From the NCBI RefSeq assembly GCF_004210375.1, contig NC_134834.1:149763009-149827008 (forward strand): a DNA stretch of 64,000 bases. Reading direction: 5' to 3'. The DNA is from Tachypleus tridentatus (Eukaryota > Arthropoda > Merostomata > Xiphosura > Limulidae). Within the stretch, counting starts at the first letter, position 1, and each line of letters begins with the position of its first letter. This document shows, in pieces, positions 1 through 64,000 of the stretch. The notes beneath the pieces were generated by a model. It was not told the DNA's origin. It worked only from the letters and a program-made list of their open reading frames with translations, and ran no database searches. Both the position numbers and the translations under genes were made by a program.

Positions 1-172
1 ATACTATTGTATACATGTTGTCATTTATTATAGTCATGTCTATTAGAATGACTGGTATAAACAGTGTCATTAGTAATACAGTTGTATTTATTTTAGTATT
101 TGGTACACAGTGCCCTCTTGCTAAGTAGATGTGTGTTAAGTCAGCTCCTTATGAAAGCCATTTTTTTTATAG

Positions 173-349
173 TTGTACAATGACCCAGAAAATCCTGTTC
201 ATTCAAAGCGAGAAGCAGAAGAACTTATATCCAAGGCTGATACCAACAAAGATAACTGTCTCTCTCTTCAGGAAGTTTTAGCACAGAAAAATATTTTCCT
301 TGGGAGCAAAATGGTAGACACTGCTCGCAGTTTTCACGATGAATTCTAA
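173..349 (+). CDS. SDF4: Last exon of Cab45/SDF4-like EF-hand protein (partial gene, 5' part outside window)
   Basis: A splice acceptor (T-rich tract then AG at 171-172) opens a 58-codon frame ending in TAA at 347-349. The translation has one EF-hand loop, D-T-N-K-D-N-C-L-S-L-Q-E, and ends GSKMVDTARSFHDEF. This closely resembles the C-terminus of vertebrate 45-kDa calcium-binding protein (SDF4/Cab45), which ends in a GSKLVDYAR...HEEF-type tail. Cab45 is a CREC-family EF-hand protein of the Golgi lumen that takes part in Ca2+-dependent cargo sorting. The HDEF tail is consistent with retention in the secretory pathway. Only the terminal exon is inside the window, so the signal peptide and the other EF-hands cannot be checked. 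A relative such as reticulocalbin is possible but fits the tail less well. Confidence 0.85.
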   Translation: MYNDPENPVHSKREAEELISKADTNKDNCLSLQEVLAQKNIFLGSKMVDTARSFHDEF

Positions 350-768
350 ATAGCTGTGATAATTTGTAATAAGGTTTTGTGGATTTGTTCATGCAATAAG
401 TTAGAAGATTTATTATAAATATTTACTTTAATTGTTGCACAATTAAAACAGCAACCCTATTTGTGAGCTTGAAAGAAATGAACAACCTGTGATATTACAA
501 TAATTTAGCCTTTAAATCATGAGATGGTTCTATAGAAAATCATATCAGATCGGGATAAACTTGAACAAGAGAAAATCTGCTAGAACAAATTTGTTGTATG
601 AAACTAAATTAGTTTGTTTTGATTTCTTTCTCTGAAAACCACATTGAAAGGTCTCAATGTTTGCTCAAGGTCATTCCATTTAAACTGTAAGAATGATTTT
701 CAACATGTTTGTGACATCTAGTACCATTTACAAACAAAGTAAAGGTGACAGTTAATGTTATATCTGTC

Positions 769-774
769 AATAAA
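769..774 (+). terminator. Candidate polyadenylation signal of the SDF4-like gene
   Basis: AATAAA lies about 420 nt past the SDF4-like stop, followed by T/G-rich sequence. It is the first canonical hexamer found downstream. Another lies near 1555, so the true 3' end is uncertain. Confidence 0.4.
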
Positions 775-921
775 TATTGTTATGGTAAGAAGAACAAAAT
801 ATCTTGTTTAATTTTAAACAGTGTGGTTTCTGCCTGTTTCTTATCACTTTAACTTTAGCAAAAACTTACTCTGAAGGCAACATTTGTGTTTCTTGAAAAT
901 GCCATACCTTTCAATATTGCT

Positions 922-1045
922 GCCCCCTCAGTGGCACAGCAGTTAGCCTGTGGACTTACACTGCTGTAAACCAGGTTTTGATACCTGGGGTGAGCAGAGA
1001 GTCCCTTGTGTAGCTTTGTGATTAATTGCAATCAATTAATCAATC
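922..1045 (+). mobile_element. SINE type B copy
   Basis: A tRNA-like head (CTCAGTGGCACAGCAGTTAG, then a GGTTTTGATACC B-box-like motif) is followed by the shared tail motif TGTGTAGCTTTGTG and a degenerate AATC-rich end. It matches the copies at 29682 and 48225. Confidence 0.75.
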
Positions 1046-3870
1046 AAGTTTCAATTTTGTCCTTGTAACTAAGTTAAATATAACTTTTGCCCCATGCACA
1101 TTGACAACAGGACTTTTATAGATCCATTACTTTGAGAAGGAAATGTACTTTCATTAAATTATGATGTAAACAGAGGAAATAACTTTCAAGTGAAGATTTG
1201 TCTTCAAACGTTATTCTGTTTGACAGCTGTCATTCTAAATTATCAACTAAAACGTTTTGTCATTTGGCAGATAGTGCAGTGGTTGTAATAGACATACAAT
1301 TCTGTATCATCAACTCTTGATATTAGGGTTAAATTGGTCATTACATCCACACAATAGAATCTATTTTAAGTGTAACATGAAAGAACTGAAAGTTAAACAT
1401 GAAGATAAAAGGTGATTTATAGTTCACATACATATAATTCCTTGGATATTATTTAAATAAGTTGTAGGTAAAATGTATTTTTATTATTATTAGATACTAC
1501 TAAGTTTATTGTTGATTTAATATGGAAAGACTAAAAATAACATTTAAAGATTACAATAAAGTACATTATTTCTCGCATTATATTTTTATTTAAATAAAAA
1601 CTATACAGCTTGTTCTATTGTATATAAGAGTAGTTGATAGGCTGAAAGCAATATTTATACAGAAATGTAATACAGCTCTTAAGTGTTAGAAACGTATAAG
1701 TTTGAGTCTATAAATTTATAATACATAGTCCTAATTATAGAAGAAATGGAAGTATAATTTCAAGAAACAGCGTTGAACATATCATTCCATGAAATTGTTT
1801 TTTTACCTTTTTATAAATATATACAATTATGCTTCACCTGCTAGCAAAATCTAATCTGGGATTAATTTGAAAAAAATTCATAAGATAAAATCCACAGAAA
1901 TTTTTTGTAATAAGTCTCTTAAAACTTGAAATATTGTATTAATAAAGTTATCCTTGGCTAAATTGCCATTAATGAATATCCTAGGTTGTTAAAGAAAAAA
2001 ATAAATAAGTTGTGCACTCTAACAGCAATTCCACTGTCCCTACAACCTGGGTGGGGGGGGCAGGCAAATGAATTTGTTTTCCTCCAGAACTATTAAAAAT
2101 GAAATCTTACCATTAACTTCACTTTGATATTGAAAACTTATTTCGTTAATAAAATTAAAGGACTATCCAAAGGCACTATGAAGAATAATTTTGGTTTCCA
2201 GCATAACTGCTTTCTTAAGGACAAAGTAATTTATATATCACTGAAACATTTTATAATTTGTTACAATTAAGGAATAAATATGTTATAATTAAGTGTTTAA
2301 CATTATTAATTTTCACTCAGATTCTCTGTCATTTATCATGGTCTTTAAGAAAAATGGTCAGTCATTACCTCCCCCTTGCAATAAATAGTGTAGCACATGA
2401 GTAATTAATAGTCACTTGTTTCTGGCCCATAAGATATGTTAGACTTAAGTCGAATTTCTAGAGCAATTTGAACCTGTTCTAACATACAGTGCATAAACAT
2501 GGCAACAAATTATAGTCTGTACATACAAGCTCTCTACACGATTCATCAGTCCAGTTTGGTGATTTATTTAGCTTCATTTGACTGAAACATGAGCATTTTA
2601 AGCATATTTCAATTTCTTAAACTAATATTTCTTGACTTTAGTTATATAATTTTCACCATTTCCCTATGCCACTAGTTTTAATGTGTTACACTGCTTTATA
2701 ATATTAAGCTTGCTTATATAGCATTTCTGGGTTTCTTTATTATGAGCACTTAAATTTTAATTTAAATTACCTTTTCAGTAATTATTTTTGCAGATAAACC
2801 TTGTTTTTCTTACATTTTTCTCATCATTAAAAGATATAAAAAAACTAGACTTATTTCTGCTAGGATTTTTTTACAAAGAACATTCCAGCACAGTTTACAC
2901 TGATGCAGGAGACAGTCTAAAATTGCATTAGTATACTGAATACATTCCATTCACACTTACACTTCAATTTGAAGCCAAAAGCCATCTTTCAGTCTCTAAA
3001 ACAGCAAAGTATTAAGCTGAATTTTGAAACAAATTGAAAAATTTTGTGCTAACACATTTGCATATACAAAAGTTAACTATAAACCAATCACTGTTTTTTT
3101 TTGTTCTTTTGAAAATTAGCTACCAGTATTTGTTCAAACTTTGACTTTTATACATGTTTTGAATTAAATGTATGAAGTGTTTTATGAACTTTTGTTGTAA
3201 ATGAAACCAGCAAAAAATCATACACATGTAACATTTCAGTAGTTTAAACAACCTTATCTCCACTAATACTAAATATTGGTCCTTAAGATAACTATTGCTG
3301 TATTGAGCAGATAAAGATCATAAAATTCAATGTTTAAAGTTTGTATCTCGTAAGAATTTGTAGTCTTGATTTATATATATTACAAATCCAAGACTTTCAG
3401 AGGATTTTAAGCACTTTGTCCAAAACTAGTTTGAATTGTAAACAATGTAATTATGGATTATACTTAAATCAAGGAAACTGTTAGAGCAGCTTGAGTCCTT
3501 AAGACAAAAATTCAATCGATGTGATAATTCCCAAGAAGTGAAGTGGTAAGTGCAGTTTTTTCTACCTTAGTGAGAGTAATAGGTATATTGGATGAGTCAA
3601 TTTGGACAATTTAATTAACTTGAAATTCCAATGATTTGCTGAAAATTTAATATATTTTGGTAACATAAACCTTAATTAAATGTTTGGAGTCGTTCTGCTT
3701 AACATTCAGGGCACAGTAACCATTTCTTTAATTGACAAGTGTCTGGAAAGTTGTTGCTTATGCTAAAACACAGTTAAAGCACACAAAATAAAGTTAATGG
3801 CACGTTTTTATTCTTAAATGCCTGACTAGAAACCATACCATGAATTTTCACAAGGACATGAGTACCTTCT

Positions 3871-4479
3871 GGCAATTAAAGGTAGTGAAGGCAGTTGTGA
3901 CCTTAAGGGGGGGGGGAAATCTTCACAAACGTGCCATTCCATAACTCTACATTAAATGAAGGGTTGTAACACTGAATATGAAGTTTTGATAGCCATGGCT
4001 GGAAGCTGTGCATGTAACATACAAGGTAATTTCCTCCTTACTTTAATATATTTATTCATTTATACACAAACATTTTTTTAAATCTTGTGAAATACAGACA
4101 GTGTTTGAGTTAGAATTTGATCACAAATTCTTAAGAACATTTTATAACTCATCATGAAATAAGTATCCTCTTAAAGGCAATTAAAGGTAGTGAAGGCAGT
4201 TGTGACCTTAAGGGGGGGGGAAATCTTCACAAACGTGCCATTCCATAACTCTACATTAAATGAAGGGTTGTAACACTGAATATGAAGTTTTGATAGCCAT
4301 GGCTGGAAGCTGTGCATGTAACATACAAGGTAATTTCCTCCTTACTTTAATATATTTATTCATTTATACACAAACATTTTTTTAAATCTTGTGAAATACA
4401 GACAGTGTTTGAGTTAGAATTTGATCACAAATTCTTAAGAACATTTTATAACTCATCATGAAATAAGTATCCTCTTAAA
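3871..4479. repeat. Tandem duplication, two ~305-bp units
   Basis: Unit 1 (3871-4175) and unit 2 (4176-4479) read as identical except for the length of a G homopolymer (10 versus 9). Both begin GGCAATTAAAGGTAGTG and end AAGTATCCTCTTAAA. Such identity implies a very recent duplication or an assembly artefact. Confidence 0.9.
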
Positions 4480-7400
4480 ATATCAACTGTGGTAAATTAA
4501 AGATAATAAATAGAAAAACCATACTTTATTGCCAGTGACTGTCCAGAAAACATGGTTAAAATTTATAGTTTGCAATACTTCTGTATGAAAGAAACAAGTT
4601 CAGGATAAAATCTGTTTATCAAATTTTGTTCAAATTGTAAAAGTGCTCATACTCTAGAACCTTCAACAAGATTGGAAGAACACGTTTACTGTTAATTTAA
4701 TGCATTTCAACACATTGTTTAGATATTAATCATTGGAAATTAGAAAACAGCATACATCCGAAACAATGACCCAACCTTAATAATAAACATGTACAATTAT
4801 TTTTAGTTTCTTTTCTTAATGCCACACCCTTACCATTTAACATATGACACGTTTTAGATACTTCAAAGTCTACAATCTGACAGTAATAGCAAAATATTCA
4901 TGGAATTTCTTTTTAAATAGCTTATTTAAGCATAAACAATTTTTTCTACAATTTATTAATAGATGTTTATTTTTATGAATTTAAACGTGATTTTAAGGTA
5001 ACGTTCTTTAAACCTACTAATTCGAGTATAATCATTGTATGGTTTACTGCTTTGTTTATAATACAATTATAGTACCTATACATCAAAGGATTGATAGTTT
5101 ATTCTGAACTGTGGAATATGGGTTAGTAGGCAAATAGTTTATTAAAGTATTTAGCATTCTCTTGTAGGCAATATTCCAGATGGTGTACCATAAAAAGTAC
5201 GTTAATTATACAAAATGCTGTCCGATAATTCTTGTAAATAGAAAGCAGATGTCATAACTCATGAGATGCAGCTGTTGATAAAAGTTCTGTTGGTTGTTAA
5301 ACTGTCATACATAAACAGATGGTTAGGACCCTTCTCCAGGAGTATACTTACAGATGGTTGTTCTATTAATGGTTGTGCTGTATTTACCACATGTTTATTG
5401 TGGTAAGTTACTTAACCAAATATAGGTCAGCACATTTTTATTTTTACATTTGTCTTTAATATTTGTGAAGATAAAGTGAAGTAGAGAAAAACATCTTTCT
5501 AATGTCTATTTTAAAATATGCACAAAGATTAAATATATCAGATATCTTGAAAGATAAGAATTAATTTTAACTTTAGTATGGAAAGTAGGTGATGGGGTGT
5601 GAAGTAGAATGACAAAATATTAATACCTCAGTGAAAGTAGTTCTAAAGATCTGTTTCACAGTATGTCACATTTAAATAATGCAATGTTTTCTTTAACTTG
5701 TGTTATTGCATGTCGTTAAACTGAAAATTACAGAATTTGTATATTTTTATCTAACGACCACAGTTAAACTGTTCATATCCTCAATCTAGAAGAAACTTCA
5801 TTCTAGAAAAATAAACCAATTTAAAACATATTAAAAGGGGTTTCAGATTCATTAAGAAACACGTTGATAACAAAAATCTTGTAAATAACTCATAGCTGAA
5901 ATCTTTTACAATTTGATTCCTAAAGGTACTGTTTATGATTTAAATATAATTCATCTAACTGTTAAGCAATTACTCATTTTCACAACTGTCAATCAGCTAC
6001 AATACACACAGCTACTAAATAGTTTACCATCACTTAACCCAACAGACAGCTACTAAAGATAGTTATTGCTAAACGTGATAGTCATATGGCTACAACAGAA
6101 AAGGCACCATCTATAAAAAATGCTAAATGTAATTCATCTAGCCATTAAAGCAACTGTCAATTTTCAGTAGACAAATGCCAGTCATAAAGCTACAACACAC
6201 AGCTACTAAATATAGTTAATCATTACTAAACCTGTCTTGTCTTATAGCTTCTATACACAGAACGTACGAGTAGACAATATTCCAATTAATTGTGTTGTCA
6301 AGTCTTGGACAAGATTACACAAAATTAACCCTATCACAAATCAAAGCCATCTTGTTTGTTGACTTGCATTCAAAAGGTTTACTGAACTACTGTTTATAAA
6401 TGTATATCGTTAAGTTTGGGTTTAAAATACGTATAATTTAAAATTTTCATATACATTAACTTCAATTTAAAAAGTAAATATTTAAAAAAGCAAACATTAA
6501 TTTTAGCAAGTCACATGGTACATTGAATGTAGCCCTGGTTAGCATTAGATGTTTGCAATGTTAAAAAAGTCTGAAGTTTTGTATAAACTAGGAACAAGTT
6601 TCTAATACAAACTGTAATGTAAAGTACAAACTTATCTTTTCTGAATGTTGAGACAATACTAATGTACTGAATCCAACAGTGGCCCCACTTACCTCATCCA
6701 AATTTTAAAAGTTACCTATATTCAACATGTGAATAACTAACTGAAAGCTCAAATATCCCACAAGTAATTTTATCAGCCATTATCAAATATAACAGCATTG
6801 TCTTTCTTTTGAGACAAACTATCATGCTGTTACGTCAAGTCTAACCTCTAAAATTTCATAGACTGTTACTAAAACTGAAAATACGTAATTTTGTGGTATC
6901 AATATAGTTGATTTTTTAGTTATTTAAACGTATATACAAAATATTTAAAAAATTAAGGCAAGAAGGTTATGAGAAGTATCAACCAAGTAGAATTTCATAA
7001 CAAGAGAAAACTGCTTTATTTAAAAGTTCTATTTTGTTACAAAATTAGTCCACTAAGACAGGTAACTTTGTGAAGGTTGGTTTTACATTCTTGGATATTG
7101 GTGCACATGTACCAAGTTATTTTTACCTTTTGTGATGTTAGCTAGCAATGTCTGATAGGTCAATATATGTATAACATTATCATATTTAAAACACCTTTGT
7201 GCGTTTGTGTGTGTAGTCACTCCAGAAAGAAAAGACGCATAATTTATATTTCCTAATTTTTTATGGCAGTTATGAGATCAGTCAAATCTAACATACAGAG
7301 ATTCCAATCTAATAGTGAAAACAGATGAATTATAAAAAAAATTGTTTTAAAAAATGTTCTACAATTATCTGGAGGTTGAGTATTTCACATGTGAAAATAT

Positions 7401-8288
7401 TCTGATGAATACAAGTATATGTAATCTTTAAACTGCATGTTGTCTTGTCAAAATTTGGAAAAAGAACACTGTAGAATAAATTCTTTAATTAAAATATCTT
7501 AATACTTAATTCAGAATCCTAATATTTCGTGTATTAAAGCCTTTCAATGTTTACAAAAACATGCAAAAGTTTGTAGATGTGTACACTATTAGAAAGCGTA
7601 ACAATTACATTCATGGATACTTTCTTGGTTTCTTGCTTTAAGAAAAAAAGAGGGAATTGAGTGGACATTTTCTTGTCAAGTCTAGATTCACAAGTATACA
7701 AATTGTTCTAGTTTACCCAACATTTTTTGGTCTATTCTACAAAAACAGAACCACAAAGGATGTTCTACTTAAAACAACACTTGTTTCTCGTCAACTTTGG
7801 AACACAGAACATGAATTAAGAGTTATATACTGTTTTTGGAGATGTTAGCAACAGGACAACAAATGACAGATCTAGAATTAGTCTTGTCAAATAAATTAGA
7901 AATTGATATAATGCAACCAATAAATTTTTTATTGCAAATGCACATGTTTTACAAATATCCCAGATGACCTGTACAAATTTTACACTGCCTCCCAAAATAT
8001 ACTTTTTTAAATGGGAAAATAACAATATGTCCTTCCTCATACCTTAGGAAGATGTTTAAAGAAATAAGTTACTTTTTTGGATTATGTTATTCTTCTAAAA
8101 ATCTTTCACCTGCCACTTTTAACTTACCAAACCTTTACAAACTCGCCTGCAGTTCAAATGAACCTACAACTCGTGACATTACTCAAAGTCCATTAGTATA
8201 TTTAATTGGGTACTAAATATACTTGCCACTTTTAGAAACTATAACAATCATCCAATTAATAGGTTGTGGCAAATCTGTAATTTCCGAT

Positions 8289-8294
8289 TTTATT
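8289..8294 (-). terminator. Candidate polyadenylation signal of the YBX gene
   Basis: AATAAA on the - strand lies about 225 nt past the predicted stop. Other A/T-rich hexamers occur further down, so the assignment is tentative. Confidence 0.4.
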
Positions 8295-8519
8295 CAATCA
8301 AGTTCAAGTTGAACTGATAGTAACTGCTGTTGAAACATGTGCATTTTAGCCTCAGGGTGTTAGAGAATGTGCACTTGCCTAAATGCACAGCTTTTGATGA
8401 AAACAAAACAAATGTTACCAATGGTGTTAGACACAGTTTTATCAAAAATCTGATGTAAAACGCACTTCCATCTCCTTTGAATGCTAGAGAAAAAGGTGTT
8501 AAGTTGTCGAGTCATCCGT

Positions 8520-8582
8520 TTAAGCCGATGCCACTTTTTCAGAAGGAAAACATTCTGTCCCGTTCTCTTGAGGAGCAGCCAC
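8520..8582 (-). CDS. YBX1: YBX exon 9 (short terminal coding exon)
   Basis: The acceptor TTTCATTTCAG precedes 20 codons ([12 protein letters not shown]...KVASA) and a TAA at 8520-8522. The exon joins in frame to the donor CAG|GTACAT at 9491. If that donor is not used, the protein ends four codons later (VHVY, stop at 9477-9479). I prefer the spliced form because the exon frame, acceptor and polar composition fit a YBX tail. Confidence 0.7.
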   Translation of the reverse strand: MAAPQENGTECFPSEKVASA

Positions 8583-11500
8583 CTGAAATGAAAGAACATT
8601 CCTTTTAAGAATACTGAAAAAAAAAATTTATAAAACTTTTCTAGGAGAAAATAACGAGCAAAAACTTTGAAACTTTTTTTTTTTTTTAATATTGGTCCAG
8701 AAATGGTTTCCTTCAAGAAAAGCATCAATAGTTTGAAAGTTTGTTTTGTTTATTTCCCAAATTTTAATTCACAGAATTTATCTCTTGTTCAAGAAATGTT
8801 TTGGTCTAATGCCAAACAGTCATCTGTAGGAAATTTTCATTATTGTCCATGATGGACAAAAGGGAAGAAAAATCCAAAACTTTTAGATTCTAGAATGTAC
8901 AATGACCTAAAATGATGTTTTCCCACTTCATCAGTATCCAGTCTGTGGTTAATTAAATTCTATTTTATTTATTATTTGTATTGTTAAGCTATGATTAACA
9001 CAATCTCAAACTTATTTAATATTTCCACTATTTTTTAGATTATGTTTAACAGATTTGATCTACTTTTTCTATTACTTTTGTGAAATTGTCTTGAAATAGT
9101 GTTATTTTGACATGACATTTTGCTAACTGCAGTAGTCACAACCTCCAGCTTCAGATATGACAAAAACTGAAAGATATAACTGACCTATGATATTAATTCT
9201 TTACTTGTATGCAATATTCAGTAAATCAGAACAACTTATTTTTTCCCAATAAAATTTAAAAATGAATTATTTACAGGTGAGACTCCTCTGACCTACACCA
9301 AAATGGAAGATGAAAATTTTAACCTTTACTTTGCAAATTACATGAAATAAGTGATTAAACTGACAGTGTTAATACAATATCATAATTTGCAAAAATTAAG
9401 ATAGATATATAAAACAGAGGGTAAAACAAGTTATAAAAATAAGATGTAAAATTTGAGAAAACAAAAAGGCATACATTTAATACACATGTACCTGGTTTTC
9501 AGCCGTCTTCATCTCTGTAGGAATACAAGTGGTAGTTATTGTTGACTCATCAACTCTGCTACAATCCAATACACTCATCTGCGCAGATGTACTTTGTTCT
9601 TCACTCGACGAGCCTCTAACTTCACTTGCTGCCTCTCCAGACGGAGCAGACCCATTAGGGATTTTGCTTATAGCTTCTACAGAAGGTGCAGGGCCATTGG
9701 TAGTCGAATCAGGTTCATTATCCTTTATTTCTGGCCTAGGATTTCCTCTTCGAAACCTTCCACGCCCTCTTCCATATCTAAAGCGAGGTCTACGACGTGG
9801 TTGACGATCACTTTCTTCTTCCTGCCTGTTAGCATTTTCTTCAGTGTTGTTTACTGGCTGATTCCACAAAAAATTACTACTGATGAAGTAGTTTAACCTA
9901 CCCAAAGTTTTCATGTATGTAAATGTACTGAACTAGAAAGTAACCTTGGTAGAGATAGTAAATTACAAATTACAAAAAGGGTTATTACTCACTCCCAAAC
10001 AAGTTCTAATTTTTTTTATTTTTTTTAATGATTGTTCTATTAAAAAAACTGAAGTAATTAAATCTGAGCTTAGAAATGCCGATAACTTCCACATTTACCT
10101 TTGCATCACCGTTTTGATCTGCAGGTAGGCGTCGAGGTCTGCGCCGAAAATACCGGCCACGATACCGTCGAGGTGCTCGACGTTGTTCTTGGTTCCTTTG
10201 TTGCGAGACGTTGCTCCCTTCAGTGTCCGGCTGATCTTCCTAGTGTCAGTGGTGATAAAAAAACAAAGGGAACACTTATTTAAAAGGATATAAGATGATC
10301 CCCTCATGTATTAACTTTGTTTGGCATGTTAAAAAATGATTTATGTCTGCACTTTCTTTCAGTTGTATTTCCTTTTGTATGAAGACAAAATATCCGTTCT
10401 CTAAATTGTGATCAACTTTTGACCTATTAACTCCAAAATTAAAGCTTTATCTAAGACAGACCTTTGAAGAAAAAAAAAAAAATGGTTAGTCTGCTATTTA
10501 GATCTAGTTACCACACGGTAAGTAATTATTATAATGACATCCTTTCTTTTCAATTAGGGAGAAAGGGAGTAAAAGAAATTTTTTTTTGGGGGGGACCTTA
10601 AAACAATTTCAATTCAGCTCAAATATTGGATGAATTGAGCATCTGAGGTCATGTAATTAAGACAAATAATAGATCAGGTCAATCTGTCCTTTACCACAAC
10701 CTCTCTCATCTTAAAATTTCGTATTAAACATTCCTTTTAGGAGGAGATGAAGAGCAACAAATAATTACATCAAACTACTGCTAGCTAATGCTTTGGATCT
10801 AAAACAGAAAAATAAACCAATTCTTCAAAAATCAAGTTTTAATCCAGCAACTTCCATGCTTCATTGAATGACAGCAATGACCATGTGTGGAGAACAGTAG
10901 TTTGACATTTCCTCACATTATCCTCAGTAGAATGTTTAGTCTTATCTGACAAAATTACATTCTCAGTGTATTTAAATATTCATACTGGTGAGAGGTGGTT
11001 AACACGTTAAAAGTTGGATATTAGTAGAAAACTGTTTTTGAATTTGGCCTAGTAACCCTAAACAGGAAGACAGAACTACTTAGTATGATACTGTTGAAAT
11101 AAAGAAGTTCCATTTTTAGATTATTATTTTATGTCTTATAATTTCCTTATTCCAACTAACCTCCCTTGTACGAGGTGGTCCCCGAGGCCGATAGTTATTG
11201 CCACGAAAGTAAGCACGTCTCCTCCTAGGCGCTTGAGGTTCTCCACGGCTCTGACGCCTCTCATCAGGAACTTGATCCTGTTTCACTCCTTGCAAGTCAT
11301 CTTCTTCCTGTAAATTATACAAGTCTTAGCAATTACCCTATAATACCTATAAAAGAAGCATTACTATATGATAAACAGAATTCCTAGCACAAACAGTTGA
11401 AAAATAAAAAACGTGCTACATCATTATTTAACGTCCAGACATGCAAGGAATACATAACGCTATCCAGGCTTGAGAATTTAAGTAAAATGGCTGTTAAAAA

Positions 11501-14500
11501 TTAAATTTTTTTATAAAACTTAACATGTAAGACTTGAGCAAAAATTCAGAGTTTAATATTGAACCTTCTATACAATTTCTCATCTAGTAATAAGGTAAAC
11601 ATGACTGGAATTTATACACTAGGTGTAAAATTGGTTCATGTTACAATATATTATTTAGGAATTATCTGGAACATTGTTTAGTTTTGCCCACCTTGTATAA
11701 GAAAAGGTGTTTAGTTGTTCAAGAATGTTCTGAAGAAAAAATTTACTGAAGGAGATTATAATAATTTTAAGGGGAAAAAAAAGGCTTAGTCAGAGAGATT
11801 AGCAAAATTTTATCAAGTCATCTTGGCAACAAACACTTGGTTGAATCGTCACTCTGGGTTTTTGCATACTTAAATCATAATGAGATAGTTAAATAATTGA
11901 GAAACCAGACAGTCTACACTGTATTCAAAAAACATCAGAATTACTACAGTAATCTTATTCATGAGTAGAATGTGGTGCTAGGCCTCACAAAGAAGCCAAG
12001 GATACTTAAGACAATTTAGAAAAATCAATATCAAAAACTGATTTTAAATAAACAAAATCACTTGCAGACTAATTGATGAGAGGTAATTATTACTACTACT
12101 ACAGGAGAGAATGACGATAAACAGAAATTAAACCCTCTTAATAATTAAGTGTACTGATGACATCTCCTGATGATGAATCTGAGTTAAAGTTACAACAGGT
12201 AATGGGAAAGACTACGGACTCACAAAATGCACGTCAACAAAACTAAGCCAGTGATAATTTCGACATTATGAAGCTCCTAGAACAAGTATCAGAGTAGAAG
12301 TTGAGAGAATAAAGAGATGAAAAACAATCAAATGAAAACATCAAAAATAAAGTATCAGAGAACTGCTCACAAGAAATTAAGAGTTGTAGAAAAGAATAAC
12401 GAACAGCACATATGGCCAGTCCTACCATTCAGAGTGGACTTAGTCTGCTTACACAATTATAGCATGAAGAGTTTGAAATGTGGTGCATTAGAAGTGAGGG
12501 ACCAACGTGGCACTGCAGCTTTAAAGAATTTTTATTCTTATTTGTTTCTATTTATAAAAGAGAATGTGTCGTGTGCTGATTCCAACACCAATTTCTTTCA
12601 AGGGATTCACTACTTTGTAGTTTCACATCTAGTTTTTAGGTGCTTAAACTTCACTATAGGAAACAGCAAATCATTTAGGATATCTTATGATGTGCTAGTC
12701 CAGAGAATTCAAGTATAATCTGTGTTTTAAATGAAATATATTCATTCCTTTGATAAAATAAATGATACATCTAGTATGATTACACATGTACATCAAACTG
12801 ATGAAATTGCCATTGCTTTGGTCCATCTTTACACGACATTATTTACCTGTTTGTATTTAACATAGTGGAGTAATCTAGCAATCTATTTGTCCAAAAATAA
12901 ATTTTTAATCCAAAGCAAATATCAGAAGATACAGCTGACTTTAGGATGTTATGGATATCCATTTAGTTAATATAAAAACAGTAGTTTAATAAAGCTTTAC
13001 CTCTAGTTAGACAACAGTATTTGAAAGAACTCAATTACTGCAACATGTAAAACACTACCAGTTTTGATAAAATATAGCACGAGAACAAATGAAGAAATAA
13101 TTAAAACTATATTGCATCCATAATAAAATAAATTGTGAGAACTATCTGGAAAACACATAAGGCTATGATGACCAACCAATGAAACAAGTGTACAAATACA
13201 ACAGCATGTAACTAGCTAATGACCAATCCAAGTTTTATTTTTTTAACCAGATAGCAAGCTCTTCTGAAGACAAAATATTAAGAACATCTTTTATAAAGCA
13301 TGCAGCTTACTCGTCGGAGTCTACGTTGGGAGCGTCGTCTGGAAATATATCGTCTACGAAAAGGTCTTTTGTCTGCTGCATAGCGGCTCCCCTGAACGGG
13401 AACTCCATCAGGTCCCGTTACATTGGCTGCTTCATTTCCCTGTAAAAAATAAGAACATGAACACTTGGACTTGTTTTTGTTTGGTTTGAATTTCACACAA
13501 AGCTACATAATTAGGTGTCCCTAATTCTGCAGTGTAAAATTAGAGGGATGGCAGCTAGTTATTACCACCCACTTTCAACTCTTGGGATGCTCTTACCAAC
13601 AAATAATGGAATTGACAGTCACATAACATTCCTACAGCTGATAGGGTGAGCATGTTTGGTGCAAAAGGACTCCTTTTTGTAAGTTATGTTTGAAGTTTGT
13701 TATTACAAACATACAACTCTTCAACAAAATACTCCAGCTTTCCAGTGTGATAAACAATTTATAACCTTGCATTTACTATGACCAATAGCCACCTCCTAAT
13801 TACTTGTCCTACTTACAAACTGATCCAAGCCATTGCTTAACACCTCAACACAGATTTTAAATGTCATTGGTAAACTTTGCTAATATAAATATCGTTAATT
13901 TAAACAAAAAGTAAGACTTGAAAACAGCTCCAAGATACTATGTTAAGAAAACAACAAAGTTTAATTGGTCTTCATTAATAACAGTGTTACACCTTACAAT
14001 TTCATGGGTTTAAGTGATGCAACCTCCTTTAAAATCATTGGAAAAGCATTAATTAGTAATGGGAGAAACAAATGGTATGAAGGATAAAAGTAAGACAACA
14101 GCCTTTTTTTTTTTTTTGGAAGTTACACACCTTCCTGTTAGTACAAACTAATACCAAACTAAAAAAACTGAAATTTGAAAGAAATATACCTTTTCTCCCA
14201 CAACAACATCAAACTCTACTATCTCTCCATCTCCCACACTCCGTACAATCTTCTTTGGGTTGTTTTTTATTATAGCTGTCTGCAGAAAAAAACTAACATG
14301 TTTAGGTTCCATGATAAATACATTAATAAACACAAAACTATAGTGCATAAAAGTTATTTATAACCATATCTGCCTTAAGAACCAATCCTGACTTATGAAA
14401 ATATCTTAAGTTTTCAATGATTAACAGGCTAAGTTTTTCCAATAAAAAACATTCATTTAAAAAAATGCTTGGGATTCAAATAAGAATCCTCACTTTAACC

Positions 14501-17500
14501 ATCTGTTAGATTAAAATATATTTTAATTGCAAGCAAGTTTATTCTTATATAGTACTTTTACCAATGCAGTTACTTTTTCTCACTTCACAAATAAATTAGT
14601 GTTAGGTGCAATTTCAGTTACAGGATGGCCCTTTTCTTAAATTTCTTCTCTCTCTCTCTCTCTCTCAACTTTACACAAAATTCCAGGATTTCTAGGCCTA
14701 CACACTTTCATAATTCTGCTCCACATTTGTTTGGGTGAGAACATCTTGAAAACTTTGGTATGACAAAACTTTAAACAATAACACTACAATTTAACAGCAG
14801 ATGAGAAAATGTTATTTTTCTTGCATGAATCAACTCTTGACCAGAAGTATCACCAAAGAATAACATATTAGGTGATTATATATAAACGAGAACTAAGTGG
14901 CCGACATGATACACTAAAATAATCACACAAAACAGAAGCACCATTTTTTGCTTAATTTTCTTCTTTACGAGATAAAGTTGACAAAAATTAAAACTGAGTC
15001 CTTTTCAAATTCCTGGATTTTTCAAGGGTAAGACTCATTGTGATATAATTTCATCTGTGAAGGAACTTTTGGAAAGATATTTACAAACAGGTTTGATTAA
15101 AAGGATCAAAACAAATATTAAAACAGATTACTGGATGTGTCTTAGGAAGCATTAACGTTCATGGTAACCTTAACATTATAATTTTTTTTTGGGGGGTGCA
15201 TGATTAGATTGATTGACTATTGTTAAGTTTGTTTTTTTTAATATAATAGATTGATGTTTATTCAAGATTATTACTCTGAATTTGAATAAAAGCCACTATT
15301 ATACTATATTAAAACAACTGCACCATTAAATAAGTGTAAACATTATATTGTAAGATCTGCTATGTTTGGACCAAAAGTTCAACTCGTTCACCATGGCTTG
15401 GATGTACATTTCCAAGTGCTCCAACCTCCTGACATTGCAACTGGAACAAATTTTTCCCACTCTCACTGTTTACATCTACCCCTGCTGGGCCCAAGTTCAT
15501 CTTGACATCACCAGATGAAAAGCTAGCATCCTCTTGTATCTGTCTCTTCATCACAGATTTGAACACCATTCAACTCATTTTCACAGCCTTCTAATTCATA
15601 CAACTCAAGCACATCAGGAATATTCATATAGTAATTAAGGTTACTACTTGGTGCTCTTGAGACGAGAGCATAGTTGGCATACAGTTGTCATATCTATCAC
15701 TTAAGAATCTTGTTGGTTACTGAAGGATTGAATGGAAAACACCGATAGAAACCATATATTAACATTAGGTGGGATGACAAACACCTTCAAGCTCATTTTA
15801 TCCCCACATATTACAGCACAAATCTTGAATGACACTAGGGTCATTCATCTTGCTCACAGTGGGAGCACTAGAAAATATACATCAGCTGCAGCAAGAGGAT
15901 TAACGTTAAGTCTTAATTGATTTCAAAGTAGAATATTATTTTTGAAATTCTCTTTAACTTTTGGTCAAGATGTGTAAAATAGCATTTGTTACACAATCAG
16001 TTACTGTTACTTTCCACTGGTTACTTCTAGTTTCCTATCCACTTGTGTGTGTGTGGGGGGGGGCATTTTCTTATAGCAAAGCCACATCAGGCTGTGTCTA
16101 GCAAGGGGAATCAAACCCCTGATTTTAGCATTGTAAATCTGTAGACTTACCACTGTACCAACAGGGGACCCTCTTACAATTGGAGGTATACTTCACTACA
16201 AACCAACTACTAACAAGTTGTAACTAACCATGCTCAAACCTCATGAACACTTACTATCTAATAAATGATAATAGTTAATGGATATACAAGACTGAAAACT
16301 AAGGCTCTGTAGCAAGAAGCAGTTAATACAGGAAACTTTATCCTATAATTGAAACTTATACTAATCACCTTCAAAATCCTGACCAACAGAAGAAACATTA
16401 TTATCAACATTGTTTTAAGGTTAGAATATACAACTGTAACAAATGAATGCAACTGCAACAGTTCTCTCAAGAGGTAAGTTCAACACATTTCTTAATATTA
16501 TAACTATCTCTTATTCTCAGAATTGACAATGTTATAAAATGGCATAATTTGTACAAGTAGCAAATACCCTTTAATTAAAGACTTGTTTCATACAATTCAT
16601 TGTTGGCAAGATCCAGATATTACCCAATACAGAATAACTGTTTAAACATAGTTAAAAACTGAATGAACAACCAGGTGGAACCACACATTTCATGTAATGA
16701 AATGATGAATCCAGCAATTGAAAGCGATCAACCACAATGATCCCCAAATACTAGGATCATTTGGAATATTGAGTATATTTATTTTGTTTTGTATATATGC
16801 CTTATGGTAAGTCACAACAAAGGTGAGGACTCAAAAGCAGTTAGATTCACAAATAGAAAGGGTTTCAAAACTACTGTTTCACATCATTACATGGTTAAAC
16901 ATGTGGAAAACATTTTTAAACAGAGTTGCTATGAAAGCTTCTGAAACAATAACAAAATACCATACAGTTTTTAAAAACATTTAAAACTGGTAACTCATAC
17001 TTAAAACAAGATCAGGCAACTCAAAAGGTAAAGCCATTTTGATATCTAGTGACCAGAAATAATTAGTTGATAACTATCATTTACTATTTTCTAATTATTA
17101 TAACTTTTCATGTGAAAATCAAATAATTCACATACCTGATGAACAAAGATGTCTTCTTTAGTATCAAGTCTTCATTGCACACAATAAAAAGTGGAATAAT
17201 GAAAAAGTTAAACATACAGATCTTGGTTAAGTTAAACTTTGCAACACATACAACTGAGACTTCAAATAGTTGCAAAGCCATTCCAAATATTAAGCAATTA
17301 AATAGCTGTAATGAGAACTGACAATTATCAAAACTGTTGAAAAGGCTGTACAATTTTCATACCTGTTATCTGAATAGTTCAAAGTGGAAAAGACATGGCA
17401 ATCTGATATAAAACAAAATGTAATAAGCTAATTATTTCCCCTTAATGCTCTAATCATTAGATTGGAAATATACTACAGAATTCCTAACCATGACAAGCAC

Positions 17501-20500
17501 TCAAAATATGCACAACAACCTAACCAACTAGCATTTGTCACTTAGTTTAAGTTCAAGCCCCATTTACCTGCATTATCTTAATATTCAAAATAGGCATAAT
17601 AATCAAATGACAGTTGTTACCTAGTTTTGGTTTAAGCCTGAATACCTGTAAACTACAAACAGTGTGTTCCAGGGGCCTGACCTGCAGTGGGCAAAGAGCA
17701 GATCACAGATTAATACTACAAACAGTGTTCCAGGGACCTGACCTGTAGTGGGTAAAGACACAATAGATCATAGATAGTTGTGTTAAATAGTTGTACGTTT
17801 AATGATATGAACAGGTCTAAAGTAGCCAGTACATAGCTATACATGTTAAAAATCAACAAGTTTTAAAGTGTAGACACTTGTATATGATGAAAAATTTCAA
17901 AATAAGCATATCTTTACACATTTGTGATATCTTGAACTGCAATACTCTCACATATTTACATGTGTAATACCCCCATGTGTCTTGCAAGTGATAATGCATG
18001 GTAAATAATTTCACAAAGGTATTAACATAAAAAGTGTTTAAAAAACATGCATGTAATATAGAAAATATTAACAAACAGAACTTCCAGAAAGATTTGAATG
18101 TGGTTTATACAACTGGTATAAGATATTTCTTTATACATATTTTGTTGTCTTACCACCTCCTCTTTATATATTAAACTGGGTTATCAGTTTTCCATAAAAT
18201 TTGTTTATCAATGACAAAAACATCTTAAACTATAAAAGCTAAAATATGTCACTGCTGAAACTGGACATTTCAGAAAATAAAAGTCTAGTCCCTAAAGACT
18301 AACACACAAACAAACCTGTTAATAAAGCCATATCCATTCTTTACGTTGAACCACTTCACTGTTCCTGTCACATGGGTAGCTAGAAAAAAAACATAGCACT
18401 AATATAAATACATTTATATAGAAACTATATATACATGAATTAGATGTTGCAGTTCAGGAGCTAATCAGTTATTTTGATATAAAAGGTTTAGACTTATTAG
18501 GGTTAATAAAGAACAAAGAATATCATGCTTGTTTTATCGTGAAAACAGTAATAGTAGGATTTAAGAAACTTAACTCATTCCACAAGTTCTTCACCATGTA
18601 TTATCCTTTTCAAATAAATCAAGCAAAACTTTGCTTGTAAAGTTATCTTGTTTTAAGAAAGATATTTTTAAATCACAAGCATTTAAAACCAACACAGTTA
18701 TTCACTTCATATAATTTAACCATACTGAAAGATAAACAAGCTTTCTGATTGGTTGATTTGAATGTAGAAAAGTGTTGTTTTTTAAGAAGTTTAACTAATG
18801 TTTGTTGTTTCCTTACAAGAAAATCATTAAATATGGTAATATATTATGGTATTGGTGCTAGTGTTGACATAATACTGACCACATCAGTAAGTGTTTTAAG
18901 CCTCTATAATAGCATGCAGTGAAATCAGCAAGGACAAGAAAAACAAATTTACACAGGCTTTGATATATATCTCATAATGGTCCCAAAGATGCTATTCAAA
19001 CAACCAAGGCAGAGTTAAGCCCACTGGTCTATACACAGAGCATGAACTAAAAAAAATATAAAGGTTTACAAAACAATGTTTTGTCAATACTTGGCTTTTG
19101 ACACTTTCACTACCACTAATCCCATCAAAAACAAAATTTAAACATTTTAAAATTTATGATAAATCAGCTCTTATACACTAGGACAACTCACTCCTAACTA
19201 ACCATATCTGAATCAAAATATTTATTTTATTATAGTGGATCAAAAGGGCATTTATCCAATCACTTTTTCTCAACAGAAAAAAACTAAACCCAGAATAAAA
19301 CCCTGGTCTTTCAAATATTCATCTTTAACTTTGGATTGCAATTCATTCCATAAGTTTTCATCTACTGTAAAGCTGTCCTTACTGGAAATAATGTTTGACC
19401 TATTTAAACTTATGACCTCTTATCCCACCAACATAAAAACATATGTTGGTCACCACTTTCCTGAACAGTCCTTGGCTCTTATCTTCAGGATAGAAGTTTT
19501 TCTCTTTATTATAATGTAGAGCTACACAATGAGATTCTTGTGTATGTTTGTATAATTGTAAGCTATCTCCATTCCATCAACTGTAAGGGAAAAAAACAGA
19601 TTTTAGAATTGCAAATCTGTAAACTCATTGCAAACCTACTGAGGGACACATTAACCCTTTTTAGAAAAATGGTATGCCAGTGACACCTGCCAATTTTCTT
19701 CATATCACAGTAGAAGCACTTAGCACCAAACTGAATGAATCTCAGTAAAATTTCCTAAAGTGTTTACTTTCAACTAGAAATTTGTTTAAATTTCAATATT
19801 TTATTAAAATATTTTGTAGAAATATTAAAAACTTCCTTTCAAAGAATTTTGTTTATTATTCATTGATCAGAAAATTTCACTACATATGCAATTACTTTCA
19901 AATTGACCAGCATTTACTATAGACAGTCAAAACTGAGAAAGATTTATTGGTGACCTATGACCTGTCAACAGCATCATGTCAGGCTAAATATTTTACTGAC
20001 AAAATTGTTTATCAAGTTCTATTTCATACAATATTTTCAAACTATTCCTTACTTATTGAATAGTTATTGTAGCACTTTGCCCTTGTCTACCATATTCTCT
20101 AAAACTAGGCATATCTGATTCAGTTCAAGTTTATATGTTTCTAATTCTTCTAAACCTTTTACTAAATGTAGCTTTTCTTAATAGAAACTATATTTAATAA
20201 TTTTACAACCATTAATTACTTCATGGTATCTTGGTCGTTGTACGTTATCGTAACTAGTGTATAACCTATTCTAGGCCAATGGTGTTTAATTTTACCATTC
20301 TCATATCCATAGCTAAGACACTTGCTTTATGGTTTGTTTTACTGTGTTGCCAAAGAAAACAAAACTACTGAAAGCAAGTTTGAAACTTCCAAAAGAACTT
20401 TCTACAAACTACATAGCTTATGAAGGTTTCTTTTATATCTGTATGAAATTGTAGATGGGGAAAATTCAGAAATATTTCACTGTGATACACATTTTTATAG

Positions 20501-23500
20501 AAATAAACAGTTCAAACCCATAGATTTCAATTACTAATGCTTGTTTTCCTAGATTGTTGTGAATCTTTCTTATGCAGTATTTATTTTATAGAACTTTGAA
20601 ATTTATATTTCATTTTATGAAATGCCATATGCATTCATTATATTTATAATGACTGGCATACTTCTTATACCATACAAAATAAAACTTTTAAATAAATCTT
20701 CAGGTTAACAATTCTTAAGTTTTAAACATTGCATTACACACACACACACACACACCATTTTATTTGGGGTGAAAGTTGCTTACGCAAACCATTGCTTCAG
20801 CTAAACAATACCAAGTTATAATTTCAGCTCTACTATATACTAATCCACTGAACTGGAAGCCGTACTAGTTAATATAGTTTGAAAAAAAAAAAAAAAAAGC
20901 AAAAGCTTTCATCACATTCAGATCACTAGCCCATGACTTCTCGGTGCAGAGATATGGCAACCACGAAAGCCAAAGTTAAGGAATGCCAATAGACTAAAAG
21001 TTAATAAAACATACATGTGTAAGTTAGAGTTGAATTAGCCCTATTTTGTTCAAAAGTGACATTATGTTTAGAAAAAATAAGGAATCCTTAAACAAATGAT
21101 TTTATTCACAGTGCATAGAAAAGTTCAAAATAAAAATTATTATTACTATTATTATATATGAAATTTGTCCTATAAAAAGTTGGATATAATTTTAACTTTT
21201 TAATGTGTGTAAAAATGACAGTATTTCATAAGTAATTCAAGGGTCAGTTTTTATGATATTTAAGTGGTTTCTGTAAAGTTAAGTTTAATGGAGAAATATG
21301 CTTTCTAAACAGAAATCTGTTATCTTTTTAAGGACCAATATTTTTTTTTATCAGAGCAAAATACCAGCTTAGAGTGAAACTACAGTTCAACCTGGTTATA
21401 CGGACAAGAGAAATGGTGTTATGATGTACTTGGCTTATCCAGAAGCCAATGATAATGTGCTACACAGATTACCAATGTTAAGGCTTACAAAAAAAAAAAA
21501 AGACTAGCAAGATTGGTAGTAAATTAAACATAGCATGTTTCTATATAAAATATTGTGGTTAAAAAACCTTGTTTTAATAACACAAGATAAGCAAAAGTGT
21601 TTATAACATACTTCATACACCCTAAAAAAGTTCACAACTGAAGAGAAAAGGCAATAAAAACTTTCCACATTTAAATATCACACAACTTCACATAATATTC
21701 AATTTATAGATTCAAAGTTCATACAACACCTGGAAAACAGCAAGCAACACAGTTTACAATACATAAGACCCATAAGTATTTTGCACCAGATAACTCAACC
21801 AGTTGACCAATTTTTTAAAGTATTTACCCAAATTTACACAAGTGTTATGTATTACAATTGGTGCTCACTAGATGTCACTGGTAATGTTTGTCCTGACCTC
21901 TACTGAATTTATTCTGAATTATGTATCAGACACTGAAGAAAGCATTCACATTTTTATACTGTCATTTTACTGAAATATCACAAATTGAGGTGTCATTATG
22001 TATATTTTGTGCCAAAACAGTTTTGTTCATTACTATATAAACAGGCTATTAATCAATAAAGTAAAAAGACCCTAATGTTTCTAGGCTCATTTCAACAAGA
22101 CGAAAGAGCTTCAAACAAAATAGGCTAGAGGTTGTACAACATTTTTCTGCTTTTGTTTGTTTCAAGAAGCAGAAGTAAGATACTCTCATCTTTCAAAGAA
22201 GATACTGGTAAATCACTAAAAGAAAACAAAACACACTAACCAACAACATATGTTACATAAGACAATACAGACAAAATAACAGTTACAGGAATTCTCAGTG
22301 AATACAGGAAACAGAAAATAGTTTACACAGTATGAACACTAACAAATACTGAAAAATTTAAACACAAACATGGTTTGAAAATAAATAACTAAAGAAACCC
22401 AAACCTTACAATTATGTAGTTATCAAAAGGAATTTTTTTTTTAAAATCAAATAAACGTTAAATTATGATTGTTATAATATATATTGGTTAAACTAGCAGA
22501 ATTCTAAAACTAATCAGTATTTGCATTTATTATGACTACATCTTGTGATTTAGTTTGCAACATTACTTCTTTGTCATATTTCACCTTTTGAAAGACTACA
22601 TTAATTCATAATTATCATAGTGTTACTGCTGCACTTTGTAAAAAAAATTCAAAATAACTGCTTCTGACAATTCTAAAGGAAATTTCTTAGAAAATAAGTT
22701 ACCTGGGGAACTAAAACAACCTTATCGGTAGAATTAACGAGAGACCTCTTCCCCTCATCTTCATTACGTAAATCGCATCTTTCATTATTGTAAGGAGTCA
22801 AAGATTTACGCACACATGCTAGTTTAACCTGCTCCTCACCTTAGGCCCTAAATAAGCCTGTGCACTCTTACAGTCCAAATCCAACATAACAAGGAAACCT
22901 TTATTATAATTTCCTACCTTGTTTCCTTTATTTCTATTTATCTGCTATTTTCCCAACTATAATAAAGCAACCTACAACAGTAAAACAAACTCTACAAGTT
23001 TATTTTAAAACCTATCTTTTTAAGCCTTAAAAAAAAAATCACTACTACCAATCTAACCAACCAATATTTATAAATTAAAATACAAGGCTAAAATTCTACC
23101 ACATTCCCCAATAATTAATACTGATACAATGAATTAATAGTATTTCTGATAGAGGTGGAAGTCATAAAAGGCCTGGTTACCTGCAACTACTTTCTACTAA
23201 GTTGCATATCTTAATTCTTAAGTTACCACATTAACTATCTGAAAAATTTAGTTACAATGAGACAGATACATCCAATGGTATAATGTGTTTGCAACAATTT
23301 ACAAATAATTTTCTCAAAATTTCCAATTTTCTGTAGTTGCATATTTTAAGAATATGCAATAAAAAAGTTAAAACTTTTTAAATTGAAAAAACAAAACCAC
23401 CAGATAATTAAAACAGAACATTTCCAAACATGTTAGGCACCTCTGCAAAACTAAGAATTGGAACAACCATGTCCCCACAAAACTAAGACAGGACAATACC

Positions 23501-25509
23501 AACCATGTCATACACCTCCCCACAATCCCCTTGGGGAAGTATTATCTGCTCAAGAATACTATAGTTCCTCACAATTCATAATGTTTTCTTAATTTCAGAA
23601 TTAAGATTATCATCTTCCTTAATCATTTCCATCTAGCATCCATTCAGGACAAGGAATACAGGTCACATCTTCATTGGTGGATGCAAGTAACTAACATATG
23701 TTGAAACTTTTAGAACACTCCAGTGAGAATCAAGTAATTAAACACATCACAGTAGTAAATCAGGCCTGATGTAACCTTTTAAAGAACCACAGAAAACTGC
23801 TCATGTTAAAATTACATTTTCATGAGATACTAAACAGCCATTTAGCCAATCTAAGCAACATCATTTTATACTATCACCCTTTTCCAAACTAAGTATCAAG
23901 ATTGCTTTTCTTATATATCTAATCATGATCAATAAAATACTTATCCAAACTCCTCTTAAGTTCCTTCAAATACTTTATTACAACCCAAAGTGAGTGTTCC
24001 ACAGGTAACCTCCCCATGTTACAAATGTAACACTGAATTAACTGCAGTTTATTATTACTTAATCTGTATTCTCTAGTGTTACCACCTGCAGTGTTCAATT
24101 AGGGAATTGTGATCTCCATTTATGGATTTGGATTTTTGTAAACCTTAAAAATTGACTCTCTCTCGCTTAACCTCTCTCTCTACTTTCTAGTTCCATTCCC
24201 ATACAACCTTTTCCAAACCACAAATCCAAATATCCAAACCCATAATCATCCTGTTCTTTCCTTAAAAGATCTTTTGCAAATAAGATGGCTTAAACTGAAC
24301 ACTAATATTAGAATCTAAATGATGTCTTGTATATTGTATAAATGGCCTACAATAGTGAACTTAAAAAAATTTTAAACGTTTTCCTTTTGGTACAGATACT
24401 CTAATGTATTATGCACAAACATGAATTGCTCTGACAACATGAATCACATTAGAACTCTCCATGAAAAGAAACCCACTTGAAATAACAACATACATCTCAG
24501 AACAGCTGGTATGGATATTAACACTCTTTGTTAATCTGAAGATGACGGGAGAAGGTCGAAATGTTGTTCTTTGCTTATCAATCAAAGTGTCAATATCCAT
24601 ATCAACCCTTTTGAGATACATTAGAACTCTCATAATTTACTAAACTATCTTTAGCAAATATATAACTAAAAAAGTAAGTTAATTTCATTTCTACAATAAC
24701 ATGGTAGGGAAAAAAGATTAATAACATGTACTATTACCATGGAACTTTTGAATATTTCAACCTTAGAAATATAACTTGTTTACAATTAAACGTTCTAATC
24801 ACTCTAACACGTTTAAGTTAACCATACAGTGCTTGAAATTAAAGTAATTCCACAGATTACACACATACGCATAAAACCAACAGGAAAAATCGCTTCTGCA
24901 CCAAAATTTAAAAAAAAGTTAAAATAAATATACAGTATTTGGTGCAGGGTAGATCTTTAGCACATAAAAACAAGCACACTTGAATAGGCGTGAAACAAAT
25001 AAATTAAAAACAGAAATCCTGTACTTTGTCAGAAAAATCAGGTCTTTAGAAGTTTTGTTGGTTAACATCTAAAAAGTACAAGCGTACAACACGTATTTAC
25101 TTTTAATTTTGCTATACCCGATAAATTTTATCTAACGTTTCAATATGAAAAGGTTTTTATTATTTCATTTTTAGCTTAGGTTAGGGAACTATTTTAATTC
25201 CATATTGTGCGATTAACATTAACAATAAATATAGGGAAGCGCCCAGAATAGTGAAAACAAAACAAATGACAATTTTACTAAACAACTAAAATGTTTATAC
25301 TCAAAATCACGTTATCGTCTGGATTCTTTATAAGTAATATTCGATTAACAAAAAATTATTAAACTGACGTAGCTCTAACTATTATTACATAATTTACGTT
25401 TTGTTGTAATCAAATTACTCATGTTCCTAGACGCGTAAGAATTATTCCTACCAAGCACTTTCTTTGCTGTTGGATCTTGACTAACATTATTTTCTTCAGT
25501 TCCTGACAT
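8520..25509 (-). CDS. YBX1: Y-box binding protein (cold-shock domain), complete nine-exon gene
   Basis: Coding exons in transcript order are 25509-25452, 18379-18316, 17169-17136, 14279-14190, 13439-13311, 11307-11161, 10239-10099, 9857-9492 and 8582-8520. All junctions are GT-AG and keep frame, giving 363 aa. The cold-shock domain spans about residues 19-95, with the RNP1-like motif KNGYGFI (33-39), the RNP2-like motif DIFVH (47-51) and the conserved [12 protein letters not shown] (exon 5). The remainder alternates Arg/Tyr-rich basic islands with acidic, Ser/Thr-rich stretches, as in the C-terminal domain of YBX1/YBX3. Family members bind mRNA and single-stranded nucleic acid, package mRNPs and regulate translation. 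The N-terminal extension (about 18 aa) is shorter than in vertebrates. The residue after INR is Leu where Asn or Thr is usual. The start follows from the MSG-type beginning, the exon-1 donor GTAGGA and the absence of a longer frame. Confidence 0.95.
9492..9857 (-). CDS. YBX1: YBX exon 8
   Basis: 122 codons, phase 0 at both ends. It starts [12 protein letters not shown], carries an [18 protein letters not shown] basic island, then an acidic/Ser-rich low-complexity region ending at ENQ. Confidence 0.9.
10099..10239 (-). CDS. YBX1: YBX exon 7
   Basis: 47 codons, phase 0. It begins [14 protein letters not shown] and holds the basic/aromatic island [17 protein letters not shown]. Acceptor CACTAG, donor GTAAAT. 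Confidence 0.92.
11161..11307 (-). CDS. YBX1: YBX exon 6
   Basis: 49 codons, phase 0. It begins [12 protein letters not shown] and ends RGPPRTRE. It includes [18 protein letters not shown], a Y-box C-terminal basic island. Acceptor TTTACAG, donor GTTAGT. Confidence 0.92.
13311..13439 (-). CDS. YBX1: YBX exon 5 (end of cold-shock domain)
   Basis: 43 codons, phase 0. It starts [18 protein letters not shown], the diagnostic Y-box sequence after GEK of exon 4, then [13 protein letters not shown] and a run of Arg. Donor GTAAGC. Confidence 0.95.
13471..13665 (-). mobile_element. SINE type A copy, head truncated, in YBX intron 4
   Basis: It contains the tail motif (TTTCACACAAAGCTACATAA), TGTCCCTAATTCTGCAGTGT, and an ATTGACAGTCACATAA block in reverse orientation, ending before the tRNA-like head. 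It is diverged and lies just upstream of YBX exon 5 in transcript order. It is the only type A copy I found left of 26 kb. Confidence 0.8.
14190..14279 (-). CDS. YBX1: YBX exon 4 (cold-shock domain)
   Basis: 30 codons, phase 0: [19 protein letters not shown] then [11 protein letters not shown]. This is the core of the cold-shock domain of animal Y-box proteins. Acceptor CTGCAG, donor GTATAT. Confidence 0.96.
14280..17135 (-). other. YBX intron 3 (2.9 kb)
   Basis: It holds a (CT)n microsatellite near 14645-14666 and a type C SINE at 16044-16173. A stretch at 15360-15720 has open but shifting frames on the - strand and may be a very old gene or transposon remnant that I cannot name. Confidence 0.5.
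16044..16173 (-). mobile_element. SINE type C copy in YBX intron 3
   Basis: Reverse orientation: a TG-rich tail, TATAGCAAAGCCACAT, GGAATCAAACCCCTGAT (B-box region) and a CCACTGTACCAACAGGGGA head. It matches the forward copy at 28510-28636. Confidence 0.75.
17136..17169 (-). CDS. YBX1: YBX exon 3, 34-nt microexon
   Basis: It completes the split Arg codon and encodes [11 protein letters not shown]. The same 34-nt exon with the same phase is known in vertebrate YBX genes. The first full codon is CTT (Leu) where NDT is usual. The acceptor is the AG at 17171-17170 and the donor is GTATG. Confidence 0.93.
17660..17785. repeat. Short tandem duplication in YBX intron 2
   Basis: CTACAAACAGTGTGTTCCAG with CTGACCTGCAGTGGGCAAAG is repeated about 60 bp later as CTACAAACAGTGTTCCAGGG with CTGACCTGTAGTGGGTAAAG. 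The two copies are diverged by a few bases. Confidence 0.75.
18316..18379 (-). CDS. YBX1: YBX exon 2 (cold-shock domain)
   Basis: 64 nt encoding [20 protein letters not shown] flanked by split codons. It carries the WFN...GYGFI nucleic-acid-binding strand (RNP1). Acceptor TTTTTCTAG, donor GTTTGT. Confidence 0.96.
18380..25451 (-). other. YBX intron 1 (7.1 kb)
   Basis: AT-rich sequence with a (CA)n tract near 20738-20755, homopolymer A runs and one foldback repeat (24505-24606). I see no additional exon with Y-box similarity. Confidence 0.55.
24505..24606 (-). repeat. Foldback (MITE-like) repeat
   Basis: Imperfect inverted arms, TATGGATATTAACACTCTTTG (24510-24530) and TCAAAGTGTCAATATCCAT (24582-24600), enclose a core with GAAGATGACGGGAGAAGGTC. 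Related copies lie at 30320-30417 and, as a fragment, at 35741-35780. Confidence 0.65.
25452..25509 (-). CDS. YBX1: YBX exon 1 with start codon
   Basis: [19 protein letters not shown] plus one base of the split Ala codon; donor GTAGGA. The ATG at 25509-25507 is preceded by pyrimidine-rich 5'UTR-like sequence. Confidence 0.9.
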
Positions 25510-25645
25510 CTTTTAGAAGATTGTCTGTTTGGATGTTTAAGTGATGTAACTCCGCACTCCTACTTCCCCACTTCACTCTACGCCCTTTCTACCCCAGACC
25601 TTTTCCTTTCATTCCAGTCTAAACACACGGAAACGCTCAAAAGGA

Positions 25646-25698
25646 ATTGGTCAACTGTTCTAATGACGTTCTTGTGAAATTGCAGCATTTTCATTGGT
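25646..25698 (+). promoter_or_regulatory. Two ATTGGTCA (inverted CCAAT / Y-box-like) motifs upstream of YBX
   Basis: ATTGGTCA starts at 25646 and again at 25693, 47 bp apart, about 140-190 bp upstream of the YBX start codon. On the gene's own strand they read as CCAAT boxes. CCAAT/Y-box elements are bound by NF-Y and are the historical target of Y-box proteins. No TATA box was seen. Confidence 0.5.
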
Positions 25699-26199
25699 CA
25701 GCAGAACATGACATAATATTTTAAGCAATTTGAATATAAACTTAAACGTAGGGAAAAAAAAATCAACATTTATTTAGTGTACCAGTAAAACAACACTATA
25801 TTATTCTAAAGCATCCAGTTTAAATTTAATATTCGAGTAACAATAAAAGCAATATCATCTGTCTGTCTATACCAAAAACGTAAAATTTTAAAGGTTATAT
25901 TCTATGACAAAAAAAGAAATAAGTCCAAACTTATGATCGGCATCTCAGTAGAGTGTTCAAAATGGAGGTGAAGATATATATATATATATTGAAAAATTAT
26001 ATTACCACAAGGGTACGATTTAGAAAGTTCAATAACCGAAAACATTAAAGCATACATCAAAAATAGAAAAGAGATTGAGTTCCATTGATAGTAGCGACTT
26101 CTTACTTTAGAAAGGGACTTTTTTTTTTTGTGTGTGTGTGTCTGAAATGCAACTGTAACTTTAATTTGCATAAATAAATGTTACATATTAATTGTTCGT

Positions 26200-26247
26200 T
26201 TTTTGTTTTGAATTTTGCGCAAAGCTACACGAGGGCTATCTGTACCA
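26200..26247 (-). mobile_element. SINE tail fragment
   Basis: Only the shared 3' tail, TTTTGCGCAAAGCTACACGA then GGGCTATCTGT, is present in reverse orientation. Confidence 0.65.
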
Positions 26248-26766
26248 TTTATTAATAGTGTGATTCAATTATTTAATTACATAAATGACAGAGAGATAGA
26301 TCTCTGTATTTTTATTTAGTGAGGGTTTAAAAAGTTTCATCTTGGTTTAGAATCTGACAAACAGTACTGTGCAAACGTGTTAAAACAGGATAATATTTTG
26401 TCATTCTTTCCATTTCGTGAGCTAATTCTTCCACACCGTTACAGAAAGTATTTCATCATTATTGTAATGTTTCACTGATTCCTATCGTAAATTGAATGAG
26501 CCAGGGTGAGAATACTTATTATCCTTTATAACTCCCATATACTTGCACCTAGGACACGTTATAAGGGTTCTATTTGAATTAACATACTGATCAAATTTAG
26601 GGTATGAAATAACTGTCCTGGTACCTTGTGCAGTGTTTATATAGAAAGAAGCTACCAAGGAGCTGGCATGTGGTACTCGTATATGATAAAATAAATAAAT
26701 TTAATAGAACTCCATAAATAAACCTTGAATAAAGGTGTTTAGCAATACATATTAAGTTTCGTTACT

Positions 26767-27430
26767 ATGTCCAAGTCCAGAAAGCTTAGAGAATTGTCAG
26801 TAGTGCAGAAAATTCGCATAAAAACTTTACATTATGCTGGTTGGACTCACTGACAAATTGCTGCAGACTTGAAATGTTCCCTAAACACTGCCAAGTTCAC
26901 TCTATATCGCGAGACCGAGGTAGGTAGATTTGAAAATAGGAGCGGAAGAGGCAGAGCATCTAAACTCATTGATGCTGATGTTAAGTATCTTTGTTTATAC
27001 AGCCTTCAGGACAGAAGAAAGACTGCCACTGGAATATTTGGTGACATAGCAGTAAAACATCATCACTTCGATCTTCAAATACTGTCAAGAGACTGAAATT
27101 TGTTTCAAAAAATACGAAACTGGACTACTGATGAGTCCAAGTTTGAAATATTGGGTTCAAAGCTTAGCTTGCACACACCTGGCAGAAGAAAGGTGAAATA
27201 TATTTACCTCAATGCATAGCACCTACCATGAAGCATGAGGAAGACATTGTTATGGTTTTAGGGGTGCTTTCCTGCTGAGGTGATAGGAGATATTTGCAAA
27301 ATAGGTGGAATAACGAACCAGTTCAAGTATCATTAGATACTGACCCATCATGGTATTCTAAGTTGTTTGCATATTATTGGTAAAGGATTCTATTACCAAG
27401 ATTATAATGACCTTAAACACTAATCCAACC
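26767..27430 (+). pseudogene. Tc1/mariner-like transposase remnant
   Basis: Translation in one main frame with stops reads MSKSRKLRELSVVQKIRIKT, then a helix-turn-helix-like SGRGRASKLIDADVKYL region, then TTDESKFEIFGSK (the second catalytic Asp region of Tc1 elements), GRRKVKYI, and a GCFPAEVIGDICKIGGI stretch that resembles the GxGxx...G(D) region. There are several in-frame stops, and part of the catalytic core between the N-terminal DNA-binding half and DESKFE is deleted. No terminal inverted repeats were identified. It is inactive. Confidence 0.75.
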
Positions 27431-28509
27431 AATGCAGAAATGACTTAACTAAGAAAGAAGCTGCTGGAGATATTTAAGATGGCATTTCCTAAATTAATAG
27501 GTCAGTATCGTATAGTTGTTAGCGTGCCGGATTGTGAATATTCACTTCAACTTTGGGATGTGGGGTTATTGTAAAGGTGATAATCAAATCTGTTTTCTAG
27601 TGGACCACGATTGTTAGTGAGTACAGTATCGGGGAATTGTTAAACCACATATACCTTGAATAGTATAATATTACTATTGGGAAAACAAGCTTATCCTGGT
27701 ATGTTTAAGTCTCTCTTTTTTTGGCTATTAAAAATAATCTAAGAAACAATTAGAATTCTCAACTGTGCTTACTGTAGATAAGTATTGTACTTTCATCTCG
27801 TCTTATGGTTCTGTGCTTAAATTTTGTTTTATGATGTCAGTCCGTAATTAAAGGCTCAACAATAGGTTGGATATTGAGACATAATATTTACAATTAATAT
27901 ATTGTTCAAAAGAAAAGTGTATCAGGCCCTACGAAACTTATGTAATAGACTCGTGCAGGTATAATGGTTTTACAACGCCTTTGCATTGCATAATACTTGC
28001 ATTAAACAATTAATACTTTAAGTGGGTACAATAAATATTCAGTTTCTACGAATGAAAGACAATTAAATAATTTAAAAAAATCAGGAGACGATTTGGATGG
28101 ATAATGAAAATAACATTATTGTAAATGTACGACAATATTATGTCATCGTAAAGTACAAGTAGTTTATACCGATACATGAATATAAATGAATAACATCTAT
28201 ATAAATTATATAAAAATATCACATGACCGGATATATATTTTTTCCACAAAGAGACCAGATATATAAATATATATTTTTTTCACATTCTAATACAGGTAGA
28301 TATCTTGGTACCCCTGGTGTTGATTTAGAGTGGATCCACTTTGTTGAATTAAGATAGCTTCTTTGTTTAAAATTGGTGTTTTGAATGAGTGTAATGTGGT
28401 TTATTGAGTTACGTTGGTGGTGAACGTTGGGAGGATTTTCTCGTTTATTATGTTCAGTAAATCTAGTTCAAATTTTCTAACTGTTTTTTTTTTTCTATTT
28501 AATATTTGC

Positions 28510-28636
28510 TTCCCCCCGCTAGTACAGCGGTAAGTCTATGGATTTACAACGCTACAATCAGGGGTTCAATTCCCCTCAGTGGACTCAGCAGATAGCCCAA
28601 TGTGGCTTTGCTATCAGAAGAACACACACATGCTAT
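28510..28636 (+). mobile_element. SINE type C copy, full length
   Basis: Head CCCCGCTAGTACAGCGGTAA, B-box-like GGGGTTCAATTCCCC, then CAGCAGATAGCCCAATGTGG, CTTTGCTATCAGAAG and a CA-rich end. Confidence 0.85.
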
Positions 28637-29052
28637 TTAAAATTCTAGACGAGTATTGGACGCTATTATATAAATGACGTTGACATCATGTGATCCGACA
28701 TTATTGGTATTCAATAATGATTTTCAGGCCAGTACGGTTTTTCTTTTTGGATGAATTTGAAGCGAACGGGAGTTTTATATGTTTAATTTTAAAAAAAGAA
28801 CCAAAGCTATCAAGTTGTTTTGTTCAATTTAGAAACAAAACAGCCTATGCGTATTCTCATCATGAGAAACAGCGCCACCCTAAACCAACACCAAGGTACT
28901 CATATTAAACTGTGAAGCAATCTCCGGTTACGTGACGTCTTTGTTCCATACTAATATACAAAAGTGTGATCGTGCCATTTACCAGAATAGCAGTCAAATG
29001 AGAAGCTAACACGAGTATAACATTAAAATTTAGTGCGGGACAACTCGTGTCG

Positions 29053-29286
29053 GGTTATCATTTTAATTTGATACATTGGTCGGGGATAACACATCTGGTT
29101 ATCACTTTGAATTAATCCAACAATTTGGTAGAAAACAATTTCTATTCGGTTGTCACTTTAATATATTAATTTGGTTGGGGGTAAAACATTTGGTTATCAC
29201 TTTGAATTAATCCAACAATTTGGTTGGAAACAACTTCTATTCGGTTGTCACTTTAATATGTTAATTTGTTTGGTGATAACAGCTGG
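29053..29286. repeat. 95-bp tandem repeat (about 2.4 copies)
   Basis: Units begin at 29097 and 29192 with GGTTATCACTTTGAATTAAT and differ at a handful of bases. A partial, more diverged unit precedes them at 29053. Confidence 0.8.
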
Positions 29287-29681
29287 TGGTTGCCTTTAGT
29301 TAGTACAAGCTGAATGACAGTCATATGACGGGAAATAATGATGAATTCGTCTTTTCAAAATTGTATCTAAATAAATGTTTTATGGAGAAGTTTTCTTTAA
29401 AAAATCTAGTAAAAACATATGAAGAGAGGATGATTACCTTATTTCTAATACTTAATAAAAATATTTGTTATATATATTTGGTCATCTTCTTCAAGTATTA
29501 CCTCATTGACATTTTAACTTCCGTATATTTTAAAAGTTATGTTTAAATGCTCTTCTTGATAATACCTTATAGACTGAAATATGCCAAAAAATTGATTCTC
29601 AAAGATATATTCCTATTGGTCAACTGTACGATGCTGCAAATTATTACTTGTGATGATAAATATTGAAATTCATAATGTATT

Positions 29682-29806
29682 GCCTCCCCAGTGGCTCAGC
29701 GCTATGTCTGCGGACTTATAACACTAAAAATCGGATTTCGATATCCGTGGTGGGCAGAGCAAAGATAGCCCATTGTGTAGCTTTGTGCTTAATTCAAAAC
29801 AACAAC
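29682..29806 (+). mobile_element. SINE type B copy, full length
   Basis: Head GCCTCCCCAGTGGCTCAGCG, then GGATTTCGATATCCGTGGTG, GATAGCCCATTGTGTAGCTT and an AATTCAAAACAACAACA tail. Confidence 0.85.
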
Positions 29807-29840
29807 ATAATGAAATTTGGAGTATTTTTTCTTTGGAATG

Positions 29841-29966
29841 GTTCACCAGTAGCACAGCGATACGTCTGAAGACTCGCAGTGATAAAAACCGGGTTTCGAT
29901 AATACCCATGGTTGGCAAAGCACAGATCGCCCACTGTGTAGCTTTGGGCTTGATACCAAACGAAAA
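29841..29966 (+). mobile_element. SINE type B copy, diverged
   Basis: Second type B copy 35 bp after the previous one: CACCAGTAGCACAGCGATAC head, GGGTTTCGATAATACCCATG and CACTGTGTAGCTTTGGGCTT tail. Confidence 0.8.
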
Positions 29967-30319
29967 ACTTTGGACTGTCTTCCTGATTTTGGATTTGTTA
30001 GCATGCTGAGCTGGAGAAGCATACTTTATTTTGGGTATTTTCATAATTGAAATGTGCTGCGGGTAATTTTAAAGTAGTAGCCAAGCATTCTGATTGAATA
30101 ATATTTGGTGATTTCGCGTCAGGTGTCTCCTTCACAATCAAGAAGCGTAATATGGAATTTCAACCAATAATTATGATTTTTTGTGCCAGTAATACAAATA
30201 TGGGGCACACATATATCATAATTTATTTTATTACTGATCACGATCTCTACTAACCTACCCTCAAATCTTATTATATGACCAAAGTAATGCATCCTTGATG
30301 TAAAAATGTATTGTCAAGA

Positions 30320-30417
30320 CGGCTGGTGTGGGTATTAGCACTTTAATTAAAATAACGTACAGAACAACGTTTTGACCTTCTTCGGTCATCTTCAGGTTAA
30401 CGACTTTGTTAACCTGC
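30320..30417 (+). repeat. Foldback repeat copy related to 24505-24606
   Basis: It carries GGCTGGTGTGGGTATTAGCA, AGAACAACGTTTTGACCTTC and TTCGGTCATCTTCAGGTTAA, and ends in the local palindrome GTTAACGACTTTGTTAAC. It corresponds to the reverse complement of the copy in YBX intron 1. Confidence 0.6.
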
Positions 30418-30584
30418 AAAATTACATCATGAGATATATATGTGTTCTGTCCAGTGCGAGGAATTAAACTCCGGATTTTAGCTTATTTGGTTATTTTACA
30501 TGCATGGTGATGCACCTGGGTTATCATAATTTGGATCACAGCTTTAATATAGAATAAAAACCACTCAGTTACATAAATGAAGAA

Positions 30585-30842
30585 AGGTCAGTTTGTTAGG
30601 GCGCTCGACTCATAATATGACGGTCACTGGTTCGAATCCCCGTCACATCAGACATTCTCGCCCTTTCAGCCACGAGGACGATATTAGTAACGGTCAATCC
30701 TACTATTTGTTGGTAAAAGAGTAGCTCAAGAGTTTGCGGTGGGTTGTGTTGACTAGCTGCCTTCCCTCTAGTTTGCAAAATTAGACAGATAGCGCAGATA
30801 GCCTTCGTGTAGTTTTGTGTGAAATCCATATAAAAACAGAAC
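30585..30842 (+). mobile_element. SINE type A copy
   Basis: GGTTCGAATCCCCGTCACAT B-box region, then CGGTCAATCCTACTATTTGT, GAGTAGCTCAAGAGTTTGCG and a GATAGCCTTCGTGTAGTTTT tail. The first tRNA-like bases are degraded. Confidence 0.85.
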
Positions 30843-31150
30843 AAGACTGAAGAAATGGATGCTGTTTTTGCGACACTTAAGTTATTAAATACTGCGTCTT
30901 TTCTGGTCTTCCAGAAACAGAAATCTGTTTGAGAATGTGGAGGCGTAGTATTACGTATACAAAACCGTAATGTTAATCTTCCTCTGTGTTACTGTCGTCC
31001 ATTCTCACTGAAAGAATATCCGGTGCTTTAGTAATTAAGTTTACAGACTAACCACGTTAACATCCGGGGATCGATTCCTCACGTTGGACACATCAGACAG
31101 TTTTATGTGTCTTTATTCTATAACAAACGAAGATCTTTCTGAATCGTAAC

Positions 31151-31280
31151 GTGTTGTTGTTTGTTATTAAGCACAAAGCTACACAAAGAGCTATCTGTAA
31201 TCTGTCCCCTACAGGTATTGAAACCAAGTTTTTAGCAGTATAAGTCCGTAGATATAGCGCTGTGCCACTGGAGGGGGGGA
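31151..31280 (-). mobile_element. SINE type B copy
   Basis: Reverse orientation: AAGCACAAAGCTACACAAAG tail, TATTGAAACCAAGTTTTTAG, and a GCGCTGTGCCACTGGAGGGG head. Confidence 0.75.
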
Positions 31281-31827
31281 GATGAATGGTAACTATCCTA
31301 CAGTTATCAGAAGGCAGAGTTGCTAAAGTATCTGCACCAGTCATCGTGACAATGAGGTCAAATTTGGAAATTATTGGATCACCATAGTATAACGTCATGT
31401 TTGTTTTCCAGTTTAAATGCGTATATGTATTATAAATTAACAAAAAGTATGAATAACTCAGAATAAGTTATGTTTTTCATGGCATTTATAGCTACAACCT
31501 ATGTATTAAAACTTATTTTAATTCAATATATTATGTTGTGTGTATCCCGTATTTGCAGTTAAAATAGCTCAATATTCAATCTCATAATATTGAATTTTCA
31601 AAAAATTTAAGGGGGGCATGTCCCCAGACCTTCTAGAAATGGCAATGGCCTAACCATTAAAAATGGTTTCCATGGCAATACTCTTTTAATGTTTTAAAAA
31701 TCCTCAAGGCACTAGATTAATAATATTACCATTTAAAAAGTAATCACAATAATAACAAATATACTAAGACATTAGAATTAGGCCAATTACGTTTTAAAAC
31801 ATTATATTATTAATCTAGTCCAGTAGG

Positions 31828-32114
31828 GGCCCGGCATGGCCTAGCGCGTTAAGGCGTGCGCTTCGTAATCTGAGGGTCGCGGGTTCGCGCCCGAGTCGCG
31901 CCTAACATGCTCGCCCTCCCAGCCGTGGGGGCGTTATAATGTTACGGCCACTATTCGTTGGTAAAGAGTAGCCTAGAGTTGGCGGTGGGTGGTGATGACT
32001 AGCTGCCTTCCCTCTAGTCTTACACTGCTAAATTAGGGACGGCTAGCACAGATAGCCCTCGAGTAGCTTTGTGCGAAATTCCAAAACAAACAAACAAACA
32101 AACAAACAAACAAA
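31828..32114 (+). mobile_element. SINE type A, intact, with 13-bp target-site duplication
   Basis: Full structure from GGCCCGGCATGGCC to an (AAAC)n tail. The 13-bp duplication CTAGTCCAGTAGG is present at 31815-31827 and again at 32115-32127. The low divergence and long clean tail suggest a fairly recent insertion. Confidence 0.95.
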
Positions 32115-32210
32115 CTAGTCCAGTAGGATATCATACACTCTTCTAATTTCTTAAAATCTCCAAGGGACAATATTAAGAATATAGTATTTACAAATATAAT
32201 AAATCTTATA

Positions 32211-32482
32211 GACCGGGCATGGCCAAGTGGTTAGGGCACTAGACTTTTAATCCGAGGGTCGCGGGTTCGAATCCCCGTCACACCAAATACGCTCACCCTT
32301 TCAGCCGTGAGGGCGTTATAATGTTACGGTCAATCCCACTATTCTTTGGTAAAAGAATAGCTCAAGAGTTGGCGGTGGATGGTGATGCCTACCTGCCTTT
32401 CCTCTAGCCGTACACTGCCAAATTAAGAATGGCTAGCGCAGATAGCCTTTGTGTATATTTGCACGAAATTCAAACCAAACAA
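32211..32482 (+). mobile_element. SINE type A copy immediately upstream of the EFHD-like gene A
   Basis: GACCGGGCATGGCCAAGTGG head, GCGGGTTCGAATCCCCGTCA B box, CGGTCAATCCCACTATTC block and a GATAGCCTTTGTGTATATTT tail. The open frame of the gene's first exon runs upstream into its tail. Confidence 0.9.
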
Positions 32483-32802
32483 TAAACCTTCTAATAATGT
32501 TTTATGACGAGTATGAAAGTATTGGTTGTTTAGTAGAGCTAACGTCGAGCAATAAATTAGGTATTTGCCAACCAACAATATGTACTTTTCCTACAAACAT
32601 TGTTGTCCAGAAAATGGTTATATTGTTAATTAACCAACAATTAAACATTGTTGTAACTACTATACCTAAGCAACACAACTTATATGTGATATTTATAATA
32701 TTGATCGGAATAAACGATAAATCGAAATTTCTTACTAGGAACAAAATTAATATTATTTTAATTTACGTTGCACATTTGGAACTGCTAACTACTGGGAAAA
32801 AT

Positions 32803-33170
32803 ATGGTTAATGATTTTGAAATGGCTATGTCAAAAAGTTCTAACTCTGGTAGTTGTTTGACTGAAGAACTTAACCAAATCATACCAGAAAAATCTCTACA
32901 ACCTGCTTCGCAGCTAATTAGAAAATACGAAAGTAAAATTAGCGATGGTTTTCAGATGAATGACACGCCTAAACTAAAAACAAACAGCGCACAGCACATA
33001 GTAAACGAGACTGGCAGCAGAACATTCGAAGGAACGAGTAACCCGAATGTCAAAAAGATGGAACACGAACATATTGGGATCTCTCCAAGCAACCTTACTT
33101 ATTATCCCTATCCAGAATTTTCCGAATTTTCTCCATCTCAGTGTTATGGTTTCGAACAAATATTTAATGC
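32803..33170 (+). CDS. EFHD2: Gene A exon 1
   Basis: From ATG 32803 (MVNDFEMAMSKSSNSG) to donor GC|GTAAGT at 33171, phase 2. The N-terminal ~100 residues are polar and unlike known domains. The last ~20 carry the swiprosin leader. An alternative start at 32821 (MAMSKSS) is possible. Confidence 0.75.
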
Positions 33171-36100
33171 GTAAGTTAGATTTAAAGAAATATTTTAAAA
33201 AATACGTTAAATATCCCGTACTCGGGCATAGCATAGATACAATAAATATTTTAATGCAAGGGTGCCAAAGAAACATTTATCAACTAGTGGTGAGAGTTTG
33301 TTTGTTTTGGAATTTCGCACAAAGCTACTCGAGGGCTATCTGTGCTAGCCGTCCCTAATTTAGCAGTGTAAGACTAGAGGGAAGGCAACTAGTCATCACC
33401 ACCCAAACACTCTTTTACCAACGAATAGTGGGATTGACCGTAACATTATACACCCCACGGCTGGGAGGGCGAGCATGTTTAGCGCGACGCGGGCGCAAAC
33501 CCGCGACCCTCGGATTACGAGTCGCACGCCTTACGCGCTTGGCCATGCCAGGCCTAGTGGTGAGAGCACAAAGACATTTTGTTTTTAAAGACTCAAATTC
33601 AACTACACTTAACCAAGAATTTAACAAAAAAAATTCACATAAAGTGTAGAAATAGGATGAATATCTTGGCATGCTGATATATTTTGCTAATGAACCTGAA
33701 GTTAAACAGAATTACCTTTTTATTTCTGTGCTTAACACAATGTGTTTATACGTCAACAGCATATCAAAAAAGTATATAATGGTCGTGGTCCTATAAAATT
33801 AATCATAATTCAAGGTTGTCTCCACATTAACGTTTTTAATTATTGCGAAAGCGTTGATACTATATCCTCCTTTTTTTTTCTTTCAGGGTAATTTGTTTAG
33901 TTTTATAGTAATTAGGAAACTTTTTTTTAAAATTTTGCACAAAGCTACATAACGTATATCTGCGGTAGCCGTCCCTAATATAGTACTGTAAGGCTAGAGG
34001 GAAGGTAGCTAGTCATCACCACCCACCACCAACTGTTAGGCTACTCTTTTACCAACGAATACTAGGATTGATCGAAACATTATAACGTCCCCACGGCTGA
34101 AAACGCGAACATGTTTTGGTGTGACAAGGATTCGGACCCGCCTAAATTACGGATGCGATTGTAGATATTAGTTTAGTACATTTGTCCTCTGTGTTGGTAG
34201 GTATGACCGAAACCATGATGGTTATCTCGATTTCGGGGAGTTCAACATGATGATGGACAGGCTAGGAATGCCAGTTGTTGGTCTTCATACCCAAAATGTC
34301 TTCACTGATGCTGACAAAGATGGCGATGGAAAACTTAGTTTTAGTGAGGTAAGAAGTGGAAGAATAAAAGTGTAAGATAATACACAACGCTTAACGAAAA
34401 AAACAAAAAACGCTACTATATTAGAGGGCCCAGCATGGCCAGATGGTTAAGGCACTCGACTCGTCATCCGAGGGTCACGGGTTCGAATCCAGGTCGTACC
34501 AAATATGCTCGCCCTTTCAGCCGTGGGGGCGTTATAATGTGACGGTCAATCCCACTATTCGTTGGTAAAAAAGTAGCCCAAGAGTTGGCGGTGGGTGGTG
34601 ATGACTAGCTGCCTTTCCTCTAGTCTTACACTGCTAAATTAGGGACGGCTAGCACAGATAACCCTCAAGTAGCTTTGTGCAAAATTCAAAACAAAAACGA
34701 AACAAAAATTCAAACATGAAATAAAACTCGAACGTATTAGCAAAAAATTGATTTTTTCTGGGTTTGTCAGATTTAAAAAGACATTTACCAAATTTCTACG
34801 AATATAACAGCAGTTACAGACTTCTTCACGAACATTTGCACGTGACATCACTCAGATGATAATGTGTTTATGTTTCTGTGTAAATAATTTAATATATATA
34901 TGTGTGTGTGTGTATTATTGAGTATTGAGTGATTTTTAAAAGACGCTATGATATATTATGAGGTTCAAATATTCATTGAGTTAACTTCCGCCAATGCAGT
35001 TCCTTCTTACGTGGCGGCTAGCAATTCACAATCAGAACATTTGTAGAAACCACGTATTTTCAGCATTATCCAAAGCCACTGTTCATCCGGAATTTGAGGG
35101 CACGTGTAACTGCAAGGTGTGTTGGTATATATTAAAATACTATCGTTTAACAAACTTGAAAAAATTTTATGGTGATAAAAATTGCATTTAGTGAATTAAG
35201 TTAACCACGAAATACCGCACTACTTTTCTCAATTATTGTAAGATTTCCTTAGAAACTTGTAGTTGAAAAGCTATAATTAAACATTCGGATTCCGAACTAA
35301 TTGATGAAAGAAATATTTATTTGTTTTGTTGTATTTCGTGGAGAACTATTCGAAGACTATCTGCGGTAGCTGTCCCTGATTTTACAGTGAGGAAGGCAGC
35401 TAATCAACCCATTTACTGTTAACTCTTGGACTACTCTGTTACTAACGGCCAGTATAATTTACCGTTAAATTAGAATGCTTCCACGGCTGAAAGCAGATTG
35501 TGAGTCTATCGCCTTGACCACCTGGCCAATATGGTTATCAGTGAAAGAGTTGGAGTAAATATTTATGAAAAGTGAATATTAAAATGTACAAGAAACACTT
35601 TGGGAAGCTGATATATTTAATCTCATGTAGAATTTATTGTCCTGTATTGTTGAAAAACTTTTGTTAGTCATTTTTTCTTTTTCGAAAATTACACCAAAAT
35701 CAGAAAAAAATGACGAAATTGTTGACGGCTTTTGGGCTGAGAAAAACTTTTGTTAGCGACCTTCTTCGGTCATTTTCAAACCAAAGCATTCTGTGAATCA
35801 TTCGTTATTAACAGGGTTCGTACACCAAAATCAGATTCTTTCTGAGTTCCTGCAGCTGTTCGAATTATATACAACAGTCAAAATGTTTTGTTACTCTGAT
35901 TTTTCATCAAGATCATCAGCAGAGGACAAAGATGCAGAACTGTCATCAAACGACCTTTCTTGCTTACGACCAAAATTATCTATTTGTTCTAAAGTCAACT
36001 TTATTTTTCCATCACCTCACTCTCAACCCTTCCCTTTTTCTTATCTTTGAGATATAATTTATATTTCTGTCTGCCGTTTTAAACTGCCTGAAGAATTGAT

Positions 36101-39100
36101 ATTGGCACTTCTAGAAGGTCCATCAGCCGTATGAATGTGATTATATACTACCTTCTGAGCAACAATTGAGTTTTTCTCATGTTTTCTACAACAAGTACTT
36201 TATTAATTAGAAATATTCTCTTTGTTGGAACTTGCCCGTGTGATAAAACCAATATTTATTTTTTCACTTTCCATTGGAGTGACTCATGTATGTCATCAAA
36301 AATTAAGCTAGGCCAGTTGAAATCATTTCAAAAACTTTTAATTCTTGTGGATTCGGTTTGAAAACCTCTTGAAAGAATGTGTCAAACTGGTGAATGACAT
36401 TGTCACATTATTCTTCCCTTATGCGTTTATAGCTAACGAGAGACAATAGTACTCTGTTAAGGTGAATTCTACCATCCTGTGGATTATTTGCAATCTTGAA
36501 TAAACAAAGGCAAGCAATGTTTCATGTTAGAGAGGCATTCAATGGATATTTGTCAATCAAGGTTACAAATTATTTTATCATTATCTTGCAAGCACCCATT
36601 CTAAGTCCATACCTCCACGTGGAGAGATTTTTTTTCACAAGAATATCAATTACCTGAGCTTATTGTTTGGTTTGTTTTAAATTTCACGCAAAGCTACACG
36701 AGGGCTAGCTGCTATAGCCGTCCGTAGTTTAGCAGTGTAAGACTAGAGGGAAGGCAGCTAGTCTCACCACTCACCATAACTCTTGGGCTACTCTTTTACC
36801 AACGAATAAAGGGATTGACCGTCACATTATAACGCTGAAATGGCGAACATGTTTGATGCGAGGGGGATTCGAATCCGTGACCCCCAGCTTTTGAGTCGAG
36901 TGCCTTAACCATCTGGCCATACTGTCCCGAGTTAATTGTAACCAGAGAACTTCATATGGATATACCTTGTGGGTTTATCAACATTAGCTTTTGAAATATC
37001 GATTTGCAACCGTGCAAACAGTCTGCCTTATGGACAACCTTTCTGTCTGTACACTTTCTCATCATGTGCCTTAAGATTTTTTCAATGCCAACATTTAAGA
37101 ATGGTAACCCTGGCTTATCTGTTTGATATATTGTCAGAAAAGGGGTGAATCTTTCTGCAATTTACACAAAGAATAATAGTTTTGGAATGGTAAGTGGGCT
37201 TGACAGTTAAAAAGGATTGAGTTTGTGAAACAGTACAAGGTTTTTTGTTATAAATCGTATCCACATACAACTTTAAGTGGGGTAAAATCCTTCTATGGCA
37301 TAATTTGTCTCAGAGATGTTTTCTACGAAACACCCAATACTAATAAGCGATGGATCAGAATCAACACTTTTTTTCAGTGACATTAGCTGAAACGTTTGTT
37401 TGAATTCTTTGGTTAAATCCATAATACGTTGCAGCATATCAACAGCAGTAGAATGCCTTATGAATGTAGAATTAAAAGTACCTTGTAGTAACTTGTAGAA
37501 CCTCAAGTAAATGTCGAATTGATTATTTTTTGATTAAGGGAGTCGACAAGCAAGAGCACACAGTTTTTTATAACTTAAATTTCCTTCATAAGTTCTCTTT
37601 GAAAGTAAGGGTTCAACCCAAAACAAATGATGTAATCAGTATTCATTTATCCCCAGGTGAAGGTTTTAGTAATATTGCTATCAGGGAACACTTTTTGAAG
37701 CAGGCCATCAATTTTATCACTTCTTTTGTAGCAATAACTTGATTTGAAAGTTTTCATGGCTTTTAATACTTCAGTTCTCCAGTAGTCGTCTCTGTATGTC
37801 ACATCAATTAGTGTTTTCTGTAGGTGAACAAGTAGACAATTAACAGGCTAAAATAATCATATTCATCTGAAACCACGAAATAAATAAACTGTATAAATTG
37901 GGGGAGAAATATTACTGATTAGGTGGGCCTAAAAGCCCAGTACACGATAATCAACTATTGTTAAATTTACAAATAATTTGTTATGTCATTATAATATAAA
38001 ATTAGGTGATTTTTACGTAGTATGTTAGTTTTTATGTATGAATGAGCGGGATTCTTTACAGTAGGTGTATGTGACTTGTTGGAAATATGAACAAACAACA
38101 CACAGTTCACTTGTTTTGAAATAATATATTAAAACAATTCACACATATATATACACGTTCGTTACACAGTTAATTACCACACATATATCCACAACTTAAA
38201 TAATTATCTATTTTCGTCAAAGTCCACACAGTCTGGTTCAGTTACTATAGATTCCTCCCAAACCGGGCTTCGATACCTGTGGTGGGCACAGCACGGATAG
38301 CTCATTCTGTTGCTTTGCGCTTAATTCAAATCAAACAGTTACCTTAGAACACAACTGACAAGATGAATTACTTTTCTCCGCCGTTTTATTACAACACAAT
38401 CAACTAAATAAAACTAAATTGCAACTAAATGCTCTTTGTGGCTAACCTCGCAATCATACAGTCTAGATCAGTGGTTCTCTACCTTTTCTGACTTGCGGCA
38501 CACTACTACACTCTGAAAATTTCCTCGGCACACCTGGAAAGCCTTAACGATTTATTTTAGGTACTTTGTTTGTTTGTTTTGGAATTTCGCACAAAGCTAC
38601 TCGAGGGCTATCTGTGCTAGCCGTCCCTAATTCAGCAGTGTAAGACTAGAGGGAAGGCAGCTAGTCATCACCACCCACCGCCAACTCTTGGGCTACTCTT
38701 TTACCAACGAATAGTGGGATTGACCGTAACATTATACACCCCCACGGCTGGGAGGGCAAGCATGTTTAGCGCGACGCGGGCGCGAACCCGCGACCCTCGG
38801 ATTACGAGTCGCACGCCTTACGCGCTTGGCCATGCCAGGCCTATTTTAGGTACACGTTATACGGCAAGCGTTAAAAGCCTTAGAACAAAAATCACGGCCA
38901 AAGCAAGCGATAATAATATCATTGTGCATCACGTTTAGATACACGTAAAACAGAAGAGTTAACTTAAAAAAAGTCCTATAACGAAAATCACGGCCAAAGC
39001 AAGCGAAATAAATGTCATCTGCACATTGATAACACTATCGCTTGCTTCGGCCGTGATTTTCGTTCTAAGGCTTTTTAACGATTTTGTTGTATAGCAGAAA

Positions 39101-42100
39101 AATTCACACTTTTTATTTTTACATATTTTTTTTCAATGTGACGCTTGTGCCTGCTTTCGAGAGCAAATCAAATTGAAGCGAGGCTCTAACGTAGACAAAC
39201 AGGTTCGTATTTGATCATCGACTGTAAAAAGCCTCTCTCTCTTTCTGGCTTTAATTTCAGTCAATGCTGAAAATCCAATTTCGCAAAACCACGAAGATGC
39301 AAATGAAAGCAGAACTTCAACTGCTTTTGAACTAATTGCAGGATATGAATTTTTAATGGAGATCCAAAACTCATCCAAGCTGTTTTCGGGAAGCAATGAC
39401 TGATAAAATTTGTCGTTTCATAAATCAATGAGCTGTTCTTCCTCCTCAGTTGTAAGATTTGTTGTCTCGTTGATTCCGAATGGATAGGTCACCCAGTTAT
39501 ATTCATCGACTGCAAGTGACGGACTGTAGATCGCTTAATGTGTTCAAAATTTGAGGGACATTCGTTAATGAAAGGAAAACAATCAAGGACTCCTTTCGAG
39601 ATCTTATTCTTCCACAGCGTCACCTTTTCATCCAAAGCCTTCTGTTTGGACGTTGCAGTAATAATGTTTTCAGATGGTCCTTGGAGACTTAAGTTCAGAG
39701 AATTTAATTTGTCAAACAAGTCGGAGAGAAATTGGACCTTCAGCCACCAGATCTCATCCTGAAAAGAAAATTCAAAACCTGCTTCCTCAACTTCCAAGAA
39801 AGAAATTACTTCAGCTTTTAGTTGGGCAAGACGCTTTAACACATTTCCTTTCGAAAGCCATCGAACTTCAGTGTGATACAGTAGCTTTTTGTAGTCTGAA
39901 TCCATCGCCTCACAGAGAAGAGAGAAAAGTCGAGATTGAAGTGGCCGAGACTTAATGAAATTCACCACTTGAATAACTTGATTCATAACAGACTGCAAAT
40001 CTTTCGGCAAAGATTTGAAGGCAAGCGCCTCTCTGTGAATCAAGCAGTGAACAATCCTAATGCTTGGATTTTGTTGGCGCACTAGAGTAACGAATCCTTT
40101 CTTTTTTCCTTGCATTGAAGGACAGCCATCGGAGAAAACGCTGACACAGTTATTCCAATGTAATTTGAAGAGCAAAATGTTTTCATGCACGAACTTGAAA
40201 ATTTCTGGCCTTTCGCTGTACTTTTTAAATCTTTGCAAAATAAGTATTCGTTTACGATTTTTCCATCTTTTATGAATCGAACAAAAGCCAGAACTTGAGC
40301 TTTTCCACTAACGTCAGTAGATTCATCAACTTGAAAAGATCATAGCAGAGACAATTCATCTTCAAGCGCTTCGAAGTGCTCGCAAACTTGATGCTTCAAA
40401 TCCGACGACAAGTCTACAATTCTGCGCGAAATTGTGTCATTGGACAGTGGAACTTACTTAACCTTTTTGGCGGCATCCGTTCCAAGCATAGTTTCAACAA
40501 TGATTGATAACGTTGGCACAATGACTGATTCGGCCTCCGTATGCGCTTTCTTGCGTTTTGCCAACAATTGAGCAACCTTATAACTTGCAATCAATCCTTT
40601 TTCGGACAGCTTCATGTATTTCACAAGCTTCCTTGATTGCTCATGTTGTTGAGCCGTGAGATTCTCGAAGTAATCTTTTGGTTTATCCTTCACAGCTGAA
40701 AGTTTTGTTTCCAAATGTCTCTTTAGTTTGCTAGGAACAAGTGCCTCGTTCGATAAAGCTGCATTGCAGAGTAGGCAGAATAGTAATTGAGAATGTTTTG
40801 ATTCCAAAGCGATAAACCGTATTCGATGTATTCGTTTTTGTACTTTCGTGTGATTCCTTGCTTTTGATTCAACACATCCTCCTTTGCAGCACCAGACTTA
40901 CTTAAATATTTTTCCATGGATAAATGATAAAGCTAATTCATACACGATAAGCACGAACTTCTGCAGCTGATATAAAATTCCTACCTATAGCGTAGCAGCT
41001 GTAGCTTACCGCAGAATAAGAATGTGTTCCAGAAAGCAGTTTGATTGTTTGATGCATCATTTATGACGTACGAAGCGCTTATTGCGCCATAATTAAACTG
41101 ACAGTCGAACCGTTGCAGTCGAGAATGAAATTTAAGTATGAACTTCTTAGTGCTCGAGTTCAATGAAAACCATCGAATGTTTTGGAAGGTTTCTGAGTGT
41201 CTCTATAGTAGCTTTTATTAACTGATGTGTTCGACTTGCTTGTAAGATTCGAAGAAAGTTGAATGTGTTTCAAAAACACCGCGGCACACCTGCCAATCTC
41301 TCGCGGCACACAGGTTGAGAATCACTGGTCTAGATCTATCTTACTAACTATGCCTTTCTACATAACAAATTCAAACTATATTTTGTACGTGTATTTATAA
41401 CCTGGCCGAGGTCTAGAGCGTTCTACAAACTACAAGATATTATGGTGCCATAATACTCATTTCAAAATAATGAAAAAACTAGAAGGTTCTAATAACATGA
41501 TTCATGACTTGGCATGGTCAGGTGGTTAAGGCACTCGACTCGTAATCCGAGGGTTGCGGGTTCGAATTCCCGTCACACCAAACGTGCTCGCTCTTTCAGC
41601 CGTAGGGACGTTATAATGTTACGATCAATCCCACTATTCGTTGGTAAAAGAGTAGCCCAAGAGTTGGCTCTGGGTGGTGGTGAATAGCTGCCTTCCCTCT
41701 TGTCTTACACTGCTAAATTAGGTATGGCTAGCGCAGACAACCCTCATGTAGCTTTGCGCAAAATTCAAAAATAAACAAACAATCCGATAATATAACGAAC
41801 ATCATTTTCTAACAGTTGAACTACACAACATATGATTCGTAAAAAGTTACATAAACAAATTTGCGATAAACTATCGTATATTAAAAATAGCCAAATTTAA
41901 CACTGAAATCGAACTTAAATTGAAACACTCATGTATATCTAGCATAGTCTACAAAGTTATTCTTGTACTCTATATTTGTTTACATTTCCGTTCACATTGT
42001 TTGACCTTTACTTAACATTCCCGCTTGCCAGTGTTGATTACAGGGGTTTCGAAGGAGTTAGAAACAAGTCTTAAAACTGTATAGCATGTTGATATTACTA

Positions 42101-44901
42101 CATATCTTTAGGCTGTACTGACACTAGTGTTCTTGCTAAGATTGCTGGCGAGATAGACCTAAAGAAATTGGCTAAAACTGGTGTCGTTGATGCTTGTGAG
42201 GACTTTCCCAACACTAACACAGCATGTATTTGGCCACACTGAATGCTTATTACAGATTACTTACCCAAAGGAGAATGTTTTAGAATACACAGTACATTGG
42301 GCTCTGTGTTGATCATTCTGAAGATCTTTTGTCAGCCAGGGATTTCATCTTCTAGGATTCACTGAACAGGTATTTGTCTCTCATTGTCCTTGTTTCCAAA
42401 CCACCGCCTTCTGATCACAAAGATCTAGTTTCGTGCCCAGGTTAGTTCTATAGATATCTAAAAGGTTGCTACAAAAATGATGATTCCAAACATCATCATA
42501 ACAGAGCCAATAACGTTCTTTTATTTCAATATATCAGAATTTTCACATCTTTTCCAAAACCATGAGATAAGATCGAATTCTTCAACAACTTTTCAGGCCC
42601 TACAGCTGCATCCGTAATATTATAAGACTTTATAAAACCCTGTATGAATAAACTGAGTTGTTCATGAACATTTTTGTTAAAGATTTGGTCACCAGGAGAG
42701 CATATTGTCTACTCCTTGCTGACTCGTCCTGATCTCACGATACCAATACAAGGACAGCATTAGCCAATGGAGAACATGTTTAGCTACTGTTTATTGACTT
42801 TGTTTCTATCTCACTGCAACAGTACGAATAAAAGCACAAGCCCCGAAAGAGGACATGTTGTCTGCTTCTTGGTGATTCGTGATACCAAGACAGCAACGTT
42901 CTGGTCTTTTTATGACACAAATAACATGGTAGAGCTGAACATTGTTTTAAAAAATTCTGTTGAGACAATATCAAATATGTCGATAACAACATATTTTGTA
43001 GCAAACTGTTAAAAGGTCTTTCTTCTCCATCAAGAGTAAAGCTGGCACCAACATATACACAAGATTAAAAGTTAAAACCTTTAGTTGATCATTTTTTCTC
43101 TCACCAAAATGTAAATTTTATTAAGATAAGATGACACAGAGATCAGATATGCTGTATTAATCTCTATTTTGTTGCAAAAGACTAGTGTTGCCAAATTTAC
43201 AGCTCATCATGCTGTTTGGAAATGCGAAGAAAATAATTATTTATATTAGGCCTCACATACGAGTAGAATGCAAGCTTTATTCACCACGAATAAACAAAAA
43301 TACTTTCGATGTTGTATAACATGTTATATACCATGATTATTAATTATCTATTATTATATTGCATACAACTTGGTACATTGAAACTTTTGTTCGGCTTGGT
43401 TTGTTTTGAATTTCGCGTAAAACTACACGAGGGCTATCTGCGCTAGTTGTCCCTAATTTTGCAATGTAAGACTAGAGGGAAGGCAGCTAGTCATCACCAC
43501 CAACCGCAAACTCTTGGGCTACTCTTTTATCAAGGAATAGTGGGATTGACCGTAACATTATAACGCCCTCACGGCTGAAAGGGTGAGCATGTTTGGTGTG
43601 ACGAGGATTCGAACCCGCGACCCTTGAATTAGGAGTCGAGCGCCCTAATCACTTGGCCATGCTGGGCTAGGTAATAAGAAATAAAGACATTAAATTTCAC
43701 TTACGAGTGGTGGGCAGAACACAGACAGCCTATTATGTAACTTTGAACTTAATTACTAACAGCTTCTCTTCCGAATAAAACCTTTGCTAACGGCACCTAG
43801 TGACAACAATTCAAATTTCAGATAGAAAACAATTCGCTGTCATTGCAGTGTTGGCAGTAAATTCCCTGTGAGATAGAGGAAATATCTTATACGTGAATAT
43901 CCATTATTAAGCGTGAATAGAAGAAATGGGGATATATACAGGAGGGACAATACGTGGAAGAGGCACTTATTGTACACCTCCTCGTTCTGATTCAGTCATC
44001 AGAAATTTCTTAATCATAGTTTTCACCTTCAGGATAGACAAGTCACTCAAACATCGCTTCTCAATGTAGTTATTTTGCACACTTGATTTTTTATTTTTTT
44101 TAATCAACAACAGTTCTTTTCTGAACTATAGATCCTGTAAAAACACCTACTAACTTAAACTATTTGTTACTGATATTTTTTCTTTACTTTGTTTCCTAAA
44201 TGATTTCAAATAAGTCAAGTTTTATGTAAATGTATAGATTATTAGTGATAATATGATTATTGGCAGGTTGTAATTAAATATTTCTTGTTCGTCTACAGCA
44301 TGGTTATTTAACCATTAACTTTTTGGTACATTAATATTTTTACATGTAAATCAACTTTCCTAACCTTGATCTCTTCATTAAATAATTCTAGTGTTCTGGA
44401 GGACAAAGACCACATCAAGAAACTTTAGGTAATCCCTGGTTAGAAAGAAGTCGTAATGTGTTTGATCAACATCATCCAGTATGGGAAGCAGAAATATGTA
44501 GAACTTCCTGGTCACCCTTACATCAGACGACCTTTGGAGGAGAATGTCCAGTGAAAAAGGAAGCCACAAGAAGAGCTGCATGGATTAACTTGCATAGAAG
44601 GATGGCCGAAAAGTTCTACGAATCTAATAGAAACAATTACTGGTTATCTTCTCAGCAGGATCTTTTTGGAGAACCACCCCTCTCAAGTGATGACAAAGCG
44701 AGAAGAGCTGCTTGGATAGCTTATAATAGGGGATTTTGTGAAGGAGGACCGGGAAATAAAGTGAACACGATGCCGAATGACTGGTTACTGTACCACCGAG
44801 AAAGTATCAAAGAACATTGGTCAAAGAAACAGGAGTTCGCCGAAAGAGCTGCTTGGATTGCTTTCTGTCGTGCTTTGGCCAATGGCAAAGGTTATTCGTA
44901 G
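32803..44901 (+). CDS. EFHD2: EFHD2/swiprosin-like protein with C-terminal Trp repeats (gene A)
   Basis: Four exons, 32803-33170, 34201-34348, 35000-35116 and 44392-44901, joined by GT-AG introns, give about 380 aa. Residues 106-123 (PYPEFSEFSPSQCYGFEQIF) match the conserved leader of swiprosins. Two canonical EF-hand loops follow: D-R-N-H-D-G-Y-L-D-F-G-E (125-136) and D-K-D-G-D-G-K-L-S-F-S-E (161-172). The FLLTW exon follows as in EFHD1/2. Swiprosins are Ca2+-dependent actin-binding and bundling adaptors. Instead of the usual C-terminal coiled coil, residues about 225-380 form six or seven degenerate ~24-residue repeats, each starting with a Trp (e.g. ARRAAWIAYNRGFCEGG). Intron 3 (9.3 kb) carries a hAT element and SINEs. 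The start codon is uncertain because the frame is open further upstream. Function beyond Ca2+ binding is inferred. Confidence 0.85.
33297..33553 (-). mobile_element. SINE type A, intact, 13-bp TSD, in gene A intron 1
   Basis: The tail TTGGAATTTCGCACAAAGCT leads to a GGCCATGCCAGGC head in reverse orientation. The 13-bp duplication CTAGTGGTGAGAG lies at 33284-33296 and 33554-33566. Confidence 0.95.
33927..34146 (-). mobile_element. SINE type A, head-truncated, in gene A intron 1
   Basis: AAAATTTTGCACAAAGCTAC tail, GCCGTCCCTAATATAGTACT, ATTGATCGAAACATTATAAC block and GGATTCGGACCCGCC at the head side. It ends about 50 bp before exon 2. Confidence 0.85.
34201..34348 (+). CDS. EFHD2: Gene A exon 2, paired EF-hands
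   Basis: 148 nt, the same length and phase as the homologous exon of gene C (61180-61327). Both EF loops have acidic/Asn residues at positions 1, 3 and 5, Gly at 6 and Glu at 12, so both should bind Ca2+. Confidence 0.93.
34425..34704 (+). mobile_element. SINE type A in gene A intron 2
   Basis: GGGCCCAGCATGGCCAGATG head, CGGGTTCGAATCCAGGTCGT B box and AAATTCAAAACAAAAAC tail. It is opposite in orientation to the two SINEs before exon 2. Confidence 0.92.
35000..35116 (+). CDS. EFHD2: Gene A exon 3
   Basis: Acceptor CCAATGCAG, then FLLTWRLAIHNQNICRNHVF and on to FEGTCNCK, 39 codons, phase 0 on both sides, donor GTGTGT. It aligns with the FLLIF...LARL segment of EFHD2 and with gene C exon 3 but is 15 codons shorter than the latter. 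Confidence 0.85.
35321..35534 (-). mobile_element. SINE type A, diverged, in gene A intron 3
   Basis: TTTGTTTTGTTGTATTTCGT tail, GACTATCTGCGGTAGCTGTC, CCACGGCTGAAAGCAGATTG and a CACCTGGCCAATATGG head with internal deletions. Confidence 0.8.
35741..35780 (+). repeat. Fragment of the foldback repeat family
   Basis: It contains GCGACCTTCTTCGGTCATTT, the same core as the copies at 24505-24606 and 30320-30417. Confidence 0.5.
35790..37860 (-). pseudogene. Decayed hAT-like transposase remnant
   Basis: On the - strand, shifting frames give YCYKRSDKIDGLLQKVFPDS, then a STFIRHSTAVDML segment (37273-37506) and a PSLISIGCFVENISE segment. These resemble the SxFxGH...DLL and LLNIGSCGLHVVH regions of hAT-superfamily transposase-like proteins. 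Many stops and frameshifts are present, and a SINE has inserted at 36664-36931. Boundaries are approximate; the part below 36600 is assigned only by position. Confidence 0.5.
36664..36931 (-). mobile_element. SINE type A nested in the hAT-like remnant
   Basis: TTTAAATTTCACGCAAAGCT tail, AGGGATTGACCGTCACATTA block and a CCATCTGGCCATACTGTCCC head. Confidence 0.9.
38252..38337 (+). mobile_element. SINE type B copy, internally deleted
   Basis: CCTCCCA head start fused to CCGGGCTTCGATACCTGTGG and GCTTTGCGCTTAATTCAAAT tail; the A-box region is missing. Confidence 0.7.
38565..38841 (-). mobile_element. SINE type A nested in the hAT element, 12-bp TSD
   Basis: Full-length reverse copy with duplication TATTTTAGGTAC at 38553-38564 and 38842-38853. 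It inserted after the hAT element and is very similar to the copy at 33297-33553. Confidence 0.95.
38873..39075. repeat. Inverted repeat inside the hAT end (39-bp arms)
   Basis: Arm 38873-38911 (starting AAAAGCCTTAGAAC, ending AAAGCAAGCGAT) is the near-exact reverse complement of 39037-39075. A third, shorter copy of the motif ATCACGGCCAAAGCAAGCGA lies between them at 38985-39004. Confidence 0.9.
39133..40917 (-). pseudogene. hAT transposase (ZBED5/FAM200-like), frameshifted
   Basis: It starts MEKYLSKSGAAKEDVLNQ. The BED-finger part reads FCLLCNAALSNE...KLKRHLETK, but the last His of the zinc ligands appears replaced (KL for KH). Middle segments read VPLSNDTISRR-like and FQVDESTDVSGKA (catalytic Asp region), then a long piece at 39489-40238 with VFSDGCPSMQGKKKGF and HTEVRWLSKGNVLKRL. 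The C-terminal dimerisation segment (39133-39396) has SSWFCEIGFSALTEIKARKR. At least three frameshifts or stops separate these pieces, so no active transposase is expected. Domesticated host genes of this family exist, but the disruptions argue against domestication here. Confidence 0.9.
41507..41782 (+). mobile_element. SINE type A in gene A intron 3
   Basis: ACTTGGCATGGTCAGGTGGT head, GCGGGTTCGAATTCCCGTCA B box, GCGCAAAATTCAAAAATAAA tail. Confidence 0.92.
41649..41954 (+). repeat. Duplicated block, copy 1 (copy 2 at 45667-45976)
   Basis: SINE tail plus about 175 bp of unique-looking flank containing ACTACACAACATATGATTCG and ATAGTCTAC. The second copy, 4.0 kb downstream, is in the same order and orientation with roughly 10-15% differences by eye. 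Confidence 0.8.
43397..43670 (-). mobile_element. SINE type A in gene A intron 3
   Basis: TTGTTTTGAATTTCGCGTAA tail, AGTGGGATTGACCGTAACAT block, GGCCATGCTGGGC head. Confidence 0.92.
43705..43757 (+). mobile_element. SINE type B 3' fragment
   Basis: GAGTGGTGGGCAGAACACAG and ATTATGTAACTTTGAACTTA match the 3' half of type B copies. Confidence 0.6.
44392..44901 (+). CDS. EFHD2: Gene A exon 4, Trp-repeat array
   Basis: 169 codons plus TAG. Trp-centred units begin at NPWLERSR, TSWSPLHQ, AAWINLHR, NYWLSSQQ, AAWIAYNR, NDWLLYHR and AAWIAFCR, spaced 20-24 residues over the last six. Conserved positions are Trp2, Ile/Leu3, Arg/Gln7, Leu/Phe9-10, Ser16-17, Asp18-19, Arg22-23 and Ala24. The exon is visibly more GC-rich than its surroundings. 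Confidence 0.92.
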   Translation, partial: CSGGQRPHQETLGNPWLERSRNVFDQHHPVWEAEICRTSWSPLHQTTFGGECPVKKEATRRAAWINLHRRMAEKFYESNRNNYWLSSQQDLFGEPPLSSDDKARRAAWIAYNRGFCEGGPGNKVNTMPNDWLLYHRESIKEHWSKKQEFAERAAWIAFCRALANGKGYS

Positions 44902-45092
44902 GAAACAGATGAGAGAAGGTCAACATTTGCAGGCTTGCCCATAAGGGAAGAATGTTTGGTTCTTGGTACGCCTCCTGAGACGACAATTTACGACTGTTTG
45001 TAACATTTTGTTCATTCAACTTGGTCTGACCTATTGGTAAAGAATCATAAAAATCAGTTAGAATTATATTATTATTTGCTTATTAGAAAATT

Positions 45093-45098
45093 AATAAA
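45093..45098 (+). terminator. Candidate polyadenylation signal of gene A
   Basis: AATAAA about 190 nt after the gene A stop codon, in A/T-rich sequence with a T-rich stretch downstream. Confidence 0.55.
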
Positions 45099-45294
45099 AA
45101 TTACATTTCTTCGTAAACATTCCTTTATTAATTTTATAATATATTAGTTTTTGGGGGACTCAGTGAAAAACCTGCATATTAACACACGCATACATTTATC
45201 ACTTTTCTGGAACGAAATAATTCGATTATCGCGCGAAAATGGAAAAAAAAAGTCCTGTTATATCAGTAAAATAAATACAAGTCTACCACGTAAG

Positions 45295-45569
45295 TTTGTT
45301 TGTTTTGAATTTTCGCGCAAAGCTACACAAGGGCTATCTGCGTTAGTCATCCCTAATTTAGCAGTGTTAGACTAGAGGAAAGGCAGCTAGTCATCACCAC
45401 TCACCGCCAATTCTTAGACTACTCTTTTACCAACGAATAGTGGAATTGATCGTCACATTATAACGCTCCCACGGCTGAAAGGACGAGCATGTTTGGTGGG
45501 ACGGGGATTCGAATCCACGCCCTCAGATTACGAGTCGAACGCCTTAACCAACCTGGCCATGCCGGGACC
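45295..45569 (-). mobile_element. SINE type A, 12-bp TSD
   Basis: Full-length reverse copy with duplication CTACCACGTAAG at 45283-45294 and 45570-45581. Confidence 0.95.
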
Positions 45570-45666
45570 CTACCACGTAAGAAGGAAGTGTATTTTGATT
45601 TCGCTCAAGTATTATTGTTTCAACTATAAATCTGGAAGCAGTAATAAAGTCATGTTGAAGTCCGTA

Positions 45667-45976
45667 GGTAAAAGAGTAGCCCAAGAGTTGGCGGTGAGTG
45701 GTGATGACTAGCTGCTTTCTCTTTATTCTCACACTAATAAATTAGGGACGGCTAGCGCAAGCAGTCCTCGAGTAGCTTTGCGTGAAATTCAAAAACAAAC
45801 AATCAATCCAATAATACAACGAACATCAGTTAAAAACAGTGAACTACACAACATATGATTCGTAAACAGTAACATAAACAAATCTGCGATAAAATATCAC
45901 ACATTAAAAATAACCAAATTTAACACTGGAATCAAACTGAAATTGGAAGAATCACATATATTTAACATAGTCTACA
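45667..45976 (+). repeat. Duplicated block, copy 2, including a SINE tail fragment
   Basis: It begins inside a type A SINE (GGTAAAAGAGTAGCCCAAGA) without the head. It then continues into the same non-SINE flank as 41782-41954 (CATATGATTCGTAAACAGTA ... ATAGTCTAC), where another SINE interrupts it. Confidence 0.8.
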
Positions 45977-46212
45977 GGGTGGCTATCTGGGCTAGCCCTT
46001 TTTAATTTTGCAGTAATAGATTAGAGGAAAGGCAACTAGTCAACACTATTCCTTTCAACTCTTGAGCTACTCTTTTATCAACCAGTAGTGAGATTAACCT
46101 ACATTGTAACGCCCCCACGGTTGAAAGGGCGAGCATGTTCGATGACAGGGATTCCGAACTGGAAACATCAGGTTGCGAGTCAAACGCTCTAATCACCAAG
46201 CAGTGCCAAGCC
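45977..46212 (-). mobile_element. SINE type A, tail-truncated and diverged
   Basis: GGTGGCTATCTGGGCTAGCC, CCCCCACGGTTGAAAGGGCG and a CACCAAGCAGTGCCAAGCC head. Confidence 0.85.
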
Positions 46213-46486
46213 TAATGAAATCGGTCACAGTGAGAAGAACAACATGCCTTATTCTTATTATTCCTTCTACTTCACACTTTCAACGACTTTTTGGGATTGT
46301 AGTTTAACGTTTTCTTTCCATTTAAACATCAGATTTTACAACCTTGGACTTACGAGTAAGACTAGTGAGTATTTATTTATGCACAGTTTTCGGTGATCGT
46401 CTCAGTGAATATTGATATATTGGATAGTTAAGCACTGAAAAACAGGTTTTCTTTGGGTATATTATGTTAAGTAACAACTCACTATT

Positions 46487-46543
46487 AGTAACCCCTGATT
46501 TTAACGTTGTAAATCCGTAGACTTATCGCTGTACTAGCGGGGG
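46487..46543 (-). mobile_element. SINE type C head fragment
   Basis: AACCCCTGATTTTAACGTTG and GTAGACTTATCGCTGTACTA in reverse. It abuts a forward type C copy head-to-head. Confidence 0.7.
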
Positions 46544-46545
46544 GC

Positions 46546-46675
46546 CTCCCTCCCGGTAGTACAGCGGTATGTCTCCGGATTTACAACGCTTAAATTCGCT
46601 TCGATTCCCCTCGGTGGGCTCGGCAGATAGCCCGATGTGGCTTTGCTATAAGAAAACACACACACTACCGGGAGG
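46546..46675 (+). mobile_element. SINE type C copy bracketed by an 11-bp inverted repeat
   Basis: CCTCCCGGTAG (46549-46559) at the head is matched by CTACCGGGAGG (46665-46675) after the CA tail. The body has CTTCGATTCCCCTCGGTGGG and AGCCCGATGTGGCTTTGCTA. Confidence 0.8.
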
Positions 46676-46819
46676 TTTGTTTTGTATCAAATATCTAATA
46701 TTAAATTTTCATTGGAAGGCAGTTAATGTGTTTTTAATTGTATTCCGCATATATCATGTAAGATCAAGTCGGCCACTAATTTCTGTACGATGGACTTCCT
46801 GATTTTAAGAATAAAGTCA

Positions 46820-46902
46820 GATTTACACTGCTATAATCGGAGGTTCGATTCCCCTCGGTGGACACAGAAGAAAGCCTGATATGGCTTTGCTATAAAAAAC
46901 AC
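46820..46902 (+). mobile_element. SINE type C 3' part
   Basis: ATTTACACTGCTATAATCGG, AGGTTCGATTCCCCTCGGTG and CTGATATGGCTTTGCTATAA; the head is missing. Confidence 0.7.
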
Positions 46903-46980
46903 TTATCAATAAAATATCAAAATACTAATTTATACCACAAAATGAAAATAATAGAACAGAAATTAAGACACTCATTAAAA

Positions 46981-47064
46981 GAAATAGATTTTGAAATTAA
47001 ATGAAATAGATTTTGAAATTAAATGAAATAGATTTTGAAATTAAATGAAATAGATTTTGAAACT
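46981..47064. repeat. 22-bp tandem repeat, about four copies
   Basis: The unit is GAAATAGATTTTGAAATTAA plus AT, nearly perfect. Confidence 0.9.
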
Positions 47065-47815
47065 AATCTATACGACAACACTAAAATAATGGAAAAAATT
47101 TAAATCACCCATTAAAAAAATAGCCTTTAAAACTCATGTGATGAAGCTATTATTTATATATATTTCATAAGTAAGAGGAACATCACAGTAACTTCCGCAT
47201 GATGTCAGCGTTATTAGATTAAGCGCCATTTTATTTTGCAGACGTACAATAAATGATCTAGTGCTGGTATAATTCGCCTTGTAGATTGTGATAATGTTAT
47301 TATGATATTGTCTTGCCAGAAGAGAAAGTTAAGTATGAAAAAGTTAAATACACTAGGCAGGAAGGCGGAATTCGTTAAAGCAAAAAGGTACATTTATAGA
47401 CTAGTCTAGCCTTGAGTAATAATTTATATTACTAACGATGTATGTTAAGTTACTATGACAGTATAAGTTATAATGTGATGAAGCATGGCTATGTATACCA
47501 TACAACTATGGTAATAGGCTTAATTTATTTTTAAATATTACATTCATTATTTGGTCTTGTTTCGAGAAGAAAAATGTATAATAGTGTTACAATCATACGA
47601 CTGAATTATTTTTATTATTTAATTTTTATAGAGCATATTGTTGTATATAAGACATATCAATATTAGAAGTAAGCGACCTTGTGACATTTACATGTTATCG
47701 TAATCGTACTAAAGGCGATTAATTTGTCACGTAAGTATCCAATCTTAGTGTAGGCCTCAAAGAAATATTTAATTCCATCTAAACGGTGCCTAAAAAACTG
47801 TTTCCAATAAGAATT

Positions 47816-48062
47816 GGCCTGACATGTCTTGGTGGTTCGGGCACTCGAATCGCCATCTGCGGATCACGGGTTTGAATCTCCGTCACACTGAAAATTATCG
47901 CCTTTTTAGTTGTGTGGGCGTTGTAAGTGACGGTCAATCCCACTGTTCGTTGGCAAAAGGGTTGGCGATGCCTTTCCGATAATCTGTCACTACTGAGTTA
48001 GTGACGGCTAGTGCAGATGGTTGTCGAGTAGCTTTGCGCGAAAGTCCAAACAAATCAAACCA
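47816..48062 (+). mobile_element. SINE type A, diverged
   Basis: GGCCTGACATGTCTTGGTGG head, CACGGGTTTGAATCTCCGTC B box, GCTTTGCGCGAAAGTCCAAA tail, with an internal deletion. Confidence 0.85.
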
Positions 48063-48224
48063 ATAAAACAAAAATTAAAGCAGGAGGGCTTTGATGGTGA
48101 AGAATCCAATTTTAGAAAACAGTGTTTGGGTGGGACAAAAGTGTGTACGTATGTGAATGGTTGGGATGAACCTCCGTGGTGTATATTATAATTTTTGAAA
48201 CATCTTTTTTTTTGGGGTACCAGT

Positions 48225-48335
48225 CCCCTCCCTTTGTGGCTCAGCGGTAAGTCTGAGGGCTTATAATGCTAAAAATCGATTTGAAACTTTCGGTGGGCAG
48301 AACACGGATAGTCCAATGTGTAGCTTTTTTTTTTT
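48225..48335 (+). mobile_element. SINE type B copy
   Basis: CCCTCCCTTTGTGGCTCAGC head, TCGGTGGGCAGAACACGGAT and a CAATGTGTAGCTTTTTTTTT end. Confidence 0.75.
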
Positions 48336-49464
48336 GTTGTTGTTGTCAATAAACACCAGTTTCTAGCGGTGTGAGCTCCCAGTCTTGTTGCCGATTTATT
48401 GAGGGTGGGAAGTAAGGAAATATCTCAAATATTAAGATAATAAAGACATCAGAGATAAATCACCTTAAAAAATCTTCAGTTTTATTCTCATTCTCTCTTT
48501 TCTTGACGACATTTTAATTATCGAATCGTTATTTTTCAATATAGTCTGTTGATTTATGACGTAATTTTGAATGTCATTCCGAAACGAATGCAACACCCAA
48601 TAAAATAATATCTCGTGAAGTAGAAGCATTTAGATTTAAACAATATAATAATCACAGTATAAAAAGGCTAAAGAAACTGTAGAATTATGCACGGACTGTT
48701 CTCTACGTTGAAATATTTTTATTTGCTAGTTTCTGGTCGTTTTACCGGAGCCTTCATCGTTATATATAAATATTTTAAAAAAGAAAGCAACTTAAAACAA
48801 AAAGAAAACTAAAAATAATTGAACCACACACAAAGCTACAAGGTTAGAAAACAAATGGTAACACTAGATGTTAAACTATTATCTGATTTAAATAACGTTT
48901 CGAGACTGATTTCGTTCGTGAGTTATGTTTAGAATAATTTTGCAATGATGTGATAGCTTTAAAGAATATGTTATGTTGTGAATGCCTTTTCTTGGCTACG
49001 AAACATGATTATAATTAATTACTCTGGTTCTCTGAGGGGCCGTTGGTATTGTAATTGCATCCGTGTGTGTGTATGTATATCTATTTCTGCGCTCTTATCT
49101 CGAAAACTAATAGACTGATGTGTATGAAAATCTCACACAAGATGGGATGTCAATATGGATCAATCCTCCCCAAATTTGGTCCAGATCTGGATTCTAGATC
49201 ACTTTGAAGCATTTTTATAATGGCTAAATAAGGTATTTTTTTCTGTCTTGGTTAGTAATTTTGTCAAATGTGATCGTATTTGTACCAAATTTCATGTCCA
49301 CATTAAGGTTGGGATTCCTCAACACACTACAAAAATTCGTTCGGATCGTTGATTAGTCTGGATCTGAGAAGGATTTACTGGGTTTTAGAAAGTGAAATTT
49401 AACTTCGGTATAAACACGTAATCTAGAAAACACCACATTTTATATTGAGTTAATTAGGAGTTCT

Positions 49465-49730
49465 TGGTTTGGTTTTTGTTTTGAATTTCACGCAAAGCTA
49501 CACGAGGGCTATCTGTACTAGCCGTCCCTAATTTAGAAGTGTGAGACTAGAGGCAAGACAGTTAGTCATCACCACCCACCGCCAACTCTTATGTTACTCT
49601 TTTACCAACGAATAGTGGGATTGACTGTCACATTATAACGCCCCCACGGATAAAAGGGCGAGCATGTTTGGTGTGACGAGGATTCGAACCTGCGACCCTC
49701 GGATTACGAGTTGAGTGCCTTAACCACTGT
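49465..49730 (-). mobile_element. SINE type A copy
   Basis: TTTTGAATTTCACGCAAAGC tail, CGAATAGTGGGATTGACTGT block, GATTCGAACCTGCGACCCTC B-box side; the last head bases are missing. Confidence 0.9.
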
Positions 49731-50029
49731 ATAAATAGTATTTCGACCACGATATTTTGACCTTATCTGTGGACGACGACGCGTTTCGCTCAGCTTAGAG
49801 ATAAGAGAAGACCCAAAGGAACCTGAAAAATTAAAGTATATTCTGACATCTAACAATTCTTGTGCTTCTTGCCTTGATTAAACCGTAATGGCAGAATGCC
49901 CATTAAAGTTGTTGTACGGAGAGTGAAGATTTCTTTTTAGAGTTATTGTCAAAATGTATTTAAAAACTCATTATCAGATAGTGTGTGTATTAATTATACT
50001 ATTATGTTAGTGAGATTTGAACCATCTCG

Positions 50030-50300
50030 CCTGGCATGGAAAAGCAACTTGAAACCACAGAAATGTTTATAGCCATCACAGAAAGACAACTGGGTTTCTA
50101 AGCACACACAGTAAGAAAGGAATAACTTCAATGTAAGGTAATTACTGGTAAAATAGAGGGTAGAAAAAGAGAAAACCCAAGGTTAAAGTACTTCAGTAAC
50201 ATAAGCACATGGATGGATGTCAATGTGGCTGAGATTTTGAAACATACAAAAGACAGGAACCTGAGAAAAACCATGATTACCAACTTTCAAATGGATATGA
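50030..50300 (+). pseudogene. Non-LTR retrotransposon (LINE) ORF2 C-terminal fragment
   Basis: In shifting frames: MEKQLETTEMFIAITERQLG, VITGKIEGRKRENPR, LKYFSNISTWMDV and VAEILKHTKDRNLRKTMI. This matches the usual end of arthropod reverse transcriptases (ITGKIEGKR-like, WM...VAEIL..T.DR..WR.MI). Stops and a frameshift are present, so it is inactive. Confidence 0.65.
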
Positions 50301-51007
50301 CTTTTATACAGAGAGATTAGAGTAACAACTTTTGATTGCTCTATTATTATTAACTGTTCAAAACCATAACTTGGGAAGTGTTCAGTGAGAGAGGTGAAAG
50401 GTTGACAACCAAGATTGAATTCTTTTATTGTAAATTACAATACTGTGAAAATAATATATGTTTTACTATTAAAATAATCTATTTTTGTTTGAGCCTACGT
50501 TTCACTATTGCGGCTTCTTCAGAGCTAATAAGGCCACAACAGCGAAATGGTGATTGAAATAAAAACGTTTATTTTAATTATCTGGAGAGTAAGATCGTTT
50601 TGTTATTCATTAAACTTATTTTACGTCTACTGAACACAACATCCTCTACTTTTATCTTAAAACTTTCACGATTTGATCCTAAAAGAATATCTAAACAATA
50701 CTGCTATTGTTGTATCATAGCAACGTCTAGTCTAGGTTGTGAGTAATGGTGGCTTGGCTTACTTTGTTTTAATTACGTTTTAGTCTTTTAAATTCACATT
50801 GTAAAACTAACGATGAGAAAATTGTAAATTTGTAAACCGAACTGTGTATGATAAAATCAGTATCTACAAACGTGTTTTTATTAAAGTGTGACTGTAGTTT
50901 TGTTTAATCGATTATTCGGCAAATGAAAACGTTTTAAACTACTATCACATCGTCTAATTTGTTAAAAAGGTCTTTCCACCATAACCACCAGAAATTCGTG
51001 CTCGGCT

Positions 51008-51667
51008 ATGACTAGTGCATTGTGCAGTGACCTCTGTCAGCCACACGACGGGTTATCTAGAAAAGCAGCTTGGATTGCGTTTTATAAAGGAATGTGTGAT
51101 GCACCATGTACGTCACTGGATCATGCAGCTAGACTGGCTGCTTGGAGATCTTACAGACAAGCATTACATGGCGAACCAGTCCCGTCTTGGTTACTTGACG
51201 TAAGAAGAAAAGTGTGGTCGCCTTATTGTCGTCCATTTATTGAACCGCCTGTTTCGCCATATTTGGAAGGTCCAAGATACTGTGGTTGGAGACCTATCTA
51301 CCGCACGACACCCGAACAAATACTTACGCCGACAGAAAAATCCGCAATGAAGGATGCCTGGATATCTTATCACCGGACTCTTTTGAGGAATCGCCATCCG
51401 CCCAAGGATGTAGTAGTGAGATATCCTACCTTTTCACCTTGCAATCGTAGACTGTGTAACGTCGTTTATCCGCCAAGAGATGCCGTAGACATTTCCTGGA
51501 TTGCAATGAAACGGAACTTATGGAACGGAACATACCTGACATCTGATGAAGTTGTGAAGAGGGCTGCTCTGTTGTCCACATGTAGATCAATATTAGAGGG
51601 TGGAGGTCCGTATGCAGAGGTTGTTGCAAGAATGGCCTGGCATTGTGTGTACTGCAACCCTTTTTGA
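51008..51667 (+). CDS. Trp-repeat-only protein or alternative last exon of gene A (B exon)
   Basis: A 219-codon frame ends in TGA (51665-51667) and consists almost wholly of the ~24-residue Trp repeat seen in genes A and C. Units start at AAWIAFYKG, AAWRSYRQ, VWSPYCRP, GWRPIYRT, AWISYHRT, (TFSPCNRR), SWIAMKRN, (ALLSTCRS) and AWHCVYCN. There is no EF-hand, signal peptide or membrane segment, but it is Cys-rich. The frame is closed by TAA at 50963. A good phase-0 acceptor (CCTCTGTCAG|CCACAC, exon start 51041) would splice in frame onto the phase-0 donor of gene A exon 3. A weaker acceptor lies at 50968-50969. ATG 51008 would be the start if transcribed independently. Clear coding character and a polyA signal follow. 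Which model holds is unresolved. Confidence 0.75.
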   Translation: MTSALCSDLCQPHDGLSRKAAWIAFYKGMCDAPCTSLDHAARLAAWRSYRQALHGEPVPSWLLDVRRKVWSPYCRPFIEPPVSPYLEGPRYCGWRPIYRTTPEQILTPTEKSAMKDAWISYHRTLLRNRHPPKDVVVRYPTFSPCNRRLCNVVYPPRDAVDISWIAMKRNLWNGTYLTSDEVVKRAALLSTCRSILEGGGPYAEVVARMAWHCVYCNPF

Positions 51668-51692
51668 AAGTTAACGGATAAAAATTCTCCTG

Positions 51693-51698
51693 AATAAA
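51693..51698 (+). terminator. Candidate polyadenylation signal of the B exon
   Basis: AATAAA 26 nt after the stop codon, then TATATATTCTTTG. Its presence supports use of this exon as a 3'-terminal exon. Confidence 0.6.
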
Positions 51699-51843
51699 TA
51701 TATATTCTTTGTTCAGCAGCGTAATATCCGGTTAACGTTGCGTTTTACTTAAGTACTTTGTAAAAACCTGTAGATCAGAAAATTAAAACATTTTCCTTGC
51801 TATCAGTATTGTTATTGTCTTCGTTATTTCATTGTTATGTTTA

Positions 51844-52117
51844 GCCCCTGCACGGCCACGTGGTTAGGGCGCTCGACTCGTAATCTGATGGTCGCTGGTT
51901 CGAATCCTCGTAACGCTAAACGTGTTCGCCCTTTTAGCCGTATAGGCGCTATAACATGACGTTATAATTCGCTAGTAAAAGAGTAGCTCAAGAGTTGGCG
52001 GTGGCTGATGACAACTAGCTACATTCCCTCTAGTCTGACACTGCTAAATTAGGGACGGCTAGAGCAGATAGCCCTCGTGTAGCTTAGCGCGAAATTCAAA
52101 AACAAATTCAAACAATC
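51844..52117 (+). mobile_element. SINE type A copy
   Basis: GCCCCTGCACGGCCACGTGG head, CGCTGGTTCGAATCCTCGTA B box, GCGCGAAATTCAAAAACAAA tail. Confidence 0.92.
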
Positions 52118-54031
52118 ACTGTTTTATTCAACATTTCTGAAAATAAAAAGTGACGTAAAGCAATTATTTTACCCAGAGTTCTTCAGTAAATGTCGTAGAT
52201 TTATTTAGTACTGGGAACAGCTCTTAAGCCTGAAAAGTATGTTGTTATAGAACAGGTATAGCTAAAAAGACAACTTTTACAAACTAAGAATATGAACATT
52301 TCATTGCAAGCCTTCTGAATTATTATTATTTATTTGAAGCATAATTTCTTACAATGTATTCTGTTAATTTCGATCTATTTTCAGAATACAATGTATGCTG
52401 GAGTCGCGTTTCTTTGTCTTGTTATAGTGATGAGAAGCGAATAGCAAACATTGTTGATCTCCAAGTCGTTATATTAATGAATCTCATGTTATTTACAATG
52501 GGAACGTGGTGTGGTAAAATATAATAATGATAATAATCGTAATTATAATTAAATAATTCGATTGATAACTAATATATAAAAATAAAAATGTTTTGCTGCC
52601 AGACAGTTGCCTCCTCGCAATCGGTGGTTGGTAATTAAATTAGGGACTGCACCACGACATCTGGTCTCCGTACTGACAATGGTATGCGACAAGACTCCAT
52701 ATTTGGAAGAAAGGGAATTCTGGACGTGAAACATCTTACAACCGTGATCGAGCAAGTGGCATCAAAACCCGTATTTTAATTAACGACACCAAGTATTTTT
52801 CTCAAATGTTTTACCTTACAGAATTTAGTCATCAGGTCGGGTCCATGTGACTATAATACACACAAACGATTTGATGGTTTGAAAATCCATAAATAACAAA
52901 TATTTAATTTCTGTTCAAATTTAAGAGTGACTATTAAATGTATTATTTAATACTTCGAAAGTTGTATCATTGTTGAAAACAAACGTCACGATATGATAAA
53001 CTAAACGCAATAAATTAACTTAAGATTACTGATATAACTTTTTACATTTTGTTACATTTATTTTATTTATTTATTTATCAATAACCACGAACTCGTGTTA
53101 TTGGTTTAGGCCTAGAGGAAATCAATTGTTTTTGGTTTTTGTTATAGGTTACTGTTTAAAAGTGCGCTAACAATATGTATTCGTCAGCGAACAACTAATA
53201 AAACATTGTTTCACCTGAACCAATAATACTTGATTGCTGTTTCCATATCAAACCTTATCAAGTTATTTGTTTTTAGTAACTTATTAACGTTTCCAATCTG
53301 ACTTCGGAATTAGCAACATATGATATCTTATAATTATTTACTACTACTAGCAAAAACGAGAAGTTCTTGATACACCAATGAATGAGATTTAGCGTCATTA
53401 TTATAATGTCCTCACACGATTTGTTTTCGAGAAACCAGAAGACGAACCATGGATCCTTACTTCCATAGTTTGGACCAGTAATCATTGATCTGAGCTGAAC
53501 CACAAGTTACTGAAGAACAACAGTAAAAGGAGTAACGTCTGGGTTCTTTAAATCCATAAGGTCCCAGTTAGACTTACCCTTTACCATTGTAGCTGTTGTA
53601 TTGATGCTAGTAACCTCACAGTAGTAATTACAAAATTAACAAATAAAAACTTGAAATTTTAAACCATATACACCTGAGGTGTTTTATTCAGTACTGATAT
53701 ATTCTATAGAGTAATTAGTTAGGGTTCACTACCTCAAGGTTTGGAGAATATCATCTCACAGAGTTCACCACTGATGTAAGAAGCAGTATACCAGGTGTAT
53801 GAAATGATATTTCTTATTAGAAAAAAACACTACACTACATCAAAACAAGGACAAGTGTTTATGATGACCAGTAAACTGTTGATCCCTCCTGTAAGCTAAA
53901 AGGTAAAGAATAGTTAACTAGAATATTAAAATCAACTCCTGAAAGCTAAAATAAAGTTAAACAAAGAACACCAATCTGAATGGACAAAATGTCTAAAACT
54001 TAAATGAAATGTTTAAAGTATAAATTAAGAA

Positions 54032-54308
54032 TTTTGTTTGTTTTTGAATTTCGCGCAAAGCTACTCGAGGGCTATCTGCGCTATCTCTCCCTAATTTAGC
54101 AGTGTAAGACTAGAGGGAAGGCAGCTAATCATCACCACCCATCGCCAACTCTTGCGCTACTCTTTTACCAACGAATAGTGGGATTGACTGTAACATTATA
54201 ACGCCCCCACAGCTGAAAGGGCGAGGGTGCTTGATGCGACGGGGATTCGAACACGCGACCCTCAGTTGACGAGTCGAACGTCTTAATCCATCTGGCCATG
54301 CCAGGCCT
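54032..54308 (-). mobile_element. SINE type A with short TSD
   Basis: Reverse full-length copy flanked by AATTAAGAA at 54023-54031 and 54309-54317. Confidence 0.92.
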
Positions 54309-56216
54309 AATTAAGAAGAACGTGGACTTAATTATCAAATACGAAACTGTATATATATCGTTTATCCGTTTAATGAACAGGCTGGCACATCTGTATAAAA
54401 ATAACCTATTACAGAAAACCAACAAAACATGTCTCTTGATGTTAGGATAGTTATAATTGACTACATTGGACATATTGGATGTGTCTTGAATGTAAAAATA
54501 ACTACAGAAATGCTTATGTCTGATGGAAATGCAAAACAAAGTCTAGGATGTATTTAGAAGAGAACTCTAGAAAGGTGACAAAGATTTCAAACATTTAAAC
54601 ATCAGATTTGGTTCTAACATCAGGTAACTTTTTTAATCAACTCATGAAAATTTTGAGAAGGATAAGAAGAAAAACTAGCTTCCTCCCAGTGATCAGTTCT
54701 CCGAGGAAATCTTTAAGAGAGAAAGAAGAACCCTTAAGGGCTCCCATAGTGAAAATTTAAAAGCCACAGTCAAGGAAGAAATGCTTAAATACTTGAACTC
54801 TTAATATTTTATTTTTAAACATTACGTTGAACACTGTTGGGTTAGTAATATAAATATTACCGCCTTTTCACCATATAAAACATCATTTATTACCACTTGT
54901 ATAATATTTTATAATATGCATTTACAAGTGCAGTTTCTTGTACAATTCACAAGAACCTGTCCAAGAGTTTATAAAATTGGTTATTGAAACGTCATTGAAC
55001 CCTGTCAGTACAGTTGGGATAAACATGAACTGTAGTAGCCATGAAAATGATGGTGTCAGGAAATGTTACTACGTCAAAACTGGACATTTGAGGATGGAGT
55101 TTAGAAATTGAGTTGGAAATGTATTATTACCTACCCCAATTTTTTTTCTTTCAGAACTATCGAGCATAGTTTCACAGATATCCGTAGAATATCGGATAAT
55201 ATATGATGTAGTAAAAGCATGTATACTAGTCCTGGCTGACAGAAATGTAGTTGAATAAAACGTAGGTTTGCTGAGTTTTGCTATGATTATTTATTTTCTA
55301 AAACCTGAAAAGAAAATTATGTTGACTTTAATGGTTTATAGATAGCAGCACTAAGGTGTGCAGCTATCAAGACAAGGTAACGAGAAGATTGCCGAAGTGA
55401 TTTCGTGTTCATGATAACGTGTTAAATGTCGATAGTGTATACAGCAATACACGTGTACCTAGCGGTACACATCTGTGGTTTTGGAAATGTGCACGGATAT
55501 TACATAGAATGTTCACGAATGTTGAACAGCACAAATTGAATGATTACATTAGTAACACAACTATAAGCAACATGTGATTAGATATAAAAAATCTGACGAT
55601 AGTATCAGCTAGGAAGCCTTACCTAGAAACTATTACTTGAAGATTTAGTGTATGTGTTGTTTACATTAATGTTGCAAAATAGTTTTTATATTTCGATAGT
55701 GTAATGTTCTACTGATAGTGAATTTTCATGAAAAAGGTAAACGCAATGAAAACACAGTTTTACATGACATTTTTTCATAGCAGTGAGACATGTTTCAGTT
55801 GGATCCAATCAAAATATTAAGTGAATGAAGTTATTAGTAATGAATAAAATTTACACAGTAACTTAGATACTCTATCAAATGTACATTTGTTGTACCTAGT
55901 GTTTTATTTGATGTGATAGAATATTTATTATCACGTAGTTTGATATTTAGTAAATAAACAGTTCTATAGTATTTTCACACCGTTGTTTCAATTCACGGTA
56001 CTGTTAAGGTATATCAGTGTACGAGTTTGTGAGCGTGCTTTAGGCGATGGAAGTTAACAGTTTTATGATGAAACTTCGTAGCTAGTACTAAACTTTGAAA
56101 GGTAACGTAAGCAACAATGGATTATCAAGGTGAGAAGTTAGAGGTATATGTTTATATAGCAGCTAACCTGAGTCAGCTATCAGTGTCTGCGATTTCTATT
56201 CCATTTATCTCCTATT

Positions 56217-56487
56217 GGGGCTCCCATGGCCAAGCGGCTAAGGTGCTCGATTCGTAATCTGAGGGTCTCGGGTACGAATCTCTGTCTCATCAAACATGCT
56301 CGCCCTTTTTAGCCGTGGGAGCGTTATAATGTGACGGTCAATCCCACTATTCGTTGGTAAAAAAGCAGCCCAACAGTTAGCGGTGAGTAGTGGTGACTAG
56401 CTACCTTCCCTCTAGTTTTATACTGCTAAATTAGGGACGGCTAGCGCAGATAGCCCTCATGTAGCTTTGTGCGAAATTCAAAAACAA
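56217..56487 (+). mobile_element. SINE type A copy
   Basis: GGGGCTCCCATGGCCAAGCG head, CTCGGGTACGAATCTCTGTC B box, TGTGCGAAATTCAAAAACAA tail. Confidence 0.9.
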
Positions 56488-56491
56488 CCTT

Positions 56492-56550
56492 CCAGCCCTC
56501 TATTGGGTCAACGGTAAGTCTGTGGGCTTAAAGCATTAAATGTCAGCTTT
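56492..56550 (+). mobile_element. SINE type B head fragment
   Basis: CAGCCCTCTATTGGGTCAAC, GGTAAGTCTGTGGGCTTAAA; the 3' part is absent. Confidence 0.5.
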
Positions 56551-57167
56551 CATATCCATATTGATGTGTTATTATTAATGCCACTGATTTGTTCAAATTT
56601 AAGTTCTGTAGATAAGGTTTTTAGATGGATCGACATATTGTTATTAGAACTTAAATCATCACGTATTTACCCTGTTATACGAATGATTAAAGTTCTAGTA
56701 ACAATGTGTCGATCCATTTCAATAATGACAAATAGTTACTTATTTAACCTTTCCACAACTAATATAAAATATTTATTTATTAATGTTTATTTGGATAATG
56801 TTTCTTAATATTCAGTCAATTTCTGCACGTAGTAATAAACCCGTGGTTATCAGATGTCTCAAGGTTGTTAACATCCACTAACCCTTTCGTAGGAAAAGGT
56901 TAAGGTCACATACAAACTGCAGCCATCGTTCTTGGGCCTTAAGCTAGTTTATAAGTGTTTGTTTAAAAGTTAATATAGAAGTCTGTAAAAACTGATTTGG
57001 TCTGGTCTAGAAACTGTATTTAAACTGCTAGCTAAAGTAAGTAACCCGACGACTTGTGGGATATTTCAATGTATCTTCTATCAAGTGGGGTTTCATCAAA
57101 AGTTTCTTCTGTTACATCAGTCCAACAATAGAAAGTCGCAAGTCCGCCAGCTGCACACGTTCTTAGT

Positions 57168-57438
57168 TATTTTTTGTTAATTTCGCGCAAAGCTACACGA
57201 GGGCTATCTGCGCTAGCCGTCCCTAATTTAGCAGTGTAAGACTAGAGGCAAGACAATTAGTCATCACCATACACAGCCAACTCTTGGGCTACTCTTTTAC
57301 CAACGAATAGTGGGATTGATTGTAACATTATAACGCCCCCACGACTGAAAGGGGAGCATGTTTTGTGCAACCGGTATTCGAACCCGCGACTCTCGGATTA
57401 CGAGTCGAACGCTTTAACCCTCCTGGCCATGCCGGGCC
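57168..57438 (-). mobile_element. SINE type A copy
   Basis: TTAATTTCGCGCAAAGCTAC tail, GGGATTGATTGTAACATTAT block, GGCCATGCCGGGCC head. Confidence 0.92.
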
Positions 57439-57859
57439 GTAATCGCTCATATTAACAATTTGTTGTTTTACTTGTGTTCCGTTTACTGTCCATATTTAGA
57501 AATATTCTGTCCATCAAATGTATGAAATTATATCCTTGGGGATACTTGAACAACTTGGGAACATCAGTTTTTCTGAATACTACACTGTTAAATATTTCCA
57601 AAAATGTACTTTCGTAGAAGTCTATTAAAAACACAGTTCCGTTGTCCATCTATTATACGTTTGTCTACTTCTGCTACATTGCTTAGAGTCTGATTGTATA
57701 CATAAGATTCATGAACTGTCAGCTTATTTTTTCACAATGAAGGGTTCGGATCTATATATTACGATTTCATCTCGCTAACATGCTACAAGGATCAGCCAGG
57801 GTACACACTAAAAAAAGCTGGCAGAAAAGAATAATTCGTAGAAATCAAATTCCTTTGAT

Positions 57860-58060
57860 TCCGACTTTGATTCATCTGCAAAATATCCTGATTTCCATCA
57901 TAGGAAATGGGATAAAAATTGGGACACTTCAAACGACTAACCTTTGGAAGACACTTTTAGAAATAAACCAATCAATTCCTAAACGATCTGTCAGTTAAAG
58001 AACGATTGAGAGACCAGAGGCAGTTATTGGTTTTCACTACTGTCCGTGTTGATATATACA
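57860..58060 (+). pseudogene. Possible PGAM5-like coding remnant
   Basis: One frame reads SFDSDFDSSAKYPDFHHRKW then DKNWDTSND, a stop, PLEDTFRNKPINS and another stop. A shifted frame then gives RQLLVFTTVRVDIY. The WDxNWDxR...L...R order followed by a RHILLIRH-like string recalls the N-terminal half of the mitochondrial phosphatase PGAM5. Stops and a frameshift mean it is not functional if the match is real. The similarity is short and I rate it weak. Confidence 0.3.
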
Positions 58061-58426
58061 ACACGTTAACATTATGTAAGTGCTACACTTACACAATCAT
58101 ATAATTGTTGACCTGTACATTGAAATGTTTAGTATACTGCAGTATTGTTAACACTGTGGACAAATTTTAATAGAAGGAGCACGTGAACTCATCTTTTATT
58201 GCGATCCAGACAAATTTGTGGCCAAAAGTTTCAACCATCGTGACCACATCATCAGCCACTCCAAACAATACTGGCTCTCCATACTTATCACAAAGAGAGA
58301 GAAAAAAAGACGAACATAAACTCGTTTATCGCCTTGGTACTATCTATCAGTAAGAAACCTATGACAGGCCTATGATAGGTTTTATCTTATTTTTATACCT
58401 TTCTGTGATTGTGCGCAACTTATTTT

Positions 58427-58696
58427 ATTTGTTTTGAATTTCGCGTAAAGCTGCTCAAGGGCTATTTGCGCTAGCCGTCCCTACTTTAGCAGTGTAAGAC
58501 TAGTAGGAAGGCAGCTAGTCATCACCACCCATCCTCAACTCTTGGGCTACTCTTCGACCAACAAATAGCGGGATTAACCGACGCATTATAACACTCCTAC
58601 TGCTGAAAGGGCGAGCATGTTTGGTGTGACGGGGATACGAACCCGCAACCCTCAGATTACGAGTCGAGTGCCTCAACCACCTGCCCATGCCGGACC
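58427..58696 (-). mobile_element. SINE type A copy
   Basis: TTTGAATTTCGCGTAAAGCT tail, GCGGGATTAACCGACGCATT block, GCCCATGCCGGACC head. Confidence 0.92.
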
Positions 58697-58826
58697 AAAA
58701 TCCTGTTCTAAGAACACCAAACTCTAATATTAGGAGCGGAAGGGTGCTGGGAGAAATAAAATCGACATCTGTTAAACCTATTTAATTTTTTAGTAATTTT
58801 TTTTAAACTTTAGCTCTAGAACTTGT

Positions 58827-59094
58827 AGGCCCGGCATGGCCAGGTGGGTTAAGGCGTTCGACTCAAAATCTGAGGGGCGCGGATTCGAATCCCCGTCGCA
58901 CCAAACATACTCACCTTTTCAGCTGTAGGGGCGTTACAGTGTGACGGTTAATTCCACTATTCGTTGATCATAGAGTAGCCCAAGAGTTGGCGGTGGGTGG
59001 TGATGACTAGCTGCCTTCCCTCTAGTCTTTGCACTACAAAATTAGGGACAGGTAGCCCTCGAGCAGCTTTGCGTGAAATTCAAAACAAACAAAC
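58827..59094 (+). mobile_element. SINE type A copy upstream of gene C
   Basis: AGGCCCGGCATGGCCAGGTG head, GCGGATTCGAATCCCCGTCG B box, GCGTGAAATTCAAAACAAAC tail. It ends about 380 bp before the gene C start codon. Confidence 0.93.
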
Positions 59095-59477
59095 AGTTTA
59101 TAACCTACATAACTTTAAACTACAAAAATACCTCAGGTGTTGTTAAACAATATATTTTTCAAACAATACGTTTTCTTTGAAGAAAACATTGACTGTTGTG
59201 AGCAAAAAGGTTAATTCACTTCAACTATTACATAAATTAATGTATCTTAGCAACGACTGAGAATCGGTTGGTTAATATTCAGTGAGGCTTCAAAATTCAC
59301 ACGTGTCTAATCACTAAGGTTTCTAAATTCTTACGTGTTTGTTTAAATTATTTCTTAGCTATAATTATAAAAGTAGTTCATTAGAAATGTATTAATTTTA
59401 AATTATTGTTTTGGTTTCCGTTGTAAAAAGTAATCGTCAGAATTTATATCGTTGTAAAAAATTCATCCTCTTTAAAA

Positions 59478-59641
59478 ATGAAGTCAGTTGCAGATTTAAC
59501 TAATAAATTTGAGAAATATAAGAGTTTGACTGATTATTCACGTCTTGAGGTCGTGCCAAATTCGACATTTCAACATCCTTATCCTGAATTTATAGAGTTT
59601 AGTCGACAACAGTGTGACAAGTTTGAGAAATGGTTTAAAGT
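59478..59641 (+). CDS. EFHD2: Gene C exon 1
   Basis: Begins MKSVADLTNKFEKYKSL, ends in the swiprosin leader; donor GTAAGT, phase 2, the same phase as gene A exon 1. The N-terminal part is about 70 residues shorter than in gene A. Confidence 0.9.
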
Positions 59642-62600
59642 GTAAGTCGGTATATAACAACAGCTTGCCGTTCCTCAATTCCTAAACGTTTTCATCTCTT
59701 ATATAATTTTAATATTAGGCTGAAAACGTTTTAATCACTTGCTTTATGATTTACTGTTATTTTTTGTAAGTCTCGAACTTCATAGAAACAATGATTCAAG
59801 TACCAGTAGATACTCCTGAAAGTCTTGTACATTATAGAAACAATGATTCAAGTACCAGTAGATACTCCTGAAAGTCTTGTACATTATAGAAACAATGATT
59901 CAAGTACCAGTAGATACTCCTGAAAGTCTTGTACATTATAGAAACAATGATTCAAGTACTAGTACATATTCCTGTAAGTCTCGTACATTATAGAAACAAT
60001 GACTTAAGTACTAGTGGATACTTCTGTAAGTCTCGTACATTGTAGAAACAGTGATCCAAGTATTGGAAGATATTCCTGTAAGTCTTGTACTTTATAAAAA
60101 CAATGGTTCATGTACTAGTAGATATTTCTGTATGTCTTGTACTTTATAAAATCAATGGTTCAAGTACCAGTAGATATCCTTATAATTCTTGTACTTTATT
60201 AAAACAATGATTCAAGTACTAGTAGATATTTCTGTAAGTCATCGAAGTGGCTTTTTGTGCCTGAGGGTATCTCTTTTGTAACCACACTTTCCACCTCACA
60301 GATAATGAAGGAGCTACATTTTGGGTTAGAGTCTGGTTTCATAACGTGTGTGTGTCCATTTTTGTGAAAAGAAAATTACATAATCATTGGCCCTTCAGAG
60401 TTTAACGATATCATTCAACAGTAATCTAATGTTTGTTATTTTGTTTTGGAGGGTAATGAACCAGTATATAGGTACTAACTATTGTCACTCATGGACCCAT
60501 TCTCTACAGTGTATAGCAACCCTCCCACTATATGAGTACAAATAGTGTGATCATTTTATTGTTTTATGGTATATGAAGATCATACTTTTCTTGTACGATA
60601 TTTTAAGAGAAATATATATGGAAAGCCATTCTCTTTTTATGTAGTATTTCTTCATAAAAACATGAAGGATCTATTTTAAATTGTTTAAGAGTATTTTAAC
60701 ATAAAATAGAGGTTGTTTTCTGTATATTGTTTAACAGTATTTTAAGACAAAGATAAAGGTTCTATACTATGTTGTTTAATAGTATTTTAACGTAAACATA
60801 AAGGTTCTATACTGAATTGTTTAACAGTAATTTAACATGAAGATAAAGGTTCTATAGTATATTGTTTAATAGTACTTTAACATATAGATAAAAGTTCTAT
60901 ACTGTACATTGTTTAACAGCATTTAAATTAATATCAAGGTTCCATATTATATATTTTTAACGGTATTTTAACATAAAGGTTGTATAGTATATACTGTTTA
61001 ACAGTATTTTAACGTAAAGGTTCCATATTATACATTTTAAACAGTATGTTAACACGAAGGTTGTATAGTATATATTGTTTAACAGTGTTTTAACATACTA
61101 AGTCAATAGTTAAACACAACAAAAATTTTAGAGGTATATATGTGATCTTCTGAAGAATTGAAATGTTCTGTATTTGTAGACATGACCAGGATCGGGATGG
61201 CCTTCTTGATCTTTATGAGTTGTCAGTGATGTTAGAGAATCTGGGAATATTTGCCTCTAAGTCAGATATCCAGAAACTCATCACAGCAGCTGATGAAGAT
61301 CACGATATGAAGTTAAGCTTACGTGAAGTAAGTGATGTCATGATTGATATGGATTGTGTAAATTATGTGGTGTTATATATGGATTGTGTAAATTATCTGG
61401 TGTTATATATGGATTGTGTAAATTATCTGGTGCTATATATGGATTGTGTAAATTATCTGGTGCTATATATGGATTGTATGAATTATCTGGTGCTATATAT
61501 GGATTGTGTAAATTATCTGGTGCTATATATGGATTGTATGAATTATCTGGTGCTATATGTGGATTGCATAAATTATTTGGTGTTTTATATAGATCGTGTA
61601 AATTCTGGAGATTCAAGATTTTTCTTGTTTTCTGTTCATCTTTTCTCTTGACAGTTTAAATAATTATTTATTTATTTAATCCTTTTAGTTTCTTATTATG
61701 TGGCAATCAATAGCTACAAACAAAGACAATTTGAAAAACTCGCTCGCTGCAAAGTTATCTGACGTCATGAAGGAGGAAGAGCTGATCCCTTTGTCCACAG
61801 ATGTCACAAGCAAAGAAGTACTTGATGTTAAAAATCAACATAACATCAAGGTTTGTCTAATGTATAATTATAAACATTAAGTTCTCTAGTACATGGACAT
61901 TACATCGGGCATTTCTAAAGCTTGTCACTAATTTTTTTACCTTCACCAACTGATTTTTGAAATTACAGTTTAAAATGTATAATATGGAACCTTTACGTTA
62001 AAATACTGTTAAACAGTATATACTATACAACCTTTATGTTAAAATACCGTTAAAAATATATAATATGGAACCTTTATATTAATTTTAAATGCTGTTAAAC
62101 AATGTACAGTATAGAACTTTTATCTCTATGTTAAAGTACTATTAAACAATATACTATAGAACCTTTATCTTCATGTTAAATTACTATTAAACAATATACT
62201 ATAGAACCTTTATCTTCGTGTTAAATTACTGTTAAACAATTCAGTATAGAACCTTTTCTAAAGCTTGTCACTAATTTTTTTACTTTCACCAACTGATTTT
62301 TGAACAGCAGTAAAAAACAACAACAACAAAAACAAACCCTAGAATCAGTCGAAGTTTAAATAGTTACACATTTTTGGTTTAGAAAGCCCATGTATGGAGG
62401 CTTATACACAAGATAGTTTTCAAGTTAAGAAACGAACTGCTGTAGATTTATGCATATGCTCTAAAATTATATCATAGGCTTAGCTCAAACAACATACTGT
62501 CAAAGAATATCAAACAAGGATCCAGAAAGCTTTGACTTTTCATTCTGTTTCTTTAAAATAACAGGAATGTTTAATAGCAATGCCTTTTATTTGTAATTCT

Positions 62601-63830
62601 CGTTACAGCTGACATAACTAGAAACTAAACATTATATTTGTATCATACTGTTACACTTTTTTTCCTGAAGATGTTAAAATTAGAACCGAGTTGGATTCGT
62701 AACTGTATGCTAGCTGGACACTCACACCAAGTAGTTACCGTGTTTGCTGTCAGTCCTTTCTTACTTGATAGAAATTAATTTTGATCAGACTCCTGGTCAT
62801 ATAATAACCAGATTTACATCCAGTTCTTACTTCAGTATTTTAATTGCTAAGGATGAAATTTTGAGAAGTCAGGTGAACTATACAAATTGGTTTGTGAAGC
62901 TGATAGTTTTGTTTATAGTAAACCTTATTTTCACTGGTGACTAGAAAGTTTTGTTGTTGTTTCCAGTGTCAAATTTTTAGTTTACGGAACACTGACCAAG
63001 ATATTAAAAATTGGAAAAGTAAGCTGTAGTTTAATATATTTTGTAAACGAATCAAGACCAATGTTATATGCTAAACATAAACACTCTACTATTTGCACCA
63101 GTCTGAGAACTCCGAAAGCTATGATGAAAAACTAGGACATCTTCGCAGGTTGCAAAGACTTAAGTTGTCAGCCGACAAACGAAGACGAAAAGATGGTCTT
63201 ACAGAGAAAGAGGATTGCAATGAGTCCAACGAACAACGAGAAGAAGGAATTGACCAGCCAGAACCCGGACCTTCAAAGTGTGGTTCATGGTATTCTCAGA
63301 GGAGGTCTTCGAGAGTCTTCAACCAGAGGGAAGAAGCAGTGAGAAAGGCCATGTGGATAGGTATAAACAGGGAACTGTTCGAAGGCACGGGCCTCTCAAG
63401 TGATGAATCTTCGAGAATAGCTGCCTGGTTGGCTCTTCAGGAAGAACAAATAGACAAACCGGTCGTACCATTAGACGATTCCAACAAAAGAACCGTATCT
63501 CAGATGTGTGCTATATTTGAAGGAGTTGTGTCTGACAAGAAGAAGGAATACGAAAAATCGGTTTTCCTAGATGTACATCGAAGTATACTCGAACGAGCTG
63601 GTTTACCAAAAACAGAAGTTGACAGAAGTGCTCCCCGGATAGCCGCTCAACCATCGTGTCTGCCTTCAGATAAACGTGTAAGAAGGGCTGTTTGGTTAGC
63701 CATACATCGAGACCTTCTAGACCGAAACGTTTCTCCAACACACGAAGCTGCGAGAAAAGCTGCCTGGGTGTCCATCAGCCGGGAAATCTTCTGTAAAAAT
63801 ACTACACCAAAAATAAAGAGAAACAGTTAA
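59478..63830 (+). CDS. EFHD2: EFHD2/swiprosin-like protein with C-terminal Trp repeats (gene C)
   Basis: Exons 59478-59641, 61180-61327, 61689-61850 and 63102-63830 join by GT-AG introns to give 400 aa. Residues 35-54 hold PYPEFIEFSRQQCDKFEKWF, the swiprosin leader. EF loop 1 is D-Q-D-R-D-G-L-L-D-L-Y-E (57-68). EF loop 2 is D-E-D-H-D-M-K-L-S-L-R-E (93-104), with Met where Gly is usual; vertebrate EFHD2 also lacks that Gly. Exon 3 (FLIMWQSIATNKDN...LAAKLSDV) matches the family. A charged, Lys/Arg-rich helical stretch (159-200) sits where EFHD2 has its coiled coil. Then come about eight ~24-residue Trp repeats (221-395), the best being AVRKAMWIGINRELFEGTG and RRAVWLAIHRDLLDRN. Swiprosins regulate actin in a Ca2+-dependent way; the role of the repeats is unknown. 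The start is supported by an in-frame stop at 59424. The leader and EF pair are closer to canonical EFHD2 than those of gene A. Confidence 0.9.
59770..60240. repeat. 52-bp minisatellite in gene C intron 1
   Basis: Units share ACAATGATTCAAGTACCAGT, AGATACTCCTGAAAGTCTTG and TACATTATAGAA. The first copies are nearly identical (starts at 59791, 59843, 59895) and later ones are diverged; about nine in all. Confidence 0.85.
60660..61110. repeat. ~47-60-bp repeat array in gene C intron 1 (left inverted arm at 60800-61042)
   Basis: Units share TTGTTTAACAGTATTTTAAC and AAAGGTTCTATACT. The segment 60800-61042 reappears as its near-perfect reverse complement at 61968-62256 in intron 3. Confidence 0.9.
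61180..61327 (+). CDS. EFHD2: Gene C exon 2, paired EF-hands
   Basis: 148 nt, from acceptor TATTTGTAG to donor GAA|GTAAGT. The intron falls right after Glu12 of the second EF loop, exactly as in gene A. Confidence 0.95.
61351..61590. repeat. 30-bp minisatellite, eight units, in gene C intron 2
   Basis: Unit GGATTGTGTAAATTATCTGG plus TGCTATATAT, in exact 30-bp register, 23 nt after the exon 2 donor. The exon 2 reading frame stays open through all units, to a stop at 61649-61651. Confidence 0.95.
61689..61850 (+). CDS. EFHD2: Gene C exon 3
   Basis: 54 codons, FLIMWQSIATNKDN to NQHNIK, phase 0 both sides, acceptor CCTTTTAG, donor GTTTGT. Confidence 0.92.
61968..62256. repeat. Right inverted arm in gene C intron 3
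   Basis: Reverse complement of 60800-61042 with one extra ~46-bp unit. It is inserted between two ~49-bp direct repeats (61912-61960 and 62255-62303, beginning TTTCTAAAGCTTGTCACTAA). Confidence 0.92.
63102..63830 (+). CDS. EFHD2: Gene C exon 4, charged helix plus Trp-repeat array
   Basis: 242 codons plus TAA. It opens with SENSESYDEKLGHLRRLQRL (coiled-coil-like), then a Glu/Pro-rich linker, then Trp-type units starting SWYSQRRS, MWIGINRE, AWLALQEE, (VSQMCAIF), (VFLDVHRS), (PRIAAQPS), VWLAIHRD and AWVSISRE. Units in brackets have lost the Trp, so the array is decaying or specialising unevenly. Confidence 0.93.
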   Translation, partial: SENSESYDEKLGHLRRLQRLKLSADKRRRKDGLTEKEDCNESNEQREEGIDQPEPGPSKCGSWYSQRRSSRVFNQREEAVRKAMWIGINRELFEGTGLSSDESSRIAAWLALQEEQIDKPVVPLDDSNKRTVSQMCAIFEGVVSDKKKEYEKSVFLDVHRSILERAGLPKTEVDRSAPRIAAQPSCLPSDKRVRRAVWLAIHRDLLDRNVSPTHEAARKAAWVSISREIFCKNTTPKIKRNS

Positions 63831-63874
63831 CAATATGTCTCAGATGGCCCAATATTTCACTGGAATTATCTAGA

Positions 63875-63880
63875 AATAAA
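63875..63880 (+). terminator. Candidate polyadenylation signal of gene C
   Basis: AATAAA 45 nt after the gene C stop codon. Confidence 0.6.
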
Positions 63881-64000
63881 TGTACCAGTAAGTGTAATGA
63901 AACTTAATCTTTGTTCTTACTTGAAGAAGCTAAACCTGGTTAATCCACCAGGTCTTATTAAAATAAGCTAAACTTAGTATACTCAACACTAGGTGTTGTT

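Follow-up and report, generated by a model that had tools for sequence, protein, structure and literature searches.

The window analysed here, a stretch of 64,000 nucleotides of the Tachypleus tridentatus genome (contig NC_134834.1, positions 149,763,009 to 149,827,008, forward strand), contains three exons that were predicted from the letters alone to encode the same tryptophan repeat, joined to EF-hand proteins of the swiprosin/EFHD type. Are these exons really copies of one repeat? Is the repeat fused to an EF-hand protein in each case, or does it also occur by itself? And does it belong to a family that is already known? The reading that we favour, with a probability of about 45%, is that a small family has been built from one 24-residue repeat, consisting of three tails on EFHD-type proteins and two repeat-only genes, and that the array is an arm through which the protein associates with itself or with a partner.

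A tryptophan repeat in three exons

The regions 44392-44901, 50966-51667 and 63081-63830 are open reading frames. The middle and last frames (233 and 249 codons) exceed every stop-free run in 60 simulated windows, the longest of which was 189, whereas the first (169 codons) is by itself not clearly beyond chance, there being 4 runs of at least 165 codons in the same simulations. In all three exons a lag of 24 residues is the strongest of lags 8 to 60, with z values of 4.8 for the 44392 exon, 10.1 for the middle exon and 4.7 for the last. When each exon was shuffled 300 times, the best z had a 95% point of 3.4, 3.2 and 3.4, respectively, and a maximum of 4.4, 4.1 and 4.5, so the margin of the period is wide in the middle exon and narrow in the other two.

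Hold-out profiles connect the exons to each other. Among 4670 ORFs, a profile made from seven units of the middle exon found the 44392 exon at E 6.8e-15 and the 63081 frame at E 2.7e-12, and a profile made from seven units of the other two exons found the middle exon at E 1.2e-7. Besides the four repeat ORFs, none of these ORFs, nor any shuffled ORF, reached E 0.01 with the hold-out profiles. The 24-residue tryptophan repeat is therefore real, and the exons at 44392, 51008 and 63102 share it as originally proposed. Single sequences are much weaker than profiles as queries of the whole genome: the 44392 exon reached E 0.29 with the middle exon and 4.77 with the last, the middle exon reached E 0.0066 with the 44392 exon and 4.57 with the last, and a 26-residue piece of the 63102 exon matched itself alone.

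The commonest residues of the unit are [D/E]-[E/D]-x-A-R-x-A-A-W-[L/I]-A-Y-H-R-x-L-[L/F]-[E/D]-G. About 22 units had been claimed, and a repeat model does list 22 stretches over the three exons, 16 of them with at least 10 bits; this count is circular, because 14 of the 18 units in the model come from the exons in which the units were counted.

EF-hand gene models that end in the repeat

The first repeat exon closes a four-exon gene model, gene A (32803-44901, plus strand, 380 aa). Exon 1 (32803..33170), with a predicted start codon, has a long N-terminal region followed by an EFHD2-like PYPEFSEFS block, and ends at a GTAAGT donor in phase 2. By the gene model and alignment with EFHD2, exon 2 (34201..34348, 148 nt) holds both EF-hand loops, DRNHDGYLDFGE and DKDGDGKLSFSE, each with putative Ca2+ ligands as read from the sequence. 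Exon 3 (35000..35116, beginning FLLTWRLAI) is in phase 0 on both sides and continues the second EF-hand into a linker. Exon 4 (44392..44901), recognised by its period, the profiles and the gene model, carries the repeat array and a stop codon, with AATAAA at 45093. The span first given for the fusion, 44392 to 63830, thus misses the EF-hand exons of this gene (32803-35116).

Gene C (59478-63830, plus strand, 400 aa) is likewise a four-exon model. Its exon 1 (59478..59641) ends in PYPEFIEFSRQQCDKFEKWFK, and exon 2 (61180..61327, 148 nt) contains the loops DQDRDGLLDLYE and DEDHDMKLSLRE, both again with putative Ca2+ ligands; Pfam EF-hand_7 matches 61154-61360 at E 6.2e-7. Exon 3 (61689..61850) is followed by exon 4 (63102..63830), in which period, profiles and gene model place a charged linker, the repeat array and the stop codon; poly(A)-type signals follow at positions 63875 and 63957. 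Genes A and C are alike in their GT-AG introns, intron phases (2-0-0), 148-nt exon 2 and freedom from internal stops. The first and third repeat exons are thereby confirmed as the terminal exons of EFHD-type gene models, rather than of transcripts, with splicing read from sites and frames.

The EF-hand cores resemble EFHD2 and EFHD1 (swiprosin-1 and -2) and Drosophila Swip-1 in the PYxEFxEFS-type block, the EF-hand pair that follows it, the four exons and the top PDB matches. EFHD2 (5h0p), to which the block aligns in both genes, is the first PDB match for the gene A core (E 2.6e-19; the alignment spans residues 94-181 of the spliced core) and for the 400-aa gene C protein (E 2.4e-18). The EFHD2 gene of mouse and human is described as having four exons (PMC3036668). 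The EFHD2 C-terminus is described as a coiled coil (PMC5156911), whereas the last exon of genes A and C is a tryptophan-repeat array. AIF-1 also has an EF-hand pair, and its Pfam model gave a weak match (E 0.0075, 17 bits, cut-off 50); the best PDB matches of genes A and C, however, are to EFHD2, and we know of no such tryptophan repeat in AIF-1.

Searching the genome with the EF-hand exon led to a third EF-hand gene of four exons, located on contig C8. Matches were listed up to E 0.01 in this search, the sensitivity of which is limited, since it missed gene A's own exon 2. The C8 last exon has one clear full repeat unit, and a repeat model containing no C8 sequence picked it out of 988 ORFs at E 1.2e-6, the best value from 20 shuffled sets being 0.21. 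This gene is not among the matches listed by the repeat-based single-sequence genome searches. It carries LYPEFPEF, and its match to EFHD2 is weaker than those of genes A and C, ranking sixth in the PDB with E 6.2e-12; a calmodulin-calcineurin fusion (4.9e-16) and four further entries rank above it. By sharing the exon layout of A and C and having a repeat unit, the C8 gene argues against the fusion of EF-hands and repeat being an artefact.

Could the tail be an old and ordinary trait of EFHD paralogues, widespread in arthropods or chelicerates and present as unnamed sequence in reference genomes? Exon 2 is 39–41% identical among the three EFHD-type genes, which lie on two contigs. This deep divergence suggests that the tail is not recent. 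On the other hand, neither Pfam (24736 families) nor NCBIfam has a model that matches the repeat above its curated cut-off, and Drosophila Swip-1 is described as having a C-terminal coiled coil (PMC9076686). We consider a widespread tail a serious possibility, though short of probable.

Probable stand-alone copies of the repeat

The original prediction extended the fusion to all three exons; it stood, at the level of gene models, for the 44392 and 63102 exons, and failed for the middle one, around which a search for an EF-hand exon found none. This exon is a probable stand-alone gene, gene M (51008..51667, plus strand, AATAAA at 51693). A paralogue on C12 shares its length of 219 aa from the ATG and has its first tryptophan at the same place, residue 22. 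By codon comparison the pair is shown to be under purifying selection, with dN 0.65, dS 1.33 and pN/pS 0.70 (re-paired codons: mean 0.96, minimum 0.81 of 200). Besides the repeat, the window and the C12 locus have in common just short frames of dispersed-repeat type in a filtered list.

The middle exon might instead serve gene A as an alternative last exon: it is on that gene's strand, 6.1 kb beyond exon 4, comes with an AATAAA of its own and is preceded, immediately 5' of its first unit, by a phase-0 AG (CTGTCAG|CCA). The shared length and ATG-to-tryptophan distance of the C12 paralogue speak against this, as do the stop codon two codons upstream of the C12 ATG and the absence of a convincing EF-hand exon from the surrounding 110 kb, and we regard it as improbable. 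Gene M and its paralogue seem to consist of the repeat alone. Since no EF-hand gene was found with either copy, the module apparently occurs on its own, too. The repeat may thus have been captured by an EFHD gene, in line with the proposal that it was added to the adaptor in this lineage and then expanded, or it may be a tail that was freed from such a gene.

Relatives and possible function of the repeat

No convincing match of the repeat to a known domain family came from Pfam, NCBIfam or the PDB, which agrees, as far as these libraries go, with its description as unfamiliar. The best PDB profile match, PrgH at E 0.43, was taken as chance. Distant membership of a known small family is very improbable. 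The strongest hint came from the 44392 exon, which the NCBIfam model Rmf_CrpP_fam matched at E 0.0026 with 17.3 bits, below its cut-off of 28. This model did not appear among the matches of the middle and 63102 exons, the C12 paralogue or a typed consensus, and kinship with its family is not supported. Pattern searches for viral or prokaryotic relatives gave 30 and 34 matches, none of which was confirmed, and the repeat was named in no title or abstract start found in the literature. Weak matches in the genome itself outside C10 and C12 (C1 and C2 with the middle exon as query, a C4 group with the 44392 exon) seem to be frames of mobile elements or tandem repeats; C1:133022522 and C2:111780956, from the 44392 query, were left out of this inspection.

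The proposal that each unit is an amphipathic helix with a tryptophan was not borne out, as none of 12 hand-picked repeat segments scored above shuffles. Helices appear in the structure models, with mean pLDDT of 36.1 and 40.3, a confidence too low for use. TPR, PPR and HEAT are short helical repeat families with tandem units. The present repeat is like them in its tandem units and in the helices of the low-confidence models, and differs in its 24-residue unit and in having no Pfam match above cut-off. A bolder and unlikely reading is an undescribed helical repeat family, both stand-alone and as tails of Ca2+-regulated EFHD actin adaptors, whose members co-assemble through the repeat, those without EF-hands determining how large a Ca2+-responsive actin network becomes or what geometry it takes.

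In the small family of three tails and two repeat-only genes that we favour, the EF-hand core would keep Ca2+ binding, as its seemingly intact loop ligands suggest, and, by analogy with EFHD2, actin binding. The C-terminal coiled coil of EFHD2/Swip-1 is described as required for bundling and wound closure (PMC5156911, PMC9076686). The repeat array may stand in for this coiled coil, self-associating or binding a partner, and Ca2+ would then tune an actin cross-linker of another geometry; on the effect of Ca2+ on EFHD2 bundling itself, the accounts in PMC5156911 and PMC9076686 disagree. Lacking the Ca2+ and actin part, the repeat-only proteins may interact with that partner too, or else with the tails.

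If this is correct, the horseshoe crab genes would represent a case in which nature has exchanged the assembly domain within the Ca2+-controlled cross-linking of actin by EFHD2/Swip-1. A repeat family would also be added to the catalogues, one in which a gene seemingly made of the module alone adjoins EFHD paralogues that carry it as a tail.

A repeat shared by three exons

Three open frames on the + strand of the window (44392–44901, 50966–51667 and 63081–63830) carry the same degenerate repeat. By autocorrelation, a lag of 24 ranked first among lags 8–60 in each exon, with z of 4.8, 10.1 and 4.7; in 300 shuffles the best z had 95% points of 3.4, 3.2 and 3.4 and maxima of 4.4, 4.1 and 4.5, in exon order. 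Judged by length alone, the middle and last frames are informative and the first is not. Single-sequence whole-genome searches tied the window exons together weakly (E 0.0066 to 4.77), so the case for a shared repeat depends on profiles. These were built from some exons and searched on others, as a guard against circularity. A profile of the middle exon only recovered the 44392 frame (E 6.8e-15), the 63081 frame (E 2.7e-12) and a paralogue on another contig, C12 (E 4.1e-20), among 4670 ORFs. Each single-source profile, from gene A, gene C (the two EF-hand gene models of the window) or C12, likewise recovered the remaining three frames; the poorest E, 0.0011, was that of the C-only profile on 44392. 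Lag 24 also came first in the C12 protein (z 5.9). The original prediction of one ~24-residue repeat in all three exons is thus borne out.

In the 18 seed units conservation is strongest at Trp1 (16/18), Arg6 (14/18) and Arg21 (11/18); position 2 is Leu or Ile in 14, Ala is frequent at positions 23, 24 and 3, and Glu or Asp at 10, 17 and 18. Position numbering aside, these counts agree with the residue pattern first proposed. The amphipathic helix proposed with it found no support: none of 12 hand-chosen segments exceeded its own shuffles at 5% in hydrophobic moment at 100 degrees (fractions 0.358 to 0.998). Because AlphaFold2, run with three sequences, gave mean pLDDT of only 36.1 and 40.3, a mostly helical repeat is only weakly predicted.

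Does the repeat belong to a known family? Pfam returned no rows for the first exon, the middle exon or the C12 protein, and for the last exon of gene C, a typed consensus and an exon on a further contig, C8, all rows had E 0.023 or worse. NCBIfam gave a single sub-threshold hint (E 0.0026), not repeated in other queries, a PDB profile search with the repeat reached E 0.43 at best, and the viral and prokaryotic collections yielded no confirmed relatives.

EF-hand gene models ending in the repeat

Gene A (+; 32803–33170, 34201–34348, 35000–35116, 44392–44901; 380 aa) and gene C (+; 59478–59641, 61180–61327, 61689–61850, 63102–63830; 400 aa) are modelled without internal stops, with GT-AG introns in phases 2, 0, 0 and a 148-nt exon 2 in both. 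The start codon of gene A was picked from several candidates, and its intron 3 spans 9275 bases. EFHD2 heads the PDB rows for both, the alignment taking in the block ahead of the EF-hands, and mouse and human EFHD2 share their exon number, according to passages of PMC3036668. The EF-hand loops keep acidic ligands at 1, 5 and 12, with Asp or Asn at 3.

Other features lie within these genes. Exon 1 of gene A (32803–33168, +) has a sub-threshold Pfam match to DUF1722 (E 0.0026; 18.4 bits, cut-off 22.5). Intron 3 holds transposase-looking frames (39489–40897, -) with no Pfam match at E 0.1, which we take to resemble a hAT/ZBED-type transposase. Directly after exon 2 of gene C is a ~30-base tandem repeat (61340–61600), open on both strands.

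A genome search with the gene C EF-hand exon (E limit 0.01; 13 scored candidates) gave three hits, the query exon and two C8 exons that lie 1.85 Mb apart and have identical translations (E 0.0023 each). The C8 places, 112700902 and 114548655, have identical EF-hand exons and many identical flanking frames, with part of one flank being N; either the genome duplicated this stretch recently or the assembly contains it twice. The gene at 114548655 was analysed. Its exon 1 ends YPEFPEFTHLECHAFKRWFTR, its EF-hand exon is 148 nt long, its exon 3 starts FLHCWQ and its terminal exon has 155 codons with a stop; splice sites and phases 2, 0, 0 were judged by eye. Among 988 ORFs, a repeat model made without C8 sequence picked out this terminal exon (E 1.2e-6; best of 20 shuffled sets, 0.21), in which one full unit is clear. 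For the C8 core EFHD2 ranks sixth among PDB rows (E 6.2e-12). Of all the evidence, the C8 gene argues most strongly that the repeat exon is part of this EF-hand gene type.

The middle unit and its C12 paralogue

The proposed fusion to EF-hands stands for gene models A and C, but is not confirmed for the middle exon (51008–51667, +), for which neither tblastn with the A and C exons (E up to 1) nor a motif scan found an EF-hand exon in the window plus 10 kb on each side. Besides A and C, the only EF-hand-like sites in that range are at the window start, in the terminal exon of another gene. This exon (176–346, +; Pfam EF-hand_7 E 0.0024, below cut-off) ends HDEF, which resembles the ER-retention tails of calumenin-type proteins.

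Across the 2.17-Gb genome, the middle unit is closest to the C12 paralogue (35% identity, E 1.4e-26). Counted from its ATG, each is 219 aa long and has its first Trp at residue 22. A stop two codons ahead of the C12 ATG leaves hardly any space for an upstream exon. The 110 kb surrounding the paralogue contain no convincing EF-hand exon; two weak signals were put down to chance, a loose EF-hand loop motif and a match on the opposite strand to gene A exon 3 (E 0.014). Across 214 codons compared, 72 residues are identical, dN is 0.648 and dS 1.326; pN/pS is 0.70, against a mean of 0.96 and a minimum of 0.81 in 200 codon re-pairings. From the matching starts and lengths, the lack of a convincing EF-hand exon nearby and the low pN/pS, we read the pair as two constrained, probably stand-alone repeat genes.

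By eye, a tRNA-derived SINE-like element has many copies on both strands of the window (e.g. 32200–32480, 34420–34690, 51850–52100 and 58830–59090), and similar frames are present in the C12 and C8 loci.

A possible assembly arm

According to passages of PMC5156911 and PMC9076686, EFHD2 and Swip-1 are Ca2+-controlled actin binders and cross-linkers whose coiled coil is necessary for dimerisation, bundling and wound closure; the two papers disagree on whether bundling itself requires Ca2+. The anatomy, EF-hand gene models with a repeat tail, is in our view very probably right, and the idea that the repeat has taken over from the coiled coil is doubtful; for the two taken together we estimate a probability of roughly 0.45. 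In such proteins the repeat would stand in for the coiled coil as the assembly arm.
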